NCBI RefSeq assembly: GCF_014117325.1
Contig: NZ_CP059732.1
Location: 7,949,501 to 8,013,500 of the forward strand
Length of the DNA stretch: 64,000 bases
Direction: 5' to 3'
DNA from: Spirosoma foliorum
Lineage (GTDB): Bacteria; Bacteroidota; Bacteroidia; Cytophagales; Spirosomataceae
The notes under the pieces are model-generated. The model saw only the letters and a list, made by a program, of their open reading frames with translations, was not told the DNA's origin and searched no databases. A program made the translations under genes and the position numbers. Positions 1 through 64,000 of this stretch are shown piece after piece (position 1 is the first letter of the stretch; every line of letters begins with the position of its first letter).

Positions 1-1758
1 AATAGTCGAGTTGAAATAGGTTTGCGCCAGCGAAGGAGCGCGGAAACCCGTACTTACCGTACCCCGCAGCATAAACGCCGGACTTATTTTCAGACGACTC
101 GATAGTTTACCATTCAGGGTACTTCCAAAATCGCTATAGTTCTCATAGCGGGCAGCTGCCCCAATCATAAAGGCTTTAGTCAGGTCAGCCTCCGTGTCGA
201 TATAAACCCCCAAATTAGTACGACTTTTATTCAGCGAATTACTTGGCTGAAAGCCAGGAAACCCCTGTGAACCAGCTGCTTTTGTAATATCATACGCTTT
301 ATAGGAAGCTTCTTCACCTGCGAAAATCTTATAATTCTCATACCGGAACTCTGAGCCAAAGGCGATGTTCAGGCCTTGTAAGGTGTTTTTGTAGAATCGG
401 GTGAAATGCAGACCCGTTACGTTTTGCTGCAACTGAAAACCGCCAGCATTGAACTCGCGGGGAGATGAAGCTCCCATTGATGTATTCAGCGTGTTCTTAA
501 CACCATAATCGAAACGGTTTGAACCAAAGATATTGCCCAAATCCACATTCCAGCCGCGCAGGTTTGTACGTACACCAGCGGCAAAGGTTCCATCAAGAAT
601 TTTGCTGGTGATAATCGGGTCAAACCCATCGGGATAAATAGAAGGAATGTTCCGTGGACTATCAGCCGTGCGTGTCCAGGCATAGGCATCGCCCTGGCGG
701 CTATTGATACCACCAAAGGCGTAAAGCGTTGTGTTTGCTGTGACTGGAAGCTGAGCATTTACATAGAGTGACGAGTTCGTAATCTTTGAATCGCCATATT
801 GCCGACGTTGTAACGTTGAGTCGATTCCAGGCGTATTAGCCCGGTTTGTATGCTGACGTTGGTTGAAATCGCCTGTCAGATTGAGGAACCCATTTTTGCC
901 CAGACGGAATCCGTAGTTGGCGTTTACGTTGAGATTGCCACCATCAAATTTCTGATTGTCGAAGCGATACTTGGCCTGATAGGCGCCATAGTTGACGTTG
1001 GCTGTTAACTGATTGGTGCTGGTTTTCAGGACAATGTTAATAACCCCGGCAATAGCATCAGAACCATACTGAGCGGCTGCACCATCCCGAAGAATTTCAA
1101 TGCGTTCGATAGCAGCCGCCGGAATTGTATTCAAGTCAGTTCCCGTATTGCCTCGACCTCTTGTACCAAACAAGGTAACTAACGATGATTGGTGCTGGCG
1201 CTTACCGTTAATCAGAACTAAGGTTTGGTCAGGACCAAGACCTCGAAGAGAAGCAGGGTCCACGTGGTCAGCGCCGTCGGAGCCAGTTTGCCGATTGGAG
1301 TTGAACGATGGCGCTACAAACTGAAGTAACTGATTAACATCCAATTGGCCCGTTTTTGAGGTTACCTGCCGCACATCAATGATATCAATTGGTGCAGGCG
1401 AATCGGTAACCGAACGATTCAGATTACGTGAGCCGACTACAACCACTTCACTAAGGCTGGTTTGGGCAGGCTTCAGGGCCACATTCAGGGGTGCATTGCC
1501 ATTTGCCTCTACCTTGATGGGTTGCTCGGCAGTTTCAAAACCTAACGAACTGAATCGTAACGTGTACTGACCTGGTGTCAGTTTCAGGGAAAAATCACCT
1601 TCACCATTGGTTGTGGCGCCAAGTTGCTGGCCAACAACCAGTACGGTTACACCAGGTAAGGGAGTATTATTCGATGCGTCGGTGATGCGGCCACGCAGAT
1701 TTTGTGCAAATGCTGTTGTCGATAACAGACAACAAATAACTGCTATTCGTGTAATCAT
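1..1758 (-). CDS. TonB-dependent receptor, 3' end cut by window edge
   Basis: Outer-membrane active transporter of the SusC/TonB-receptor superfamily; the substrate cannot be told. Translating the minus strand from the ATG at 1758 gives 586 codons with no stop to the window edge. A signal peptide (MITRIAVICCLLSTTAFAQ) is followed by a carboxypeptidase-regulatory-like beta-sandwich (about residues 20-100, with the typical 'TPLPGVTVLV' segment), then a plug domain (about 105-235, 'LINGKRQHQS', 'IERIEILRDGAAAQYGSDA', 'GVINIVLK') and barrel strands. The visible end, 'RAPSLAQTYFNST', is the usual receptor motif about two thirds into the barrel, so some 200-350 residues are probably missing to the left. 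It diverges from the Rieske/FAD reductase at 2059. No SusD partner or FecIR-type sigma/anti-sigma pair is visible. The family call is secure. Confidence 0.93.
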   Translation of the reverse strand, partial: MITRIAVICCLLSTTAFAQNLRGRITDASNNTPLPGVTVLVVGQQLGATTNGEGDFSLKLTPGQYTLRFSSLGFETAEQPIKVEANGNAPLNVALKPAQTSLSEVVVVGSRNLNRSVTDSPAPIDIIDVRQVTSKTGQLDVNQLLQFVAPSFNSNRQTGSDGADHVDPASLRGLGPDQTLVLINGKRQHQSSLVTLFGTRGRGNTGTDLNTIPAAAIERIEILRDGAAAQYGSDAIAGVINIVLKTSTNQLTANVNYGAYQAKYRFDNQKFDGGNLNVNANYGFRLGKNGFLNLTGDFNQRQHTNRANTPGIDSTLQRRQYGDSKITNSSLYVNAQLPVTANTTLYAFGGINSRQGDAYAWTRTADSPRNIPSIYPDGFDPIITSKILDGTFAAGVRTNLRGWNVDLGNIFGSNRFDYGVKNTLNTSMGASSPREFNAGGFQLQQNVTGLHFTRFYKNTLQGLNIAFGSEFRYENYKIFAGEEASYKAYDITKAAGSQGFPGFQPSNSLNKSRTNLGVYIDTEADLTKAFMIGAAARYENYSDFGSTLNGKLSSRLKISPAFMLRGTVSTGFRAPSLAQTYFNSTI

Positions 1759-2058
1759 TTATCAATAAACTATAGGGACAAAAATTAGAAAAATACAAAA
1801 TTACGGCCTATTCTCAGATAATAGATTAAAAGCAATGCAAATTGTCGGTAAATAATATTTTTTTGTGGACAAATAAGTATTCAGCTAGTTGACTTACGCT
1901 CAGCTTGACAAGTCTTAAATGATCGATTTAGGGAGAATTCGGCGAAACGAATTCAGAGCAGGCATATCAACAGCACAGATAACCATTGGCCAACTTGGTA
2001 AGCAGATCATAAATCAATTTAGTCAGCTTCATAGTTGTATAGCCAAACTCAACCACTT
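1759..2058. other. Divergent intergenic region
   Basis: About 300 nt between the divergent receptor and the Rieske/FAD reductase. It is A/T-rich. A minus-strand TAATTTTG at 1796-1803 fits the Bacteroidota -7 consensus TAnnTTTG and could serve the receptor, but no TTG lies at the right distance. I see no RNA gene or long repeat here. Confidence 0.4.
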
Positions 2059-3639
2059 ATGATCGCTGACTACACCGAAGCCCCTGTTTGCCATGTTGAT
2101 GACATGGTTGATGGCGAATTAAAAGAAGTTCGCGTGGGCGATACCGACGTATTGCTCGCCCGTGCCGATAGCCAATACTATGCGCTCTATCCGAAATGTA
2201 CTCATTATCAAGGACCGCTGGCAAAAGGCCTACTCAATGGGCATCGACTTGTTTGTCCCTGGCATAATGCCTGCTTCGATATTAGAGATGGCCATCGGCT
2301 GGAAGCGCCAGCTTTAAATGGCTTACCGACACACGAGGTGCGTATTGAAAACGATCAGGTGTTCGTGCGATTGACTACAAATAAGGAAAGTCTGGAAAAT
2401 CCAATGGCTGCACTAGACGATGCTGCTTCTGAAACATACGTCATCGTTGGGGGTGGGGGAGCTGGTGCTTTTGCTGCCGAAGGCATGCGTGAGGGTGGTT
2501 TTACGGGTAAAATCATCATGATGACCGAAAGCAGCGAAGCGCCTTATGATCGCCCAAATTGTTCTAAAGATTACCTGCAAGGCAAAGCCCCTGACGAGTG
2601 GATGCCGTTGCGCCCGGATGAGTTTTATAAAGACTACGGCATCGAAATCCGTACCAATCAGCAGGTAACATTACTTGACCCAACTAAAAAACAGATTGAG
2701 CTGGCTTCTGGTGAAACGATTTCGTATGATAAAGCACTAATTTGTTCAGGAGGTAAACCGAATGTACTGCCTGGTCTGAATACTAATCTCAAAGGAGTTT
2801 ATTCGCTTCGGAGTTTGCACGATAGCCAAACCTTGCGGGATTTAGGAAAACAAGGTAAACGAGTGGTTATTGTTGGCAGTTCGTTTATTGGCTTAGAAGG
2901 GGCGATGAGCCTTCGTAAACTTGGGAGTGAGATAGATGTGGTCGGTACGGAAAAAACACCTTTTGAGAAAATTCTCGGCGAAAAAATTGGTCATGTTATT
3001 CAGGGATGGCACGAGAAAGAAGGAATCCGGTTTCACCTCGGTCGGAAAGTTGATCATATAGAGGGTGAGGGAACTGTGACTGCGGTAATTCTCGACAATG
3101 GAGAGCGAATTCCTGCCGATTTTGTATTACTTGGTTTAGGTGTTAAACCCCGTACCGATTTTTTGAAGGGCATTGCGCTTGAGAAAGATGGGGGTGTTAA
3201 AACAGATAACTACCTGACTATATCAGATGGGCTATATGCCGCTGGCGACATTGCCCATTATCCTGTAGCGGACGGTTTTCAACGAATTGAACATTGGAAA
3301 GTGGCTGGTCAGCAAGGACATACAGCTGGTTTAACGATGGCAGGTAAGGACGAGCCGTATACGGCCATTCCGTTTTTCTGGAGCAATCAGCAAGGCAAAC
3401 GCATCAACTATGTTGGACACATCACCCAAATTGATGACATTATTTACGAGGGCGACCTAGAAAAAGACGATTCATTCTTAGCCCTCTACGTTCAGGATGG
3501 CCAGGTCAAAGCAGCAGCTGGTCTTAAACGAGATCAGGATATTATTGCAATCCGGGAGTTGATGCACGAAGGCCGCATGCCAGCGGTAGAAACGATTAGA
3601 AATGGGTTAAAATGGGTTGAGGAGTTGAAAAAAGCCTGA
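2059..3639 (+). CDS. Rieske [2Fe-2S] / FAD-NAD(P)H oxidoreductase fusion (AIFM3-like)
   Basis: Single-chain reductase that would pass electrons between NAD(P)H, FAD and a Rieske cluster; its physiological partner is unknown. The N-terminal ~100 residues are a Rieske domain with the two ligand pairs C-T-H and C-P-W-H ('PKCTHYQGP', 'LVCPWHNACFD'). A pyridine-nucleotide-disulphide-oxidoreductase fold follows: the FAD Rossmann motif 'VIVGGGGAGAFAAEG' near residue 125, the NAD motif 'VVIVGSSFIGLEGA' near 270, and the FAD-closing 'GLYAAGDIAHYP' near 395, then a reductase C-terminal domain. The layout matches animal AIFM3 and its bacterial homologues. The reading frame extends to a TTG at 2035, but I prefer the ATG at 2059 because the extra eight residues lie outside the Rieske fold. 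It is a cytoplasmic protein and appears monocistronic or co-transcribed with the exonuclease 55 nt downstream. Confidence 0.9.
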   Translation: MIADYTEAPVCHVDDMVDGELKEVRVGDTDVLLARADSQYYALYPKCTHYQGPLAKGLLNGHRLVCPWHNACFDIRDGHRLEAPALNGLPTHEVRIENDQVFVRLTTNKESLENPMAALDDAASETYVIVGGGGAGAFAAEGMREGGFTGKIIMMTESSEAPYDRPNCSKDYLQGKAPDEWMPLRPDEFYKDYGIEIRTNQQVTLLDPTKKQIELASGETISYDKALICSGGKPNVLPGLNTNLKGVYSLRSLHDSQTLRDLGKQGKRVVIVGSSFIGLEGAMSLRKLGSEIDVVGTEKTPFEKILGEKIGHVIQGWHEKEGIRFHLGRKVDHIEGEGTVTAVILDNGERIPADFVLLGLGVKPRTDFLKGIALEKDGGVKTDNYLTISDGLYAAGDIAHYPVADGFQRIEHWKVAGQQGHTAGLTMAGKDEPYTAIPFFWSNQQGKRINYVGHITQIDDIIYEGDLEKDDSFLALYVQDGQVKAAAGLKRDQDIIAIRELMHEGRMPAVETIRNGLKWVEELKKA

Positions 3640-3656
3640 TTCCACCGAAACGTGTT

Positions 3657-3664
3657 TACCTTTG
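3657..3664 (+). promoter_or_regulatory. Putative Bacteroidota -7 element before the exonuclease
   Basis: TACCTTTG matches TAnnTTTG, 30 nt before the exonuclease ATG. No TTTG or TTG lies about 19 nt upstream, so the match is partial. Confidence 0.4.
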
Positions 3665-3694
3665 TAACCTGACCGTGCGAAATCCGGTTTGGTT

Positions 3695-4516
3695 ATGACG
3701 CATCAACTTATACTTAGAAAGCCGCTCGCGTTTTTCGATCTCGAAACAACGGGCGTTAACATTGCCAAAGATCGCATCATTGACATCTGCGTGATCAAAG
3801 CGCTTCCGGGTGGTGAAGTCGTCAGTAAAACTCAGCGTGTTCATCCCGGTATGCCCATACCGTTGGAATCGAGTTTGATTCATGGCATCTACGACGACGA
3901 TGTAAAAGATGCGCCCCCGTTTAAATCGGTTGCCCGAACGCTGGCCCAGTTTCTGGATGGCTGCGACCTGGCCGGTTTCAACTGCAATCGCTTCGATGTG
4001 CCTTTATTGGTTGAGGAATTTCTGCGCGCCAATGTTGATTTTGATATGAAAAATCGGCGTCTGGTCGATGCACAGCGCATTTTTCATCTGATGGAACCCC
4101 GAAATCTATCGGCAGCCTACAGATTCTACTGTAACAAAGAATTAATTGGTGCTCATGGTGCCGAGGCAGACACTATTGCTACGCTTGAAGTGCTCGATGC
4201 TCAGGTACAACGCTATATGGGTATGGTTGCCAAAGCTGATAATGGACAGGATGTTATCTTCGAGAACGACGTCGATATGCTCCATAGCCTCACGGCAAAC
4301 ACAAATGTTGACCTTGCCGGACGAATAATTCTCAACGACAAAGGCGAAGAAGTATTTAATTTCGGGAAACATAAAGGTTTCCCGGTGTTGGAGGTACTCA
4401 AAAAAGAGCCATCATTCTACGATTGGATATTGAAAGGCGAATTTCCGCTCGATACTAAACGTCGGCTGACTGAAATACGACTTCGGATGTTCAGTAATGG
4501 CCTTGGAAAGAAGTAA
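3695..4516 (+). CDS. 3'-5' exonuclease, DnaQ/ExoX-like (DEDDh)
   Basis: Nuclease that would remove nucleotides from DNA 3' ends. Exo I is 'AFFDLETTG', which supplies the Asp and Glu metal ligands; Exo II is 'LAGFNCNRFDVPLL'; Exo III is 'GAHGAEADT', with the DEDDh His and the last Asp. The catalytic domain covers residues ~8-180. The C-terminal ~60 residues ('FNFGKHKGFPVLEV' to 'YDWILKGEFP') resemble the small GKYKG-type domain found at the C-terminus of ExoX-like nucleases. A TTG six bases upstream is in frame, but the ATG at 3695 is the more ordinary start. It lies just upstream of nuoK, which has its own promoter, so the two need not be co-expressed. It is probably a repair or mutation-avoidance nuclease rather than a polymerase III subunit, since no polymerase domain or partner is visible. 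Confidence 0.88.
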   Translation: MTHQLILRKPLAFFDLETTGVNIAKDRIIDICVIKALPGGEVVSKTQRVHPGMPIPLESSLIHGIYDDDVKDAPPFKSVARTLAQFLDGCDLAGFNCNRFDVPLLVEEFLRANVDFDMKNRRLVDAQRIFHLMEPRNLSAAYRFYCNKELIGAHGAEADTIATLEVLDAQVQRYMGMVAKADNGQDVIFENDVDMLHSLTANTNVDLAGRIILNDKGEEVFNFGKHKGFPVLEVLKKEPSFYDWILKGEFPLDTKRRLTEIRLRMFSNGLGKK

Positions 4517-4551
4517 AAGTGTAAATCTCACACTTACCTTGCCCTTCCAGA

Positions 4552-4582
4552 TTTGAGCAAGCCCGAATAATCTTTACATTTG
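4552..4582 (+). promoter_or_regulatory. Promoter of nuoKLMN
   Basis: TTTG (4552-4555), 19 nt, then TACATTTG (4575-4582). This is an excellent fit to the Bacteroidota sigma-ABfr promoter, 26 nt before the nuoK ATG. Confidence 0.72.
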
Positions 4583-4608
4583 CGACACTTTCTATTAACC
4601 GGCAAGCC

Positions 4609-4953
4609 ATGCAACCCACGCAGGACGTCCTCATTCCGGAAGTCATTCAGCAGATACCGCTCACCTATTATCTGATTCTCAGCACCGCGCTGTTTGTTAT
4701 TGGAATCATTGGTGTATTGACCCGGCGTAATGCCATTATCATTTTCATGTCCATTGAGCTAATGCTCAATGCTGTCAACCTGCTACTTATCGCTTTTTCG
4801 TCGTATCGATCAGATTCGTCGGGGCAGGTATTCGTCTTTTTCATTATGGCCGTTGCTGCCGCTGAGGTATCAGTTGGTCTGGCTATTATTGTCATGATTT
4901 ACCGCAATACCCGCTCCATCGACGTAGGATTGCTTAACAAATTGAAATGGTGA
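4609..4953 (+). CDS. nuoK: NADH-quinone oxidoreductase subunit K
   Basis: Small membrane subunit of respiratory complex I, homologous to mitochondrial ND4L, in the proton-pumping arm of the inner membrane. At 114 residues it has three transmembrane helices ('YYLILSTALFVIGIIGVL', 'IIIFMSIELMLNAVNLLLIA', 'VFFIMAVAAAEVSVGLAI'). The conserved glutamates of helix 2 (in 'SIELMLNAVNL') and helix 3 ('AAAEVSVGLAI') are present. It is the first gene of nuoKLMN. Its own promoter and a nuclease, rather than nuoJ, lie upstream, so the complex I genes are split in this genome. Confidence 0.97.
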   Translation: MQPTQDVLIPEVIQQIPLTYYLILSTALFVIGIIGVLTRRNAIIIFMSIELMLNAVNLLLIAFSSYRSDSSGQVFVFFIMAVAAAEVSVGLAIIVMIYRNTRSIDVGLLNKLKW

Positions 4954-5063
4954 AATCAGTTTTATGTTTCAAGTTCCACGTTCTCTGCTAGATGACTCAG
5001 ATTTACGTGATCATTCTTATTTGAACCTGAAACTTTAAACCTGAAACCTGAAACTTAGACCTC

Positions 5064-6974
5064 ATGAAAGTAGAATTACTCTGCGCTCTTATTCCGCTCT
5101 TTCCGCTGATAGGCTTTTTGATTAATGGCCTCGGTTTTCGTCGGGTACCAACGGGCCTGGTTGGGGCAATAGCCACCATAGCAGTTCTGGCCTCTTTTGT
5201 TCTGTCAATTTCGCTGTTCAGTTCTTTTTCGGGAGATTCTCAGCCTATCGTCGCTGTACTCTTCGACTGGATTAGCGTTGGCGATCTGCACATCAATTTC
5301 TCGTTTCAAATTGACCAGTTGTCGCTTTTGATGTTGCTGGTGGTAACGGGCGTTGGTTCGTTGATTCACCTCTACAGTATTGGTTATATGCACCACGATG
5401 AAGGATTTGGTAAGTTCATGGCCTTCCTGAACTTGTTTATTTTCTTCATGCTCCTGCTGGTGATGGGTTCTAATTACGTCATCATGTTTATTGGTTGGGA
5501 AGGCGTGGGACTATGTTCGTACCTGCTTATTGGGTTCTGGAATAAGAATACGAACTACAACAATGCTGCTCGCAAGGCCTTCGTCATGAACCGTATTGGT
5601 GACCTGGGCTTTCTGTTAGGCATATTCATGCTTATTAACACCTTCGGTACGGTTGAGTATTTAGACATCTTCAAACAAGCTACAAGTCTGGAGATAGGCG
5701 ATAAAACGGTACTGGCCATTACGCTGCTTTTGTTTATCGGTGCCATGGGTAAATCGGCACAGGTTCCATTATACACCTGGTTGCCCGATGCTATGGCGGG
5801 GCCAACGCCGGTTTCGGCGCTGATTCACGCAGCGACGATGGTGACCGCTGGTATTTACATGGTCGTTCGCTCGAATGTCTTGTATACCCTATCGCCACTA
5901 ACGCTTGAAATTGTTGGTGGAATTGCCATTGTTACCGCGCTTCTAGCTGCTTCGATCGGCCTTTTGCAGAACGACATCAAAAAAGTACTGGCTTACTCAA
6001 CTGTTTCGCAGCTGGGTTATATGTTCCTCGGTTTAAGCGCAACGGCTTACACAGCGGGTATGTTTCACGTTATTACCCACGCGTTCTTCAAAGCATTGTT
6101 GTTCCTTGGAGCAGGTAGCGTGATTCACGCTATGTCTGATGAGCAGGATATTCGCAAAATGGGTGGCTTGCGGAAAGCATTGCCCATTACGTTTATCACC
6201 TTCTTAATTGGTACCTGGGCTATTTCAGGTTTACCTCCGTTTGCTGGTTTCTTTTCGAAAGATGAAATCCTGGCTCACGTTTTTGAACATAACAAAGTGC
6301 TTTGGGCACTGGGCGTTGTAGGTTCTGGCCTGACGTCGTTCTATATGTTCCGCTTGTTGTTCCTAACGTTCTTTGGCGAGTTTCGGGGAACTGAAGAGCA
6401 AAAGCATCACCTGCATGAGTCACCGATTACGATGACTGCGCCATTGATTGTTCTGGCGATACTATCGGCAGTAGGTGGAGCACTTAACCTACCCGGCGGA
6501 GGTTGGTTGGGACACTTTATGGAACCCTTGTTCGAAGGTTCGAAGCAAGTTAATCCCGAAGCTTTTGCTGAATCGACGATTGAGCATAGTACAGAATATG
6601 TATTGATGGCGGTTTCGGCAGGCGTTGCCTTTGTCGCCCTGATTATTGCTTACGTTATGTACATCAGCCGGGGTGCTGTTCCTGCCCCTGAAACAGATGA
6701 ACGTTCATTCGCAGAGCGGGTCATTTACAACAAATATTATGTCGATGAGCTATACGAAACGATCATCGTTCGCCCAATTCGTGGATTGGGGGATGCCTTG
6801 TATAGCTTTGGTGAAGGTCTTATCGACGGTATCGTGAATGGTGTGGCCTGGTTAGTACAGAAAAGCGCAGCGCAGTTACGATTGCTGCAAAGTGGTTCGA
6901 TCGGTTTCTATGTCCTGGCAATGGTTGTTAGTATCGTTCTCATTTTTGCCCTACGATTCTTTATTCGGTTATAA
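5064..6974 (+). CDS. nuoL: NADH-quinone oxidoreductase subunit L
   Basis: Largest antiporter-like subunit of complex I (ND5 homologue), at the distal end of the membrane arm; pumps protons. 636 residues is a normal length. Family hallmarks are 'MFIGWEGVGLCSYLLIGFW' with its essential Glu, 'YTWLPDAMAGPTPVSALIHA' with the broken-helix region, and 'KVLAYSTVSQLGYM' with the key Lys and following residues. After the antiporter core, the C-terminal ~120 residues form the lateral amphipathic helix and final membrane helix ('FYVLAMVVSIVLIFALRF'). It is 110 nt after nuoK. That gap holds a weak inverted repeat of words like 'cctgaaac', so transcription probably runs through. Confidence 0.97.
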   Translation: MKVELLCALIPLFPLIGFLINGLGFRRVPTGLVGAIATIAVLASFVLSISLFSSFSGDSQPIVAVLFDWISVGDLHINFSFQIDQLSLLMLLVVTGVGSLIHLYSIGYMHHDEGFGKFMAFLNLFIFFMLLLVMGSNYVIMFIGWEGVGLCSYLLIGFWNKNTNYNNAARKAFVMNRIGDLGFLLGIFMLINTFGTVEYLDIFKQATSLEIGDKTVLAITLLLFIGAMGKSAQVPLYTWLPDAMAGPTPVSALIHAATMVTAGIYMVVRSNVLYTLSPLTLEIVGGIAIVTALLAASIGLLQNDIKKVLAYSTVSQLGYMFLGLSATAYTAGMFHVITHAFFKALLFLGAGSVIHAMSDEQDIRKMGGLRKALPITFITFLIGTWAISGLPPFAGFFSKDEILAHVFEHNKVLWALGVVGSGLTSFYMFRLLFLTFFGEFRGTEEQKHHLHESPITMTAPLIVLAILSAVGGALNLPGGGWLGHFMEPLFEGSKQVNPEAFAESTIEHSTEYVLMAVSAGVAFVALIIAYVMYISRGAVPAPETDERSFAERVIYNKYYVDELYETIIVRPIRGLGDALYSFGEGLIDGIVNGVAWLVQKSAAQLRLLQSGSIGFYVLAMVVSIVLIFALRFFIRL

Positions 6975-6977
6975 GAT

Positions 6978-7047
6978 AGTTTTTGGTTTTCGGTTTTTGG
7001 TTTGTCAACTGGCAAAATCGAAAACCGGAAACTGAGAACCGAAAACT
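6978..7047. repeat. Imperfect palindromic spacer between nuoL and nuoM
   Basis: Left arm of G/T-rich words (gttttcggttttt, 6978-7004) faces a right arm of complementary words (gaaaaccggaaact..., 7013-7047). The reading frame of nuoM runs open through the right arm, which makes a false N-terminal extension. See the finding on unique palindromic spacers. Confidence 0.6.
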
Positions 7048-7052
7048 TGTTC

Positions 7053-8534
7053 ATGATGCTTACATTATTTCTGATTTTTTATCCTGTCGTAGCAGCTTCG
7101 CTAATCCTGATGATTCGGGGAGAACGGGTAAAGCAGGCGGCTTTGATAGCTGCACTTGTCGAGCTGGCATTTGCGGGTTACGCCTTCATTGGATTTAAAC
7201 CTGATGCAAGTTCGCAATTCGGATTCGACTACGCCTGGATTGGCTCCTTAGGTATTCGATTCAGTGCGGGCATTGATGGAATCAGTGTGTTGCTGGTATT
7301 GCTAACGGGATTGCTAGTTCCGTTCATTATACTGTCTACCTTCGATCGGAGTTACCCTCGTCCTGCTTTGTTTTATGCGCTGATGCTGTATATGCAGGCG
7401 GCCTTAATTGGAGTTTTTACCGCTCGTGATGGCTTTCTGTTCTATTTCTTCTTTGAGGCCGCGCTGATTCCTATTTACTTCCTGGCCGCTATGTGGGGAG
7501 GTGCCAATCGGATTCCAGTTACCTTCAAGTTCTTTGTTTACACCATTTTTGGTAGCCTTTTCATGCTGCTTGCTTTGGTATATTTGTATTATCAGACACC
7601 TGCAACAGCCGTATCGGCACACTCGGCCGCTATTGTTGATTTCTATAAGCTTAACCTGACGCCCGAAGCCGAAACCTGGATTTTCTGGGCATTCTTTATC
7701 GCCTTCGCTATTAAGATGCCGGTGTTCCCATTCCACACCTGGCAACCCGATACCTACGTTGAATCGCCAACGCCCGCTACGATGTTATTGGCTGGTATTA
7801 TGCTCAAGATGGGCGTTTATGGCCTGATTCGGTTTATTCTTCCTATCGTGCCACTTGGGGTTGAAACCTGGGGGAAAACAGCCGTTATTTTATCGGTCAT
7901 TGGTATTATTTACGGGTCTATTATTGCCATTCGCCAGCGCGATATGAAACGATTGATCGCTTATTCATCGTTTTCGCACGTTGGCTTGATGGCTGCTGGC
8001 GTATTCTCGCAAACCGAAACGGGTATGCAGGGAGCCTTGGTACAAATGTTGGCGCATGGTATCAATGTTGTAGGAATGTTCTTTGTTGCCGACATAATTT
8101 TCTCGCGTACGAAAACCAACCAACTTGATCAACTGGGCGGTATTACACAAACCACCCCTAAACTAACAGTCTTCTTCCTAATCATGCTATTAGGAAGCGT
8201 AGCACTGCCATTGACAAACGGATTCATTGGTGAGTTTCTGTTATTACATGGTGTCTTCACCTACAACAATTACCTGGGTTTAGCGGCTGGCTTTACGATT
8301 ATCTTCGGCGCAGTTTATATGCTCCGCATGTTCCAAAAGAGCATGTTTGGCCAGACTTCATCGCGCACAGAGTCATTTGCTGATCTGACCAGTTCTGAAA
8401 GTTGGGTATTTATTCCGCTAGTCGTGCTTGTCTTCTGGATAGGTATCTACCCGCATTCATTTTTGAAAGTAACCGAACCCGCTGTCGCCAATATGATGAA
8501 GTATATCGGCACAACAGCTGTATCCTTGAAATGA
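7053..8534 (+). CDS. nuoM: NADH-quinone oxidoreductase subunit M
   Basis: Antiporter-like proton-pumping subunit of complex I (ND4 homologue) in the inner membrane. About 493 residues from the ATG at 7053; a second ATG follows directly at 7056. Hallmarks are 'FYFFFEAALIPIYFLAAMWGG' with the conserved Glu in helix 5, 'FPFHTWQPDTYVESPTPATM', and 'MKRLIAYSSFSHVGLM' with the central Lys/His. The frame opens at a TTG at 7002, but the added 17 residues are translated spacer repeat, so I chose the ATG just before 'LTLFLIFYPVVAA'. nuoL lies 78 nt upstream and nuoN about 100 nt downstream; both gaps hold palindromic spacers. Confidence 0.96.
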   Translation: MMLTLFLIFYPVVAASLILMIRGERVKQAALIAALVELAFAGYAFIGFKPDASSQFGFDYAWIGSLGIRFSAGIDGISVLLVLLTGLLVPFIILSTFDRSYPRPALFYALMLYMQAALIGVFTARDGFLFYFFFEAALIPIYFLAAMWGGANRIPVTFKFFVYTIFGSLFMLLALVYLYYQTPATAVSAHSAAIVDFYKLNLTPEAETWIFWAFFIAFAIKMPVFPFHTWQPDTYVESPTPATMLLAGIMLKMGVYGLIRFILPIVPLGVETWGKTAVILSVIGIIYGSIIAIRQRDMKRLIAYSSFSHVGLMAAGVFSQTETGMQGALVQMLAHGINVVGMFFVADIIFSRTKTNQLDQLGGITQTTPKLTVFFLIMLLGSVALPLTNGFIGEFLLLHGVFTYNNYLGLAAGFTIIFGAVYMLRMFQKSMFGQTSSRTESFADLTSSESWVFIPLVVLVFWIGIYPHSFLKVTEPAVANMMKYIGTTAVSLK

Positions 8535-8541
8535 GTTATTC

Positions 8542-8620
8542 AGTTCGTAGTTTGTAGTTCGTAGTTGACTGACACAGAAATAACAGGCGTCAGCCAACTA
8601 CGAACTACAAACTACGAACT
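8542..8620. repeat. Near-perfect 32-bp inverted repeat between nuoM and nuoN
   Basis: Arms 8542-8573 and 8589-8620 are complementary at 31 of 32 positions, with a 15-nt loop. Each arm is made of the words 'agttcgtag' and 'tttgtag'. It ends 16 nt before the nuoN start. There is no T-tract typical of a terminator, and both flanking genes need equal expression. Confidence 0.9.
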
Positions 8621-8635
8621 ACAAACTATAAACCT

Positions 8636-10042
8636 ATGCTTCCCATCGTTCTGTTATCGGTTTTTGGCATTGCTCTATTGTTCCTGGGCTTTTTGAAGTC
8701 AAAGGCAGTGTTACTACCAGCTACGCTCTTGTTCCTCGTTGTCGCACTGGGAGTTAACTTCCTCGACTGGAATAAAACGTATCTGTATTTTAACGATATG
8801 CTGCGGACAAATAACCTGTCAATGGTTTTTACCGCTATTATGCTGGGGTCGGCATTTATGGTTGTGGCCTTGTCGAGTAGCTTTATCGATGATGATTCCG
8901 CCCAACCTGCCGAATATTACGCACTTATGCTGTTCTCGCTGGTAGGAGCTGTTATGATGGTTAGCTTCGAAAACCTGATTATGCTATTTGTTGGCGTCGA
9001 AATATTGTCGGTAGCGATGTACGTACTGACAGGTAGCGACAAACGGAACTTACGCTCAAACGAAGCTGCGCTGAAATACTTCCTGATGGGCGCTTTTGCC
9101 ACCGGTATCATGTTGTTCGGTATGGCATTGCTATATGGCGCAACTGGCTCATTTACGCTTTCTGGCCTTGCTTCTTATACAGCACACCCACAAACAGGAT
9201 TGTCTTTACTGATTTATGTTGGCCTGCTGATGTTACTGATTGGCTTACTCTTCAAAGTATCGGCAGCTCCCTTTCATTTCTGGACGCCTGACGTATACGA
9301 TGGAGCACCAACCATTTTCACCGCGTTCATGTCGACAGTGGTGAAGACGGCTGGTTTTGCCGCTTTGTTCCGGTTACTATCTGTTTCCTTCGGTGGGGTT
9401 TACACGTTCTGGTGGACTTTGTTGGCCATCATTACGGCATTGACGCTTATTGCCGGAAATATCACCGCCGTCTACCAAACGAGCTTTAAGCGGATGATGG
9501 CGTACTCCAGTATTTCGCATGCGGGTTATCTGCTGATTGGTTTAGCCTCCTTGGGTACACAAACAAAACAAGCTATTGTGTTTTATTCACTAGCTTATTC
9601 GGTAGCTACAATTGCCGCTTTTGGGGTACTGATACTGGTCTCTCAACAACGAAGTACACAAACGATTACAAGTGAAGGTGTTCTGACCGAAAATTTCGAT
9701 GCCTTCAATGGGCTGGCTCGGCAAAACCCACTCTTAGGTTTGGCAATGACTGTTTCGATGCTGTCATTAGCAGGTATTCCATTGACAGCAGGTTTCTGGG
9801 GCAAATTCTACATGTTTTCAACCGCTGTTGAACGCGGACAAATCTGGCTGCTGGTTGTAGCCGTGCTGATGTCGGCTGTAGGTATTTATTATTACTTCCG
9901 GGTCATTATTGCGATGTACTTCCGAGATGGCGCAACGGAGCCGATTCGGGTTGCACCTTTCTTCCAATACGTACTAGTGGGAGCAATTATCCTGACCATA
10001 GGATTAGGGATTGCACCGGGTTTATTACAAGGCCTATTTTAA
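8636..10042 (+). CDS. nuoN: NADH-quinone oxidoreductase subunit N
   Basis: Antiporter-like proton-pumping subunit of complex I (ND2 homologue), inner membrane, 468 residues. Hallmarks are 'IMLFVGVEILSVAMYVLTG' with the conserved Glu, 'AAPFHFWTPDVYDGAPT', and 'FKRMMAYSSISHAGYLLIGLA' with the Lys on the broken helix. The C-terminus ends in a membrane helix ('VGAIILTIGLGIAPGLL'). It is the last gene of nuoKLMN; the next gene, a GtrA homologue, is 140 nt on and has its own candidate -7 element. No nuoA-J gene occurs in the window. Confidence 0.97.
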   Translation: MLPIVLLSVFGIALLFLGFLKSKAVLLPATLLFLVVALGVNFLDWNKTYLYFNDMLRTNNLSMVFTAIMLGSAFMVVALSSSFIDDDSAQPAEYYALMLFSLVGAVMMVSFENLIMLFVGVEILSVAMYVLTGSDKRNLRSNEAALKYFLMGAFATGIMLFGMALLYGATGSFTLSGLASYTAHPQTGLSLLIYVGLLMLLIGLLFKVSAAPFHFWTPDVYDGAPTIFTAFMSTVVKTAGFAALFRLLSVSFGGVYTFWWTLLAIITALTLIAGNITAVYQTSFKRMMAYSSISHAGYLLIGLASLGTQTKQAIVFYSLAYSVATIAAFGVLILVSQQRSTQTITSEGVLTENFDAFNGLARQNPLLGLAMTVSMLSLAGIPLTAGFWGKFYMFSTAVERGQIWLLVVAVLMSAVGIYYYFRVIIAMYFRDGATEPIRVAPFFQYVLVGAIILTIGLGIAPGLLQGLF

Positions 10043-10117
10043 TAAGTAAACGGCTCTTTCTGAGACCGTATCCTAAGTAATAACATCTGATAGCATAGAC
10101 CTTTGCTATCAAGTGTG

Positions 10118-10125
10118 TACTTTTG
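10118..10125 (+). promoter_or_regulatory. Putative -7 element for the GtrA gene
   Basis: TACTTTTG fits TAnnTTTG, 56 nt before the GTG start of the GtrA gene. The best upstream TTTG is only 12 nt away, so the -33 element is doubtful. Confidence 0.35.
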
Positions 10126-10181
10126 GGGTAATTTGTTGGCCAGATAATAAATAGATTTAACGAATTTCGCCCGGTAAAACA

Positions 10182-10676
10182 GTGAACGTGAGTAGCATAG
10201 AACAGCCAAAACCAAAAGAATATAAGGACTTCTTCTCGTTCTTTTTAACGGCTGTACTGGGTGCATCCATTAATTTTGTCAGCCAGATCTTCTACCGGAA
10301 ATTTTTTGATTTTGATACCAGTGTTTTTTGCGGCTACCTAACCGCAACTGTGCTAACGTTTATTCCGACGAAGCGCTACGCTTTTTCGGCTAAAGACACA
10401 GGTAACACAGGGCGTGAAGCCATTAAATTTTTGGGTATTGCTATTGTTGCCCTTGTAGTTCAGGTATATGTGGCTAAATATACCTTAGAGTGGATTGCTA
10501 CTCCCTTATTTCCCAATACCCCTGAACTCTGGCGTGAGAAAGGTTCGCACGTAGCAGGTATGGGAATGAGCTTCTTAGCCAACTATTTTGGCCATAAACT
10601 CCTGACATTTCGTAGTACAGGTTTTTATGATAAGCTCCTTTCGCGTTCATCAAAAGAACCAGAAAGTAACGTATAG
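10182..10676 (+). CDS. GtrA-family small membrane protein
   Basis: GtrA proteins are four-helix inner-membrane proteins, many thought to flip lipid-linked sugars. The 164 residues show four hydrophobic stretches ('FFLTAVLGASINFVSQIF', 'VFCGYLTATVLTFIPT', 'FLGIAIVALVVQVYVA', 'GMGMSFLANYFGHKLLTF') and the family feature of helix 2 followed by an aromatic/basic 'KRYAFS'; the second half ends with a similar 'KLLTF'. The start is GTG at 10182; a second GTG lies two codons on. It stands alone, with no glycosyltransferase next to it, so the lipid or sugar handled cannot be inferred. The family assignment rests on topology and motif and is fairly good. Confidence 0.78.
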   Translation: MNVSSIEQPKPKEYKDFFSFFLTAVLGASINFVSQIFYRKFFDFDTSVFCGYLTATVLTFIPTKRYAFSAKDTGNTGREAIKFLGIAIVALVVQVYVAKYTLEWIATPLFPNTPELWREKGSHVAGMGMSFLANYFGHKLLTFRSTGFYDKLLSRSSKEPESNV

Positions 10677-10758
10677 AGGTAAACTCTGATTAATTCAACT
10701 TCAAATAGGATTTTTTGGTGTGCTAAGTACCTAATTGTAAATTTATTGCAGGGTATTA

Positions 10759-10787
10759 TTGCATTCACTAAGAAAAAAGTATATTTG
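10759..10787 (+). promoter_or_regulatory. Promoter of the small lipoprotein gene
   Basis: TTG (10759-10761), 18 nt, then TATATTTG (10780-10787), matching TAnnTTTG, 33 nt before the ATG. Confidence 0.6.
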
Positions 10788-10820
10788 TAGCTGGAAACCT
10801 AAAATATCACTGAGAAGGTA

Positions 10821-11012
10821 ATGAAAAAAGTTATCGCTTTATTGTTCGTTGGTAGCATGCTGACATTTGCTGCTTGCCAAAGCAAACCTAAGACAGAAGA
10901 AACCACTACGGATTCGACTGCAACTATGTCAACCGACACTACAACAATGGCTACGGATTCTGCATCTACAATGATGGCTGATTCTGCTGCTGCTGACACC
11001 ACGAAGAAATAA
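10821..11012 (+). CDS. Small Thr/Ser/Asp-rich lipoprotein, unknown function
   Basis: A 63-residue protein beginning MKKVIALLFVGSMLTFAAC, a clear lipoprotein signal peptide with lipobox 'TFAAC', so the mature product would start at Cys19 and be membrane-anchored. The remaining ~44 residues are low-complexity Thr, Ser, Asp and Ala with tandem-like 'TDSTATMSTDTTTMATDSAS' and no predicted fold. It has its own promoter and a strong terminator 20 nt downstream, so it is a monocistronic, probably well expressed gene despite its size. Similar short lipoproteins are frequent in Cytophagales, but I know of no function. Confidence 0.82.
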   Translation: MKKVIALLFVGSMLTFAACQSKPKTEETTTDSTATMSTDTTTMATDSASTMMADSAAADTTKK

Positions 11013-11032
11013 TTTTCTTCGCGCAAGAATTT

Positions 11033-11060
11033 AAAAAGCCTTATTTTTATAAGGCTTTTT
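11033..11060 (+). terminator. Rho-independent terminator of the lipoprotein gene
   Basis: Perfect 12-bp stem (11033-11044 with 11049-11060), 4-nt loop, flanked by an A-run and followed by a T-run (cttttttgttttt). Confidence 0.92.
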
Positions 11061-11073
11061 TGTTTTTAAGACG

Positions 11074-11709
11074 TTGACAAACGTATTTACTACGCATATT
11101 CCCCCGATGGCTGTTGAGTACTGCCATCAACTTCTACGGGATTATAAATTTCACTTTCGGATCGTAAAACCCCGCCGGACACGTTTAGGTGACTTCCGGG
11201 TATTGCCACACAATCAGACCCAGATAACGGTTAATACGAACCTAAATCCGTACGCGTTTTTAATCACTTATGTGCATGAAGTAGCCCATGCGGCTGTTCA
11301 TCTTCAGCACGTAGCACAGCGAAGATCCCGGCGGGTTAAGCCACATGGGGAAGCCTGGCAAATGGCCTTTCAGCAGCTCATGCAACCCCTGTTGACTGAA
11401 GCTGTTTTCCCGGCGGCCATCCTGCGTCCACTTACGCATTACATGGCTAATCCTGGCGCTACAACCTATTCACACCCTGCATTAATTCTGGCATTACGAC
11501 AGTTTGATCCGCAACCAATACAAACTATACCAGAGAATCGGGTATTACTTCGGGATGTATCGGAAGGTAAGACTTTTCAATTAGCTCAAAAGACGTATAT
11601 ACGAGGTACGCTACGGCGTACTCGCGTCGTTTGTAAGGAAGTTACATCGGGAAAATCATACGCCGTTCTGGCTCACGCCTGGGTGTCAATAATGATGAAT
11701 GATGAATGA
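11074..11709 (+). CDS. SprT-like zinc metalloprotease-domain protein
   Basis: SprT/Spartan-fold protein of 211 residues. The zinc-binding helix is 'YVHEVAHAAVH', an HExxH motif (HEVAH), and a further His in 'KPHGEAWQMAF' is the likely third ligand. The C-terminal part ('LAQKTYIRGTLRRTRVVCKE') resembles the beta-rich tail of these proteins. The start is a TTG at 11074, immediately after the upstream terminator; an ATG at 11107 would remove the 'FTTHIPP' segment that I expect to be conserved, so I kept TTG. The last codons overlap the porU start by 11 nt and lie in the left arm of a palindromic repeat, so the two genes are probably co-transcribed. The substrate is unknown. Confidence 0.82.
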   Translation: MTNVFTTHIPPMAVEYCHQLLRDYKFHFRIVKPRRTRLGDFRVLPHNQTQITVNTNLNPYAFLITYVHEVAHAAVHLQHVAQRRSRRVKPHGEAWQMAFQQLMQPLLTEAVFPAAILRPLTHYMANPGATTYSHPALILALRQFDPQPIQTIPENRVLLRDVSEGKTFQLAQKTYIRGTLRRTRVVCKEVTSGKSYAVLAHAWVSIMMNDE

Positions 11710-11809
11710 TAAATGCGGAATAAACTATAGTCTACGAGAATGGAGGAAGCAAGCAGTTAGAAAGGGACTGTTTATTCTACTGATCATTCATCATTTATCA
11801 TTCATCATT
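11698..11809. repeat. Inverted repeat overlapping the sprT-like end and the porU signal peptide
   Basis: Perfect 18-bp arms at 11698-11715 and 11792-11809, with the same words (aatgatga / tcattcat) extending both arms imperfectly. The left arm spans the SprT-like stop and porU start; the right arm encodes 'HHLSFII' of the porU signal peptide. Confidence 0.85.
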
Positions 11810-14800
11810 TGCCCTTCGAAAGCCCAGTCTGTCCTGCGCGAGGGAATATGGGTGAAAATTGGCGTTACAGAATCTGGGATTTATCGACTTTCTCAAGCCC
11901 AGCTGATTCAATTAAATCCTGCTTTTGCGACCGCCGATCCAAGGCGATTACGGCTCTATGGTAATGGCGGAGCTGTATTACCACAACCGAATGCCACGCC
12001 ACGGGCTTCTGATTTAATCGAAAATGCAATTCAGGTATCAGGTGAAGCCGATGGTCGATTCGATGCGGGAGATGCTCTACTATTTTTTGGCCAAAGTCCT
12101 CATGCAATTCGTTACGATTCAACGGCTAAACGATTCGCTCATCAACTCAATTTTTATTCCGACACAACCTTCTACTTTCTGACGATTGGGGCTTCAAATG
12201 GCCTGCGTGTCGCTGACCGTTCAGCGGGCTCGCTGGGTGCTACTGCAACTGTTACGACCTTCGATGACTATCAGTTTCACGAACTGGATCTGCTGAAGTT
12301 GCCGTCTGTCCGCTCTGGCCGGGAATGGTTAGGCGAATACCTAACTACGGACACAACCAAAGTTGTGTTATTTGATGTACCGGGGCTGGTAGCCAATACT
12401 CCAGTCCGATTAGCCGCATCAGTTGTTTCGGGAGCGACTGTATCCACCCAATTTCGACTTCAACTCAATGATCAGTTAGTAGGTACCATGCCCATGACGC
12501 CCATTTCTGGATATGAATATGATTATCAGGGCATAGCTCGGACAGACACATTTTTAGCTAAACTAACAACTGCCGATAGTCCTATTCGCCTGGCCATTAC
12601 ATTTCGTAAGAATGGCTTATACTCGGCGCAGGGCTATCTGAATTATTTGTCGGCGCAAGTCAAGCGGGAGCTGCGTCAGTATGATAAGCCAACATGGGTA
12701 CGGCGATTACCCGCTGGTCAATATACTATTAAACAGTCGTCTTCTGGTTTGCGTGTGTGGGATGTAACAAGCCCGTCTGTCCCCATTTCGCAGACGTATA
12801 CCCTTTCATCGGCACAGGAAGCTGGGTGGCTGGCTTCGCGTTCAGGGGACTACTTTTTATTTACAGATTCACAGGTTTTAGCGCCCGTATCACTACAAAG
12901 CATCTCGAATCAGGATTTGCATAGTCAGACTACTGCCGACTTGATTATCGTAAGTCCAGCGGCCTGGGTAGATCAGGCAGAACGATTAGCGAAATTTCGG
13001 CGCGAGCATGATCTGTTGTCTGTTCAGGTTGTTACGACGCAACAGGTTTATAACGAGTTTGGCTCAGGCCAACCCGATCCGACGGCCATTCGGGATATGG
13101 CTCGATACTTTTACCTGAAGCAACCGGCTAAGCTCAAGTACCTATTGCTTTTTGGCGATGCGACTTATGATTATCGAAATATTTCGGGGCAGGTTAGTGC
13201 GGCACAATTGGCGAACATGGTGCCTGTATACGAAAGTCGGGAATCACTGCATCCGGTTACGAGCTATTCCTCCGACGATTATTTTGGCTTTATGGATACT
13301 AATGAAGGGGAGTGGCCGGAGACTACTACGGGCGACTACCTGTTAGATATTGGTGTGGGCAGATTACCCGTAAAATCGGCAGATGAAGCCAAAACCGTTG
13401 TTGATAAGCTTATTCGCTATAGTTCAGATGCCTCATTAACTGGCGATTGGCAAAGTCGGATTACCCTTGTTGCCGACGATGGTGATTATAATATTCACCA
13501 GCAGGATGCCGATTTGATGGCGAGAAATATTGAGAAAATCGCGCCTGCGTATCGCCCAGAACGTGTTTTTCTGGACGATTATCCACAAGAAAACACATCG
13601 GATGGTCAAAAAGCCCCAATTGTTAATCAATTAATTAATCAGGCAGTTACTGACGGGCGGCTGATTATCAATTATAGTGGGCATGGGGGCGTAATAGGAC
13701 TGGCTGATGAGCAAGTGGTAACCCTTCAGGATATTCTTTCCTGGAGGAACAGCCGACTTCCCTTATTCGTGACAGCTACCTGCCAGTTCGGTCGGTATGA
13801 TGATCCGAACGTTAATTCAGGGGCAGAACTAACCTTATTAAGTCGAACGGGAGGAGGAATTGGACTGCTGACAACCACCCGCCCAGTTTATGCCAATACG
13901 AATTTACTCTTAAATGAAGCATTCTATAATACCGTTTTCACACCGGTGAATGGACAAATGCCTCGCTTGGGCGATGTGATGCGGGGCACGAAAAACAATA
14001 GTTTGAGTGGTGCTGTTAACCGAAATTTTGCACTTCTGGGCGATCCATCTATGACACTGGCCTATCCACAGGCAAAGGCTGTGCTTACACAAGTCAATGG
14101 GAAAGGCGTGACTACTACTCGCCAGGACACCCTCAAAGCATTACAGACGGTCGAGTTAACTGGTGAAATTCGGCAGCAAAGCCAGCGAGTAACTGATTTT
14201 ACGGGTACCATTCGATTGTCTCTTTACGATAAGGCTGTGACCCATACAACCCTCGGTTCTGAAGCGGGTAGCCCTAAAATGACGTATCAGGCGTTTAGCA
14301 ACCCTATTTTTACAGGACAGGTACCTGTTCAGCAAGGTAAATTCGTTGCTCGCTTTACGATGCCGAAAGATATTGACTATACCGTCGGCCCAGGCAAACT
14401 TTATCTATATGCCGTAAAATCGGATAGTTTGTTAGCGGCAGGCGGAAGCTACGATAGTTTGCTAATTGGTGGCAGTGTTTTTGCTAATAGTATCGATACG
14501 CAGCCACCCGTAATAAAGCTCAGTGTGATAGGAGGGAAGCTTGACGGTGACGTTGTTCATTGTACGGGGCCAGATGTCCCGCTTCTTATTAATCTGTCAG
14601 ATAATAAAGGGATTAATATTGCCAGATCGGGCCTTGGCCATGAGCTGACGGCTCAGCTTGGTGACCAGGCAGCGGTTATCCTGAACGAAAATTATGTGGC
14701 GAACAGCGCAGATGGACGTCAGGGCGAGGCCAGCTATACATTTCGAAACGTAGTATCGGGTACGTATACGATTCGGGCCAAAGCGTGGGATATTAACAAT

Positions 14801-15160
14801 AATTCAAGCGAGGGCGCGTTGACCATAGTAGTTTCTGACCGACCGGGCTTAGCTTTGCGCACATTGCGGGTTAGTCCTAATCCAGTGGTTGCCCAAACAA
14901 CGTTAACCGCAGAACTCAATCGTTCGGGCGAACCGCTTGACTGGACAGTAAGCATATATGACATCAACAGTCGCTTACTAAGCCAGCAAACCGGTCAATG
15001 TACCAATTGTGATGCGAGTGTTGACGTTGGTGTATGGAACGGTCTGACAGATACGGGTCAACCCGTATCGAATGGCCTGTACATGGTTCGGCTTGAAATT
15101 CGTTCGGCAACCGATGGCACAACAGCTATTGGTGCTAGCCGGATTGTACTAACAAAATGA
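11699..15160 (+). CDS. porU: Type IX secretion signal peptidase PorU (C25 family)
   Basis: Surface sortase-like protease that cleaves the C-terminal sorting signal of type IX secretion cargo and attaches it to the cell surface. 1153 residues, matching the family. A signal peptide lies at ~23-43 ('GLFILLIIHHLSFIICPSKAQ'), then N-terminal beta domains. The gingipain-like C25 catalytic domain covers about 420-800: the catalytic His is in 'IINYSGHGGVIGL' and the catalytic Cys in 'FVTATCQFGRYDDP'. The C-terminal domain ('VSPNPVVAQTTLTAEL' to 'NGLYMVRLEI') has the FlgD-like sorting-domain fold. porV, its known partner in the attachment complex, follows 118 nt downstream from its own promoter. Part of the signal peptide is encoded by a palindromic spacer repeat, which may be a recent addition; later Met codons could give a shorter N-terminus. 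Confidence 0.93.
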   Translation: MMNDKCGINYSLREWRKQAVRKGLFILLIIHHLSFIICPSKAQSVLREGIWVKIGVTESGIYRLSQAQLIQLNPAFATADPRRLRLYGNGGAVLPQPNATPRASDLIENAIQVSGEADGRFDAGDALLFFGQSPHAIRYDSTAKRFAHQLNFYSDTTFYFLTIGASNGLRVADRSAGSLGATATVTTFDDYQFHELDLLKLPSVRSGREWLGEYLTTDTTKVVLFDVPGLVANTPVRLAASVVSGATVSTQFRLQLNDQLVGTMPMTPISGYEYDYQGIARTDTFLAKLTTADSPIRLAITFRKNGLYSAQGYLNYLSAQVKRELRQYDKPTWVRRLPAGQYTIKQSSSGLRVWDVTSPSVPISQTYTLSSAQEAGWLASRSGDYFLFTDSQVLAPVSLQSISNQDLHSQTTADLIIVSPAAWVDQAERLAKFRREHDLLSVQVVTTQQVYNEFGSGQPDPTAIRDMARYFYLKQPAKLKYLLLFGDATYDYRNISGQVSAAQLANMVPVYESRESLHPVTSYSSDDYFGFMDTNEGEWPETTTGDYLLDIGVGRLPVKSADEAKTVVDKLIRYSSDASLTGDWQSRITLVADDGDYNIHQQDADLMARNIEKIAPAYRPERVFLDDYPQENTSDGQKAPIVNQLINQAVTDGRLIINYSGHGGVIGLADEQVVTLQDILSWRNSRLPLFVTATCQFGRYDDPNVNSGAELTLLSRTGGGIGLLTTTRPVYANTNLLLNEAFYNTVFTPVNGQMPRLGDVMRGTKNNSLSGAVNRNFALLGDPSMTLAYPQAKAVLTQVNGKGVTTTRQDTLKALQTVELTGEIRQQSQRVTDFTGTIRLSLYDKAVTHTTLGSEAGSPKMTYQAFSNPIFTGQVPVQQGKFVARFTMPKDIDYTVGPGKLYLYAVKSDSLLAAGGSYDSLLIGGSVFANSIDTQPPVIKLSVIGGKLDGDVVHCTGPDVPLLINLSDNKGINIARSGLGHELTAQLGDQAAVILNENYVANSADGRQGEASYTFRNVVSGTYTIRAKAWDINNNSSEGALTIVVSDRPGLALRTLRVSPNPVVAQTTLTAELNRSGEPLDWTVSIYDINSRLLSQQTGQCTNCDASVDVGVWNGLTDTGQPVSNGLYMVRLEIRSATDGTTAIGASRIVLTK

Positions 15161-15210
15161 TTTAAAAAGACTTAAAATCGTCTCATTTTTTCTAATCCAA
15201 CGATTCATTG

Positions 15211-15218
15211 TAATTTTG
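15211..15218 (+). promoter_or_regulatory. Putative -7 element before porV
   Basis: TAATTTTG fits TAnnTTTG, 60 nt before the porV ATG. No clear TTTG at -33. Confidence 0.4.
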
Positions 15219-15278
15219 ACCAAACAGTACTGCACTACTCACCCTATCCAGTTGCGGTCGTTGACCAACTCTCTTTGT

Positions 15279-16457
15279 ATGAAGCGCAATTTTTTCCGTG
15301 TTCTTCTCGGCGTTTGCTTTTACTTTCCTTTCGTCGTATCTGCTCAAAATGGTTTAAACGGTGCAAAAAATGTTCCGACCTCATCAGTACCCTTCCTGAA
15401 CTTTACGCCTGACGCTCGTTCTGGGGCGCTTGGAGAAGCGGGCGTAGCGCTTGGGGATGTCGATGCCAACGCTATTTTCTGGAATCCTTCGAAGCTGGTT
15501 TTCGCTAAACAGAGTTCTGGAGGATCGCTATCCTATACGCCCTGGCTGCGAAATCTAATTGGGGATATGTACTATTCCTACCTGAGCGGCTACGGAAAAG
15601 TAGGTAAGAACTCCGTGGTATCGGGTTCGTTAATGTATTTCGATTTAGGCACAGTTGATTTCACGACCGCAAATGGTGTGGCCGCTGGTACATTCAACTC
15701 CCGCGAATATGCACTCACTGTCTCGTTTGCGCAGAAACTCTCTCAGAATTTTTCGCTGGCTGTTGACCTGAAATACCTGAACTCCAACTTAGCTGCTGGT
15801 AGCGCTAACCCGGCGCTTAAGCCTGGTTCAACTGCAGCTGCTGATATCAGTGCTTACTATCATAACGAGTCACGCGATAATGCAACGGGCAAAGGAATTG
15901 GCTGGGCATTTGGCGGTATGATTTCGAATCTCGGTGGTCGACTTAATTATGGAGGAACGCAGAGCTACTTTATTCCGACCAATCTTCGTTTAGGAACCAG
16001 TCTGACCTTGTTTTCCGACCAGTATAACAAGTTCAACTTTGTATTAGACGCTAATAAATTGATGGTGCCAACGCCAAACGTTGTTAACGGCGTGGATCTG
16101 AATGCCAATAAAGATTACTTCTCATCCGTCTTTGGTTCGTTTGCCGATGCACCGGGCGGATTCAGTGAGGAATTACAAGAGGTCACCTTATCAACGGGTG
16201 TTGAGTATTGGTATAACGATCAGTTTGCTGCCCGACTTGGCTATTTTAACGAATCGAATCAGAAAGGTGGCCGTAAATATGTGACGACGGGTATTGGACT
16301 CCGGCTCCAGCAGAAATTTGGCATTGACTTCTCTTATTTGGTGCCAATAAAACAGGGTAGCCCGCTGTCCGATACGTTCCGGATCTCATTAGTATTTAAC
16401 TTTAATAAAGCGAATCGGGTTGGTGATGAAGAAGCCGTAACCGACGATTCTAACTAA
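15279..16457 (+). CDS. porV: Type IX secretion outer-membrane shuttle protein PorV
   Basis: FadL-like outer-membrane beta-barrel that carries type IX secretion cargo from the translocon to PorU. About 392 residues from the ATG at 15279, which begins MKRNFFRVLLGVCFYF, a signal peptide cut near 'VVSAQ'. The PorV signature follows: 'VPFLNFTPDARSGALGEAG' and 'DANAIFWNPSKLVFA'. Alternating hydrophobic strands fill the rest to 'FRISLVFNFNK'. The frame extends to a TTG at 15216, but those 21 residues precede the signal peptide and are unlikely to be used. Pairing with porU supports the assignment; the other secretion genes (porK-N, sov, porT) are not in the window. Confidence 0.93.
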   Translation: MKRNFFRVLLGVCFYFPFVVSAQNGLNGAKNVPTSSVPFLNFTPDARSGALGEAGVALGDVDANAIFWNPSKLVFAKQSSGGSLSYTPWLRNLIGDMYYSYLSGYGKVGKNSVVSGSLMYFDLGTVDFTTANGVAAGTFNSREYALTVSFAQKLSQNFSLAVDLKYLNSNLAAGSANPALKPGSTAAADISAYYHNESRDNATGKGIGWAFGGMISNLGGRLNYGGTQSYFIPTNLRLGTSLTLFSDQYNKFNFVLDANKLMVPTPNVVNGVDLNANKDYFSSVFGSFADAPGGFSEELQEVTLSTGVEYWYNDQFAARLGYFNESNQKGGRKYVTTGIGLRLQQKFGIDFSYLVPIKQGSPLSDTFRISLVFNFNKANRVGDEEAVTDDSN

Positions 16458-16461
16458 AATT

Positions 16462-16544
16462 AAAGAGTGAAAGAGCGAAAGAGTGAGTGAGTGAAGGCCA
16501 AACTGGCAAATTCACTCACTCACTCTTTCGCTCTTTCACTCTTT
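16462..16544. repeat. Perfect 34-bp inverted repeat between porV and the M16 gene
   Basis: Arms 16462-16495 and 16511-16544 are exactly complementary over 34 bp, with a 15-nt loop that is itself partly palindromic (gccaaactggc). The arms consist of the words 'aaagagtg' and 'agtgagtg'. It ends 10 nt before the next start codon. Confidence 0.93.
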
Positions 16545-16554
16545 TGCTCTTTAT

Positions 16555-17835
16555 ATGACACTTAACAGAAGCCAGTCGCCCGCCTTTCAGGCTATACATG
16601 AGATACAATTACCCTCAGTGCAGTCTCATCGGTTAGATAATGGTATTCCACTGCATTTAATTGCGGTTAATCAGCAGCCCGTAATTCGCTTAGAATGCGT
16701 ATTTGATGCCGGTACCTGGCACGAGTTAGTTCCGGGTAGTGCCTTCTTTACAATGAAGATGCTCTCGGAAGGGACAATAGCACGCTCATCGGCACAGATT
16801 AGTGAGTACGTCGATCGTTACGGAGCATTTCTGGAATTGAATAGCGGCCCTGATCGAGCAAGTATCGTTATTCATTGTCTGACGAAGTTTCTGCCGAGTG
16901 TGCTGCCTCTTTTGAGCGAGATTCTTAACGAACCCGTGTTTCCGCAGAAAGAATTAGATGACCTGCGGAATATTACACTTCAGAATTTGCGAGTCAATTA
17001 CGAAAAGAGTGCCTACCTCGCGGGGGTTCTGTTTCGTGAAAAACTCTACGGTGCCGAGCATCCTTATGGGCGTAGTCAACGGCCCGAAGCGGTTGAGCAA
17101 CTCACTCGCGAGAACGTAGTAGCCTTTTACGAACGGGTTATTCGAAATCGCCAGTTTCAAATCATTCTGGCCGGACAAGCGTCTGAAAATGAAGTCTTGT
17201 TGATTAACCAGGCGTTGGGTCAGCAACTTATCAAGACTGATAACCTCCCCGGTTTTTCTGGTACCTTACCCGCCGATAATAATTTGCCTATTTTGGCGGA
17301 AAAGCCCGATAGCGTTCAGTCGTCCATTCGATTAGGGCGTCGGTTGTTTACCCGTTCTCATCCCGATTTTTTCAAAATGTTGGTCGCCAATGAAGTATTG
17401 GGCGGCTATTTTGGTTCTCGGTTGATGAAGAATATTCGGGAAGAGAAAGGGTTTACGTATGGCATCTCCTCGAATATGCCTTCATTCCGGCGAGATGGCT
17501 ATTTTCTGATTGGTACGGATGTCAATAAAGAAAATACACAAGAGACACTGGATGAAATACGCAAGGAAATCCGTATCCTTCAAACCGAGCTGGTTGCTGA
17601 CAGCGAACTGGAAACGGTAAAGAATTATATGTCTGGTGAATTTGTTGGATCACTGAATACACCATTTGACATTGCCGATCGGTATAAAGTGATTTTGCTG
17701 GATAGTATGCCTGCTGATTTTCTGACGACCTACATTCAACGAATTCGCGCAGTAACAGCCGAGGAAGTTATGGAAATGGCGACCCGTTACCTAACTCCAG
17801 AAAGCCTGAATGAAGTAGTTGTAGGGGGTAAATAG
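16555..17835 (+). CDS. M16 (pitrilysin-like) peptidase homologue lacking the zinc motif
   Basis: Member of the M16 family (insulinase/processing-peptidase fold), 426 residues with two homologous halves. Where active members have HxxEH in 'aHflEHmlF.Gt', this protein has 'SAFFTMKMLSEGT', so the zinc-binding His and Glu residues are absent and it is probably not a protease by itself. The second-half motif 'REEKGFTYGI', whose Arg and Tyr contact substrate in active partners, is intact at about residue 297. This combination is typical of the non-catalytic partner of a two-chain M16 peptidase, yet no catalytic partner is adjacent. There is no signal peptide ('MTLNRSQSPAFQAIHEI'), so it should be cytoplasmic. 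It follows porV after a perfect 34-bp palindrome. A scaffold or adaptor role is inference. Confidence 0.85.
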   Translation: MTLNRSQSPAFQAIHEIQLPSVQSHRLDNGIPLHLIAVNQQPVIRLECVFDAGTWHELVPGSAFFTMKMLSEGTIARSSAQISEYVDRYGAFLELNSGPDRASIVIHCLTKFLPSVLPLLSEILNEPVFPQKELDDLRNITLQNLRVNYEKSAYLAGVLFREKLYGAEHPYGRSQRPEAVEQLTRENVVAFYERVIRNRQFQIILAGQASENEVLLINQALGQQLIKTDNLPGFSGTLPADNNLPILAEKPDSVQSSIRLGRRLFTRSHPDFFKMLVANEVLGGYFGSRLMKNIREEKGFTYGISSNMPSFRRDGYFLIGTDVNKENTQETLDEIRKEIRILQTELVADSELETVKNYMSGEFVGSLNTPFDIADRYKVILLDSMPADFLTTYIQRIRAVTAEEVMEMATRYLTPESLNEVVVGGK

Positions 17836-17877
17836 GATTTGTATAGAGAAACCAAGTCGTTTTGTAGTCTAAAAAGA

Positions 17878-17908
17878 TTTGCCGTTTAGTAACAATCCCT
17901 TAATTTTG
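17878..17908 (+). promoter_or_regulatory. Promoter of plsY
   Basis: TTTG (17878-17881), 19 nt, TAATTTTG (17901-17908): a full consensus Bacteroidota promoter, 80 nt before the plsY ATG. Confidence 0.7.
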
Positions 17909-17987
17909 GGGTTACACTCCCTTTACAAGGCTAATCAATTTAATTGGCTAGTCTCTTTATCCAGCAACCAGTTCTTAAGTTTTATTG

Positions 17988-18638
17988 ATGAATGTTCTCA
18001 TTATCTGCGCCACTACACTAGTGGCCTATTTGCTAGGGTCTATCCCCTCCGCCGTATGGTACGGTCAGGCATTCTTTGGCCTTGATATTCGTAACTATGG
18101 TAGTGGTAATGCCGGTGCAACCAATACCTTCCGCGTGTTGGGTAAACGAGCCGGAACCATAGTGATGTTGCTGGACGTACTGAAAGGATACACAGCAGCT
18201 ATTTTATCGACTATACTATGGTATGCCGATGTTATCACCATCAATGAAATTCTGACCTTCAAAATCGTTTTTGGCTTAGTGGCCGTTATAGGGCATCTAT
18301 ATCCTGTTTTTGCCAATTTTAAAGGTGGGAAAGGCGTGGCAACGCTGCTGGGAATGATGTTAGCGACGCATCCAGAAATGGCCGCCGTTTGCATTGGCAT
18401 TTTTCTATTGGTGGTTATTGCCTCACAATACGTATCGCTAGGGTCAATTCTTGCCGCATTGGCCTTCCCTGTTCTGTTGTTATTGCAGATTTTTGGTCAG
18501 AAAGAAAATCCATTATTGATTGTTTTTGGCTTCATCGTCTTTTTGCTTGTGGTATTTACACACCAGAAAAATATTGGTCGATTATTACGTGGCGAAGAAA
18601 GCCGTACTATTCTAATCCGATTCCGAAAAAAGCACTAG
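17988..18638 (+). CDS. plsY: Glycerol-3-phosphate acyltransferase PlsY
   Basis: Inner-membrane enzyme that transfers the acyl group of acyl-phosphate to glycerol 3-phosphate, making lysophosphatidic acid, the first step of phospholipid synthesis. About 216 residues with several membrane helices. The three PlsY motifs are present: 'YLLGSIPSAVWYG', 'RNYGSGNAGATNTFRVLG', and 'GHLYPVFANFKGGKGVATLLG'. A TTG directly before the ATG is in frame; the ATG at 17988 is preferred. It has its own promoter and a GC-rich hairpin about 30 nt after the stop. Confidence 0.96.
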   Translation: MNVLIICATTLVAYLLGSIPSAVWYGQAFFGLDIRNYGSGNAGATNTFRVLGKRAGTIVMLLDVLKGYTAAILSTILWYADVITINEILTFKIVFGLVAVIGHLYPVFANFKGGKGVATLLGMMLATHPEMAAVCIGIFLLVVIASQYVSLGSILAALAFPVLLLLQIFGQKENPLLIVFGFIVFLLVVFTHQKNIGRLLRGEESRTILIRFRKKH

Positions 18639-18668
18639 GCTAAGAAACCTTATTTCAGGATAAATCAA

Positions 18669-18707
18669 CGCCCCGGCGTTGCGCGAAAAAGGCGTAACTT
18701 CGGGGCG
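18669..18707 (+). terminator. GC-rich hairpin after plsY
   Basis: cgccccg (18669-18675) pairs with cggggcg (18701-18707) around an inner partial stem; 'aactttttaga' follows. Plausible plsY terminator. Confidence 0.55.
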
Positions 18708-18716
18708 AACTTTTTA

Positions 18717-18789
18717 GATATATGGTATATGATATAAGATGTATGATATGGCTATTGGCTTATCTATCTTATATCATATACCATATATC
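18717..18789. repeat. Perfect 24-bp palindromic spacer upstream of the M20 dipeptidase
   Basis: Arms 18717-18740 and 18766-18789 are complementary over 24 bp; built of 'atatgatat'/'gtatatg' words. Further 'catacatc' words after the right arm can pair with 'gatgtatg' after the left arm. It ends 12 nt before the chosen ATG. Confidence 0.9.
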
Positions 18790-18801
18790 ATACATCAAAG
18801 T

Positions 18802-20163
18802 ATGACTAACTACCTTGAAACCAATAAGCAACGATTTTTAGATGAGTTGCTGGACTTACTACGTATTCCATCGGTTTCGGCCGATTCAGCATTTAAAGGC
18901 GATGTGCGCCGGGCTGCCGAATTTGTGAAAGACAAACTAACGGCTGCTGGATTAGATAAGGCCGCTTTGTACGAAACACCAGGCCACCCAATTGTTTACG
19001 CCGAAAAAATTGTGGACGCTACCCTGCCAACGGTGTTGGTATACGGTCACTACGATGTTCAGCCTGCCGATCCGTACGAACTCTGGAATACACCGCCTTT
19101 TGAGCCGACGATTCGTAACGAACGAATTTATGCGCGAGGTGCTTGCGACGACAAGGGCCAGTTCTACATGCATATCAAAGCCATTGAAGCAATGGTGGCT
19201 ACGGACGGTTTACCCTGTAATGTAAAGGTGATGATTGAGGGCGAAGAAGAAGTTGGCTCTGATCACCTTGGCACTTTTGTGAAGGAAAATCGTGAGATGC
19301 TTAAAGCCGATGTCATTTTAATTTCGGATACGAGCATTATTTCAAACGAAACCCCTTCGCTTGAAATGGGTCTTCGTGGGCTTTCGTACGTAGAAGTACA
19401 GGTTACAGGTGCAAATCGTGATTTACATTCGGGCGTGTATGGCGGTGGGGTCGCTAACCCGATCAACGTCTTGTGCGAAATGATTGCATCGCTTCATGAT
19501 GAGAACGGTCGCGTGACGATTCCTGGTTTTTATGATAAAGTGATTGATCTAAGTGATACCGAGCGTGCTGAATTAGCGAAGGCTCCCTTCGATTTAGAAG
19601 AGTATAAAAAAGACCTGGGCATTAATGATGTGCTCGGTGAAACGGGCTACTCGACCAACGAACGTACTTCGATTCGGCCAACATTAGATGTCAACGGGAT
19701 TTGGGGTGGGTATACAGGCGAAGGAGCCAAAACGGTACTTCCGTCAAAAGCATCGGCCAAGATCAGTATGCGATTGGTACCAAACCAAACGCCCGACGAA
19801 ATTACGGAGATGTTTACATCTCATTTCAAGTCGATAGCGCCAGCGGGTGTAACTGTTACAGTTACGCCACATCATGGTGGTATGCCTTACGTAACGCCTA
19901 TCGATTCAGTTGAATTTGAGGCTGCCAGCAAAGCATTTGAAGAAGCCTGGGGTAAAAAGCCCATTCCAACACGCGGTGGTGGTAGTATTCCTATTACAGC
20001 GCTGTTTGAGCAAGAGCTTGGTATTAAGTCGATTCTGATGGGTTTCGGTCTCGATAGCGATGCCCTGCATTCACCGAATGAAAGTTATGGCCTCTTTAAC
20101 TTCTATAAAGGCATCGAAACCATCCCTTATTTCTATAAATACTACGCAGCTCTCAAGCAATAA
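18802..20163 (+). CDS. M20 family dipeptidase/carboxypeptidase
   Basis: Cytosolic di-zinc exopeptidase of the M20 family, probably cleaving dipeptides or short peptides. About 453 residues. Metal and catalytic motifs are in order: 'VLVYGHYDVQP' (His ligand and Asp), 'ARGACDDKGQF' (bridging Asp), 'MIEGEEEVGS' (general-base Glu and Glu ligand), and 'GFGLDSDALHSPNE' near the C-terminus (His ligand). The dimerisation lid domain lies between about 205 and 345. The longest frame starts at an ATG at 18739 inside the palindromic spacer; I use 18802, where the M20 fold begins ('MTNYLETNKQRFLDELLDL'). A terminator follows 17 nt after the stop. Confidence 0.92.
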   Translation: MTNYLETNKQRFLDELLDLLRIPSVSADSAFKGDVRRAAEFVKDKLTAAGLDKAALYETPGHPIVYAEKIVDATLPTVLVYGHYDVQPADPYELWNTPPFEPTIRNERIYARGACDDKGQFYMHIKAIEAMVATDGLPCNVKVMIEGEEEVGSDHLGTFVKENREMLKADVILISDTSIISNETPSLEMGLRGLSYVEVQVTGANRDLHSGVYGGGVANPINVLCEMIASLHDENGRVTIPGFYDKVIDLSDTERAELAKAPFDLEEYKKDLGINDVLGETGYSTNERTSIRPTLDVNGIWGGYTGEGAKTVLPSKASAKISMRLVPNQTPDEITEMFTSHFKSIAPAGVTVTVTPHHGGMPYVTPIDSVEFEAASKAFEEAWGKKPIPTRGGGSIPITALFEQELGIKSILMGFGLDSDALHSPNESYGLFNFYKGIETIPYFYKYYAALKQ

Positions 20164-20179
20164 GTATTGTTCACAGGTT

Positions 20180-20214
20180 TTTTGCCTGGAGCCGGGACAC
20201 GGCTCCAGGCAAAA
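20180..20214 (+). terminator. Terminator after the M20 dipeptidase
   Basis: Perfect 15-bp stem (20180-20194 with 20200-20214), 5-nt loop, T-run on one side and A-run on the other, so it could work in both directions. Confidence 0.82.
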
Positions 20215-20269
20215 GCCCTATTTCAAAAAGTCGCGTAAAACTGTTTAGGCGTAAATCCTTCTTTTCTCT

Positions 20270-21700
20270 ATGAAAAAAACGTTACCGGTTCTTTTGTTAA
20301 GTTTTTTGGCGGTGACCTGGGCTTCTGCTCAACAAACGCCAACTGCTCCACCTGCTCGTGTATTAACACCCGCTGAGCAGAAGCAGAAAGAAAAAATAGA
20401 CCGAGAAATTCAACGAGAACGGCAAATTCGAGCAGAATGGTTGCAAAAGCAACGTGAATACGAAGCTAAACAAGCCGAGAAGGAGCGCCAACGACAAGCT
20501 AAAAAAGCAGGAAAAGAACTGCCTGCCAAAGAGACACCAGCCCCTCAGTCGAAACCAATTGTAGCACCACCACCTGCTCCAGCGCAAACTGTGCAACCAT
20601 CAGTTAGCCAGCCAACAACACCGGTAGTTGTAGGGCCTACTGAGAAAGAAATACGAGCTAAGGAAGAACAAGCGGCTAAAGAGGCTAAAAAGGCGCAACA
20701 AAAAGCGGATAAACAGGCTGCGAAAGAAGCAAAGGAAGCTCAAAGAAAGGCCGATAAAGCGGCTAAAACGGCACCTGCTTCGCCATTTACTGATACTCCG
20801 ACTGTGGCACCAGCAGTAGTGGAGCCTGCAAAGGTCGAACGTCCAAAACGAGAGAAAAAGCCTGTTGCCGTGCAAACCGATTCTGCGACGAGTAGCGTAG
20901 AACCAACGGCTGTACGGCCCAAGCGGGAGTTTCTGCCCAAAGGACATTTATTCGACCCGATTATATTGGACCCGCTGGAGGCCCAAACGTATGGAAGTAT
21001 TTTACCCGGATACTGGACCGAAGGTCAGAAGTATAAGGGGAGCATAGTTCCATTCGCTTTTGGCTTTGCAAAACCCTTTTATCGCCGGACTACCGAACCT
21101 GGTCGGGCTGAAGAGTGGGTGCTGGATTTGGCCTCATTCACCCAATTCGAGGCTTATCACGATGACGTGATGGATAAGGCACGTCGGCAAATTATGAATA
21201 CCGATTATAAAATCAGTATTATTTATAATATCCGCCGGGGAGAGCACAATTACCGAATTCGGGTCTATCACATATCATCGCATTTAGGCGACGATTACAT
21301 CTATCGGAACAAACTGACAGCTCCCTCACCCAATTCGGTTAACTACGAACAACTGGACTTTACCTATAGCCGTACTGTAAGCGACTGGCGATTGTATGGT
21401 GGAGCTGGAATTGTGCTGCGAAAAACAGAGGAGCGTAAACTGTTTAGTGCACAGCTTGGGGCATTTTATAAAAAGCCATCTACGCATGCCGCCCGATTGG
21501 TAGGTGGTGCCGATATTAAATTCTGGCAGCAAACCGATTTCCGGCCTGGTATCCATGGTGGGATAGGTATTGAGTTAGGACGCACGCAAAACAATCTGAC
21601 GTTTCTGTTGGAAGGATATTCTGGTTTCCGTCCATACAGCCAGTATGAGCAACAACAAACCTCTTGGATAGGCGTTGGCCTCTACCTGAGCCCATTTTGA
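20270..21700 (+). CDS. DUF1207 outer-membrane protein with Ala/Lys/Glu-rich N-terminal region
   Basis: Predicted secreted or outer-membrane protein of 476 residues. A signal peptide (MKKTLPVLLLSFLAVTWASA) is followed by ~190 residues of charged, coiled-coil-prone sequence rich in Lys, Glu, Ala and Pro ('KAQQKADKQAAKEAKEAQ'), recalling TolA-type periplasm-spanning segments. From about residue 215 there is a compact domain with alternating beta strands. The segment 'NYRIRVYHISSHLGDDYI' matches what I remember of the DUF1207 family, and the chain ends 'WIGVGLYLSPF', a typical barrel-closing strand with terminal Phe. The function is unknown. The charged segment could span the periplasm or bind peptidoglycan, which is inference. 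It stands alone between a terminator and purB. Confidence 0.75.
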   Translation: MKKTLPVLLLSFLAVTWASAQQTPTAPPARVLTPAEQKQKEKIDREIQRERQIRAEWLQKQREYEAKQAEKERQRQAKKAGKELPAKETPAPQSKPIVAPPPAPAQTVQPSVSQPTTPVVVGPTEKEIRAKEEQAAKEAKKAQQKADKQAAKEAKEAQRKADKAAKTAPASPFTDTPTVAPAVVEPAKVERPKREKKPVAVQTDSATSSVEPTAVRPKREFLPKGHLFDPIILDPLEAQTYGSILPGYWTEGQKYKGSIVPFAFGFAKPFYRRTTEPGRAEEWVLDLASFTQFEAYHDDVMDKARRQIMNTDYKISIIYNIRRGEHNYRIRVYHISSHLGDDYIYRNKLTAPSPNSVNYEQLDFTYSRTVSDWRLYGGAGIVLRKTEERKLFSAQLGAFYKKPSTHAARLVGGADIKFWQQTDFRPGIHGGIGIELGRTQNNLTFLLEGYSGFRPYSQYEQQQTSWIGVGLYLSPF

Positions 21701-21783
21701 TATAGAATGTATTATATATGATGTATGAGAGAATTACATATCATATATAACACATCATACATACTACATTATACATCATATAT
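21701..21783. repeat. Imperfect A/T-rich palindromic spacer before purB
   Basis: Words such as 'tatatgatgtatga' and their complements 'tacatcatata' alternate through the whole 83-nt gap. It reaches to the purB start codon. Same architecture as the other unique spacers but less exact. Confidence 0.65.
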
Positions 21784-23124
21784 ATGTCTTTGTCTGCATT
21801 AACGGCTATTTCGCCCGTTGACGGTCGCTATCGGTCTCAGGTTGAGGCTTTAGCTCCTTATTTTTCGGAACTTGGTTTGATTCATTACCGGGTTCGTATT
21901 GAGATCGAATATTTTATCGCGCTCTGCGAATGGCCTATACCACAACTTGCCGACGTCGATTCTGCACAGTTTTCTGTCTTGAGGACCCTATACGAAACGT
22001 TTTCAGAAGAAGACGCACTTCGTATCAAAGAAATTGAAAAAACGACCAACCACGACGTCAAGGCGGTTGAGTATTTTATCAAAGAAAAACTGAAAGGATC
22101 GTCTGTTGAACCGTATCTGGAATTCGTTCACTTTGGCTTAACCTCGCAGGATATCAACAACACGGCTATTCCGCTGTTGCTAAGTGAAGCGCTCGACACC
22201 GAAATTGTCCCGCTTTACCGGCAGATATTTATGCGATTACAGGAGCTGGCCAATCAGTGGAAGGGCGTACCAATGCTGGCTCGCACACATGGACAGCCCG
22301 CGTCGCCAACGCGATTAGGAAAAGAGCTTTCCGTTTTTGTTGAGCGGATTGAGAAGCAATTACAAATTCTGGCCGCAATTCCGACGGCGGCTAAATTTGG
22401 TGGGGCAACGGGCAACTTCAATGCGCATGCGGTGGCTTACCCAAACGAAGACTGGAAGAAATTTGGCGATCGGTTTGTCGAAGGTCTTGGCATGGTTCGT
22501 AGCCAGTTTACGACCCAGATTGAGCATTACGACATGCTGGCGGCCACGATGGATGCCTTTAAACGGCTGAATACAATCCTGATTGACCTCGATCGTGACG
22601 TCTGGACTTATGTGTCCATGAATTACTTCAAGCAGCGCCTAAAAGAGGGTGAAGTCGGATCGTCGGCCATGCCACATAAAGTCAACCCGATTGATTTTGA
22701 GAATTCGGAAGGAAATCTGGGTATCGCTAATGCCATTTTCGAGCATTTATCGGCTAAACTCCCCGTTTCCCGGCTTCAGCGCGATCTGACTGATTCGACG
22801 GTATTACGGAGCATTGGTGTTCCGTTTGCTCACTCAGTTATTGCGCTCAAATCACTCCTGAAAGGTTTGAACAAGCTAGAGTTGAATCAGGATGCTCTCA
22901 ATGCTGATCTGGAAGACAACTGGGCTGTCGTAGCCGAAGGAATTCAAACGATTCTCCGTCGCGAAGGCTACCCACAGCCATACGAAGCCCTAAAAGCCCT
23001 CACGCGAACTAATCAGAAAATTACAGCGGATACCATTCGCGAATTTATTGAGGGTTTAGATGTATCGGAAGCAGTTAAGGGCGAGCTACGCGCTATTACG
23101 CCGTTTACCTATACGGGAATATAA
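21784..23124 (+). CDS. purB: Adenylosuccinate lyase
   Basis: Cytosolic enzyme of purine synthesis that removes fumarate from SAICAR and from adenylosuccinate. 446 residues. The fumarase/aspartase-superfamily signature 'GEVGSSAMPHKVNPIDFEN' is present near residue 295, with the catalytic Ser in its flexible loop. The other conserved blocks are the His-containing 'ARTHGQPASPTRLGKEL' and 'FGLTSQDINNTA'. The start 'MSLSALTAISPVDGRYRS' is the family's normal N-terminus. This is the E. coli PurB-type branch, as expected in Bacteroidota. A strong terminator follows; purB marks the left edge of the accessory region. Confidence 0.97.
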   Translation: MSLSALTAISPVDGRYRSQVEALAPYFSELGLIHYRVRIEIEYFIALCEWPIPQLADVDSAQFSVLRTLYETFSEEDALRIKEIEKTTNHDVKAVEYFIKEKLKGSSVEPYLEFVHFGLTSQDINNTAIPLLLSEALDTEIVPLYRQIFMRLQELANQWKGVPMLARTHGQPASPTRLGKELSVFVERIEKQLQILAAIPTAAKFGGATGNFNAHAVAYPNEDWKKFGDRFVEGLGMVRSQFTTQIEHYDMLAATMDAFKRLNTILIDLDRDVWTYVSMNYFKQRLKEGEVGSSAMPHKVNPIDFENSEGNLGIANAIFEHLSAKLPVSRLQRDLTDSTVLRSIGVPFAHSVIALKSLLKGLNKLELNQDALNADLEDNWAVVAEGIQTILRREGYPQPYEALKALTRTNQKITADTIREFIEGLDVSEAVKGELRAITPFTYTGI

Positions 23125-23152
23125 TTGATGTAGAGTAACGTAAGGTCTATAT

Positions 23153-23188
23153 AAATAGCCGTGCTGCTAACAAGCAGCACGGCTATTT
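23153..23188 (+). terminator. Rho-independent terminator of purB
   Basis: Perfect 16-bp stem (23153-23168 with 23173-23188), 4-nt loop. Confidence 0.88.
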
Positions 23189-23301
23189 ACATTATAAACA
23201 AACTATAATCGCTTCATTCTGAAATCTATACTGGTCTGCTATGACCAGAAATCGGGCAATTGCCCCCATCTATAAGTCTATAGCCGCCAGCTACCAATAC
23301 C

Positions 23302-23499
23302 TAATATTAACGTGAATAATGGATGAAATCTGAAATTATTGACTGATTATCAGTTATTTATAATATCGTTTTTTGTCATCTCGACGCCAGGAGGGATCTT
23401 CGGCAACTGATTATTTACCGAAGATCCCTCCTGGCGTCGGGATGACAAAAAATTAGTATAATTCTATTCGTAAATCATCCATTATTCACGTTAATATTA
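23302..23499. mobile_element. MITE-like palindromic element, 198 bp
   Basis: Perfect 25-bp terminal inverted repeats (23302-23326 and 23475-23499) enclose a second, internal inverted repeat with 35-nt arms (23369-23403 and 23418-23452, one mismatch) around a 14-nt loop. The internal arm contains 'ccaggagggatcttcgg'. There is no coding capacity. Such nested palindromes fit a non-autonomous transposable element or a large REP/BIME-type element; no transposase with matching ends is in the window. Confidence 0.72.
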
Positions 23500-23644
23500 A
23501 CGATCAAACAAAGAGCTTGCTCAGCGCCACACCCACGATTACTCAATGAACGAATAACGAATAATGTTTAAATTGACCTGTTATAAGTGGGGTAAACAAG
23601 ATCAATTTTTAAGCAAAAAAATCATAGATTAATCAGCAGAATAC

Positions 23645-24547
23645 ATGACTAAAAAACGCATATTTTTTACTGGTGGATCGGGGAAAGCTGGAAAGCATGT
23701 CATTCCCTACCTGATCGACCAAGGCCACACCGTGTTGAATGTAGACCTGATGCCCTTGGATCATCCAGGAGTAAATAATATCGTCGCTGATATTACGGAT
23801 TCTGGACAAATGTTTAATGCCCTAAGTTCTTATGCCAGCTTAGATGAATTAGAGCCAGGTACGGGCGTACCCAAATTTGATGCCGTCGTCCATTTTGCAG
23901 CCGTGCCCCGAATTTTACTTAAACCAGATAATGAAACGTTTCGGGTTAACACCATTGGCACCTATAATGTGATTGAAGCAGCTGTCAAACTGGGTATTCG
24001 AAAGATTATTATTGCCTCTTCAGAGACTACCTATGGGATTTGTTTTTCCGATGGTCAAACCAACCCAAAATCGTTGCCGTTGGAAGAGGATTATGACGTT
24101 GATCCCATGGATAGCTACGGCTTATCAAAGGTAGTCAATGAACAAACGGCCCGCAGCTTCCAGCGCCGTTCGGGCTTTGATGTGTACGCCCTTCGGATCG
24201 GTAATGTGATTGAACCGCACGAATACACCGAACTGTTTCCCTTTTACTTGACTCATCCTGAAGTGCGACGTCGGAATGCCTTTTGCTACATTGATGCGCG
24301 AGACTTGGGCCAGATTGTGGATTTATGTTTGCAAAAAGAGGGTCTTGGATATCAGATTTTCAATGCAGGTAATGATCACAATGGAGCTATTCTTCCTAGC
24401 CTAGAACTGTCTAAAAAGTTCTTCCCTGGTGTACCCCTTACGCGCGAATTGGGGAAGTATGAAGCTTTGTTTTCAAACCGAAAAATTCGGGAAGTGCTGG
24501 GCTTTAAGGAACAACATAACTGGCAGAAGTATGTGACCTGGGAGTAA
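23645..24547 (+). CDS. NAD-dependent epimerase/dehydratase (extended SDR)
   Basis: Rossmann-fold oxidoreductase of the extended short-chain dehydrogenase family, 300 residues, probably acting on a sugar or nucleotide-sugar. The NAD motif is 'FFTGGSGKAGKHV' at the N-terminus (TGxxGxxG-like). The acidic residue after strand 2 ('NVDLMPLDH') suggests NAD rather than NADP. 'VVHFAAVPR', 'ASSETTYG' and 'YGLSKVVNE' give the Ser and the Tyr-x-x-x-Lys active site. The C-terminus ends 'REVLGFKEQHNWQKYV', a common ending of this family. It stands alone, without sugar genes, just after the 198-bp palindromic element. The substrate cannot be named. Confidence 0.85.
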   Translation: MTKKRIFFTGGSGKAGKHVIPYLIDQGHTVLNVDLMPLDHPGVNNIVADITDSGQMFNALSSYASLDELEPGTGVPKFDAVVHFAAVPRILLKPDNETFRVNTIGTYNVIEAAVKLGIRKIIIASSETTYGICFSDGQTNPKSLPLEEDYDVDPMDSYGLSKVVNEQTARSFQRRSGFDVYALRIGNVIEPHEYTELFPFYLTHPEVRRRNAFCYIDARDLGQIVDLCLQKEGLGYQIFNAGNDHNGAILPSLELSKKFFPGVPLTRELGKYEALFSNRKIREVLGFKEQHNWQKYVTWE

Positions 24548-24633
24548 TAAAGCAACCAACATCTCAGCTAAGATTGACCAAAGGAAATGGGCGAGCTAAC
24601 AGATTCGGTTTAGGTTCCAGTTGGTTACTCAAT

Positions 24634-24761
24634 ACTAGTGCTTTGGCAAAATAGATTCTTTTGTCTCTATCGATTCTATTGTGCTGATAATCAGAAACGA
24701 TAGAGACAACCGCGCGGGCGGCCCCGAGAATCTATAGAATCTAAATTGGAACAGCACTAGT
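24634..24761. mobile_element. MITE-like element, copy A (~127 bp)
   Basis: Ends are inverted: left 'actagtgctttggcaaaata' and right (reverse complement) 'actagtgctgttccaattta', both followed by 'gattct'. An internal stem 'ttgtctctatcg'/'cgatagagacaa' is present. A second copy with the same ends is at 27469. There is no coding capacity. It abuts the truncated sensor gene at 24771. Confidence 0.75.
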
Positions 24762-24770
24762 TCACAAAGC

Positions 24771-25331
24771 GTGCTAATCGGGCCCGCTTACCGGTATCCG
24801 GAAGCCTGGGTCTATTTGCCACTCGTGAATCCATCTAATCAGCGCCGACAACTGATGGTCGATCTGGATCATAACCGCTGTGATACCCTGGACGCGTTTG
24901 TGCTAGCTGGCCACCCCCGTAAATTGACCCATCTGGGAAAATTGTTTCGTCGGGTACCACTCGAGCAGCGAGCTATTCCGATCCGAGCGTTTGCCTTGCC
25001 GTTCACGCTGCTCCCACACGATCGTGCAGGGCTATTCTTACGTAGTCGACGCACGACGGGTATCCATGAATTAGCCATTACAGTGTCGACTCAACGCCAG
25101 TTTATCATTAAGCATGACCAGGAAGAACTCACCCGGCTGTTTGCGCTATCGAGTGCGTTCTTTTTTATGTTTACGGTATTGGCACTCGGGCTGATTTTCA
25201 AGCACCGGCTGCTCGTTTATTTTGGTGTTTATTTATTTCCCGTTCTGTTAGGACAGCTGAATTATACTTATTTCTTCGATGCCGTCAGCTTTCCGTCGTG
25301 GCTGGGTCTGAACAACAAACATCAATGCTAA
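24771..25331 (+). pseudogene. 7TMR-DISM sensor fragment, both ends missing
   Basis: The 186 codons encode most of a 7TMR-DISM extracellular domain 2 ('WVYLPLVNPSNQRRQLMVDL', 'LDAFVLAGHPRKLTHLGKLF', 'LLPHDRAGLFLRSRRTTG') followed by the first membrane helices of the 7TM region ('AFFFMFTVLALGLIFK', 'LLVYFGVYLFPVLLGQL'). Real members carry a signal peptide in front and go on for 500 or more residues into the rest of the 7TM region and a kinase or cyclase. Here the N-terminus is replaced by MITE copy A ten bases before the GTG, and the frame stops after the second helix. It is therefore a remnant of a membrane sensor, possibly the kinase that once served the receiver proteins at 28-30 kb, though that link is a guess. 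Confidence 0.72.
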
Positions 25332-25664
25332 ATTGAAGTTTACCAGCAAGCAGGAGTTTTATGATTTCTTACAGAGCATTTAAACTGACGTTTTAGTGAA
25401 CGTTCTTTATTGGCTATCAATTTCAAATATACCTTTCGTGATCAATGGGTTACAAGCGGAAGGGGCTAAGTAAACAATACCTTTTCTGACCTGAAACGCG
25501 AGGAAATGCTGTTTATGTCTTTGAAAAGCAGTTTGGGATTTCGCCCACATAAGGTAAAGCAAAGGCTACCTGATGGGTGTGTCATTTTGAACACAACTAA
25601 ACTCAATATGGCCACATCTTCCTGAAACGTTCCGACCAATTTTGCTCTATAAACGAATAAGCAA
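25332..25664. other. Gap before the first SDR/AraC pair
   Basis: About 330 nt with no gene I can support. A plus-strand frame near 25490-25625 reads 'LFMSLKSSLGFRPHKVKQR', which recalls the C-terminal part of IS4/IS1634-type transposases, but the match is short and has no catalytic residue in view, so it is only a hint of transposase debris. Confidence 0.3.
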
Positions 25665-26465
25665 ATGAGCAAAACAATTTTCATCACCGGAGCCTCGTCG
25701 GGTTTAGGGAAGGCCACCGCTACCTTATTTCAACAAAAAGGCTGGCACGTCATAGCAACTATGCGTAAGCCTGAGCAGGCAGTTGAATTGAGTCAGCTGG
25801 ATAACGTAACGATTTTACCGCTGGACGTCACTGACACTGAGCAGATTAAGAAAACCGTCAGTAAGGCCATTGCGACTGGCAATATAGATGTCGTTTTTAA
25901 CAATGCCGGGTATGGCCTGTCAGGCCCGTTGGAGGCCACTTCGGAAGAACAGTTGACCCGTCAGATTAATACCAATCTGTTAGGCGTCATCCGGGTTACG
26001 CAGGCATTTATTCCCTATTTCAGGGAGAAAGGCAGCGGGCTTTTTATTACGACAACCTCAGTGGGCGGGTTGGTTGGCTTTCCGTTTTCATCGTTATACC
26101 ATGCCACCAAATGGGGGCTGGAAGGATGGAGTGAAAGTATGGCTTATGAACTGAAAAGCATTAATGTTGGGATCAAAGTGATAGAACCAGGGGCTATCCA
26201 GACTGATTTTATTGGTCGATCGTACGATAAAGCCTATCATCCTGCCTACGACGAGCTGTTTAATCGCTTTTTCTCGAACGTCGATCAGGTTACCTTTGCC
26301 CCGGCCGAAACAATAGCCGAAGTTGTTTATGAAGCCGCCACCGATGGGAAAGATCAATTGCGTTATTTGATAGGAGAGGAGGCCAGGGCCCTTTATAACC
26401 AGCGCCTGCAACTCGGTGATGAAGGGTTCAGACGCTTTATGGAATCCGCTTTTTTAGGGAATTAA
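25665..26465 (+). CDS. Classical SDR oxidoreductase (array member 1)
   Basis: NAD(P)-dependent short-chain dehydrogenase/reductase, 266 residues, cytosolic. 'FITGASSGLGKATA' is the cofactor glycine motif, 'NNAGYGLSG' the structural motif, 'TTTSVGGL' the catalytic Ser region and 'YHATK' the catalytic Tyr-x-x-x-Lys. 'ATMRKPEQ' after strand 2 has an Arg that favours NADP. The C-terminus 'YEAATDGKDQLRYLIGEEAR' is shared with the SDR at 33563, so the two are paralogues. An AraC regulator starts 18 nt after the stop on the same strand, so the pair is likely one transcript. The substrate is unknown; small carbonyl compounds are typical of this group. Confidence 0.88.
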   Translation: MSKTIFITGASSGLGKATATLFQQKGWHVIATMRKPEQAVELSQLDNVTILPLDVTDTEQIKKTVSKAIATGNIDVVFNNAGYGLSGPLEATSEEQLTRQINTNLLGVIRVTQAFIPYFREKGSGLFITTTSVGGLVGFPFSSLYHATKWGLEGWSESMAYELKSINVGIKVIEPGAIQTDFIGRSYDKAYHPAYDELFNRFFSNVDQVTFAPAETIAEVVYEAATDGKDQLRYLIGEEARALYNQRLQLGDEGFRRFMESAFLGN

Positions 26466-26483
26466 CCTGGCTGATGTGGTTAT

Positions 26484-27404
26484 ATGAAACATCCATCGAA
26501 TACCCCCCTTAAAATCAGTTCACCGGTCGAATTGCACCAATTAATGGATTTACCAGGGCCCTTACATCCCCTGGTAAGTCTGTTCGATAATACGCTGGCT
26601 ATCGTGAATAAAGCTACGCTGCCCCAGTCGTTCATGTTTGATTTCTACACCATTTCGTACAAGAAAAAGCTGAAAGGGAGAACAGGCTATGGCCAGCATT
26701 ACTACGACTTCGACGATGGGACAATGGTATTCACCGCGCCTGGACAATTGATTTCGACCGATGGCGATCACGACTATTTTGGCATCTCCCTGCTTTTTCA
26801 TCCTGATTATATCCGGAATTACCCCCTGGGCAGGCGCATAAAACAATTTGGCTTCTTTTCGTATGAAAGTAATGAGGCTTTGCATCTTTCAGACAAGGAA
26901 AAGAATACCCTATTGACGGTTTTCAAAAATATAAACGATGAACTACAGCACAGTCTTGATGATTTTAGCCAGGACATTGTTGTTTCGCTGATTGAGACCC
27001 TACTCAATTATAGTAATCGTTTTTACGGAAGGCAGTTCATTACACGCAAAACGGTCAATCACGATCTGTTGTACCGAATAGAAAAACTGCTGGATGAATA
27101 TTTCGGTAGCGAACAAGGTTTAACAACCGGCCTGCCAACTGTCGATTATTTGGCTTTTCATATTAATGTATCCCCCCGTTACCTGAGCGATATGCTCCGC
27201 GCCCTTATCGGGCAAAATGCACAGCAGTACATTCATGAAAAAATGATTGAAAAAGCAAAGGAATACCTGACTGGAACAAATATGACAGTGGGCGAAATCG
27301 CCTATCGGTTAGGATTTGACTACCCACAGTCGTTTAGTAAACTGTTTAGACGAAAGACAAATTTAACGCCCATTGCATTTAAGCATCAGTTTCATAAGAA
27401 TTGA
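26484..27404 (+). CDS. AraC-family regulator (array paralogue A)
   Basis: Transcription factor of 306 residues with an N-terminal cupin-like effector domain (about 15-180) and a C-terminal AraC DNA-binding domain with two helix-turn-helix units (about 205-305: 'INVSPRYLSDMLRALIG', 'MTVGEIAYRLGFDYPQSFS', 'KLFRRKTNLTPIAFK'). The effector domain carries the block 'FGFFSYESNEALHLSD' and the linker 'FYGRQFITRKTVN', which recur nearly unchanged in the regulators at 32498, 34392 and 43109. It starts 18 nt after the SDR at 25665 and probably regulates that gene or itself in response to a small molecule; this is inferred from position only. Confidence 0.9.
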   Translation: MKHPSNTPLKISSPVELHQLMDLPGPLHPLVSLFDNTLAIVNKATLPQSFMFDFYTISYKKKLKGRTGYGQHYYDFDDGTMVFTAPGQLISTDGDHDYFGISLLFHPDYIRNYPLGRRIKQFGFFSYESNEALHLSDKEKNTLLTVFKNINDELQHSLDDFSQDIVVSLIETLLNYSNRFYGRQFITRKTVNHDLLYRIEKLLDEYFGSEQGLTTGLPTVDYLAFHINVSPRYLSDMLRALIGQNAQQYIHEKMIEKAKEYLTGTNMTVGEIAYRLGFDYPQSFSKLFRRKTNLTPIAFKHQFHKN

Positions 27405-27468
27405 CTTTTTTCAGAATAGCCTATTATAGAATTATGGGTAAATCTAAAAAAAAACGAGAGCGTATGCT

Positions 27469-27588
27469 ACTAGTGCTCTTCCAAAATAGTTTTTTTTGAT
27501 TCTACTAGATTCTTTTGATACCAGACGCCTGATTATCAGAATTTATAGAATCTTCAGAAACTATAGAATCTAAATTGGAAAAGCACTG
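27469..27588. mobile_element. MITE-like element, copy B (~120 bp)
   Basis: Same ends as copy A: 'actagtgctcttccaaaata' at left and, reversed, 'agtgcttttccaatttagat' at right. The interior is A/T-rich and again palindromic (gattcta... / ...tatagaatc) but diverged from copy A. It lies between AraC paralogue A and the transposase remnant. The two copies 2.8 kb apart bracket the SDR/AraC pair. Confidence 0.7.
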
Positions 27589-27708
27589 GAATAGATTTAC
27601 AAAAGGGAACAAGGTTGACAATCAGCCTCATATTGCACATTTCCGTACCGAACTTTTTTATAAGGGTACCCTTTTAGTGACTGATGGCCTTGACTTTGGT
27701 GAGCCCGA

Positions 27709-28314
27709 TTAGGCCCGGGCCGCCGGTGCGGTTTTATAGCCTAAAGACCCATGTAGCCGTAACGAATTGTAGGCAACAATAGCCTGCTCGATAGCCGTTT
27801 CAGCCATGTTAAAAGTAGGGATCCCCCTAGATGAAACTCCTCCTTTAAAGTCCGAAAAGCCCGTTCTGCTAAAGCATTTTCGTTTGGGTCGCCTGACTTG
27901 ACTCAGTCGTACTAATGGTAATCCTCGCTTGGCGCAATCGATCCACATAGACTCCCGAGCAATATTGAACACGGCACTGGCCGTCTGGCCCGATCCGACG
28001 GGGTCGCCCGTGCGGTGGTGAATAAGCGGTTCATCGGTTTGGCTACGCGTTTTTAAGGCCATCTCCAGAGCCGCTACGGGCCTTTTGGCTTCTAACGTTT
28101 TGTGAAACGACCAGCCAACAATTTTACGTGAGTAGGCATCCATAATCACCGATAAATAGGCAAAGCCAACTCCCACTCGAATATAACTTAGATCGCTTAC
28201 CCAGAGCTGATTTGGCCTTTCGGGTTTGAGCTCTTTAACTTGGTTGGGATACTTCTCTAAGTCATGATCAGAATCGGTCGTTTTAATTCTTAACCGTTTC
28301 TTAATTAGTAGCAA
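27709..28314 (-). pseudogene. IS3-family transposase (orfB) remnant, frameshifted
   Basis: DDE integrase-type transposase fragment. The frame holds 'PNQLWVSDLSYIRVG' with the first catalytic Asp, 'VIMDAYSRKIVGWS', and 'DEPLIHH', where the 'SDRG' motif should follow. Instead the frame reads nonsense for ~80 codons and resumes with 'MAETAIEQAIVAYNSLRLHG'. Reading the other frames restores the missing parts: 'VQYCSGVYVDRLRQARITI', then 'GDPNENALAERAFRTLKEE' with the catalytic Glu. At least three small insertions or deletions are therefore needed. The N-terminal HTH_21 part and orfA are absent, so it cannot be active. No IS ends could be defined. Confidence 0.85.
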
Positions 28315-28452
28315 ACCATTGGCTTACTAATGTACTGTACACAGAAATCAGTAGCATACGCTTCTTTAATGGGGTATATGATGTGACACAATCCACCTTT
28401 CGGACTAGTCAAGGAAGTGCGAAAATAAATCAACTACAAAACGCTCAACGAG

Positions 28453-28887
28453 TTATATTTTCGGCAGACGAGCTGAATCACGCCAATACCGACGTAACAT
28501 GATTACATACTCATGCCAGCCCTGCATGTCCTCTGGTTTTTGCGTATAAGCCACAGCGCCCAGTTCATAGGCTTGTTCAATTTTATCTTCTTCATCCAGG
28601 TAACTCAGCATGATGATTGGCACTCGACCTTTGAAACGCGCCCGTAATTCAGGCAATAAGCTTAACCCATCGGCTGATTCACGCAGGTCGATGTCTAAAA
28701 GAATGAGTTGAGGAGATTGATCGGATTGCCTATCCAGATACGTAACCGTTTCTTGAACGGATCGAGTATTGGTAAACCGAGCTTCGGGAAACTCCTTTTC
28801 CGAAGCTCTAACCAGAAGTTCATAAATGGGCGGTTCATCATCCACCACTAAAATAGCGAAGTACTGACTAGATTGTGCTGACTGCAT
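28453..28887 (-). CDS. Stand-alone response-regulator receiver protein 1
   Basis: Single receiver (REC) domain of 144 residues with no output domain. 'AILVVDDEPPIYELLV' carries the acidic pair, 'LILLDIDLRESADG' the phospho-acceptor Asp, 'IIMLSYLDEEDK' the conserved Ser/Thr position (Ser) and 'YTQKPED' the Lys. Such proteins act as phosphorelay shuttles or bind a partner when phosphorylated. It is followed on the same strand by no other gene; receiver 2 lies 68 nt upstream and both are probably co-transcribed. The C-terminal tail 'MLRRYWRDSARLPKI' is also seen in receivers 2 and 3 ('IRLYWFRLAKIP', 'LRLFWYETATLP'), so the three are paralogues. No histidine kinase is nearby. Confidence 0.85.
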   Translation of the reverse strand: MQSAQSSQYFAILVVDDEPPIYELLVRASEKEFPEARFTNTRSVQETVTYLDRQSDQSPQLILLDIDLRESADGLSLLPELRARFKGRVPIIMLSYLDEEDKIEQAYELGAVAYTQKPEDMQGWHEYVIMLRRYWRDSARLPKI

Positions 28888-28955
28888 ACGTTGAGATAAA
28901 GAAAGTTGGTTAGTAAGTAGCCCGATTGTTTTGAATTGATTTCGGTTGAACCATC

Positions 28956-29393
28956 CTACGTCCCGCGTTGATTGGTCCGGCGGGTTGGAATTTTAGCTAA
29001 CCTAAACCAGTATAGACGAATCTGTTCGGCTAGTTCGACTAATCCTTGATGTTGCGTCGGTTTGATCAGGAACGTATTCGCTCCTAATTCATAGGATCGG
29101 TTAATGTCCTCCTCGTTGTCGGACGTCGTTAAAATCAAGATGGGTACGTGGCGATAGTGTGGAGAGTTTTTTAGATGAGAAAGCACCTCAAAACCACCGA
29201 TCCGGGGCATATTGAGATCTAATAGAACCAAGTCAGGAAGGAAGTCTGTACGATCAATATTTTCTAAGACATCCGTACCATCATTGGCAAATCGAAGATT
29301 GAAAAGGGGGGAATCCTGCTCAAACGCGGTCTTTAGTAAAAATTGATCATCCTCATCATCGTCGACGATCAAAACATTAAACGTGTTTTTCAT
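28956..29393 (-). CDS. Stand-alone response-regulator receiver protein 2 (Rcp1-like)
   Basis: Single REC domain, 145 residues. 'VLIVDDDEDDQFLLKTAF' (acidic residues), 'LVLLDLNMPRIGGFEVL' (phospho-Asp), 'ILILTTSDNEEDI' (Thr) and 'FLIKPTQH' (Lys) are all intact, so it should be phosphorylatable. 'DDDEDDQ...LLDLNMP..GFEVL' resembles the Rcp1 group, which partners phytochrome-like or PAS kinases in other bacteria. It is the best conserved of the three receivers. It begins at the ATG at 29393, with a 312-nt gap to the divergent receiver 3. The partner is unknown. Confidence 0.88.
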   Translation of the reverse strand: MKNTFNVLIVDDDEDDQFLLKTAFEQDSPLFNLRFANDGTDVLENIDRTDFLPDLVLLDLNMPRIGGFEVLSHLKNSPHYRHVPILILTTSDNEEDINRSYELGANTFLIKPTQHQGLVELAEQIRLYWFRLAKIPTRRTNQRGT

Positions 29394-29705
29394 TTAACTG
29401 AGTGAATTTCATCGGGCTACTAACGTGAGTATACTTTTTGTTCATGGTTAGTGTTTTCCTTTTAAGCTAAATAACATGAGGCCATTATTCTCTACGGATC
29501 GCGAATGTGTTGGTTAAAAACAGATAAATGCGTATAAATACGTATGTACCAGGCTATTGGATTTAGCTCAATGAAACACAGGCATTTTTATCGCCGTTTG
29601 TCTTTTGACAAAGTCGTTAACCCATTGATTCTCCTAATGGCGCAGGGAGTTCAACTTAACAGTTTTCGCTGAAACTGGTTACTTTTGATAAACACCACTG
29701 TCCTG
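29394..29705. other. Divergent gap between receivers 2 and 3
   Basis: About 310 nt separating divergent receiver genes. I see no gene, terminator or convincing promoter motif. The frame of receiver 3 opens 21 nt earlier at a TTG. Confidence 0.4.
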
Positions 29706-30173
29706 ATGTCTTTAAATCCAACCAGTGGGCCTAGATTTCCCATCCTGCTGGTGGAAGATGATCTGGCCATTATTGATATTATTCAACGCGCAACCAGAGC
29801 TTGCTTTCCAGAGGCTGATATTATTGCTATCTCCACCTTTGAAGAAGCAGTCGTTTATTTGTATAATTTGGAGGGAAAAGGACCTCGCTTGCTTCTATTG
29901 GATGTTTTTCTAGCTGGTGGTCAAACTGGATTAGATTTCCTGCAACTGCTTAAAGCTCATCCGTTAGGGAAACTGCTGCCGGCGATTGTGTTGTCGCAAA
30001 GCGCTCGGCACGTCAAAGACGCCTATCAATTGGGAGCGGCTGCCTACTTTACCAAGCCATTTTCGTTCCCGGATTGGAAACAATTTATGCTCGATCTTCG
30101 CTTGTTTTGGTACGAAACCGCTACACTCCCGCAAACGTATTTCGAAAGGCAGCAAGAACTTCTGCATGGATAG
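29706..30173 (+). CDS. Stand-alone response-regulator receiver protein 3
   Basis: Single REC domain of about 155 residues from the ATG at 29706 (a TTG start at 29685 would add seven residues). 'PILLVEDDLAIIDIIQRA' has the acidic pair, 'LLLLDVFLAGGQTGLDFL' the phospho-Asp, 'AIVLSQSARHVKDAYQLG' the Ser, and 'YFTKPFSF' the Lys. It is divergent from receivers 1 and 2 and shares their C-terminal signature ('LRLFWYETATLP'). No output domain is present, so it would act through a partner. It may be what is left of a larger signalling locus together with the broken 7TMR-DISM sensor at 24771. Confidence 0.85.
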   Translation: MSLNPTSGPRFPILLVEDDLAIIDIIQRATRACFPEADIIAISTFEEAVVYLYNLEGKGPRLLLLDVFLAGGQTGLDFLQLLKAHPLGKLLPAIVLSQSARHVKDAYQLGAAAYFTKPFSFPDWKQFMLDLRLFWYETATLPQTYFERQQELLHG

Positions 30174-30381
30174 TAAAAGCGGGTAGGGGTAAGCGGTTCA
30201 GAGTAGAACCCTTCAGTGGTAGTTAAATAAAAGCAGAACTTATTAAGGTAGATCAGCCGTGTGAACCGGCTCTAAACACCTTTGATGGTCCTGATCCAGC
30301 GTACCGGCCACTGCGGTCCGTTTTTTTAGATTTACCCAATTATACTTAAATCATACCAAAAGTCAGCCTTATATAAAGCTG

Positions 30382-30438
30382 AACGAAAGTCTCCCGCTGA
30401 GTCAGTTCAAGAAACTGGGTCATCGGGAGACTTTCGTT
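30382..30438 (+). terminator. Long hairpin in the gap after receiver 3
   Basis: 15-bp perfect stem (30382-30396 with 30424-30438) with an inner 'cagtt/aactg' stem in the loop. No strong T-run follows, so it may be a terminator, a processing site or a regulatory hairpin. Confidence 0.55.
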
Positions 30439-30491
30439 GATTGAGCTACACATTTCAGTAATCCAGTGAATTCCGGGCCTGATCCCCCGTC

Positions 30492-30499
30492 TACTTTTG
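30492..30499 (+). promoter_or_regulatory. Putative -7 element for the NmrA-like gene
   Basis: TACTTTTG fits TAnnTTTG, 19 nt before the ATG at 30519. No TTTG at -33. Confidence 0.4.
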
Positions 30500-30518
30500 C
30501 CACTGCAAACAAGACGAT

Positions 30519-31382
30519 ATGATACTGATCACAGGGGCAACCGGACACTTAGGAAAAGCAACCGTCGACGCACTGCACAAACGAACGGACAGACGCTTTG
30601 CGGTTATGGTTCGGGATATCCGGAAAGCAGACGAGTTTATAAACATGGGTATTGACGTACGCCAGGGCGACTATACCCATTACCAGGCTATGGTAAATGG
30701 GTTTGCCGACGTAGAAAAGCTTTTACTCATATCCTCCAATCACGATACCGATCGCTTCCTGCATCATAAACAGGCAATTGACGCAGCTAAAGCAGCCGGT
30801 GTAAAGCGAATCTATTACACGGGTTTCGATATGACGGATTTGTGGCATAGTGCTGTGCCCTTTCTTTCCATACCGCATGCCCAAACCATCGATTACTTAA
30901 AGGAATCTGGGATTAGCTACACGATTCTCAATAACAACCTGTATGCTGACTTATTGCCCCTGTTTATCGGCAATGACGTACTGCCTGAAGGTATCTGCTT
31001 TCCGGCCGGAACGGGGCAGGTTCCCTTCCTTACCCGCACCGACATCGCAGAGGCAACGGCAACTATTCTGCTCAGCAATGTTCCTGAAAATCAAATCATA
31101 ACGCTGGCGGGCTCGAAAGCCTATACGTTTCAGGAGATAACGGAAATATTGAGTGAGTTGACGGGAAAACCGCTTCCTTATGTGAGCCCGGACCGAAGCG
31201 CATTTTTAGCCTATCTGCTGAAAAAGGGCCAACCGGAATGGCTGGCTACCTACCTGGCGGATATGGCTGAATCAATACGTAGAAATGAATTCAATACGAA
31301 TCATACGGATATAGCGCGCTATCTCCTTCGTCCGCCAACATCGATGAAGGACTATCTGCGCAGGGTGTATTTAGAAAAGTAA
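30519..31382 (+). CDS. NmrA-like NAD(P)-binding protein (QOR2/YtfG type)
   Basis: Atypical SDR of 287 residues. 'MILITGATGHLGKATVDAL' is the TGxxGxxG cofactor motif at the extreme N-terminus, followed by 'VMVRDIRKADEF' with an Arg suited to NADPH. 'GVRIYYTG'-like 'VKRIYYTGFDM' and 'YTILNNNLYADLLP' align with quinone-reductase 2 (YtfG) and NmrA-like proteins, which lack the classical Tyr-x-x-x-Lys pair. Substrates in this group include quinones, but some members only sense NADP. An aldo/keto reductase follows 35 nt later on the same strand, then an AraC gene, so these three may form an operon. Confidence 0.82.
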   Translation: MILITGATGHLGKATVDALHKRTDRRFAVMVRDIRKADEFINMGIDVRQGDYTHYQAMVNGFADVEKLLLISSNHDTDRFLHHKQAIDAAKAAGVKRIYYTGFDMTDLWHSAVPFLSIPHAQTIDYLKESGISYTILNNNLYADLLPLFIGNDVLPEGICFPAGTGQVPFLTRTDIAEATATILLSNVPENQIITLAGSKAYTFQEITEILSELTGKPLPYVSPDRSAFLAYLLKKGQPEWLATYLADMAESIRRNEFNTNHTDIARYLLRPPTSMKDYLRRVYLEK

Positions 31383-31417
31383 GAACATTCAAACGATTGG
31401 CGTAAAAACAAGTAAAC

Positions 31418-32422
31418 ATGAAAACGACAAAACTTGGTAATCAGGGGCTTCAGGTGCCTGTTATCGGCTTGGGCTGTATGAGTCTGGCCGGCAGCGATAC
31501 CCAGTACATTTATGGCAAATCAGACGAAAAGGATGGGCTAGCGGTAATTGACCGGGCCCTGGAATTGGGCTGTAATTTTTTAGATACGGCGGACGCCTAT
31601 GGGCCTTTACAGAATGAGCGCCTACTGGCGAAAGCGATAAAAGGTCGACGCGATAAAGTGGTTATCGCGACCAAATTCGGTTTTGAAATCAATGATCAGG
31701 GGGAGTTCACCGGAAAAGTAAATGGCAAAAAGGACTACATCAAACAAGCCGCAGAACGGTCGCTGAAAAGCCTGGGCACCGACTTCATTGATCTGTATTA
31801 TATGCACCGCCCAGATCCGGCAACGCCGATTGAGGAATCGATGGAGGCAATGGCCGCCCTGGTCAAGGAAGGCAAGGTACGCTATCTTGGTTTATCGGAA
31901 GTATCGGCCGAGCTGATTCGCAGAGCCCACGCCGTTCACCCGCTTACGGCCATTGAAACGGAATATTCCTTATTTGAACGCACGCTCGATGATGATGGCA
32001 CGACCTATGTACTGACAGAATTAGGCATTGGTCTCGTTCCTTATTCGCCACTGGGTCGCGGCTTTTTAACGGGCGAATTGAAAAGCCCGGATGATTTTGA
32101 CGCAAACGATGCGCGCCGACATTTAGAACGATTTCAGGGCGAAAACTTTTATAAAAATCTTGAACTGGTTAAAGCACTGCGAGGGATAGCCGAACAAAAA
32201 CAGGTAACGGCCTCCCAGTTAGCCTTAGCCTGGATTGTCGCCAAAGGACACGTTCCCATTCCGGGTACCAGAAAAGTTAAGTACGTGGAGGAAAATTTGG
32301 CAGCCGCTAATATTACCCTGACAGCGGAAGAAATCGCTAAATTAGAATCGATTCTCCCTTTGGGGCATCGGCAGGCTGGTTCCCGCAGCGATGCGAAGGC
32401 AACGCCTAAAGATGAAGAATAA
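31418..32422 (+). CDS. Aldo/keto reductase (AKR13-like)
   Basis: NADPH-dependent carbonyl reductase with a TIM-barrel fold, cytosolic, 334 residues. The catalytic tetrad is visible: Asp and Tyr in 'FLDTADAYGP', Lys in 'VVIATKFGF', and His in 'DLYYMHRPDP'. 'VPYSPLGRGFLTG' and 'IPGTRKVKYVEENL' are the family's cofactor-binding segments. The second of these matches the plant/bacterial AKR13 type. It lies between the NmrA-like gene and AraC paralogue B; a hairpin follows the stop. The substrate is unknown; methylglyoxal and other aldehydes are common for this family. Confidence 0.92.
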   Translation: MKTTKLGNQGLQVPVIGLGCMSLAGSDTQYIYGKSDEKDGLAVIDRALELGCNFLDTADAYGPLQNERLLAKAIKGRRDKVVIATKFGFEINDQGEFTGKVNGKKDYIKQAAERSLKSLGTDFIDLYYMHRPDPATPIEESMEAMAALVKEGKVRYLGLSEVSAELIRRAHAVHPLTAIETEYSLFERTLDDDGTTYVLTELGIGLVPYSPLGRGFLTGELKSPDDFDANDARRHLERFQGENFYKNLELVKALRGIAEQKQVTASQLALAWIVAKGHVPIPGTRKVKYVEENLAAANITLTAEEIAKLESILPLGHRQAGSRSDAKATPKDEE

Positions 32423-32429
32423 TCCAGTA

Positions 32430-32475
32430 ACCGTGAATACAGGAATAGGGATAGTTGTATTCTTGTATTCACGGT
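32430..32475 (+). terminator. Hairpin between the aldo/keto reductase and AraC paralogue B
   Basis: 18-nt arms (32430-32447 with 32458-32475), one G-T pair, 10-nt loop. It sits 8 nt after the stop and 22 nt before the next ATG, so it may reduce read-through into the regulator. Confidence 0.6.
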
Positions 32476-32497
32476 CAACTTCGACGAAGTACTTGCC

Positions 32498-33418
32498 ATG
32501 AAGAATAAAATTCCTTTTGTCGTAAAATCAGTAACAGAGCTTAATCAGTTACTGGGTTTACCCAAGCCCCGGCATCCGTTGATCGTTGTGTATCGGTATG
32601 ACCAGATTACCCGAAGGGATGATAAATTACTGGATTATTTCTGCCCCCAATTTTACAGTATTGCCATCAAAAAGAATTTCAAGGGTAAGGTTCGCTACGG
32701 ACAGAGTTTTTATGATTTCGACGAAGGGATGATGTCTTTTGTTGGGCCGGGTCAATTACTGGCTCATACCGGTGGAGACAATATTCCGGAGGAAGGGTTC
32801 TGCCTGATGTTTCACCCTGACTTTTTTGCTGGACACGTACTGGCGGCCAAAATCAGGCAGTACGGTTTTTTTTCCTACGAACTGAATGAGGCCCTGCATT
32901 TATCGGATGAAGAGCAACTTTTGGTCGAGACGATCATGGGCCAGATCGAAACCGAATACCAAAACCCCATAGATACCCTGAGCCAGGATGTCATGATCAC
33001 CCATATCGAGTTGCTATTGCATTATAGCCAACGGTTTTACAATCGCCAGTTTATAACCAGAAAGCCTGCCAATCACGAGTTGCTGGCTAGAGTAGAGAAG
33101 TTATTGAACGCTTATTTTTCAGATGAGATGGCACTCCGGGAAGGCTTACCAACGGTTCAGCATATTGCCGAAGCATTGCATATTTCGCCTAATTACCTGA
33201 GCGATATGCTCCGTATCGCGACCGGAAAAAGCGCTCAGGGACACATTCAGGATAAAATCATTGAGAAAGCAAAGGAATTACTTTCCACGACCAATTTATC
33301 CATTTCCGAGGTGGCGTACCTGATAGGCTTTGAACGCCCTCAATCCTTAAATCGCCTGTTTAAAAAGAAGACAAACCTCACTCCGGTAGCATTCAAGCAG
33401 GGATTTCGCTCTAACTAA
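32498..33418 (+). CDS. AraC-family regulator (array paralogue B)
   Basis: 306-residue transcription factor, the same architecture as the one at 26484. The N-terminal motif 'LPKPRHPLIVVYRYD' opens the cupin-like effector domain. 'QYGFFSYELNEALHLSDEE' and 'FYNRQFITRKPANHEL' are the shared blocks. The DNA-binding part begins near 205 ('LHISPNYLSDMLRIATG', 'LSISEVAYLIGFERPQS', 'LFKKKTNLTPVAFKQGF'). It follows an aldo/keto reductase and is most like the regulator at 43109. Control of the neighbouring reductases is inferred from position. Confidence 0.9.
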   Translation: MKNKIPFVVKSVTELNQLLGLPKPRHPLIVVYRYDQITRRDDKLLDYFCPQFYSIAIKKNFKGKVRYGQSFYDFDEGMMSFVGPGQLLAHTGGDNIPEEGFCLMFHPDFFAGHVLAAKIRQYGFFSYELNEALHLSDEEQLLVETIMGQIETEYQNPIDTLSQDVMITHIELLLHYSQRFYNRQFITRKPANHELLARVEKLLNAYFSDEMALREGLPTVQHIAEALHISPNYLSDMLRIATGKSAQGHIQDKIIEKAKELLSTTNLSISEVAYLIGFERPQSLNRLFKKKTNLTPVAFKQGFRSN

Positions 33419-33550
33419 GGGAGCCGAAGCGATCGTTTATTCCGACACGCCTGCGGCAACTGACGCCCCCATTTACCTTAAAATGTATAAGCCATTCCTG
33501 AAAACCTATAAAGGCGAAACGATTAATGAGACGAGCTTTGCATGGACTAT
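33419..33550 (+). other. Orphan coding-like fragment between AraC B and the next SDR
   Basis: A plus-strand frame, different from the AraC frame, reads about 45 codons ('AEAIVYSDTPAATDAPIYL', 'PFLKTYKGETINETSFAW') to a stop near 33550. The composition looks like real protein, but there is no start or upstream part. It may be the 3' stub of a gene lost in a rearrangement. I do not recognise the family. Confidence 0.3.
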
Positions 33551-33562
33551 ATAATACAACCT

Positions 33563-34366
33563 ATGGCAAAGACTGTGTTCATTACTGGCGCATCGTCAGG
33601 TTTTGGAAAGGAAACCGCAAAATTATTTCAACGCAACGGATGGAATGTACTGGCGACGATGCGCGCGCCCGAAAAAGAGAACGAGCTGGCTCAACTGGAT
33701 AACGTAGTGTTGGTATCAGTAGATGTAACCGACCAGCAAAGCATCGACCGGGCGGTACAAAAAGGTATCGACACCTTTAAGACCATCGATGTTTTGATAA
33801 ACAACGCAGGATATGGGGTAATGGGCGTTTTTGAATCGGCCACGAACAGCCAGATTCAACAGCAGTATGCGGTCAATGTATTTGGCCTCATGCAGGTTAC
33901 ACGGGCTGTTTTGCCGGTGATGCGCCAACATAGACAGGGGGTTATCATCAATATTTCTTCCTTTGGCGGCATTACTGCCGGACCGTTTGCCAGCCTATAC
34001 AACAGCTCGAAATTTGCCGTAGAAGGGTTTTCCGAGGCCTTGTCGCACGAGCTTGCTTTCCTCAATATTGCCGTCAAACTCATCGAGCCGGGGAGCGTAG
34101 CAACCAATTTCAGAAACGGCATGGAGATGATTCAGAATGAGATTACCGACTATCAGGCCGAACTGGCTACGTTCATTCCCCGCTATACCAAACGAACCGA
34201 ACATTTGCCCAAAGCAAGTGCGCAGGAGGTAGCCGAAACGATATACGAAGCCGCCACAGACGGCAAACTGAAGCTGCGGTATGTGGTCGGTGAGGATGCC
34301 CGGTTTTATATTGATTTAAAGGCAAAGAGCAGCGAAGAACAGTACCTGAAAACGATGCGCGGCTAG
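33563..34366 (+). CDS. Classical SDR oxidoreductase (array member 2)
   Basis: NAD(P)-dependent short-chain dehydrogenase, 267 residues. 'VFITGASSGFGKETAKLF' (cofactor), 'INNAGYGVMG', 'ISSFGGITAG' (Ser) and 'YNSSK' (Tyr/Lys) are complete. 'ATMRAPEKE' after strand 2 and the ending 'YEAATDGKLKLRYVVGEDAR' show it is a paralogue of the SDR at 25665. I start at the ATG at 33563 by comparison with that gene; an ATG at 33542 would add seven residues. An AraC gene follows 25 nt after the stop, repeating the SDR-AraC order of the first pair. The substrate is unknown. Confidence 0.88.
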   Translation: MAKTVFITGASSGFGKETAKLFQRNGWNVLATMRAPEKENELAQLDNVVLVSVDVTDQQSIDRAVQKGIDTFKTIDVLINNAGYGVMGVFESATNSQIQQQYAVNVFGLMQVTRAVLPVMRQHRQGVIINISSFGGITAGPFASLYNSSKFAVEGFSEALSHELAFLNIAVKLIEPGSVATNFRNGMEMIQNEITDYQAELATFIPRYTKRTEHLPKASAQEVAETIYEAATDGKLKLRYVVGEDARFYIDLKAKSSEEQYLKTMRG

Positions 34367-34391
34367 TGTCAATACGTATACTCTCTCAGCT

Positions 34392-35294
34392 ATGGAGCGA
34401 ACGATCATCGATATACGATCCATCAACGAACTACACCAGTTCTATGGTTATGAAAAGCCAAAGCACCCGCTGGTGAGCATTATCGACCTGTCTAAAACGA
34501 AAAAACAAGTGGCGTCGGGGGCCAGTCTATACCGGCTGCATTTTTATTGTGTTTATTTCAAGACACTCAAAGGGGCTTTACCCTATGGCCGATCGTATTA
34601 CGATTTTGATGAAGCTACGTTGCTGTTTACCGCTCCCTATCAGGTAGTGGCACCCAGTGCCGATCCCACACCGGAAAAAGGGTGGGGTTTGTTTTTTCAT
34701 CCCGATGTATTAGCCCGCACCGGGTTGGGCAAAAAAATAAACGAGTATTCGTTTTTCAACTATGCATCGACGGAAGCATTGCATCTCTCAGATGCTGAAA
34801 AAGAAGTGCTGGAAGCCTGTCTCCGACATATTGAGCTGGAATATACGCGGCCAATCGACAAGCATACCCAAACACTTATCGTGACCAATATTGAACTGTT
34901 ACTGAATTATTGCGACCGATTTTATGACAGACAATTTTTGACGAGGGCCAACGTCAACCAGGACATTATTCAACAATTTGAGGATTTACTCAACAACTAC
35001 TTTACTCATGAGTCATTAACCGAAATCGGATTGCCGGACGTAACCTATTTTTCTGCTCATCTGAACCTATCGCCCTACTATTTGTCGGATGTTCTGAATA
35101 AATATACCGGAAAGACTACGCAGGAACATATCCATTTAAAACTGGTTGAGAGGGCAAAACTGCTCCTTTGGAGCACCGATAAGTCAATCAGTAGTATAGC
35201 CTATGATCTTGGCTTTAACTATCCCTCTCATTTTACCAAACTCTTTAAAAGTAAAACAGGAAAATCGCCTAAAGACTTTCGCAATCTGAATTAA
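34392..35294 (+). CDS. AraC-family regulator (array paralogue C)
   Basis: 300-residue transcription factor of the same subfamily as those at 26484, 32498 and 43109, though more diverged. Shared landmarks are 'EKPKHPLVSIIDLSK', 'EYSFFNYASTEALHLSDAE', 'FYDRQFLTRANVNQ' and the DNA-binding units 'LNLSPYYLSDVLNKYTG', 'KSISSIAYDLGFNYPSHFT' and 'LFKSKTGKSPKDFR'. It starts 25 nt after the SDR at 33563 and is followed on the same strand by two unlike AraC genes, giving three regulators in a row. What each one controls is not evident. Confidence 0.9.
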   Translation: MERTIIDIRSINELHQFYGYEKPKHPLVSIIDLSKTKKQVASGASLYRLHFYCVYFKTLKGALPYGRSYYDFDEATLLFTAPYQVVAPSADPTPEKGWGLFFHPDVLARTGLGKKINEYSFFNYASTEALHLSDAEKEVLEACLRHIELEYTRPIDKHTQTLIVTNIELLLNYCDRFYDRQFLTRANVNQDIIQQFEDLLNNYFTHESLTEIGLPDVTYFSAHLNLSPYYLSDVLNKYTGKTTQEHIHLKLVERAKLLLWSTDKSISSIAYDLGFNYPSHFTKLFKSKTGKSPKDFRNLN

Positions 35295-35325
35295 AAGTCC
35301 TTTTGGAAATAGATAGTCTCAAATC

Positions 35326-36222
35326 ATGGCCGTCAGCGAAACAATAGAAGAATTTTACGAACAAAGGGCCCTTAAAACGCTTGACGTAGCGGGTGAGAAT
35401 ACCGGTCAATTCCATGTCTTTAAAAAAGATAACATGGCGCAGGATAAGCAGCCTCCTCGATTTGCCCGACGAAATTTTTACAAGATCACCCTGATACGGG
35501 GCCACCATCTTTTCCATTATGCGGATAAAACCCTGGAAGTCTCCGGCGATACGCTGATTTTTTCCAACCCTGCTATTCCCTATACTTTTGAACCCATCAG
35601 TGAGGAATCTGGCGGCTATTTCTGCATTTTCAGGGAAAGTTTTTTGAGTCAGTTTCTACGAGCCAGTCTGCGGGAACTCCCGATGTATCAGATTGGAGGA
35701 AGTCCAGCCTATAGTCTGGATAAGACAATGAGCAGTGAGATAGGCATAATCTTCGAAAAAATGGTTCGGGAACATGCATCTGATTTCCGGTTCCGATATG
35801 ACCTGATCCGGAATTACACGCTGGAAATCATCTACACAGCCCTGAAGCTACAGCCTTCCGATAAATTATACCCTCATAGTAACGCCAATACCCGGCTAAC
35901 AGCCGTATTTATGGAGTTGCTGGAGCGTCAATTTCCTGTGGAAAGCCTGGCACAGCCATTTTCGATGAAAAGCGCAAAAGATTTTGCCAATCGATTGGCG
36001 ATACACGTTAATCATCTGAACAGAGCTGTAAAAATGACAACGGGAAGAACCACATCCGAACTAATTTACGACCGTATTATCGTCGAGGCAAAAGCCTTAT
36101 TGAAACATACAGACTGGAACGTATCGGAAATCGGATTTAGCCTGGGTTTCGACGAGCCATCCCATTTCAACCATTTCTTTAAAAGGCATACCAATCATAC
36201 ACCTCTGGAGTACCGGAATTAA
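35326..36222 (+). CDS. AraC-family regulator (unlike the array paralogues)
   Basis: 298-residue transcription factor with an N-terminal cupin-like region ('LIRGHHLFHYADKTLEVSGD', 'FSNPAIPYTFEP') and a C-terminal AraC domain ('LAIHVNHLNRAVKMTTG', 'WNVSEIGFSLGFDEPSHF', 'FFKRHTNHTPLEYR'). 'GDTLIFSNPAIPY' and 'ESGGYFCIFRE' are typical of a Bacteroidota AraC subfamily that often sits next to oxidoreductases. It lies 31 nt after paralogue C and 26 nt before the next regulator, with no enzyme between, so the three probably share one transcript. Confidence 0.88.
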   Translation: MAVSETIEEFYEQRALKTLDVAGENTGQFHVFKKDNMAQDKQPPRFARRNFYKITLIRGHHLFHYADKTLEVSGDTLIFSNPAIPYTFEPISEESGGYFCIFRESFLSQFLRASLRELPMYQIGGSPAYSLDKTMSSEIGIIFEKMVREHASDFRFRYDLIRNYTLEIIYTALKLQPSDKLYPHSNANTRLTAVFMELLERQFPVESLAQPFSMKSAKDFANRLAIHVNHLNRAVKMTTGRTTSELIYDRIIVEAKALLKHTDWNVSEIGFSLGFDEPSHFNHFFKRHTNHTPLEYRN

Positions 36223-36248
36223 CCCCAATAGGGCACTCATCGAGAAAC

Positions 36249-37178
36249 ATGAAAGCTGCACTGTCAATCGTTCAAAAAAGCAAATTTTCTGGCATTTATT
36301 TTTCCGGCACGTTACCGGCAACTCCTGTTACTGCCATGAGCCCACAGTTTTCGGTCATTAAAACAGATGAGCATTTCCGAAGCTGCAAAAATGCGGTATC
36401 GCCCCATATCCTTGATTTCTATATGCTTTGCCTGATTCGAAAGGGAGAAGGCATCTATCATTTTGACCAAAACGGTTATTACCTGAAAGCGAACACGCTT
36501 TGCTTAATAAAACCCTATACGTTAGTGTCCTGGCACGCCCAAACTCCATTCCAGGAGGGCTTTTGTTGCACATTTTCGGAGGGCTTTTTCAATGAAGGAC
36601 TGGAAAATAAACACTGGCTCAAACGATTAGCCATACCTGGGCATGCCATCATACCATTAACTGAAGCCGAAACAAGCTATTTTACGTTACTGCTGGACGA
36701 TATGGAACATGAGTACGGTTGTCGAAGCAACCCAGATGCGGAGTTAATCAGAAGCCAGTTGCATGTGCTCATAAGAAAGGCAGCCTCCCTGTTTGCTGGT
36801 CGAGACAATCAGATTACGCCTAAAAATGGTGCAGCAATAGAAATAGTCAAATCCTTTTTACAGTACTGTAAGGATGATTTTGCGAATCTCATGAGTGGGA
36901 AAATAGCTACCCTACCCTCGCTCAAGCAACAGGCAGAGCGGTTATATATAACGCCGAACCATCTAAATGATACCGTAAGGGCTATACTGGGGAAGTCTGT
37001 CGGACAATATATTCAGGAGGAATTAGCGGGGGTAGCTACCGGCCTGCTGGTTCAGACCAAGTTAACCATAGCACAAATAGCCGATCAGTTAGGCTTTAGT
37101 GATGCATCTTACTTTGCCAGGTTTTATAAGAAGCAAGCGGGTATTTCACCGTCGGCCTTTCGTAAACAGAATCCGTAG
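36249..37178 (+). CDS. AraC-family regulator
   Basis: 309-residue transcription factor. The effector half has cupin-like features ('LIRKGEGIYHFDQNGYYLKA', 'CLIKPYTLVSWHA'); the DNA-binding half has 'LYITPNHLNDTVRAILG', 'LTIAQIADQLGFSDASYF' and 'FYKKQAGISPSAFRK'. The N-terminal ~30 residues ('MKAALSIVQKSKFSGIYF') look less like this fold; an ATG at 36336 ('MSPQFSVIKTDEHF') is an alternative start. It is the third of three consecutive AraC genes. The amidohydrolase at 37256 follows after 78 nt and may be its target, which is inferred from position only. Confidence 0.85.
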   Translation: MKAALSIVQKSKFSGIYFSGTLPATPVTAMSPQFSVIKTDEHFRSCKNAVSPHILDFYMLCLIRKGEGIYHFDQNGYYLKANTLCLIKPYTLVSWHAQTPFQEGFCCTFSEGFFNEGLENKHWLKRLAIPGHAIIPLTEAETSYFTLLLDDMEHEYGCRSNPDAELIRSQLHVLIRKAASLFAGRDNQITPKNGAAIEIVKSFLQYCKDDFANLMSGKIATLPSLKQQAERLYITPNHLNDTVRAILGKSVGQYIQEELAGVATGLLVQTKLTIAQIADQLGFSDASYFARFYKKQAGISPSAFRKQNP

Positions 37179-37255
37179 ATTGTGCTTGCCTATCCGTATA
37201 TAGTGTCTGTCTTCTCTTTTTAGTTGGCTCTAGCTTTGTTCTAAACAAACAAGTT

Positions 37256-38569
37256 ATGTCCAGACAAGAGCAAACAATTTTGATAAAAGGCGCACACATC
37301 CTTTCCATGGACACCCGGATTGACAATCTGCCTATTGGCGATGTACTGATTCGCGGTAGTAAGATTGCTGAAGTAGCCCCACAGATCATTCATGAAAATG
37401 CCGAATTAATAGATGCTACGGGCATGATTCTGCTGCCAGGTTTTACCGATGCGCATCGTCACTCCTGGCAGGGAACCCTGCGTAGGTTGATGCCGGATGT
37501 CAGCGATTTAATGACTTACGTAAATGATATTCATTTGGGGCTGGCAACCCGTTACAGGCCTGAAGATATCTACATTGCCAACCTGCTTACGGCCTGGAGT
37601 GCCCTGGATTCCGGCATAACGACAATCATCGATGCGTCGCATAACACCCGTAGCTATGCCCATGCCAGTGCCGCCGTGGATGCACTGGAAGAGTCAGGAA
37701 TAAGGGCTTTATATGCGCCTGCTTTTCCGTTGGGTGGCGAATGGGAGCAATCGTTCTGGACAGCGGGACTGGAACGTTTACAAACGGAGCGTTTCTCATC
37801 GGAAGGCCTTCTACGCCTGGGTATCTTTACACATATGAGTACGGATCATTGGGAGGTAGCCCGTCGATTAGGTATTCCGATCATTACTGAATTTTTGGGC
37901 AAAACGCTATCCGGAAGTTTAAAAGAACTCCAGAAAAAAGAAGCACTGGGGCCGGACAATGTATTTAACCATTGTACCGGGCTGACAACCGAAGCCTGGG
38001 AAATCATACGCGATTGCGGTGTCAGGGTTACCGTTGATCCACGTTCGGATGCCCAATACGGTCTGGAAGAAGGGGTATTCGCCTATCAGCATGCCATCGA
38101 CCAGGGCATAAAGCCAGGTCTAGGAACGGATCTTGAAACCGCTTATGGAGGTGATATGTTCACGGAAATGCGTGTAGCATTCTCACTCCAGCGGGCATTT
38201 GCACAAAACAGAAAATACAATGGAGATACTAATTCTCCGAGGCCAGCAACCACCTATGAAATCCTTGAAGCGGCCACATTAAACGGCTCAGAAATAGCTG
38301 GTTTCGGAAACGAATCCGGCAGCATTACGCCCGGCAAATCAGCCGACCTCATCCTGATCGATACGAATGCGATTAATCTGTTTCCTGCCAATGATGCGGT
38401 GGGAACAGTGGTTCATGCGGCCGACCGCAGTAATGTGGATACGGTCATGGTAGCCGGAAAGTTAGTAAAAGCCAACGGCAAACTAGCGGGTGTAGACTTG
38501 CATAAACTGAAGCAACTCGCTGAAGACTCGATTGCTTATTTGCTAAAAAAAGAGGGCTCCAACAGGTAG
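37256..38569 (+). CDS. Amidohydrolase-superfamily deaminase/hydrolase (AtzA/SAH deaminase-like)
   Basis: TIM-barrel metallohydrolase of 437 residues, cytosolic. 'LLPGFTDAHRHSWQGTLRR' supplies the H-x-H pair after strand 1. 'LGIFTHMSTDHWE' (strand 5), 'DNVFNHCTGLT' (strand 6) and 'KPGLGTDLETAYGGDMF' (strand 8 Asp) give the remaining expected ligands of the mononuclear subtype III. The ends 'GSITPGKSADLILIDTNAIN' and 'VDTVMVAGKLVKANGK' form the small beta-sandwich found in cytosine-deaminase-like enzymes. Related proteins deaminate S-adenosylhomocysteine, 8-oxoguanine or triazines; the substrate here cannot be read from the sequence. It is the only non-redox enzyme in the array. Confidence 0.88.
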   Translation: MSRQEQTILIKGAHILSMDTRIDNLPIGDVLIRGSKIAEVAPQIIHENAELIDATGMILLPGFTDAHRHSWQGTLRRLMPDVSDLMTYVNDIHLGLATRYRPEDIYIANLLTAWSALDSGITTIIDASHNTRSYAHASAAVDALEESGIRALYAPAFPLGGEWEQSFWTAGLERLQTERFSSEGLLRLGIFTHMSTDHWEVARRLGIPIITEFLGKTLSGSLKELQKKEALGPDNVFNHCTGLTTEAWEIIRDCGVRVTVDPRSDAQYGLEEGVFAYQHAIDQGIKPGLGTDLETAYGGDMFTEMRVAFSLQRAFAQNRKYNGDTNSPRPATTYEILEAATLNGSEIAGFGNESGSITPGKSADLILIDTNAINLFPANDAVGTVVHAADRSNVDTVMVAGKLVKANGKLAGVDLHKLKQLAEDSIAYLLKKEGSNR

Positions 38570-38676
38570 CCTTATATAATGCCACCCGGCTGTCACTTTT
38601 ATCTACGTCATTTATGATAGAGCATGACAGACTTAGCTACTACCGAATTCAACATAACCTGCATGCAGATGCCAGC

Positions 38677-39024
38677 TTATAAAGCCACATAGCTGATCGT
38701 ATCTTCGATGGCTGTTTGCAACAAATTCTTATTGGTTTCGCCCCAGGCTCCCAAATCAGTAATCAGGGGCAGCAAACTTTTGCCCAGATCAGTTAAAAAG
38801 TACTCTACTTTTGGTGGCTTTTGTTCATAATCTACTTTCATTATCAACTGATGCTGGATGAGTTGATTCAATTGAATATTTATTACCCGTCGGCTGATTC
38901 CGGGCAAAACACGTTGCATATCACTTGGCCGATTAATGCCTTCATGTAAGCAATACATCAACATGAATTTCCATTTCCCATTAATGATATGCCGCACTAA
39001 TTCAAAACCACATCCCAGATCCAA
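38677..39024 (-). CDS. HxlR-family winged-helix regulator
   Basis: 115-residue transcription factor of the HxlR group. The family core 'CGFELVRHIINGKWKFMLMY' places a conserved Cys right at the N-terminus, the residue used by redox- or quinone-sensing members. The winged helix follows ('RPSDMQRVLPGISRRVINIQ', 'PPKVEYFLTDLGKSLLP'). No ATG lies upstream of the conserved region; the frame starts with TTG at 39024, preceded by 'aaggag' 12 nt before it, an unusually clear Shine-Dalgarno for this phylum. It diverges from the SDR at 39186, and a perfect 13-bp inverted repeat lies between them. Control of that SDR by carbonyl or quinone stress is inferred. Confidence 0.9.
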   Translation of the reverse strand: MDLGCGFELVRHIINGKWKFMLMYCLHEGINRPSDMQRVLPGISRRVINIQLNQLIQHQLIMKVDYEQKPPKVEYFLTDLGKSLLPLITDLGAWGETNKNLLQTAIEDTISYVAL

Positions 39025-39034
39025 AGGGATTTTT

Positions 39035-39076
39035 CTCCTTAAATTGCCATAACCAAAAGTATCGCAATTTAAGGAG
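39035..39076. promoter_or_regulatory. HxlR operator candidate and hxlR promoter
   Basis: Perfect 13-bp inverted repeat: ctccttaaattgc (39035-39047) and gcaatttaaggag (39064-39076). A minus-strand TACTTTTG (39054-39061) fits the -7 consensus and lies in the 16-nt loop, so a dimer bound to the arms would block hxlR transcription. Confidence 0.68.
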
Positions 39077-39185
39077 ATTACGACCGCTTGCCTATAGGGA
39101 AAAATTATTCTCTATGAATAACTTTTCGGGGATTGTACCCGCTAAACGGCCCGTTTAGATTTACGCTAAAATCAATTAGAATGAT

Positions 39186-39935
39186 ATGGAATTAAAGGAT
39201 AAAGTGGCTCTGGTAACAGGTGCTTCGAAAGGTATTGGAGCCGGTATTGCATTAGAACTTGCAAAAGCGGGTGCTAAGCTCGTCATCAACTATTCATCAA
39301 ATCGGGACGATGCCCAAACTATTGCGAATCGAATTCAGAACGAGACCGCTACGGAAGCGATAATCGTTCAGGCAGACGTTTCACAGAAACAACAGGTAAA
39401 AACAATGTTTCAAACTGCTATTGATCGGTTTGGAAGAATAGATATTCTAGTTAATAATGCTGGCATATATACCTATCCGTTAATCAGTGATGTAACGGAA
39501 GAAGCATACCGGAGTCTGTTCGACGTTAATGTTCTTGGTTCACTGCTTACCATTCAGGAAGCGGTGCAGTATATGTGTGAATCCGGAGGAAGTATTATCA
39601 ATATTAGCTCACTCGCTACCCGCAAAACAGTCCATGGCGCATCCCTTTATGCAGCTACCAAAGCGGCACTAAACGAAATCACCAAAGTTACGGCCCAGGA
39701 GCTTGGTAGCATGAAGATTCGTGTGAATGCTATTTTGCCGGGTTATGTGGACACCGAGGGCGCACGGAGCATGGGTGAAAATGCTGCCGAATGGGCAAAA
39801 CAACTTGTGGCTGCAACGCCATTAGGGCGTGGTGGACTTCCCTCCGATATTGGCAGGGTAGCGGTTTTCCTGGCGTCCGACACTAGTTACTGGATCACAG
39901 GTGAACTGATAGCGGCTTCAGGAGGTCTTCTGTAA
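39186..39935 (+). CDS. Classical SDR oxidoreductase (FabG/glucose-dehydrogenase type)
   Basis: NAD(P)-dependent SDR of 249 residues. 'ALVTGASKGIGAGIA' (cofactor), 'INYSSNRDDA' (Asn-Tyr-Ser after strand 2 suits NADPH), 'LVNNAGIYTY', 'INISSLATRK' (Ser), 'YAATKAALNE' (Tyr/Lys) and the ending 'SYWITGELIAASGGLL' (FabG-like 'tG..l.vdGG') are all present. It is divergent from hxlR with the shared operator candidate in between. Divergent HxlR-SDR pairs are common and often respond to aldehydes or quinones. A hairpin terminator follows 30 nt after the stop. Confidence 0.9.
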   Translation: MELKDKVALVTGASKGIGAGIALELAKAGAKLVINYSSNRDDAQTIANRIQNETATEAIIVQADVSQKQQVKTMFQTAIDRFGRIDILVNNAGIYTYPLISDVTEEAYRSLFDVNVLGSLLTIQEAVQYMCESGGSIINISSLATRKTVHGASLYAATKAALNEITKVTAQELGSMKIRVNAILPGYVDTEGARSMGENAAEWAKQLVAATPLGRGGLPSDIGRVAVFLASDTSYWITGELIAASGGLL

Positions 39936-39964
39936 AGCCGATAAATCCGAGCCGAATTAGCAAT

Positions 39965-40008
39965 CAAACAGATGGCGTCCTCCATTAAAAATGTACGCCA
40001 TCTGTTTG
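39965..40008 (+). terminator. Hairpin after the SDR at 39186
   Basis: Perfect 14-bp stem (39965-39978 with 39995-40008), 16-nt loop. The next gene's frame runs open back through it, but that extension is an artefact. Confidence 0.72.
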
Positions 40009-40091
40009 AATTATACAATCATCGGTTTCTAATCATCAAGGCCCCCCTGGCTTCCTGCCAATACTTTTGTTGCAAAAAAATACCTGTCAGT

Positions 40092-40838
40092 ATGAAATTA
40101 AAGGACAAAGTAGCCCTTGTTACAGGGGCCTCAAGTGGCATAGGGGAAGCCGTGGTGAAAGCACTGGCGGGCAAAGGCGTTAACGTAGGAATCGCTGCCA
40201 GAAGGATAGACCGCCTTCAGAATCTAGTACAGGAAATTGAGCAAAACGGGGGTACAGGAGTGATCCTGGAAATGGATGTTACTGATAAGAACTCGGCACA
40301 GAAAGGAGTTGAAAAATTGATAGCTTCCTTTGGAAGGATCGACATCTTGATAAACAATGCTGGATTGATGCAGGTCGCAGACATTGACAGTCTAAAAACA
40401 GATGAGTGGGATAGGATGATCGATGTAAATATAAAAGGGGTTCTAAATACGACTGCCGCTGCGCTTCCCTTTTTAATGCAGCAGAAATCAGGTCATATTA
40501 TCAACGTCTCTTCTATTGCTGGCAGAAAGCTCTTTCCGGGACTAGCGGTTTATTGCGCTACCAAGCATGCGGTATCGGCGTTCTCGGATGTACTCAGAAT
40601 GGAAATTTCCGCCAAATACAACATCAGGGTAACAAGCATACAACCCGGCGCAGTGGCTACTGAATTACAACAACACACTACGGACGAAAAATATCAGGCG
40701 AGTATGCAGGAAAGCAGGAATCAAATGACATTTCTTACGCCTGATAACATAGCCAACAGCATGGTCTATGCATTGGAGGCCCCTGACCATGTCGATGTAG
40801 CCGAACTATTTATTTTACCGACAGATCAGGCTTGGTAA
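40092..40838 (+). CDS. Classical SDR oxidoreductase (array member 4)
   Basis: NAD(P)-dependent SDR, about 248 residues from the ATG at 40092. 'ALVTGASSGIGEAVVKAL', 'AARRIDRLQ' (Arg pair, NADPH), 'INNAGLMQV', 'NVSSIAGRK' and 'YCATKHAVSAF' cover the cofactor, Ser and Tyr-x-x-x-Lys sites. 'ATELQQHTTDEKYQ' in the substrate loop matches the widely distributed YdfG-related group that reduces 3-hydroxy acids or small carbonyls. The reading frame continues 40 codons upstream through a hairpin, so the longer start (39972) is rejected. No AraC gene is directly attached. Confidence 0.88.
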   Translation: MKLKDKVALVTGASSGIGEAVVKALAGKGVNVGIAARRIDRLQNLVQEIEQNGGTGVILEMDVTDKNSAQKGVEKLIASFGRIDILINNAGLMQVADIDSLKTDEWDRMIDVNIKGVLNTTAAALPFLMQQKSGHIINVSSIAGRKLFPGLAVYCATKHAVSAFSDVLRMEISAKYNIRVTSIQPGAVATELQQHTTDEKYQASMQESRNQMTFLTPDNIANSMVYALEAPDHVDVAELFILPTDQAW

Positions 40839-41098
40839 TAGTACAACGCACAAACGTGAAACGGCCAACCCTTCTTTTTCAACGGACTTCTTTAACCAAA
40901 TATGGGCTTTACATACCCTGCGAGGGAACAGCCTTCTCAAAAAGTACACTCCTCATACGGGCATGTGGTCAGCGTAATACCAACTGTTCAAGGATCAAGT
41001 TTAGTTGGACAAAACTTTTGGATAAGCTATTCGGAGATATGGATAAGCGCAGGAATGGTACAGAGGAGAACTTTGCCGTATCAAAAATAAGATCGGAT

Positions 41099-41941
41099 AT
41101 GAGTCATCAACAAGTTTGGTTTGTCACCGGGGCATCGAAAGGCCTCGGACTTTCTTTAGTAAAACGGTTACTGGCAGAAGGCTATAAGGTCGCAGCCACA
41201 TCCCGCAATAGGTCTGAATTACAGGAAGCTGTAGGGACGCATCATTCATTTTTGCCGCTGGAGACCGATTTGACCAGTGAATCGTCGGTCGCAACGGCAA
41301 TTAAAGAAACCATTGACCGGTTTGATCGCCTTGATGCCGTGGTTAACAATGCCGGGTATGGACTACTAGGCGCTTTAGAAGAACTTTCCATGGAAGCGAT
41401 TCGGCAGGAATTTGAGATTAACGTGTTTGCTACCTTCAATGTCATTCGTCAGGCATTACCGCAATTGCGTTACCAACGGTCGGGCTATATATTCAATATT
41501 ACTTCCATTGCAGGTTGGCACGGCGATCAGGGAGCCAATGTCTATAACAGCTCCAAATATGCCGTCGAGGGGCTTAGTGATGCGCTGGCGAAAGATCTCA
41601 AGCCGTTTAATATCAAGGTTATCGCCGTAGCCCCCGGGCCTTTTCGGACCAATTTTCTGGGTAAAGGATCGGTTATGTATGCCGAACCTACCATCGATGA
41701 TTATGCCCATATTCACCAGCACAAGCAGTGGCTTGACAACAACCTGAATGGGAAACAGTTGGGAGATCCCGAAAAAGCCCCTGATGTCATTATCCGCTTA
41801 TTCAACGAAGCGAACCCACCCACCCATATCATTATGGGCAGCGATGGGGTCCAGGTCGTGACAAATCATCTAACGAACATGCTCCAGGAGATCGACAAGT
41901 GGAAAACGGTCAGTATCTCAACAGACCTTAATGAGAAGTAA
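41099..41941 (+). CDS. Classical SDR oxidoreductase (array member 5)
   Basis: NAD(P)-dependent SDR, about 280 residues from the ATG at 41099 ('MSHQQVWFVTGASKGLGLSL'). 'ATSRNRSEL' (Arg), 'VNNAGYGLLGALEELS', 'ITSIAGWHG' (Ser), 'YNSSKYAVEGL' (Tyr/Lys) are intact. Its 'NNAGYG' region and 'VKVIAVAPGPFRTNFL' place it with the SDRs at 25665 and 33563, though the C-terminus is different. The longer frame starts at 40832, overlapping the previous gene, and its first 89 residues have no SDR features. The old yellow enzyme gene starts one base after the stop, so the two should be translationally coupled. Confidence 0.88.
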   Translation: MSHQQVWFVTGASKGLGLSLVKRLLAEGYKVAATSRNRSELQEAVGTHHSFLPLETDLTSESSVATAIKETIDRFDRLDAVVNNAGYGLLGALEELSMEAIRQEFEINVFATFNVIRQALPQLRYQRSGYIFNITSIAGWHGDQGANVYNSSKYAVEGLSDALAKDLKPFNIKVIAVAPGPFRTNFLGKGSVMYAEPTIDDYAHIHQHKQWLDNNLNGKQLGDPEKAPDVIIRLFNEANPPTHIIMGSDGVQVVTNHLTNMLQEIDKWKTVSISTDLNEK

Positions 41942-41942
41942 A

Positions 41943-43100
41943 ATGCCGGATTTATTTTCATCCTTTAAGCTGGGCGGACTGGAGTTGCCTAACCGCATCG
42001 TGATGCCGCCACTGACAAGGGCTCGGGCTCCAAGGGATATTGCCACCCAGGAAATGGCGCTTTATTACAGCCAGCGGGCTACTGCCGGATTAATTATTGC
42101 TGAAGGCTCACCCATCTCTAATGAAGGGCAAGGGTATCTTTTCAATCCCGGCATTTTTACCCCCGAACAAGTCAACGGGTGGCGTCTGGTAACGGATGCC
42201 GTCAAACGAGCGCGTGGTCGAATCGTAGTACAACTCTGGCACGTCGGCCGAGTTTCGCATACGTCTATTCAACAGTATGGTCAGCCGCCCGTCAGCTCTA
42301 CCAATCGAGTAGCTAAAAACGCCAATGCCTTTGGACGGGATGCCACGGGTCAAATCAATTTTATTCCGTCGTCAACACCAAGAGCGCTGACAACCGGAGA
42401 AATCAGCCGTGTCATTAGGGATTTTGTGCAGGCTGCGCGGAATGCGATCGAAGCAGGCTTTGATGGTGTTGAGTTGCACGCGGCTAACGGGTATTTATTC
42501 GATCAGTTTTTGAATCCCCTTATCAATGACCGGATCGATCGGTATGCGACCACGACGATGGAAAACCGCTTACGGTTTTTACTGGAAACGGTAGATGCTA
42601 TTAGCGACGTAATAGGCCATAAACGGATTGGCGTCAGGCTTTCCCCCTATGGCACCCTGAATGATTGTCCCCACTTTGACGATGCAGAAGAAACGTATCT
42701 GGCGGTGGGAAAGGCATTGGGCGAACGCCATATTGCCTATATCCATGTCATGGATCAGACGGGATTTTTTACCATGCCCGCTGGGGCGGAGTCGACCAGC
42801 GACGCCATCCATCGGCTGCTTCGCCAGTGGCGAGGGGACTTACCGCAAACTGCCCTTATCTTCGCTGGCAGTCTTACCCAGGTGCGTGCGAATGAATTGA
42901 TTAGTAATGGCTTGATCGACCTGGCCGCTTTTGGGCAAGGATTTATTGCTAACCCGGACCTGGTTGCCCGTTTCCAAAACGGGTGGCCGCTCGCGCTTCC
43001 CAATCGAAAAACTTTTTATACTGGAGGGTCTGTTGGTTATACGGATTACCCAACGTATCAGGTACCGCTTTCGGATAGTAGGCAAATGATCAATGGATAA
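41943..43100 (+). CDS. Old yellow enzyme-family alkene reductase (NADH:flavin oxidoreductase)
   Basis: FMN-dependent ene-reductase, TIM barrel, cytosolic, about 385 residues. 'SFKLGGLELPNRIVMPPLTR' is the FMN-binding start, 'VQLWHVGRVSH' the strand-3 segment, 'GFDGVELHAANGYLFDQFLN' contains the His-Asn substrate-binding pair and the Tyr proton donor region, and 'IGVRLSPYGT' is the strand-6 Arg for FMN. Family members reduce activated C=C bonds of unsaturated aldehydes, ketones and nitroesters. An in-frame ATG at 41931 overlaps the preceding SDR; I prefer the second ATG. An AraC paralogue follows 8 nt after the stop, so SDR, ene-reductase and AraC look like one operon. Confidence 0.93.
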   Translation: MPDLFSSFKLGGLELPNRIVMPPLTRARAPRDIATQEMALYYSQRATAGLIIAEGSPISNEGQGYLFNPGIFTPEQVNGWRLVTDAVKRARGRIVVQLWHVGRVSHTSIQQYGQPPVSSTNRVAKNANAFGRDATGQINFIPSSTPRALTTGEISRVIRDFVQAARNAIEAGFDGVELHAANGYLFDQFLNPLINDRIDRYATTTMENRLRFLLETVDAISDVIGHKRIGVRLSPYGTLNDCPHFDDAEETYLAVGKALGERHIAYIHVMDQTGFFTMPAGAESTSDAIHRLLRQWRGDLPQTALIFAGSLTQVRANELISNGLIDLAAFGQGFIANPDLVARFQNGWPLALPNRKTFYTGGSVGYTDYPTYQVPLSDSRQMING

Positions 43101-43108
43101 CCAGAACG

Positions 43109-44023
43109 ATGAAACAGAACAGCGCTCCCTACCTCATTAAGACCATTGAAGAGCATCATGCTCATTTTGGACTGTCCAAACCCCGGCATCCGTTGATCAG
43201 TGTTTTCCGCTTTGAAGATACAAACGTAACGGATAGTTTACCGGATAAATACATGTTTGATTTCTACTGCATTGCTATCAAGAAAAACTTTGATGGGCAC
43301 TGTTTATATGGACAACGGTACTATGCCTTTGGGTCAGGTGTGATGACATTTTTAGGTCCCAACCAGGTGTCTTCCTATCCTCGGGGAGAGGACGCAGCCA
43401 GGGAAGGGATAGGCATCGTATTTCACGCAAGCTTTCTATTCGGTTATTCGTTAGCGGCTACCATAAACCAGTACGGCTTTTTTTCTTATGAACTCAACGA
43501 GGCTTTACACCTCTCGGAAGACGAGGAGGTTACGGTGGCTGGCATTATGGAGAAGATCACTTCGGAATATAAAGCCAATATCGATCAGTACAGCCAGGAT
43601 ATCATGATCGCCCAAATCGAGCTTCTTTTACAATATTGCAATCGCTTCTATAATCGGCAGTTTATTACCCGTAAACCCGATAATGCGGAAATTCTTATTC
43701 GATTAGAAAAGTTACTCGATACCTATTTTGCCAATGAAGACCAACTGCAACTGGGGTTGCCTACGGTACAGTATGTAGCCCAGGAATTGTCGATTTCAGC
43801 AAATTACTTAAGTGATATGTTGCGCAGTTATACGGGGCAGACAACGCAGCAACATATTCATGCCAAGCTGGTTGAAAAAGCAAAGGCGCTTCTGTCTACG
43901 ACCTCCTTATCGGTCAGCGAAATTGCTTATCAATTGGGGTTTGACTACCCGCAGTCGTTCAATAAATTGTTTAAGAACAAGACGGCCATCTCACCCTCTG
44001 AATTTCGCCAATCGTTTAATTAA
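43109..44023 (+). CDS. AraC-family regulator (array paralogue D)
   Basis: 304-residue transcription factor, closest in the window to the one at 32498. Shared blocks are 'LSKPRHPLISVFRFEDT', 'QYGFFSYELNEALHLSEDE', 'CNRFYNRQFITRKPDN' and the DNA-binding units 'LSISANYLSDMLRSYTG', 'LSVSEIAYQLGFDYPQSF' and 'LFKNKTAISPSEFRQ'. It starts 8 nt after the old yellow enzyme, the tightest enzyme-AraC junction of the array. After the stop come ~470 nt without an intact gene. The effector may be a substrate of the ene-reductase, which is a hypothesis. Confidence 0.9.
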   Translation: MKQNSAPYLIKTIEEHHAHFGLSKPRHPLISVFRFEDTNVTDSLPDKYMFDFYCIAIKKNFDGHCLYGQRYYAFGSGVMTFLGPNQVSSYPRGEDAAREGIGIVFHASFLFGYSLAATINQYGFFSYELNEALHLSEDEEVTVAGIMEKITSEYKANIDQYSQDIMIAQIELLLQYCNRFYNRQFITRKPDNAEILIRLEKLLDTYFANEDQLQLGLPTVQYVAQELSISANYLSDMLRSYTGQTTQQHIHAKLVEKAKALLSTTSLSVSEIAYQLGFDYPQSFNKLFKNKTAISPSEFRQSFN

Positions 44024-44222
44024 CACCTTCTTACGCAGCATTTGATACCCTTATGGTTTCATTACGGTTCGAAGGTATCTGAATAGTAAGGTACACCTGC
44101 CAACGAATATCAACGTGAATAAACGGTTCTTCCCATTTCTATTTACTGTTTAGTATACCGGCAGATTGTTCGATGCCAGATTCACGACCATAGACAAGCT
44201 ATTCTTCTACTAGGATGGCGCT

Positions 44223-44257
44223 ATACTTGATACAACCTGTTTGATTTTATCAAGTAT
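44223..44257. promoter_or_regulatory. Dyad upstream of the iorA remnant
   Basis: Perfect 10-bp inverted repeat: atacttgata (44223-44232) and tatcaagtat (44248-44257), 15-nt spacer. It lies about 85 nt before the remnant and 235 nt before the AraC gene at 44493. It may be the operator of the lost operon. Confidence 0.45.
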
Positions 44258-44341
44258 CTGTTTGAATTAGTCAATTGCTAAAGTCCTATAAACCTGAGCT
44301 TTGCCTTCATTTATCATGGTTTTGGAACAGCGAATTAGTTT

Positions 44342-44428
44342 ATGATAACTATCAGCATGAACGGAAAAGATTATCAGATCGATGCTGACGCCAATAGGCC
44401 GTTACTAGGGATTATCCGCATTGACTGA
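44342..44428 (+). pseudogene. Isoquinoline 1-oxidoreductase alpha-like [2Fe-2S] subunit, 5' stub
   Basis: The 28 codons from the ATG at 44342 read 'MITISMNGKDYQIDADAN' and 'RPLLGIIRID' and then stop. This is the N-terminal beta-grasp strand pair of the small iron-sulphur subunit of xanthine-dehydrogenase-type molybdenum enzymes (usual continuation '...LLWVLRDELGLTGTKYGCG'). The Cys-rich cluster-binding part and the rest of the protein are absent, as are the large molybdopterin subunit genes. In this phylum such operons are often adjacent to an AraC gene, as here, so the operon was probably deleted, leaving this stub. Confidence 0.6.
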
Positions 44429-44492
44429 GAATGTCGATTCATAACGCTGAATAATTGGCTGAACTATTCATACTTAAACGGTCTACACGCGT

Positions 44493-45395
44493 ATGAAGAT
44501 CATAAAAACGCCCAGCGACTATCGAATGGGGCCTAACCTACATAATATGATCGAGTTAACGGGAGTTTCGCTGGTGGAGTCCTGTGCCAATGCTCACGAT
44601 AAAAAAGCGAAGATTTTTTTGGAAGACCATCTGTTGCTGTTTGTTTTGGAAGGTACTCATCATATTCGATGGGGCACCCAGTCGGTCTCGGTGGGTAAGC
44701 ATCAAATGGTATTGCTGAAAAAACATACCTATTTTGAGTCGCATAAGGTAGGCAATCCAGACAATCAATTTGCCTATGAAAGCATGATGTTTTTTCTGAA
44801 AGACGGCTTTTTGACCGAGTTTGTTCGCCAGACCAGCCTTGAGGCTGATATCTCTAAAAGTGACTCAGAGATTACAGTCAAAGATTTTGGGAGCCGGATG
44901 TTAAAGTTTCTGGAATCGTTACACCCCTACTTTCGAGATCCTGAAGAAATCAACGAACAATTATTTAAGCTGAAGATGCTTGAACTGTTATATGACCTGG
45001 CAGTAACGGATAAACAGCTATTGGCCCAGTTAACTACCTTAGAACGAGAATTCGTTGCCGACCTGAGTCAGGTAATCGAAGCGAACTATTTAAAAGATCT
45101 GTCCCTTCAGCAACTGGCTACGTTAGCTGGGCGTAGCCTTTCCAGCTTTCGCAGGGATTTCCAGCGTATCTATCTGGCCCAGCCTGCCCAATGGCTCAAA
45201 CAGAAAAAGCTCGAAAAGGCGCTTGATCTGTTACTGCATACCCGGCTGCCCATCAGCGATGTAGGGCGTCAGGTAGGAATTACCAACAGCGCTCATTTTA
45301 CAAGGGTATACAAGCAACATTTTGGTCAAACGCCTTCCCAAGCCCGGTCTTTACCAGGTAAAAAGGTGGTTGACGCAAATGAGCAAAATAGTTGA
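44493..45395 (+). CDS. AraC-family regulator (ExsA-like arrangement)
   Basis: 300-residue transcription factor not closely related to the four array paralogues. The N-terminal part has a cupin-like block ('LLLFVLEGTHHIRWGTQSVS', 'VGKHQMVLLKKHTYF'). The AraC domain is 'LSLQQLATLAGRSLSSFRRD', 'FQRIYLAQPAQWLKQKKLEK', 'LPISDVGRQVGITNSAHFT' and 'VYKQHFGQTPSQAR'. It lies between the iorA-like stub and an exported aldo/keto reductase (59 nt after its stop). Either the lost molybdenum enzyme or the reductase may be its target. Confidence 0.88.
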   Translation: MKIIKTPSDYRMGPNLHNMIELTGVSLVESCANAHDKKAKIFLEDHLLLFVLEGTHHIRWGTQSVSVGKHQMVLLKKHTYFESHKVGNPDNQFAYESMMFFLKDGFLTEFVRQTSLEADISKSDSEITVKDFGSRMLKFLESLHPYFRDPEEINEQLFKLKMLELLYDLAVTDKQLLAQLTTLEREFVADLSQVIEANYLKDLSLQQLATLAGRSLSSFRRDFQRIYLAQPAQWLKQKKLEKALDLLLHTRLPISDVGRQVGITNSAHFTRVYKQHFGQTPSQARSLPGKKVVDANEQNS

Positions 45396-45454
45396 CACGT
45401 TTTGCAAAAACGTAACCGGAGTTGCCTTGTTTTTTATACAAAAAATCAAGTGCA

Positions 45455-46603
45455 ATGGAAACAAGACGTGAATTTTTAGCGATGGCCGGAAACGGAGCGT
45501 TACTGGCCAGTCTGGGGGCTTTACCACAGCATAGTATGGCCGCTGACTTTACTTCGGGAACTGGAATAAGTAATCCACAAATTGACCGGGAACGAGGAAA
45601 TACCTGGCTCGATAACCTGCCTGGTTTTGGTATGGGTGGTGTACCCCTTGGCAATGAGTTTGAAGTGGTCACTGACGATCAGGCTTTTGAAACGCTGACT
45701 GCTGCCTGGAAAGCCGGGGTACGGTATTTTGATGTGGCGCCCTGGTACGGCCTGGGATTAGCAGAACGGCGATTTGGCTCTTTTCTACACAACCAGAAGC
45801 GGACGGATTTTTTCATTTCCACCAAAGTTGGGAAGTTGTTAAAGGCATCCAGGAACAACAAGGGTGCAACCCTTTTCCCTCATGCTGGCTCCCCCAATAC
45901 ACCCGTCTACGATTATTCAGGCCCAGCTATAAGAAGATCTGTCGAGGATAGTCTACAGCGGCTCGGCATTGATAGCATCGATATTGCCTTTGTCCATGAC
46001 TTATCGCCCGACTTCCGCTATTTTGACCGAAGTTGGCTGGAGCATTGGGAAATAGCCCGCAAAGGGGCTTTCCCGGAACTCAATAAGATGCGGGAAGAGG
46101 GGCTCATCAAAGCTTGGGGGTTGGGTGTCAATCGCCCCGAGCCAATTCTGAAAGCCATGCAGGATAGTACGCCGGATGTATTCCTTATGGCCTCCCAGTA
46201 TTCCCTGATTGACCATCAAAACGCGCTTCATACCCTTTTCCCGGAAATACGAAAGCATAACATTAAGCTGGTCATCGGCTCTAGTTTAAATGCTGGTTTT
46301 CTTTCGGGTAGCAATCGGTATAACTATGACCCCACTAAGCCCATACCCAAGGAGTACCTGGCCAAACGGGAAACGTTGCGCCAGGTTGCGGCCTCGCATG
46401 GCGTTGATTTGAGGACAGCCGCTCTGCAATTTTCGTCCTTTCCTGACGTAGCGGCTGCCCTGATCGTTGGCGCACGCACGGCCCAGCAAATAACGGAGGA
46501 TGTTGCGTCGATGAACGCCAAGATACCCGCTGATTTCTGGTCGGAACTTAAAGCGAAGGGGCTCATCGACAAGGATGCTCAGACCAGCAAACATCCGTCC
46601 TAA
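45455..46603 (+). CDS. Exported aldo/keto reductase with Tat-like signal
   Basis: Aldo/keto reductase of about 382 residues. It begins 'METRREFLAMAGNGALLAS', a twin-arginine-type signal (R-R-E-F-L), cut near 'SMAADF', so it is probably periplasmic, unusual for an NADPH-dependent family. Catalytic residues look intact: 'YFDVAPWYGLG' (Asp, Tyr), 'FFISTKVGKL' (Lys) and 'IDIAFVHDLSP' (His). 'AALIVGARTAQQITEDVASM' is the C-terminal cofactor loop. It resembles D-threo-aldose/pyridoxal-type reductases. The frame opens at a TTG at 45422, but the ATG at 45455 begins the signal. A terminator follows 6 nt after the stop. Confidence 0.87.
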   Translation: METRREFLAMAGNGALLASLGALPQHSMAADFTSGTGISNPQIDRERGNTWLDNLPGFGMGGVPLGNEFEVVTDDQAFETLTAAWKAGVRYFDVAPWYGLGLAERRFGSFLHNQKRTDFFISTKVGKLLKASRNNKGATLFPHAGSPNTPVYDYSGPAIRRSVEDSLQRLGIDSIDIAFVHDLSPDFRYFDRSWLEHWEIARKGAFPELNKMREEGLIKAWGLGVNRPEPILKAMQDSTPDVFLMASQYSLIDHQNALHTLFPEIRKHNIKLVIGSSLNAGFLSGSNRYNYDPTKPIPKEYLAKRETLRQVAASHGVDLRTAALQFSSFPDVAAALIVGARTAQQITEDVASMNAKIPADFWSELKAKGLIDKDAQTSKHPS

Positions 46604-46608
46604 CGGCA

Positions 46609-46671
46609 ACAGTAGATAGCCGGATCATCAAGACAACCCGCCCTACTAGTAAGTGTCCGGTTATCTACTGT
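46609..46671 (+). terminator. Terminator after the exported aldo/keto reductase
   Basis: 16-nt arms (46609-46624 with 46656-46671), one G-T pair, followed by 'cttttcgtct'. The loop is 31 nt long. Confidence 0.65.
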
Positions 46672-47334
46672 CTTTTCGTCTCACAAAAGCGGCTATGAAT
46701 AGACTGTAGCCCGAAGTGAAAGCTATTCGGTGGGGTTTCTGATTGCTAAAAACTCCTTTGATATTATTGTATGGCTAGCCCCGTGATCCGTTGATCGGTT
46801 ATATTTTAAGATATACTGCCGATCTATTTAAGGTAGTTTATTCTCCGCTTTCTCAAAAAAAGTAAACGCGTCCGAAGAGAAAAGTTGCTTTGGCAGCCGC
46901 TGGCATGTGTTCCCCCAAAAAAAGAGAGTTTGCAAACACAGTAGACTGTACAGGAAACGGGCGGCTCAGACTTTATTGCCTAAGAAAAAAACCTGTTTGA
47001 GTAGCAGATGGCTCTAAGTTGTGCAGTTATGACGCAGCTAAGCTGGTATATAAAAGTATAATTCTTACTTTTCCTGTCCTGATTAAAATCGACCTATTTA
47101 GTGAACCATCCGGCTTTAAAGGCGGCTTTAAATTGAGCATAATCTTGGTATACCTGCAACGCGTAAGATTCCGCTCTTCCCAATAGCTTGGGGGCCCAGT
47201 CTGACTGATTCGCGAAATTAATCACAGGTAATCAGCACCGAAACTATTCGGTGACGATCTATCGACTTCGCTTAGCTATCGCCAATGCGTTGATGGTAGC
47301 TTTTGCCATTACTCAAAATTCGGGATGACTCATG
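46672..47334. other. 660-nt gap at the right end of the accessory region
   Basis: No intact gene. A minus-strand stretch (about 47094-47231) reads 'PVINFANQSDWAPKLLGRAE' followed by 'SYALQVYQDYAQFKAAFKAG' and 'WFTK' before a stop, which looks like the real C-terminus of a protein whose 5' part is gone (a stop precedes it in frame). I do not recognise the family. The rest is A/T-rich without clear repeats. Confidence 0.35.
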
Positions 47335-47382
47335 TTTCAAGGCCAGGCCGCTATGGTCCGCCATAGCGGCCTGGCCTTGAAA
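47335..47382. terminator. 22-bp perfect hairpin after proC
   Basis: Arms 47335-47356 and 47361-47382 pair over 22 bp with a 4-nt loop. It begins 2 nt after the proC stop (minus strand). There is no T-run, so it may stabilise the mRNA end as well as terminate. Confidence 0.78.
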
Positions 47383-47383
47383 A

Positions 47384-48187
47384 TTAACCCTTCGATAATT
47401 CGGTTGCCCGAATTTGAGCCGCTTTGATTCCTGTCACTAATGTATCGGATAAACCCCCGCTTTCAAATGCGCGGAGTGCCGCTTCGGTTGTGCCGCCTTT
47501 AGAGGCTACTGCTTTAATAAGATCGTCCAGCGATTTATCGGCGTTGTTAATGAGGTGATATGCGCCGAGCATCGTTTGTTTAACCAACAAAGCCGCCACT
47601 GCGTCGTCGAATCCCATTTGTTTGCCAGCCTCAATCATCGACTTTACGACGTAATAGAAATAAGCCGGACCGCTACCACTAAGGGCCGTTACGGCATCAA
47701 TCATGGCTTCATCTTCCAGGAATATAGATCGGCCTGTAGCATTGATCAGGTTTTCGATTCTACGTAGGTTGTTTAGATCCACTTCTTTGGCCGCCGTGAA
47801 ACCGGTGATGCCCATACCAAGCATGGCAGGTGTATTAGGCATAGCCCGAACGACTAAAGGGTGACCCAACTTTTCCTGAATTTGTGCGATTGGGATGCCT
47901 GCCATGATCGACAGAATCACTTGATTGGGCTGAATAATATCGCGTAAGGCTTCGTGAACGCTGTTAAAGTCCTGTGGCTTTACCGACAGAATAATCAAAT
48001 CCGTTTCGCCAACGTGTGGCCCAATGGTATCAACAACAACGCCCGCTTTTTCGGCTTTTAACGATTCGGAGCGGTCGGCACTTTTTTCGATTAAGAGTAA
48101 ATCTTCTTTTTTTACAAGGTCATACTGCAAAAACGATTTGGCAAAAGCCATACCCATGTTGCCGCAACCTACAATAGCAATTTTCAT
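47384..48187 (-). CDS. proC: Pyrroline-5-carboxylate reductase
   Basis: Last enzyme of proline synthesis; reduces 1-pyrroline-5-carboxylate with NAD(P)H in the cytosol. 267 residues, normal length. 'MKIAIVGCGNMGMAFAKSFL' is the nucleotide-binding N-terminus, and the ProC signature region 'VVRAMPNTPAMLGMGITGF' and 'VTALSGSGPAYFYYVVKSM' are clear, with the C-terminal 'VASKGGTTEAALRAF'. It lies 92 nt downstream of the TlpA-like gene, the gap holding a palindromic spacer, so gatB, the TlpA-like gene and proC probably form one transcription unit. Confidence 0.97.
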   Translation of the reverse strand: MKIAIVGCGNMGMAFAKSFLQYDLVKKEDLLLIEKSADRSESLKAEKAGVVVDTIGPHVGETDLIILSVKPQDFNSVHEALRDIIQPNQVILSIMAGIPIAQIQEKLGHPLVVRAMPNTPAMLGMGITGFTAAKEVDLNNLRRIENLINATGRSIFLEDEAMIDAVTALSGSGPAYFYYVVKSMIEAGKQMGFDDAVAALLVKQTMLGAYHLINNADKSLDDLIKAVASKGGTTEAALRAFESGGLSDTLVTGIKAAQIRATELSKG

Positions 48188-48202
48188 AATGGAGGGAGGA
48201 GA

Positions 48203-48274
48203 GGGAGAAAGGAGGAAAGGGACGAAGGAGATGGATGAACCTTTCTCCCCTTCGTCCCTTTCCTCCTTTCTCCC
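48203..48274. repeat. Perfect 26-bp palindromic spacer before proC
   Basis: Arms 48203-48228 (gggagaaaggagg...) and 48249-48274 pair exactly over 26 bp, 20-nt loop. Purine-only and pyrimidine-only words. It lies between the TlpA-like stop and the proC start. Confidence 0.9.
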
Positions 48275-48279
48275 TTTTT

Positions 48280-49413
48280 CTATTTTACCTGTAAAACTTC
48301 TTCTAATTTTTGCTCTAAAGCGGGGCCACGTAGATTTTTGGCGATGATCTTACCGTCTTTGTCAAGCAGGAATGTTGCGGGAATGGCCTGAACACCATAT
48401 TGTTGAGCGGCTGCCGATTGCCAGAATTTCAAATCTGAAACATGCGTCCAGGTGAGGTTATCATTGCGAATGGCCTTAGTCCAGTTCGCTTTGGCCTGAT
48501 CGAGCGAGACACTATAAATCGCAAATCCTTTGTCTTTATACTTGTTATACATCCGAACCACATTTGGGTTTTCGGCTCGGCAAGGGCCACACCAAGACGC
48601 CCAGAAGTCAATCAGAACATATTTGCCACGCAAAGACGAAAGGGGAACAGGTGTTCCGGTTGTGTCGTTCAGGGCAATTTCCGGGGCCGACGCGCCAACC
48701 GATACGCCTTTGATCCGGGCTACACGGCCAATCAGCGATTTAGCGTGTGGGCTATTCGGATTCTCCTTCTCGAACCGTTGGGCCAGCGCATCGTAGGTGG
48801 CAAAATCGGTATCGATATTGATGAAATTCAACGCGAAAAGCGACACTAAGGATGTTCCCATTTCCGGCAACATCGCCTTTACTTTGTTGACAACGTCCTG
48901 TTCGGCATTCTGATAATCCTGCTCGATCTGGGCGATTTTCTTGTTGTCTTTTTTCTCTGTAGCCGCTGCTACCTGTTTATTCCAGTTGGAAACTTTGGTC
49001 TCCATATCGGTACGGAGCGCCATTAGTTTGCCATAATAGTCCATGTTTTTGGAGCCAGAGACCGTTGCATGACCTACCTGCCCGGTTTTAGCATCCATCT
49101 GAAAACCATCGGCCACCACATTCAGGGTTTCGCCCCCTTCCACTAGCAGGGCCATTTTCTGACCTCCCCCTACGTTAAGCACAAATACCTCACCGCCATC
49201 GGCCACTTTGCCGTTGAGCGTGAATGTATTACCCGCAACGATTTTGGTCGAGTCAATTTTATGAGTTGGCTGAGAGTTCGTTTCCAGATAAACGTAACTG
49301 CCTGGGGTTGCTTTATTGACTTTGCCCGTAACCGTAAACGGTTTTGTGCTTTGAGCATTGGTTACGAGGCTGAGCGCCATGAAACCAGCGATACCGAATA
49401 CTGCGTTTTTCAT
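48280..49413 (-). CDS. TlpA-like thioredoxin-fold protein with DUF4369-type N-terminal domain
   Basis: Exported thiol-disulphide oxidoreductase of 377 residues. A signal peptide (MKNAVFGIAGFMALSLVTNA) is followed by a beta-rich DUF4369-like domain (about 25-115, 'FTVTGKVNKATPGSYVYLE') and a helical linker. The AhpC/TlpA thioredoxin domain covers about 240-377: 'VLIDFWASWCGPCRAENPN' with the CxxC active site and 'VQAIPATFLLDKDGKI' with the cis-Pro. The family keeps periplasmic cysteines reduced, for example in cytochrome c maturation, but this architecture is common in Bacteroidota without a known specific role. Its ATG overlaps the gatB stop by 4 nt (ATGA), so it is coupled to gatB. Confidence 0.92.
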   Translation of the reverse strand: MKNAVFGIAGFMALSLVTNAQSTKPFTVTGKVNKATPGSYVYLETNSQPTHKIDSTKIVAGNTFTLNGKVADGGEVFVLNVGGGQKMALLVEGGETLNVVADGFQMDAKTGQVGHATVSGSKNMDYYGKLMALRTDMETKVSNWNKQVAAATEKKDNKKIAQIEQDYQNAEQDVVNKVKAMLPEMGTSLVSLFALNFINIDTDFATYDALAQRFEKENPNSPHAKSLIGRVARIKGVSVGASAPEIALNDTTGTPVPLSSLRGKYVLIDFWASWCGPCRAENPNVVRMYNKYKDKGFAIYSVSLDQAKANWTKAIRNDNLTWTHVSDLKFWQSAAAQQYGVQAIPATFLLDKDGKIIAKNLRGPALEQKLEEVLQVK

Positions 49414-50900
49414 ATGTTCTGTAATGTCTTCGCTAATAACTCATTCACCAGTTTAGGGTCAGCAGAGCCTTTCGATTTTTTCATGACCTCGCCAACAAAC
49501 ATGCCCATTAAATTTTTCTTTCCTTTTCGATATTGTTCAACTTTATCGGGCCAGGCAGCCAGTACTTCTTCTACCAACGTTTGCAGTGCATCGGTATTGC
49601 GGTTCTGAATGAGTCCGTGTGCTTTTGCCAAGTCTTCGGGCGATGCATTGGGCTGCTCAGCCATCAATGTGAAGATCTGCTGAGCCGCCGTTTGACTTAC
49701 CGTGCCTTTGTCAATCAGGGCAATTAAATCAGCCAATCGTTCGGCCGAAACCGGAAACTGACGATCGCGCAGCGTTTTTTCGTTAAGCTGACCTTTTACC
49801 GGACCCATGATCCAGTTCGACGCAGCTTTATAATTCGTCGTATTCGTACAAACAGCTTCGTAATATTCGGCCAATTCTTTGGCGTCGGTCAGTAAAGCCG
49901 CATCGTAATCAGGCAAGCCATATACCCTCGTAAATTTCTGGTATAAGGCAGCCGGAAGCATTGGCATCTGAGCCTGAATATCTGCCAACCATTCCTCCGA
50001 AACAACGACTGGTGTCAGGTCAGGATCAGGGAAATAGCGATAATCATTCATGGTTTCCTTCTCACGCATACCATAGCTGAGACCTGTAGCGGCATCGAAC
50101 GTACGGGTTTCCTGTATGATGCGCCCGCCCGATTCGGTCAGTTCAACCTGGCGAAGGAATTCACTGTCTACTGCGCGCATTACGTTCCGAATCGAGTTCA
50201 GGTTTTTAACCTCAACCTTCGTGCCGAGATGTGTTGCGCCTTTGGGACGGATCGAAACGTTGACATCGCACCGGAGTGAACCTTCCTCCATATTCCCATC
50301 GCAGATGTCCAGATACCGTACCAACCGACGAACTTCAGTTAGGTATTGGCCCGCTTCGTCGGCAGTTCGGATAGTAGGGTCCGTCACCATTTCGATCAAA
50401 GGTGTTCCGGCTCGGTTATAGTCAAGCTGAGTGGCCCATTCATCGCCATCGTGGATGGATTTACCAGCATCTTCCTCAAGGTGAATGTGGTGAAGCTGAA
50501 TGGTTGTTTGGTAGGATTGACCCGTGACAGGGTCTTTGGCTTTAATCGGAATGCCGCCACCAACGCAAATCGGCCCTTTATCCTGCGATAACTGATAGCC
50601 TTTTGGCAGATCTGGATAAAAATAATTTTTACGGGCAAACACATTGTGGCGCGTGATTTCGCTACCACAAGCTAATCCCATCCGAATCGCATATTCAACA
50701 GCTTTGCGATTCAGTTTGGGTAACGTGCCCGGATAGCCGAGTGTAATCGCACTGATATTTGTATTGGGTTCTGCGCCGTATGCATTGGCATCGGCCGCGA
50801 AAATTTTGCTTTGCGTAAGCAACTGGCAGTGTACTTCCAGCCCAATTACGGCTTCGTATTTGGACAGAACATCTGGCGAAAGGGTCGCTTCGGCTACCAT
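49410..50900 (-). CDS. gatB: Aspartyl/glutamyl-tRNA(Asn/Gln) amidotransferase subunit B
   Basis: Kinase/amidotransferase subunit of GatCAB, which converts Glu-tRNA(Gln) and Asp-tRNA(Asn) to the amidated forms. 496 residues. 'YEAVIGLEVHCQLLTQSKIF' is the typical N-terminus. 'CGSEITRHNVFARKNYFYPD' and 'LPKGYQLSQ' belong to the GatB signature, and the YqeY-like C-terminal domain ('DALQTLVEEVLAAWPDKVEQ', 'GKKNLMGMFVGEVMKKSKG') binds tRNA. A -7 like element lies 24 nt upstream. gatA and gatC are not in the window, as is common in this phylum. Confidence 0.97.
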   Translation of the reverse strand: MVAEATLSPDVLSKYEAVIGLEVHCQLLTQSKIFAADANAYGAEPNTNISAITLGYPGTLPKLNRKAVEYAIRMGLACGSEITRHNVFARKNYFYPDLPKGYQLSQDKGPICVGGGIPIKAKDPVTGQSYQTTIQLHHIHLEEDAGKSIHDGDEWATQLDYNRAGTPLIEMVTDPTIRTADEAGQYLTEVRRLVRYLDICDGNMEEGSLRCDVNVSIRPKGATHLGTKVEVKNLNSIRNVMRAVDSEFLRQVELTESGGRIIQETRTFDAATGLSYGMREKETMNDYRYFPDPDLTPVVVSEEWLADIQAQMPMLPAALYQKFTRVYGLPDYDAALLTDAKELAEYYEAVCTNTTNYKAASNWIMGPVKGQLNEKTLRDRQFPVSAERLADLIALIDKGTVSQTAAQQIFTLMAEQPNASPEDLAKAHGLIQNRNTDALQTLVEEVLAAWPDKVEQYRKGKKNLMGMFVGEVMKKSKGSADPKLVNELLAKTLQNI

Positions 50901-50923
50901 CGATAAAAATTAGTGATTTTAGG

Positions 50924-50931
50924 CAAAGATA
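50924..50931 (-). promoter_or_regulatory. Putative -7 element of gatB
   Basis: Minus-strand TATCTTTG fits TAnnTTTG, 24 nt before the gatB ATG. The -33 element is not recognisable. Confidence 0.45.
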
Positions 50932-51086
50932 GGCAGAAATAAAACAGCTGACGGTTGCTAATCAGCTTTAACGAAATCATACAAAGGTACCGAACAATAA
51001 ATAGACCAACTTGTAGATGTCTATTTATAGAATTTATAGTCTAAAGACTAATAGTATCTTTTTACATAGAACGACCTCCTCTGAAG

Positions 51087-51983
51087 ATGGCTACCCAAAC
51101 TGTTGAACTGGTTCACGAGAAAAATATTTTGGTGGAAAAAAAGTACCACATGAGTTATGACGAATTTGCGGAGAAACACCTCTTTGCAAATTATCCTGTG
51201 GTAATTGGAGACGCTTGTGAAGCTTGGTCGGCGAAGAAAAAATTTACGCCCGAGTTTTTCAAGAAACACTACAGCGACCGTGAAGTAACTATCTCCGGAA
51301 AAACATACAGCTTAGGGGAATACATTGACTGGATGCTGACGGGCGATGAGACAAACCCTGCTCCTTATCCTTGTACGCTCCAAATTGAGAGCGAATACCC
51401 AGAGCTGTTACGCGATGTTATGCCTCCGCTCAAATATGCCCAACCAAGTCGTATCGGGAGCAAACTCGTACCTAATCGCTTGCTATCAGGGGCAAACACG
51501 CTGGAGATATTTTTTGGCAGCCCAGGCGCTCTGTTCCCCTATGTGCATTACGACTTTATGTGCCTTCACGCGTTCATTACGCAATTGTATGGCGAAAAAG
51601 AATTTACGGTAATTCCTCCCGATCAAACACAATACTTGTACCCAACACCCGGAAATGCCTGGGTTTCACAGGTAAATGATATCTGGAATCCTGATCTGGA
51701 AAAATACCCGCTGTTTGCTAAATCAACGCCCGTTTCGTTTGTCGTCGGCCCTGGAGAAACCTTGTTCATTCCCTGCGGTTGGTGGCATACTGCCCGCTCG
51801 CTCACACCAACCATCTCGGTGGCATTAGATAGCCTGAATGCATCCAACTGGAAGAACTTTATGAATGAAGTCGATATGAATATGCAGAAGCATAGACCCA
51901 AACTAGCTAAAGCGGTTCAAACCTACTTATCTGTGGCTGGGGGCGTATTAGGAACGCTTGAAAAAGCAGGTGTACGGGTGTAA
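51087..51983 (+). CDS. JmjC-type cupin oxygenase-like protein
   Basis: Cupin_8/JmjC-fold protein of 298 residues, probably a 2-oxoglutarate- and iron-dependent hydroxylase. 'FPYVHYDFMCLHAFITQLYG' gives the H-x-D ligands and 'LFIPCGWWHTARSLTPTISV' the distal His, so the iron triad is complete. 'KEFTVIPPDQTQYLYPTPGN' is the usual strand between them. The N-terminus ('YDEFAEKHLFANYPVVIGDA') matches this family's helical cap. Known relatives hydroxylate ribosomal proteins or other substrates; the target here is unknown. The gene converges with crtB, the two stops being only about 3 nt apart, with no terminator between them. Confidence 0.88.
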   Translation: MATQTVELVHEKNILVEKKYHMSYDEFAEKHLFANYPVVIGDACEAWSAKKKFTPEFFKKHYSDREVTISGKTYSLGEYIDWMLTGDETNPAPYPCTLQIESEYPELLRDVMPPLKYAQPSRIGSKLVPNRLLSGANTLEIFFGSPGALFPYVHYDFMCLHAFITQLYGEKEFTVIPPDQTQYLYPTPGNAWVSQVNDIWNPDLEKYPLFAKSTPVSFVVGPGETLFIPCGWWHTARSLTPTISVALDSLNASNWKNFMNEVDMNMQKHRPKLAKAVQTYLSVAGGVLGTLEKAGVRV

Positions 51984-51986
51984 TTT

Positions 51987-52820
51987 TTAGATCACATTCA
52001 GGCGATACTTCAGATACGTTTGGGCGAGTAGCGCAAATTTCTGCGGGTTCGGTACACGAACCCGCTCGTTCTGAATGCGCGAAGCCGGGAGTTGTTTAAT
52101 CTTGTTGAATAGGGTTTGATAGTAGATGTAAGCCAGATAAACGCCCATTCTGGCTCCTCGTGGCAGGTTCATGATGCCAAGATAAGCTTCGTTGAAATCG
52201 CGCTGAATATCAGCTTCGATAAGTTGCTTGACTTCACTGCCAAAGTTGCTGAAATCAACACCGGGGAAATAGGTGCGTCCCCGTTCAACAAAGTCGCTTT
52301 TCATGTCGCGCAGAAAATTCACTTTCTGGAAAGCGGCTCCCAATTTTCGGGCAGGTTCGCACAGGCGGTTGAATTCGGCCAGATTTCCTTCGCAAAACAC
52401 CCGTAAGCACATCAGGCCTACAACCTCCGCCGATCCGTATATATATTCGTTATAGCCATCGGCATCGTATTCCTGACAGTACAAATCCATCTCCATACTT
52501 TTCAGAAACGCTTCAATGAGATCATGCTCAATATGATACTGACTAACCACCAATTGAAACGAATGTAAAACCGGATTCATGCTGATACCTTCCTCAATGG
52601 CCTGATAGGTATCGTGTTTAAATCGTTCTAAGAGCGTTTTTTTGTCGAAATCATGGAATGTATCCACAATCTCGTCGGCGTATCGAACAAATCCATAGAT
52701 GGCGTAGATAGGGAAATGGAATTTGCGATCGAGTGTTTTAATACCTAACGTAAACGACGTACTGTAACGCTCGGTAACTAATTTACTGCATTCCAGTGCG
52801 GTTTTATCGAATAAGGCCAT
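51987..52820 (-). CDS. crtB: Phytoene/squalene synthase family protein (CrtB)
   Basis: Prenyltransferase that joins two geranylgeranyl diphosphates to phytoene, the first committed step of carotenoid synthesis; cytosol or membrane-associated. About 277 residues. The first Asp-rich motif is 'YADEIVDTFHD', preceded by the family's 'RYSTSFTLGIK', and the second is 'NFLRDMKSDFVERGRTYFP'. The frame extends to 52877, but those residues precede the conserved start; I chose the second of two adjacent ATG codons (52823, 52820). crtI lies 123 nt upstream on the same strand, so crtI-crtB form an operon. Confidence 0.93.
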   Translation of the reverse strand: MALFDKTALECSKLVTERYSTSFTLGIKTLDRKFHFPIYAIYGFVRYADEIVDTFHDFDKKTLLERFKHDTYQAIEEGISMNPVLHSFQLVVSQYHIEHDLIEAFLKSMEMDLYCQEYDADGYNEYIYGSAEVVGLMCLRVFCEGNLAEFNRLCEPARKLGAAFQKVNFLRDMKSDFVERGRTYFPGVDFSNFGSEVKQLIEADIQRDFNEAYLGIMNLPRGARMGVYLAYIYYQTLFNKIKQLPASRIQNERVRVPNPQKFALLAQTYLKYRLNVI

Positions 52821-52943
52821 CATACATTTTAAGAAGGAAGGGTTAACAGGAAAGCTATGGAGAGAAAAATAGACCACTGACGAAAGGACATGTACGGCAT
52901 TTTCTTTCGCTTGGTTTCTTTTTCCGGAATGAGTTTCCTAAAA

Positions 52944-54416
52944 CTAAACAAACTCTTTGGCAACTTCATCGGCGACAACCAAGCCTGATATCAAGGAAGG
53001 TGGAACGCCGGGCCCTGGCACAGTTAGTTGACCGGTGTAGAACAAGTTGTTCACCCTTTTGTTCTTAAGAGATGGCTTTAAAAGTGCGGTTTGTCGGAGC
53101 GTATTGGCTAATCCATAGGCATTTCCCCGAAAAGCATTGTAATCAGCCTTAAAATCGCTGTGTGCATAGCTACGCTTGAACACGATGTGTCCCCGAATAG
53201 CCTCACCAACATAGGCTTCGAGCCTATCCATAATCAGGTTGAAATAACGTTCGCGGGTGGCTTCATCGTCGGTAAGATCAGGAGCGACAGGAATTAACAG
53301 AAATAGGTTTTCGCAACCTTCAGGCGCTATGCTCGGATCGGTTTTGGATGGTGCCGATGCATAGAAAAGCGGTTTAGTAGGCCAACGGGGCGTTTCATAA
53401 ATCTCCTGGGCGTGAAGTTTGAAATCTTCATCGAAAAAGAGATTGTGATGCTGTAAACGCGGCACTCGCTTATTTACACCCAGATAAAATAATAGCGATG
53501 AGGGAGCCATTACGCGCTTTTGCCAATAGGCATCGCTGTAATTTCGATTATCAGGCTCTACTAAGCTGGTTTCGACATGGTTATAGTCGGCGCCTGCCAC
53601 AACAATATCGGTCTCAAAAGTGCCTTTATCTGTAATAATCCGGTGCGCTTTTTTATTAAGTATGTCGATTTTTTGTACTGTCTGATTTAACAGAATCTTG
53701 ACCCCTTTCTCTTCGGCGAGGCTGACCATGGCTTTCACAATTTCGTGCATACCGCCCATCGGATACCAGGTGCCAAACACCATTTCGGCGTAGTTCATCA
53801 GGCTATACATGGCAGGAGTGTTTTCGGGAGTGGCTCCTAGAAAAAGCACCGGAAACTCAACTATTTCGAGTAGTCGGGGGTGTTTGAAAAATTTGCGGGC
53901 ATGCGTTGCAAAAGACTGAAAGACATCCAGTCGTGCTACGTCGTAGAGTAATTTTAGACTCAGAAATTCAGTAATGGAGCGGCTTGGTTTCCAGACGAAC
54001 TTATGCATCCCAACTTCGTATTTATAGGCTGCCTGTTTCAGGAATTCTCGTAGTTTAAGTCCGCTGCCTGCTTCTATTTGCTCAAATAGGGCTTCTAACT
54101 TATCGCTACCAGCCGGAAGGTCAACAGATTCGTTGGGGCCGAAAACAACGGAGTAGGAGGGATCAAGCCGAACAAGGTTGTAATAATCGGAAGGCTTTTT
54201 GCCGAAGCGGGCAAAATAGGTTTCAAATACATCAGGCATCCAATACCAGCTTGGGCCCATATCGAATGTAAACCCGTTGGCCTGGAAAATACGCGCTCTG
54301 CCACCAGGCATGGAGTTTTTTTCAAGGATAGTAACGTCGTAACCTTTCTCGGCAAGGCTGGTTGCAGCGGCCAGCCCGGCAAAGCCGGCTCCAATAACAA
54401 GAACGCGTTGGGGCAT
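52944..54416 (-). CDS. crtI: Phytoene desaturase (CrtI type)
   Basis: FAD-dependent enzyme that introduces double bonds into phytoene on the way to lycopene. 490 residues, normal for CrtI. 'VLVIGAGFAGLAAATSLAEK' is the dinucleotide-binding motif; 'PGGRARIFQANGFTFDMGPS' continues the FAD site; the CrtI signature is 'FYTGQLTVPGPGVPPSLISG' at the C-terminus. It is first in the crtI-crtB pair. An ECF sigma factor and its terminator lie upstream on the same strand. Later carotenoid genes (crtY, crtZ) are not in the window, so the final pigment is unknown. Confidence 0.95.
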   Translation of the reverse strand: MPQRVLVIGAGFAGLAAATSLAEKGYDVTILEKNSMPGGRARIFQANGFTFDMGPSWYWMPDVFETYFARFGKKPSDYYNLVRLDPSYSVVFGPNESVDLPAGSDKLEALFEQIEAGSGLKLREFLKQAAYKYEVGMHKFVWKPSRSITEFLSLKLLYDVARLDVFQSFATHARKFFKHPRLLEIVEFPVLFLGATPENTPAMYSLMNYAEMVFGTWYPMGGMHEIVKAMVSLAEEKGVKILLNQTVQKIDILNKKAHRIITDKGTFETDIVVAGADYNHVETSLVEPDNRNYSDAYWQKRVMAPSSLLFYLGVNKRVPRLQHHNLFFDEDFKLHAQEIYETPRWPTKPLFYASAPSKTDPSIAPEGCENLFLLIPVAPDLTDDEATRERYFNLIMDRLEAYVGEAIRGHIVFKRSYAHSDFKADYNAFRGNAYGLANTLRQTALLKPSLKNKRVNNLFYTGQLTVPGPGVPPSLISGLVVADEVAKEFV

Positions 54417-54638
54417 TAGTTAGAAAAAAAAATGATTGAGTCTGTTAGTAATTGCCTGATGAAGCAATTTGTTTTCGTGAAACTACCCGAAAATTACTGA
54501 AACTAACGTGATGAAGAGCCGGATTTATAGGCAAATACAAAAAATAATGACGATACTCCTGAATTATCCAGGTAGAAAAAGAATAGCGTGAAGAATAATC
54601 AGTATGAGGTTAAGTTCTTGATTATGAGAGTATAAAAT

Positions 54639-54673
54639 AAAAAAAGTTGGGTGGATACCACCCAACTTTTTTT
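54639..54673 (-). terminator. Terminator between the ECF sigma gene and crtI
   Basis: Perfect 16-bp stem (54639-54654 with 54658-54673), 3-nt loop, with A- and T-runs as part of the stem, so it can work in both directions. On the minus strand it lies 75 nt after the sigma gene. The remaining ~220 nt to crtI must hold the crtI promoter; I see no good TAnnTTTG there (the closest, TATTTTTTG, has an extra base). Confidence 0.9.
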
Positions 54674-54747
54674 GAACCTTCCTCTTTTTTAACCAAAAAC
54701 TACTCAATCAATATGTCTTAGACGCAGCTTCGTCCAGAAAGTATCGC

Positions 54748-55263
54748 TTATGCGTTAAAATAAGCGTAAACTTTTAATTGATCTTTCAATTCTTTGCGGG
54801 CAATGTGAATCCGATTCTTCACAGTTCCAATGGGGATATTCAGTTTTGCTGCTATTTCGTGGTATTTAAAACCCCGGAAATGCATCATAAACGGTGTTTT
54901 ATAAGTATCGTCGAGGCCATTCACTGCCCGGTTGATATCATCTTGAGCAAAAGACGAATAAGCCAGGTTATCAGTGCTGCTTTCTATTGAGTTTATGTAG
55001 TGCAAATTATCAGTCGTATCAATAAATGTGTTCTTACGAACCATACGCTGATAGTTTGTGATGAATGTGTTTTTCATTATCGTATACAACCAGGCCTTCA
55101 GATTAGTGCCGTCTGTGTACTTGTCACGATTGGTGAATGCTTTCAGTAGTGTGTCCTGTAGTAAGTCGTTCGCATCTTCAACATCTTTTGTAAGACGAAG
55201 GGCGAATGGGCGTAACGATTTGGACACTTTGCCAATATGATTAGTAAATTCGAGAGCTGTCAT
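54748..55263 (-). CDS. ECF RNA polymerase sigma factor
   Basis: Alternative sigma factor of about 171 residues. Region 2 contains 'DVEDANDLLQDTLLKAF' and 'LKAWLYTIMKNTFITNYQR', where it contacts core polymerase and the -10 element; region 4 is 'YHEIAAKLNIPIGTVKNRI' with 'HIARKEL', which reads -35. The frame opens at a TTG at 55311; the ATG at 55263 ('MTALEFTNHIGKVSKSLRPF') is the better start. No anti-sigma factor is next to it. It lies upstream of crtI-crtB but is separated by a terminator, so control of carotenoid genes by this factor is possible but unproven; carotenoid control by ECF factors is known in other bacteria. Confidence 0.92.
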   Translation of the reverse strand: MTALEFTNHIGKVSKSLRPFALRLTKDVEDANDLLQDTLLKAFTNRDKYTDGTNLKAWLYTIMKNTFITNYQRMVRKNTFIDTTDNLHYINSIESSTDNLAYSSFAQDDINRAVNGLDDTYKTPFMMHFRGFKYHEIAAKLNIPIGTVKNRIHIARKELKDQLKVYAYFNA

Positions 55264-55625
55264 GGCTGTTAAGTTTTTCTGTTGAATCACATCTGCATAT
55301 CCACTAGACAAAAAAACAACCAGTCTTTTTAGAAATAGAATAAAAGTCTGAATTTAGAGTTTAAGTATTTGATATTGAGCTATTTGTGTAGTGTTAAATT
55401 TGCGTGCCAAACTTTTTTACTGATAGCCTAGTTGTGGGGAGTGTGGAATATTTCCCCCATTCTGGGGAATCCACACTGTGGATTTTGTTTAGTTTTTTAA
55501 CAAAAAAAATTGAACAGGGATAGTTAGAGCCGTAGACTAGACCGCTAACAAACGATAATTGGCATAGTCTGAATAAATCTGACCATGCCAATTCGGAGAA
55601 TAAAACCCTGATAGAACAACTAGTC
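55264..55625. other. 362-nt gap upstream of the ECF sigma gene
   Basis: A/T-rich, no gene I can support. A hairpin-prone 'ttccccca...tggggaa' stretch lies near 55450-55470 (ggggagtgtggaatatttccccca, ttctggggaatccacactgtgg). This is a candidate leader structure, not convincing as a terminator. A plus-strand TAAATTTG near 55396 has no gene downstream. Confidence 0.4.
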
Positions 55626-56594
55626 TTAAATAAGTCCCTCCTTTAGTAAATCGTGTAGATGCACAAAGCCATGAACCCGCCCTTCTTCGGCGACAATGAG
55701 CTGTGTAATATCTCGCTCTTGCATCAACTGTAAAGCGGCTACAGCATACTCATCAGGAGCTACGCAAACGGGGCCAACCGTCATGGCATCTTTAGCACAG
55801 AGTTGCCAGAAAGAATCATGCTCATAGGCCACTCGTCTAATATCACCGTCCGTAACAATTCCGATTAATAAACCTGCTTCGTCAACCACTGCTGTGGCCC
55901 CTAAACGGTTGGCCGAAATGGTGAAAATAACGTCTTTGATTGTAGCGTCTGGAAGCACTTGTGGGCACTGATTATGGGGAAAAATATCAGCTACTTTCAG
56001 ATATAATTTTTTACCCAACGACCCACCGGGATGGTAACGCGCGAAATCCTGTCGAGTGAAACCTCTAAGCTCTAAAAGACTGACAGCCAGGGCGTCGCCT
56101 AAAGCAAGAGCCACGGTTGTACTGGTTGTAGGAGCCAGATTCAGTGGATCGGCTTCGTGTTCGGCGAAGGCATGAAGCACGTGGTCGGCGTGGTGAGCCA
56201 GATACGAATCGCGCGCGCTGACAAGCGCAATTAACCGAACGCTCGTTCGCTTCAAAAGTGGTAATAGAACTTTGATTTCGGCAGTATTTCCACTCTTCGA
56301 AATAATGAGTACCACATCATTATCCTGAATCATGCCTAAGTCGCCATGAATGGCATCGGCTGCGTGCATAAACAGCGAAGGTGTACCCGTCGAATTCATG
56401 GTGGCTACGATTTTCTGACCAATCAGAGCGCTTTTTCCAACCCCCGTTACTACCAAACGCCCTGTTGTGTTTAGTAACGTTTCTACGGTTGCATCAAATT
56501 GGTCGTCAAGTAAATCGACGGCATTACGGATGGCATCAGCTTCGGCCAGGAGTACCGCGCGGGCAATAGTCTTAGGATTTTTTATTACTTTCAA
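55626..56594 (-). CDS. kdsD: SIS/CBS sugar-phosphate isomerase (KdsD/GutQ/KpsF family)
   Basis: Arabinose 5-phosphate isomerase, converting ribulose 5-phosphate to arabinose 5-phosphate for Kdo of the outer-membrane lipopolysaccharide. 322 residues. The SIS domain covers about 35-170 ('RLVVTGVGKSALIGQKIV', 'GDLGMIQDNDVVLIISKSGN', 'LNLAPTTSTTVALALGDALA', the last being the family's His/Thr-rich active-site signature region). Two CBS domains follow ('VIFTISANRLGATAVVDEAG', 'AALQLMQERDITQLIVAEEG'). No other Kdo genes are adjacent. It diverges from recQ and has a good -7 element. Confidence 0.92.
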   Translation of the reverse strand: MKVIKNPKTIARAVLLAEADAIRNAVDLLDDQFDATVETLLNTTGRLVVTGVGKSALIGQKIVATMNSTGTPSLFMHAADAIHGDLGMIQDNDVVLIISKSGNTAEIKVLLPLLKRTSVRLIALVSARDSYLAHHADHVLHAFAEHEADPLNLAPTTSTTVALALGDALAVSLLELRGFTRQDFARYHPGGSLGKKLYLKVADIFPHNQCPQVLPDATIKDVIFTISANRLGATAVVDEAGLLIGIVTDGDIRRVAYEHDSFWQLCAKDAMTVGPVCVAPDEYAVAALQLMQERDITQLIVAEEGRVHGFVHLHDLLKEGLI

Positions 56595-56650
56595 TGTCAG
56601 TTTTGATGAACAGGAAAACTTTGCTGTGTATATTCGCTAACTTTATATAG

Positions 56651-56658
56651 CAAAGATA
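56651..56658 (-). promoter_or_regulatory. Putative -7 element of the kdsD-like gene
   Basis: Minus-strand TATCTTTG fits TAnnTTTG, 57 nt before the ATG at 56594. No TTTG at the expected distance. Confidence 0.4.
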
Positions 56659-56701
56659 CGGCAAGCAAATAGAGTAAAGTAACTTTTGTACGATTTGTAG
56701 A

Positions 56702-58909
56702 ATGATGCAGGTTGATGAGGCAGTCCACGCGACGCTTAAAGAACGACTGAAAGAAATATTTGGATATAGTCAATTTAGGGGCGAACAGGAAATCATTATT
56801 TACAGCATCCTGGCGGGTCGAAACACGTTTGTTATTATGCCTACTGGGGCAGGTAAGTCGCTGTGTTACCAGCTGCCTGCTATTGTTAGTGATGGTACAG
56901 CGGTTGTTATCTCTCCCCTAATTGCCCTGATGAAAAATCAGGTTGACCAGTTAAACGCCTTTGGAATCAATGCGCAGTTTTTGAATTCGACGCTCTCAAA
57001 AGCCGAGATGAATAAGGTCAAAAAGGACACGTTGAATGGTACACTCAAGCTGCTTTATATTGCGCCAGAATCCTTAACGAAGGAAGAGAATTTGGATTTT
57101 TTAAAGAAAGCCAACATTTCTTTCGTTGCTATTGACGAAGCTCACTGTATTTCTGAATGGGGCCATGACTTCCGGCCCGAGTATCGAAAAATACGAGGTA
57201 TTGTCGATAACATTGGCAATTTGCCCGTTATCGCGCTGACTGCTACGGCGACGCCTAAAGTACAGCAGGATATTCAGAAAAACCTCCAGATGGAGGACGC
57301 CAACCTCTATAAAACCTCGTTCAATCGGAAAAATCTTTACTACGAAATAAAGCCAAAAGTCGACGCCAAAAAGCAGCTTATTAAGTACGTTAAGCAGAAC
57401 AAAGGCAAGTCGGGTATTATTTATTGCCTTAGTCGGAAAACGGTTGAGGAAATTGCCGAATTACTTAGCGTCAATGACGTAAAGGCGCTTCCTTATCACG
57501 CGGGCCTGGACCCACAAACACGAATGCACAATCAGGATGCTTTCCTGAACGAAGATGTTGATGTTGTTTGTGCTACTATTGCGTTCGGGATGGGTATTGA
57601 TAAGCCCGATGTTCGATTCGTAATTCACTACGATGCTCCCAAATCGCTCGAAGGGTATTATCAGGAAACGGGCCGTGCAGGGCGTGATGGCCTGGAAGGC
57701 AATTGTCTGATGTTCTACAGCTACGACGATATTGTCAAGCTGGAGAAGTTCAATAAAGATAAACCCGTTACCGAACGCGATAATGCCAAGCATTTACTGG
57801 CCGAAATGGTTTCATACGCAAATCTGGGCGTGTGTCGTCGTCGGCAATTGCTAGGTTATTTCGGCGAGTTTATGGATAAGGATTGCGGTTTTTGTGACAA
57901 CTGCCTGAAACCGACTGAGAAAATCAAAGTGCAGCATGAAGTTGTTCTGGCTTTGCAAACCGTGTTGCAAACAGACCAACGCTTCGATGTTGCCCATTTG
58001 GCTGATGTATTGACCGCTACCAACAATCAGTATGTTACCAGCTATGAGCACGATCGGCTCGCTGTGTATGGTAAAGGGCGTGAATTCAACGAAGACTGTA
58101 ATTTCTGGTGTTCGCTTATTAAGCAGATCGCTATTTACGGCTATCTCGAAAAAGATGTCGATAACTATGGTATCCTGAAATTGACGCAGCGGGGTTTGAA
58201 TTATATCGAAGATCCATACCCAATTACGCTGGCCAAAGATCATGATTACGAGCAGGCCGTTGAAACAAAAGACGACGACGATAAAGATACCACGCCATCG
58301 TCGGGCGGAGTGGCTTATGATGAAGAGCTGCTTGGGTTACTGAAAGCACTTCGGAAAAAAATTGCCAAAGAGAAGAATTTGCCTCCCTATGTTATCTTCC
58401 AGGAGACATCGATGGAGGAAATGGCAACAACGTATCCAACCACGCGCGAAGAAATGGCGCAGATTAACGGTGTGGGTATGGGTAAAGTGCAGAAGTTTGG
58501 TCGACCCTTTATCGACCTGATCTCTAAGTATGTTGAAGAAAATGAGATTGAAACAGCTCAAGATGTAGTTGTTAAATCGACTGTTAATAAATCGAAAGTC
58601 AAGATCTTCATTATTCAGCAGATCGACCGGAAAGTTGATCTCGATGAAATAGCCGAGTCGAAATCGTTATCGATGGAGGACTTAATGGAAGAAATTGAGC
58701 ATATCTGTTACTCGGGTACGCGGCTCAACCTTGATTATTACATCAATCAGGTAATGGATGAAGACCGGCAGGATGAAATTTACGACTACTTCATGCAGGC
58801 CGACAGTGATAACATTGCTGTAGCTATGCGCGAATTTGGGGGCGATGATTTCACTGAACAAGATCTGCGCCTAATGCGCATTAAATTCCTGTCGGAAGTA
58901 GCAAACTAA
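56702..58909 (+). CDS. recQ: ATP-dependent DNA helicase RecQ
   Basis: 3'-5' DNA helicase of recombination and repair. 735 residues, about 120 more than the E. coli protein. Motif 0 'GYSQFRGEQEIII', motif I 'IMPTGAGKSLCYQLPA', motif II 'AIDEAHCISEWGHDFRPEY', motif III 'ALTATATPKVQQDI' and motif VI 'YYQETGRAGRDGLEG' are complete. The RQC zinc site is 'CRRRQLLGYFGE...CGFCDNC'. An HRDC domain follows (about 540-615, 'ELLGLLKALRKKIAKEKNL'). The last ~110 residues ('SKVKIFIIQQIDRKVDLDEI' to the end) are the extra helical domain usual in Bacteroidota RecQ. Two adjacent ATG codons mark the start. Confidence 0.96.
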   Translation: MMQVDEAVHATLKERLKEIFGYSQFRGEQEIIIYSILAGRNTFVIMPTGAGKSLCYQLPAIVSDGTAVVISPLIALMKNQVDQLNAFGINAQFLNSTLSKAEMNKVKKDTLNGTLKLLYIAPESLTKEENLDFLKKANISFVAIDEAHCISEWGHDFRPEYRKIRGIVDNIGNLPVIALTATATPKVQQDIQKNLQMEDANLYKTSFNRKNLYYEIKPKVDAKKQLIKYVKQNKGKSGIIYCLSRKTVEEIAELLSVNDVKALPYHAGLDPQTRMHNQDAFLNEDVDVVCATIAFGMGIDKPDVRFVIHYDAPKSLEGYYQETGRAGRDGLEGNCLMFYSYDDIVKLEKFNKDKPVTERDNAKHLLAEMVSYANLGVCRRRQLLGYFGEFMDKDCGFCDNCLKPTEKIKVQHEVVLALQTVLQTDQRFDVAHLADVLTATNNQYVTSYEHDRLAVYGKGREFNEDCNFWCSLIKQIAIYGYLEKDVDNYGILKLTQRGLNYIEDPYPITLAKDHDYEQAVETKDDDDKDTTPSSGGVAYDEELLGLLKALRKKIAKEKNLPPYVIFQETSMEEMATTYPTTREEMAQINGVGMGKVQKFGRPFIDLISKYVEENEIETAQDVVVKSTVNKSKVKIFIIQQIDRKVDLDEIAESKSLSMEDLMEEIEHICYSGTRLNLDYYINQVMDEDRQDEIYDYFMQADSDNIAVAMREFGGDDFTEQDLRLMRIKFLSEVAN

Positions 58910-58911
58910 TT

Positions 58912-58997
58912 GATTTACGGTTTACGATTTACGGTTTATGATTTTCTGAAGAATGCAGGCAATCAACTCGTAACTCGTAAATCGTAACTCGTAAATC
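58912..58997. repeat. Palindromic spacer between recQ and purD
   Basis: Left arm 58912-58936 (gatttacggtttacg...) and right arm 58972-58997 (...cgtaaatc) pair at about 22 of 26 positions; words 'gatttacg' and 'cgtaaatc'. It ends 5 nt before the purD ATG. Confidence 0.75.
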
Positions 58998-59002
58998 GGT
59001 AC

Positions 59003-60289
59003 ATGAATATACTAATACTGGGGTCTGGTGGGAGAGAGCACGCCTTTGCGTGGAAATTGGCGCAAAGTCCATTATGTGATAAATTATTTGTGGCACCGGG
59101 TAATGCCGGTACAGCGCAGGTTGCCACTAATTTAGCCGTTAGTTACACTAATTTTTCGGCCGTTGCTGATACAATTCGGGATAACAAAATTGACTTGCTG
59201 ATTGTAGGTCCAGAAGAGCCATTGGTGAAGGGGATTGTTGATTTCCTGCGCCAACAGCCTGATTTAGCTAGCCTGCGGATAGTTGGACCCGATGCAAAGG
59301 GAGCCCAGCTTGAAGGTAGTAAGGATTTCTCGAAGCAGTTTATGGTTCGTTACGGCATTCCGACAGCCGCTTCACAAACATTTACAGCAGCAACCCTTCA
59401 GGAAGGCTTAGCCTATTTGGAAACACATTCGCTGCCAATTGTTTTAAAAGCGGATGGATTAGCCGCCGGAAAGGGAGTTATAATTGCTGAAACGCTGGCC
59501 GATGCAAAAACCGCGATGAATGAAATGCTCGACGGGAATAAGTTTGGCGACGCGGGCAGTAAAGTTGTTGTGGAGCAGTTTTTGCGAGGTATTGAATTGT
59601 CGGTGTTTGTTTTGTGCGACGGGGAGAACTACAAAATTCTGCCTGAAGCGAAAGATTATAAACGCATCGGCGAAGAAGATACAGGCCCAAATACGGGGGG
59701 AATGGGGGCTGTATCTCCTGTCGTATTTGCCAGTCAGTCATTTCTTCGGAAAGTTGAAGACAAAGTTGTAAAACCAACGCTGGCCGGTTTAAAACAGGAA
59801 GGTATTCATTATCAGGGTTTTATTTTTGTGGGCCTGATGAAAGTAAACGGTGAGCCTTTTGTTATTGAATATAATGCCCGAATGGGCGACCCTGAAACGG
59901 AAGTTGTATTACCACGACTTCAGAATGATTTTGTTGAATTAATGGTGGCAACCGCCGATGGAGAACTGGACCAGATTTCGGTTCAAGTCTCTCCTCAAAC
60001 TGCGGTAACAACCATGCTCGTATCGGGTGGTTATCCTGGTGATTATGTGACCGGTAAAATCATTTCGGAATTAGATCGTTTAGAAGATGTACTAGCGTTC
60101 CATGCCGGGACGTCAGAAAAAAATGGTCAGGTGCTGACTAATGGTGGGCGGGTACTGGCGATAACAGCACAGGCCAATTCGCTGGAAAATGCCGTTCGGA
60201 AATCGCAGGAAGCGGCCCGATTGGTGCAATTTGACGGGAAACAGTACCGTAAAGACATTGGGCTTGACCTGATTCGGTACTCCGACTAA
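59003..60289 (+). CDS. purD: Phosphoribosylamine-glycine ligase (GARS)
   Basis: Second enzyme of purine synthesis: joins glycine to phosphoribosylamine with ATP in the cytosol. 428 residues. 'MNILILGSGGREHAFAWKLA' is the typical N-terminus, 'LPIVLKADGLAAGKGVIIAE' the ATP-grasp loop, and the PurD signature is 'EYNARMGDPETEVVLPRL'. 'EDTGPNTGGMGAVSP' holds further ATP-grasp residues. It lies 93 nt after recQ, separated by a palindromic spacer, and before ricT with another such spacer, so the three may be one transcript. Confidence 0.97.
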   Translation: MNILILGSGGREHAFAWKLAQSPLCDKLFVAPGNAGTAQVATNLAVSYTNFSAVADTIRDNKIDLLIVGPEEPLVKGIVDFLRQQPDLASLRIVGPDAKGAQLEGSKDFSKQFMVRYGIPTAASQTFTAATLQEGLAYLETHSLPIVLKADGLAAGKGVIIAETLADAKTAMNEMLDGNKFGDAGSKVVVEQFLRGIELSVFVLCDGENYKILPEAKDYKRIGEEDTGPNTGGMGAVSPVVFASQSFLRKVEDKVVKPTLAGLKQEGIHYQGFIFVGLMKVNGEPFVIEYNARMGDPETEVVLPRLQNDFVELMVATADGELDQISVQVSPQTAVTTMLVSGGYPGDYVTGKIISELDRLEDVLAFHAGTSEKNGQVLTNGGRVLAITAQANSLENAVRKSQEAARLVQFDGKQYRKDIGLDLIRYSD

Positions 60290-60290
60290 C

Positions 60291-60374
60291 GAAGTTATAA
60301 AGTCAGATAGTTATGTAGTTATAAAGTTGCCATTGAGCACCAATAACTTTACAACCTTACGACTTTACAACTTC
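60291..60374. repeat. Palindromic spacer between purD and ricT
   Basis: Outer arms 60291-60304 (gaagttataaagtc) and 60361-60374 pair at 13 of 14 positions; the interior repeats the words 'agttataaag' and 'ctttacaac'. It precedes the ricT ATG by 15 nt. Confidence 0.7.
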
Positions 60375-60389
60375 ATAACTATATATATT

Positions 60390-61589
60390 ATGTCATGTAA
60401 ATCCTGTGCAACCGGTGGGTGCGGAACCCAACGTGGCGCATCCGAGGGTTCCCAGAAGACGGCTACTGCCGGATGCGGAAGTGGTGGATGTAGCACCGGA
60501 GGTTGCAATAAATTAAATTCATTTGACTGGCTCAGCGATATTGCGATGCCAGGTCTGAAATACGACGTTGTAGAGGTCAAATTCAAAGGGGGCCGGAAAG
60601 AGTATTATCGGAATGTTCATCAGCTTGATCTGACTACGGGCGACTATGTTGTGGTCGAAATGCAATCAGGCTTCCATATTGGAGCTGTTTCATTGCAGGG
60701 CGAACTCGTACGATTACAAGTGAAAAAGAGGGCGATTAAGATTAACGATGACACCAAAGTTATTCATCGCCTGGCTACCCCCAAAGATATGGAACGGCAT
60801 GAACAGGCTGTTCTGCGTGACTTGCCTTCGCTTTATCGTTCCCGCGAAATTGTCCGGGAGTTAAAACTTAACATGAAATTGTCTGACGTTGAGTTTCAGT
60901 CAGATAATACGAAGGCGACATTTTATTATTCGTCCGAAGAACGTGTTGATTTTCGGGAGTTAATCAAAATGCTGGCGAGTGAATTCAAGGCTCGCATTGA
61001 AATGCGCCAGATTAGTCTTCGTCAGGAAGCGGGACGATTAGGTGGCATTGGTTCCTGTGGGCGAGAACTCTGCTGCTCAACCTGGTTGACGGACTTTAAA
61101 AATATTGCCACGTCGGCGGCTCGTTATCAGAACTTATCATTGAACCCAGCAAAATTATCGGGTCAGTGTGGACGATTGAAATGCTGCCTGAACTACGAAT
61201 TGGATACGTACATGGACGCCCTGCGCGACATTCCGACGATCGAAAAACCGTTGGAAACCCAAAAGGGCCGGGCGTATCTGCAGAAAACCGATATTTTCCG
61301 TAAACTGATGTGGTTTGGTTATGGAGCCGAAAGCACCTGGCATCCATTGCCCATTGCCCGAGTACTGGAAATTGTTGAGCTAAATAAAAACGGTATTGTT
61401 CCGGAGTCGTTTGACTTACTGATGCCAATTGCTGAAAAAGAGCCCGTTACAGCCGCGGCTCTTAATAGCGATTTGCAGAAACTAGATGCCAAGTACACGT
61501 CGAAGTCAACGAATAAGAAGAAAAAGAAAAAACCGCGCGGCCCCGAGGGAAATTCACCTCGCCCTGCCCCAAACGGTAAAGTCTCTTAA
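60390..61589 (+). CDS. ricT: RicT/PSP1-domain protein (YaaT family) with Cys-rich N-terminus
   Basis: Cytosolic protein of the RicT family, which in Bacillus forms the RicAFT complex carrying iron-sulphur clusters and influencing RNase Y; the role in Bacteroidota is less known. About 399 residues. The N-terminal ~40 residues are packed with Cys: 'CKSCATGGCGTQRG' and 'GCGSGGCSTGGCNK', nine Cys in all. The PSP1 domain follows (about 55-250), with the conserved Cys blocks 'GIGSCGRELCCSTWL' and 'SGQCGRLKCCLNYELD'. The C-terminus is Lys-rich ('NKKKKKKPRG'). I use the ATG at 60390; the frame opens in the spacer at 60327. A strong terminator follows. Confidence 0.92.
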   Translation: MSCKSCATGGCGTQRGASEGSQKTATAGCGSGGCSTGGCNKLNSFDWLSDIAMPGLKYDVVEVKFKGGRKEYYRNVHQLDLTTGDYVVVEMQSGFHIGAVSLQGELVRLQVKKRAIKINDDTKVIHRLATPKDMERHEQAVLRDLPSLYRSREIVRELKLNMKLSDVEFQSDNTKATFYYSSEERVDFRELIKMLASEFKARIEMRQISLRQEAGRLGGIGSCGRELCCSTWLTDFKNIATSAARYQNLSLNPAKLSGQCGRLKCCLNYELDTYMDALRDIPTIEKPLETQKGRAYLQKTDIFRKLMWFGYGAESTWHPLPIARVLEIVELNKNGIVPESFDLLMPIAEKEPVTAAALNSDLQKLDAKYTSKSTNKKKKKKPRGPEGNSPRPAPNGKVS

Positions 61590-61629
61590 CAAGAAACCCC
61601 GACCTACTTAGGTCGGGGTTTCTTGTTAA
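61586..61629. terminator. Bidirectional terminator between ricT and the BlaR1-like fragment
   Basis: Perfect 20-bp stem (61586-61605 with 61610-61629), 4-nt loop, with T/A-runs on both sides. It serves the convergent ricT and the 61643 gene. Confidence 0.93.
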
Positions 61630-61642
61630 TTAGCGAATCTGA

Positions 61643-62590
61643 TTAAAAATCACCGGAATAAAATGGGCTGAAAACGTAATAGCTACTATCTCGTTTGGCT
61701 CGTTTGGGCGTGGTTTGAATATTCAACTCGAAGCGGGGCAAAGGGTTATCGGCGCGGAACCATGCCCGGTAAGATCGTTCTTTGGTGTAGAGCCGAGCTA
61801 CTTCACGAACATGAACCGTTTTTACAGCGGCAGGAGTAGCAGGTAAGTTGTTGATAAAAATATCCGTCGTTTTCGCGAAGTCGTCGTATAGTTTTAAATG
61901 TTCATCCTTAGTTCGTTCGACCAGCGCGTTTTTGTTGTGAAAAAACGTGGCTTCAAGCAATTGATTCATGTTAAAAGAGAAACTCTCACCAAGAGGATGT
62001 TGAGAAACGGCCGCTGCCTGCAACAACGTAAAGAATTGCTTACGGAATACGTCAAATGGAATGGGTTGCTGGCTAGTCTGAACAATAATCTGATAGGGCT
62101 TGGCTTTGGTATCGATGTTTGCCATGTTTTCCCATTGATGCATCACGAACAATTCACGGACAAACTCCGGCGAAAGTTTTTCTAAAGCATCAACTGGTAC
62201 TTCTTTTCCATCAATGTATACGGCCGATTCGTACTTGTAATCATCGGGAACTATGAATTTATTCCCCTCCAAATGCAAGACAACCGGCTTACTTTCGACA
62301 ACGGTGGTGCCGAGTTTGTTTTGAAATAAAGCATGATGCCGATACCAGGTTCCTTTGTCCTCTAAGTCTAAGACCATTGCCCGCGTTGGACTGCTGGCAG
62401 GAAGCATGTGTGGACGCGAAGTTTGCTCCCCCTGTTTGTCTGTATACCGACAGGCCAGACCCATTGTACCTATTAAGATTGCCCAAAGTGTATATCGCCA
62501 CCAGGCTGATGAGCCCGAACGATGATTGTTCATCATACTGACACGCTGGCGCAGCGTTGGACCACTAAATTGATTAGTAAAGGAGTACAT
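61643..62590 (-). CDS. C-terminal part of a split BlaR1/M56-like sensor
   Basis: 315 residues. The first ~20 ('QFSGPTLRQRVSMMNNHRSG') look like the last helix of an M56 (BlaR1) protease domain; then comes a membrane helix ('WWRYTLWAILIGTMGLACR'), after which ~265 residues lie outside the cytoplasm with no domain I recognise. In one-piece homologues this follows directly on the M56 domain, which here ends at a stop codon 87 nt upstream (62677). Either the gene was split or this is a separately translated receptor subunit; the frame upstream of the ATG is open for about 20 codons, and the gap has an imperfect -7 like motif (aacctttg). The alternative start MMNN is at 62536. Confidence 0.6.
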   Translation of the reverse strand: MYSFTNQFSGPTLRQRVSMMNNHRSGSSAWWRYTLWAILIGTMGLACRYTDKQGEQTSRPHMLPASSPTRAMVLDLEDKGTWYRHHALFQNKLGTTVVESKPVVLHLEGNKFIVPDDYKYESAVYIDGKEVPVDALEKLSPEFVRELFVMHQWENMANIDTKAKPYQIIVQTSQQPIPFDVFRKQFFTLLQAAAVSQHPLGESFSFNMNQLLEATFFHNKNALVERTKDEHLKLYDDFAKTTDIFINNLPATPAAVKTVHVREVARLYTKERSYRAWFRADNPLPRFELNIQTTPKRAKRDSSYYVFSPFYSGDF

Positions 62591-62676
62591 AATCAGTTCT
62601 TTACAGCTTATTGCAAAGGTTGTTACTCGGGTAGCTGGGGATATTATGATCCGTTAAAATAACTTAGCCCAACTGA

Positions 62677-63453
62677 CTACCCCGTCGATAGGCTCACTTT
62701 AATCAGGTTGTACTGATACGATCGGGCATCAACTCCTTCGGCCAATACGGCTCGGTCGGCACTGAATTCGAGGGTTTGATGGAGCAATTGCCGGAATAGG
62801 TAAGCCGCCGGATTGAACCAGAAAACAATGCACACCAGTTCAGCTCCCAGCATATCGAAACTGTGTCGATCTCGTACGTGCACGCGCTCGTGTCTGAGAA
62901 TCTGATCCAGTTCGTCGGGTGCATGGTAATTGGGATTCAGGACAACCCAGTTAAAAAAGGAGAAAGGTGAGGTGGTGTTCTCGTTGCGAACCAACGTAAA
63001 GTCATCGTAGGGCTCATGTGTCGATTTTCGAATAAGTCGTCGCAAGGAGAATAGCTGAATACCAAATCGAATAATTAATACGAAAACCCCACTTACATAG
63101 AATAGTAAGAGTCCAGTTGGCCACGACCACGTAAATTTTGCGGACGTATGCCGGAACAGCTTATATGTCTTTTTATCTGGAAACGTGACGGTTACTTCCG
63201 GTTGATTCGATGCTAAATTGGGCAAAACCCTTGGAACAATTACCTGCGCTGTCCTGTGCATCACGGTTCGGACACGCTCTGGCCGCCAATCGGGGAGTTT
63301 GAGTAAGGGGAGGAACAGAGCACCAGCTAAACCTAACCACAGAGCTAATCGGTTGGCGCTAAAAAACGTTTCACGTCGAAGTAAAACGTAATAAGCAATG
63401 CTGACAATAGCCAGAAGTGCATTCACCAATACTGCGTAGCGTAAAATTTCCAT
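62677..63453 (-). CDS. M56 (BlaR1-like) metallopeptidase domain protein, shortened
   Basis: Inner-membrane zinc protease of the BlaR1/MecR1 family that transmits a signal by cleaving the BlaI-type repressor. 258 residues with two helices at the N-terminus ('YAVLVNALLAIVSIAYYVLL', 'LALWLGLAGALFLPLLKL') and one near 110. 'ILRHERVHVRDRHSFDMLG' holds the HExxH (HERVH) zinc motif, and 'LHQTLEFSADRAVLAEG' the third ligand Glu. It ends 'YQYNLIKVSLSTG', where homologues continue; see the next entry (61643). blaI is 98 nt upstream, so the pair is probably co-transcribed. Confidence 0.85.
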   Translation of the reverse strand: MEILRYAVLVNALLAIVSIAYYVLLRRETFFSANRLALWLGLAGALFLPLLKLPDWRPERVRTVMHRTAQVIVPRVLPNLASNQPEVTVTFPDKKTYKLFRHTSAKFTWSWPTGLLLFYVSGVFVLIIRFGIQLFSLRRLIRKSTHEPYDDFTLVRNENTTSPFSFFNWVVLNPNYHAPDELDQILRHERVHVRDRHSFDMLGAELVCIVFWFNPAAYLFRQLLHQTLEFSADRAVLAEGVDARSYQYNLIKVSLSTG

Positions 63454-63487
63454 GGTTAAAGGGTGTGGAAAGGAGTTGGTCAGAAGC

Positions 63488-63533
63488 AGTCAAGTGTGGT
63501 ACTAGTGATAAATAGACCTGACCATACTTGACT
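63488..63533. terminator. Hairpin between blaI and the M56 gene
   Basis: 13-nt arms (63488-63500 with 63521-63533), one G-T pair, 20-nt loop. It may attenuate read-through from blaI into the protease gene. Confidence 0.5.
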
Positions 63534-63551
63534 ACTCTTGGGCACTCATGT

Positions 63552-63911
63552 CTATTTTTTCTCGATCATAGCCAGAATCTCACGCAGTTCATCGGCCGAA
63601 ATCTTCTCATTCTTAGCAAAATAACTGACGAGGTTCTTGTACGAATTATCGAAATACTCATCCACAACCTTCGTTAAAACAAACCGGTTCTGGTAGGCTT
63701 CCTTCGTGATTATGGGATAGTATTCATGGGTATTGCCATACGCTTTATGGCCCACGTATCCTTTTTCTTCGAGATTACGAACAATAGTCGAAACGGTATT
63801 ATAATGCAATGGAGGGTCCGTAAACTGCGGAACCATGTCTTTAACATACCCTTGCTCCATTTTCCAGAGCACCTGCATTACTTCTTCTTCCTTCGCTGTT
63901 AACTTTTCCAT
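63552..63911 (-). CDS. BlaI/MecI-family transcriptional repressor
   Basis: 119-residue winged-helix repressor of the Penicillinase_R family. 'LTAKEEEVMQVLWKMEQGYV' is the family's N-terminal helix, 'PPLHYNTVSTIVRNLEEKGY' the recognition helix and wing, and the C-terminal half is the dimerisation helix bundle. The cut site of known BlaI (Asn-Phe) is not obvious, but 'YNTVSTIVRNLEEKGYV' matches it in length. It starts the blaI-M56 operon. The promoter ends about 5 nt before the start codon, suggesting a leaderless or near-leaderless mRNA. In Bacteroidota such pairs control many processes besides beta-lactam response; no beta-lactamase gene is in the window. Confidence 0.93.
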   Translation of the reverse strand: MEKLTAKEEEVMQVLWKMEQGYVKDMVPQFTDPPLHYNTVSTIVRNLEEKGYVGHKAYGNTHEYYPIITKEAYQNRFVLTKVVDEYFDNSYKNLVSYFAKNEKISADELREILAMIEKK

Positions 63912-63915
63912 AAGA

Positions 63916-63972
63916 CAAACCTATAACTATTTTTATCGTTTGCAAACTATTTGAGTAGTTTTTTATCGTTTG
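63916..63972 (-). promoter_or_regulatory. blaI promoter and operator candidate
   Basis: Minus strand: TTTG (63943-63946), 19 nt, TAGGTTTG (63916-63923), a full consensus. A dyad 'aactatttgagtagtt' (63945-63960) overlaps the -33 element. The 12-nt direct repeat ttttatcgtttg occurs at 63931-63942 and 63961-63972, exactly 30 bp apart, that is about three helical turns. Confidence 0.68.
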
Positions 63973-64000
63973 AAAAGCCAGCGGTACCGTCGTAGCTTTG

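Follow-up and report, generated by a model that had tools for sequence, protein, structure and literature searches.

The window analysed here, a 64,000-nt stretch of the Spirosoma foliorum genome, holds ten gene gaps in which an arm of short, tandemly repeated words is followed by its reverse complement, and it raises the question of what creates such palindromes and keeps their arms complementary. The gaps had been listed in a sequence-only reading of the window, and we recovered an inverted repeat (IR) with a 7- or 8-nt tandem unit in all ten. These IRs (window coordinates; arms in brackets) and the features beside them are:

4959-5047, plus strand: weak word IR before nuoL, with TTTCA/TGAAAC words and a loop of 39 nt (4959-4983/5023-5047, ungapped score 10).
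6978-7033, plus strand: word IR in the nuoL-nuoM gap, with GTTTTTGG words (6978-6997/7014-7033, ungapped score 11, weak).
8542-8620, plus strand: 7-mer word IR (AGTTCGT) in the nuoM-nuoN gap, inner end GACTGAC/GTCAGCC (8542-8573/8589-8620, 32 nt, 97%).
11691-11809, plus strand: 7-mer word IR (ATGATGA) spanning the end of a SprT-like ORF (11074-11709) and the porU start (11691-11715/11785-11809, 25 nt, 92%).
16462-16544, plus strand: 8-mer word IR (AAAGAGYG) between porV and a YfmF-like peptidase gene (16462-16495/16511-16544, 34 nt, perfect).
18669-18716, plus strand: conserved terminator-like hairpin between plsY and the next IR.
18717-18789, plus strand: 7-mer word IR (GATATAT/GTATGAT) before an M20-type dipeptidase gene (18717-18740/18766-18789, 24 nt, perfect).
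21707-21780, plus strand: weak 7-mer word IR (ATCATAC) before purB (21707-21722/21740-21755, ungapped score 13).
47384-48187, minus strand: pyrroline-5-carboxylate reductase-like gene, flanking the next IR.
48202-48275, minus strand: GA-rich word IR between the two flanking genes (48202-48231/48246-48275, 30 nt, 97%).
48280-49413, minus strand: thioredoxin-like gene, flanking the same IR.
58912-58997, plus strand: 7-mer word IR (GATTTACG) in the recQ-purD gap (58912-58933/58976-58997, strong).
60307-60382, plus strand: 8-mer word IR (AGTTATAA) between purD and a PSP1/ricT-like gene whose start codon is uncertain (60307-60327/60362-60382, strong).

The IR at 11691-11809 is partly coding, its right arm encoding part of an N-terminal region of porU that reads as signal-peptide-like. 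The YfmF-like peptidase, which matches its family below the NCBIfam cut-off, we take to be M16-type, and its upstream gap is hence called the porV-M16 gap. Predicted RNA folds had no equal among 200 shuffles at 7 of the 10 loci. Specifically, the folds reached -33.8 kcal/mol in the nuoL-nuoM gap and -49.8 kcal/mol in the nuoM-nuoN gap (0/200 shuffles as good in each), -60.1 kcal/mol at 48202-48275 and z -7.2 at 58912-58997, while 2/200 shuffles folded as well at 4954-5063 (z -3.1), 3/200 at 60290-60400 (z -2.6) and 10/200 at 21701-21783.

To place these loci in their genomic context, we carried out a census of gaps of 30-400 nt over 864 kb of the host genome (one contig, 8.85 Mb), in which gene starts are approximate because genes came from a simple caller and were checked by eye only. 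IRs far beyond chance (score at least 14) were found in 117 of 314 same-direction gaps (37%), 37 of 58 convergent gaps (64%) and 7 of 74 divergent gaps (9%), compared with 0/314 in a coding-sequence control and at most 0.05 per gap class in dinucleotide shuffles. The excess is thus real and genome-wide, and the idea that the palindromes lie between co-directional genes holds for many of them but is too narrow, given the convergent gaps. Chance or low complexity could be invoked on account of the AT-rich words and of single weak members such as the 21701 gap, for which 10 of 200 shuffles fold as well; for the class as a whole it is refuted by the shuffles, and we regard it as negligible. Arms built of tandem words, mostly of 7-8 nt, made up 47 of the 117 same-direction IRs, with a period at lag 7 in 24 and at lag 8 in 13. 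(A periodicity cut-off of 0.6 was used for counts of period, placement, stop frames, T-runs and loops and for samples of other Cytophagales, and one of 0.55 for mismatch types, word groups and whole-gap compensation.) Five other Cytophagales genomes, sampled at 80 kb each with few gaps, yielded 0-1 periodic IRs per class, and a small E. coli control gave 0 IRs in 10 same-direction gaps. Rfam returned no match at gathering scores, and titles and abstract openings, mostly from outside subscription journals, contained no description of word palindromes in Spirosoma.

The position of the IRs relative to genes was far from uniform. Word IRs begin a median of 7 nt past a stop codon, which is also where periodicity sets in, and are thus tied to gene ends rather than to the next start codon, which had been proposed as their fixed edge. 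The IR start lay within 20 nt of the stop in 90% of cases (60% under uniform placement), and in 78% versus 30% for gaps of at least 130 nt. Likewise, with 0.37 IRs per 3' end, convergent gaps should have 0.61, and 0.64 was seen. The arms are also polar: in 50 of 52 cases G outnumbers C in the first arm, and 5' arms have more A than T (0.367 vs 0.298). We considered all-frame stop codons as a reason for a period that is not a multiple of 3 and rejected this as too weak on frame counts (stops in 1.62 of 3 frames in 5' arms vs 1.45-1.49 in shuffles; 16 of 53 arms stopped in all frames).

A location past stop codons, convergent gaps included, is what transcription terminators would show, and IRs concentrated downstream of bacterial stop codons have been attributed to them, with spacers that vary more than arms (available text of PMC13155455). 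However, those IRs have short spacers, and tandem word arrays are not mentioned in the available part of that source, whereas the periodic IRs of Spirosoma have a median loop of 25.5 nt and show TTTT close to where the 3' arm ends in only 3 of 44 cases; T-runs are therefore few, where the sequence-only reading had seen none. Word IRs also sit between nuoL, nuoM and nuoN, and in the gap at 18639-18801 the IR at 18717 does not follow the stop codon directly but a separate terminator-like hairpin, whose core was recognised by a simple pattern at 25 of 30 loci, while the word IR occurs in some species only. We therefore find it very improbable that the word IRs are terminators.

The words themselves are not unique to each locus, as had been supposed, but turn up again at further loci and also across species. 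Clustering of 68 palindromes gave 28 word groups (49 when shuffled), and species favour different words: TAATGNATAATGNATAATG had 70 overlapping matches against 0 for the reversed word, GTTGGCTGACGC had 24 against 2 in its control, and AAAGAGYG arrays ranged from 0 to 137 per Spirosoma genome. Such recurrence and species-specific amplification would suit copies of small, fast-diverging, dispersing palindromes of the REP or MITE kind, and REPs are likewise palindromes outside genes; yet REPs can be sorted into families with shared tags (available part of PMC3733652), whereas the word IRs have no single consensus. Moreover, at the porV-M16 gap related 8-mer words were kept in most of 20 species (judged by eye), implying that words are inherited with the locus, and none of six gap pairs from close species, with an IR in one and none in the other, represented a clean insertion of a word palindrome with target duplication. 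Dispersing elements thus appear an unlikely source. Among the six pairs, a non-word case in G007/G010 may involve an insertion of some 80-100 nt beside the stop codon. At a divergent gap, additional sequence at one end can pair with sequence that was already there.

We then compared orthologous gaps for co-variation of the arms, as had been suggested. In the gap at 16458-16554, 604 of 613 pairs were Watson-Crick across 20 species in spite of a mean pairwise 5'-arm identity of 0.64, and 958 of 1077 changed aligned pairs had changed in both arms, giving a different Watson-Crick pair (189 non-independent species pairs). Among three close genome pairs (~98% median protein identity; 36 gap pairs with word and non-word IRs pooled, 6 more dropped), 28 of 51 changed pairs were double-sided to Watson-Crick. 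Compensation counts from whole-gap alignments (66/158 for close pairs in both directions; 989/2683 for the M16 gap) were discarded on account of misaligned repeat registers. The sequence of the nuoM-nuoN gap differs across species, close relatives excepted, and the gap upstream of purB has other words in other species.

Paired substitutions are usually taken to prove that an RNA structure is under selection. Hairpins selected as RNA-level insulators at gene ends, either resembling ribosome termination structures or stabilising mRNA, would have their pairing constrained and their sequence free, and the paired changes would be compensatory mutations. This possible, though less likely, explanation is favoured by the tie of the IRs to 3' ends in all three gap classes and by the strong folds between nuo genes. 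Hairpins just past stop codons that limit re-initiation are known (available text of PMC7518266), and stable RNA folds at a median of 7 nt past the stop resemble them; ribosome termination structures are, however, defined by folding energy and an effect on re-initiation, whereas the Spirosoma IRs are known from sequence. Against insulators stands the number of orthologous gaps with no IR of score 14: 10 of 30 loci at porV-M16 (an IR of score at least 14 being found at the other 20 Spirosoma loci, our own included), 18 of 30 at purB (2 unscored), 24 of 30 at the M20 gap and 28 of 30 at nuoM-nuoN (2 too short to score). Insulation also leaves the words and the arm polarity unaccounted for.

Mismatch types speak to the same question. 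Periodic same-direction IRs had 113 G-U against 87 A-C mismatches (P 0.08), a slight preference compared with 20 against 2 in same-direction T-run hairpins (Fisher P 0.001); convergent T-run hairpins had 3 of each (16 hairpins). Other same-direction IRs gave 118 to 83 (P 0.016), which also leans towards RNA pairing, a further count of periodic same-direction IRs in our own genome 20 to 16, and relaxed same-direction sets 39 to 28 (periodic) and 56 to 49 (non-periodic). There was a G-U leaning in the 16458 gap (7 to 1 in imperfect pairs; 79 to 16 in single-sided changes, from non-independent pairs) and in close same-direction genome pairs (10 to 4), which hints at RNA pairing in places.

The spacers, too, argue against a purely RNA-level constraint, as they invert between related species. 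Five cases were supported against shuffled spacers, with P values uncorrected for the number of pairs inspected: L176/L179 and a second G007/G010 gap (0/5000 shuffles each), L152/L155 and a convergent non-word gap in G001/G019 (P 0.001 each), and L159 (P 0.005 vs L163, 0.008 vs L164); hand-picked anchors were used to delimit the spacers of L159, L163, L164 and this G007/G010 gap. Inversion of L162 relative to L166/L168, first seen by eye, was dropped (P 0.25 and 0.51), as were two short-loop convergent candidates on the spacer test. In 57 close-pair gaps, 5 inversions were called, by small margins, and of four of these whose spacers were tested, 2 were supported and 2 were not. A similarity of 0.65 in either orientation was reached by 12 of 190 M16 spacer pairs, where ~5 are expected by chance (0.028 of random, shuffled spacer pairs).

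Co-variation, spacer inversion and an only slight G-U lean together fit template switching between the arms, and we lean towards the reading that DNA template switching, or fold-back synthesis, both generated the short-word palindromes and keeps them perfect, as the sequence-only reading had offered. Although that reading knew of no described mechanism, template switching has been described and argued to be able to create and maintain hairpins (available text of PMC8794818), and arm homogenisation and spacer inversion are among its named products (available text of PMC8604942). Both are seen in Spirosoma, where paired changes keep the arms complementary, and the likeness extends to perfect stems; the published cases concern yeast genes and RNA genes (available parts of both sources), whereas those in Spirosoma lie in bacterial gaps and have tandem-word arms and a fixed polarity.

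Under template switching, a palindrome would begin as a 7-8 nt word repeated in tandem past the stop codon of a gene. As the DNA is replicated, the nascent strand would jump to, or fold back on, the other arm and copy it, which would make or repair the reverse-complement arm in a single step and sometimes flip the spacer. With arms of tandem words, slippage and register-shifted switching could alter the number of words, so that the palindrome would grow until halted by the constraint of a coding sequence or promoter. Growth bounded in this way would fill same-direction and convergent gaps, start just past the stop codon and seldom occupy divergent gaps. At the least a by-product, the RNA hairpin may be tolerated at gene ends or be of mild use there.

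Template switching leaves three features unexplained: the excess of G over C in the first arm, the period of 7 or 8, and the species' choice of words. In its symmetric form it does not predict the first-arm rule, and a 5'-templated model leads one to expect a G-C excess plus a U-A excess (available text of PMC8794818), which the A-rich 5' arms do not match. Species-specific word abundance further requires a spreading process beyond switching within one gap. One speculative and improbable reading is a word-writing process: C-poor 7-8 nt words, drawn from a vocabulary particular to the species, would be appended in tandem past gene ends in the 5' to 3' direction and then turned into palindromes by fold-back copying. 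If so, the C-poor arm should come first on whichever strand a palindrome lies, with one dialect per species, and a telomerase-like or repeat-copying activity would be at work at internal sites. Loss of SbcCD as a reason for the survival of palindromes was rejected: an sbcC-like gene is present at full length in our genome, although it scores below the curated cut-off. The sbcD family search found no match there, but the adjoining frame ends with an sbcD-like sequence, as judged by eye against the sbcD of a relative.

Paired changes and spacer flips with no strong overall RNA-pairing signature mean that covariation alone could mislead searches for RNA motifs. Spirosoma offers many natural sites per genome at which bacterial template switching could be measured, and its gaps are a testbed for what sets word, period and polarity. 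Maintenance of structure better than sequence has a parallel in nematode IRs, although those are eukaryotic, long, and made up of genes and entire intergenic sequences (available text of PMC1803023). The nearest likeness to the words is the TAACTGA heptamer, an intergenic 7-nt tandem repeat often found just before a start codon and present in some Bacteroidetes too; it is, however, one word in direct orientation, with one indirect repeat in the main genome (available text of PMC4679880), unlike the many words in IRs of Spirosoma. A TAACTGA array also precedes nuoN in an Arcicella MAG (locus L106).

An inverted repeat (IR) was confirmed in each of the ten gene gaps of the window where the sequence-only reading had placed one (near 4960-5060 and at 6978, 8542, 11698, 16462, 18717, 21701, 48203, 58912 and 60291); by ungapped score seven were strong and three weak. 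Tandem Repeats Finder detected a 7- or 8-nt tandem unit at all ten. In RNA folding seven gaps beat all 200 shuffles; for 4954-5063, 60290-60400 and 21701-21783, respectively 2, 3 and 10 of 200 shuffles folded as well. Genes named in the window were nuoL, nuoM, nuoN, porU, porV, plsY, purB, gatB, recQ, purD and those for an M20-type dipeptidase and SprT-like, pyrroline-5-carboxylate reductase-like, thioredoxin-like and PSP1/ricT-like proteins; a YfmF-like gene, which we take to be of M16 type, matched below its cut-off. The right arm of the word palindrome at porU (11785-11809) forms part of an N-terminal, signal-peptide-like coding region (LLIIHHLSFII), showing that a word array can enter coding sequence where the frame permits.

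We then considered 40 stretches of 20 kb across the single-contig, 8.85-Mb Spirosoma foliorum genome together with the window, which spans its positions 7949501-8013500, calling genes with a simple coding-score caller and scoring the best IR per gap of 30-400 nt. A score of at least 14 was found in 117 of 314 same-direction gaps (shuffle expectation 0.05), 37 of 58 convergent gaps (0.0) and 7 of 74 divergent gaps (0.0), and in 0 of 314 coding-segment controls (0.05), i.e., the IRs recur far above the frequency in shuffled gaps. The convergent proportion (0.64) compares with 0.61 predicted from an IR probability of 0.37 per gene 3' end. Arms were periodic (built of tandem short words) in 47 of the 117 same-direction IRs (lag 7, n=24; lag 8, n=13; other lags, n=10); among the convergent IRs 11 of 37 were periodic, and among the divergent IRs 3 of 7. 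The remaining, non-periodic IRs appear mixed, with terminator-like hairpins alongside families of dispersed palindromes; one non-periodic palindrome of the window (23369-23452, left arm TTTTTTGTCATCTCGACGCCAGGAGGGATCTTCGG) has similar counterparts in several gaps of the genome sample.

The IRs had been described as positioned relative to the next start codon, but their anchor proved to be the preceding stop codon. Periodic same-direction IRs with lag 7-9 (n=41) start a median of 7 nt past the stop, 90% of them within 20 nt (60% under uniform placement), and in gaps of at least 130 nt (18 of the 41) the proportion was 78% versus 30%; on the start-codon side of the 41 there was no excess (49% versus 61%). 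Measured at the IR's own lag (33 of the 41), identity was 0.21-0.36 before the stop codon, 0.42 across it, 0.46 over the next three positions and 0.65-0.77 at positions 3-17. Start positions and onset of periodicity thus identify the stop codon as the fixed edge, and word IRs lie near the next start because gaps are short. An exception is the 18717 IR, which starts 78 nt past the stop, behind a terminator-like hairpin. The hairpin 3' of plsY (18669-18716; CGCCCCGGCGTTGCGC...GGCGTAACTTCGGGGCG with a T-run) is near-alike across Spirosoma and appears unusually conserved for a terminator.

Four orthologous gaps were compared, each in 30 Spirosoma loci. The nuoM-nuoN gap was unlike in sequence between species, close relatives excepted, often with C-poor then G-poor words, and scored at least 14 in 2/30 loci (two too short for scoring), so its hairpin is strong in few species. 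This score was reached in 12/30 loci at the purB gap (two unscored; some not of word type), 6/30 at the M20 gap and 20/30 at the porV-M16 gap (16458-16554 in the window). The other ten porV-M16 loci (L157, L161, L167, L169-L171, L173-L175, L177) carry a dyad, AATGGCAT-N10..11-ATGCCATT, before the M16-type gene, perhaps an operator. The arms co-vary: the 20 porV-M16 IRs were Watson-Crick in 604 of 613 pairs despite a mean pairwise 5'-arm identity of 0.64. Using each species' own pairing, and with species pairs non-independent, 1077 columns had changed: 958 became another Watson-Crick pair through changes in both arms, 99 changed in a single arm (79 gaining or losing G-U, 16 A-C, 4 other) and 20 changed otherwise.

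Syntenic regions of three close genome pairs (G001/G019, G007/G010 and G035/G026; median protein identity ~98%) yielded 36 gap pairs whose arms could be aligned, pooling word and non-word IRs, with six more dropped. Their 51 changed pairs comprised 28 double-sided Watson-Crick, 21 single-sided (12 G-U, 8 A-C, 1 other) and 2 other changes. Among 57 gap pairs with an IR in both genomes, the spacer was forward in 34, inverted by small margins in 5, unrelated in 13 and ambiguous in 5. Among the longer spacers, inversions supported against shuffled spacers, with P uncorrected, were found at the porV-M16 gap (L176/L179, L159 versus both L163 and L164, L152/L155), in one convergent non-word G001/G019 gap and in one G007/G010 word gap.

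The sequence-only reading knew of no described mechanism for such palindromes, yet one is published: PMC8604942 has template switching between IR arms yield arm homogenisation and spacer inversion, and according to the argument of PMC8794818 hairpins can be generated and kept intact by it. Homogenised arms and inverted spacers both occur in Spirosoma IRs, and the co-varying arms and inverted spacers fit the template-switching or fold-back explanation that had been offered. Slippage would lengthen the word arrays and coding sequence would bound them. The word IRs are real, abundant and lineage-specific, and are probably a variant product of this known process of mutation; it does not account for the polarity, period and species dialect of the words.

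An added RNA role may exist. If pairing in the RNA is not under selection, transitions from a Watson-Crick pair should produce G-U and A-C mismatches in equal numbers. In counts that include near-duplicate species, G-U:A-C was 20:2 in same-direction T-run hairpins (48 hairpins) and 3:3 in convergent ones (16), 113:87 (P 0.08) and 22:22 in periodic IRs, and 118:83 (P 0.016) and 40:48 in other IRs; same-direction T-run and periodic IRs differed in mismatch types (Fisher 0.001). Taken singly, the 16458 gap leaned towards G-U. By these counts RNA pairing would be at most a weak force on the word class overall.

Among periodic IRs, G exceeded C in the first arm of 39/41 in same-direction gaps and 11/11 in convergent gaps, a polarity true for either strand because a palindrome is identical on both; non-periodic IRs followed no such rule (39:27 and 12:11). 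IR-free gaps showed mild G-poverty before starts (G 0.155, C 0.219). Words also recur, contrary to the claim of a unique sequence at every locus: the 68 periodic IRs formed 28 word groups versus 48.9 (sd 2.8) with composition-shuffled words. TAATGNATAATGNATAATG had 70 overlapping matches in the S. foliorum genome (reversed control 0) and 0 to 135 per Spirosoma genome (control 0 throughout; 59 genomes searched in all). Outside the genus it matched once each in 2 of 23 genomes, and two of these genomes gave 14 matches and 1 match to the reversed control, indicating that other arrays are present there. AAAGAGYG arrays numbered 0 to 137 per Spirosoma genome, with none in the 23 others. In close pairs, among the matches listed, the G-bearing arm came first in 12/12 cases in one relative (G004) and 6/6 in S. 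foliorum. The palindrome tip GTTGGCTGACGC (24 matches in this genome versus 2 reversed) lies innermost in several GTTTACGG-word palindromes. A GC-rich dispersed motif, CGCACCGGCGGMCCG with close variants (32 pattern matches versus 0 reversed; also in the L153 and L154 gaps), was placed by visual inspection in the loops or flanks of several palindromes.

Same-direction gaps scoring at least 14 made up 104/278 (37%) of the S. foliorum sample and 8-12 of 61-77 (10-17%) in one region each of six other Spirosoma, with periodic arms in 36/278 versus 2-4 per relative. When the same-direction gaps near nuoM were compared over 76 named loci, IRs with periodic arms occurred in Spirosoma (9/165), Larkinella (10/69), Fibrella/Fibrivirga (4/40), Siphonobacter (2/23), Dyadobacter (2/175, with a 10-nt GTCA word) and other genera (2/90, Arsenicibacter one of them), and in none of the gaps of Fibrisoma (25), Runella (37) or the Arcicella group (31). 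An Arcicella MAG (L106) carries a TAACTGA/TAACCGA heptamer array directly before nuoN, resembling the repeats described in PMC4679880. The record named Flavobacterium sp. SUN052 (L048), whose NuoM is 77% identical to that of the window and ranks among Spirosomataceae, is possibly mislabelled.
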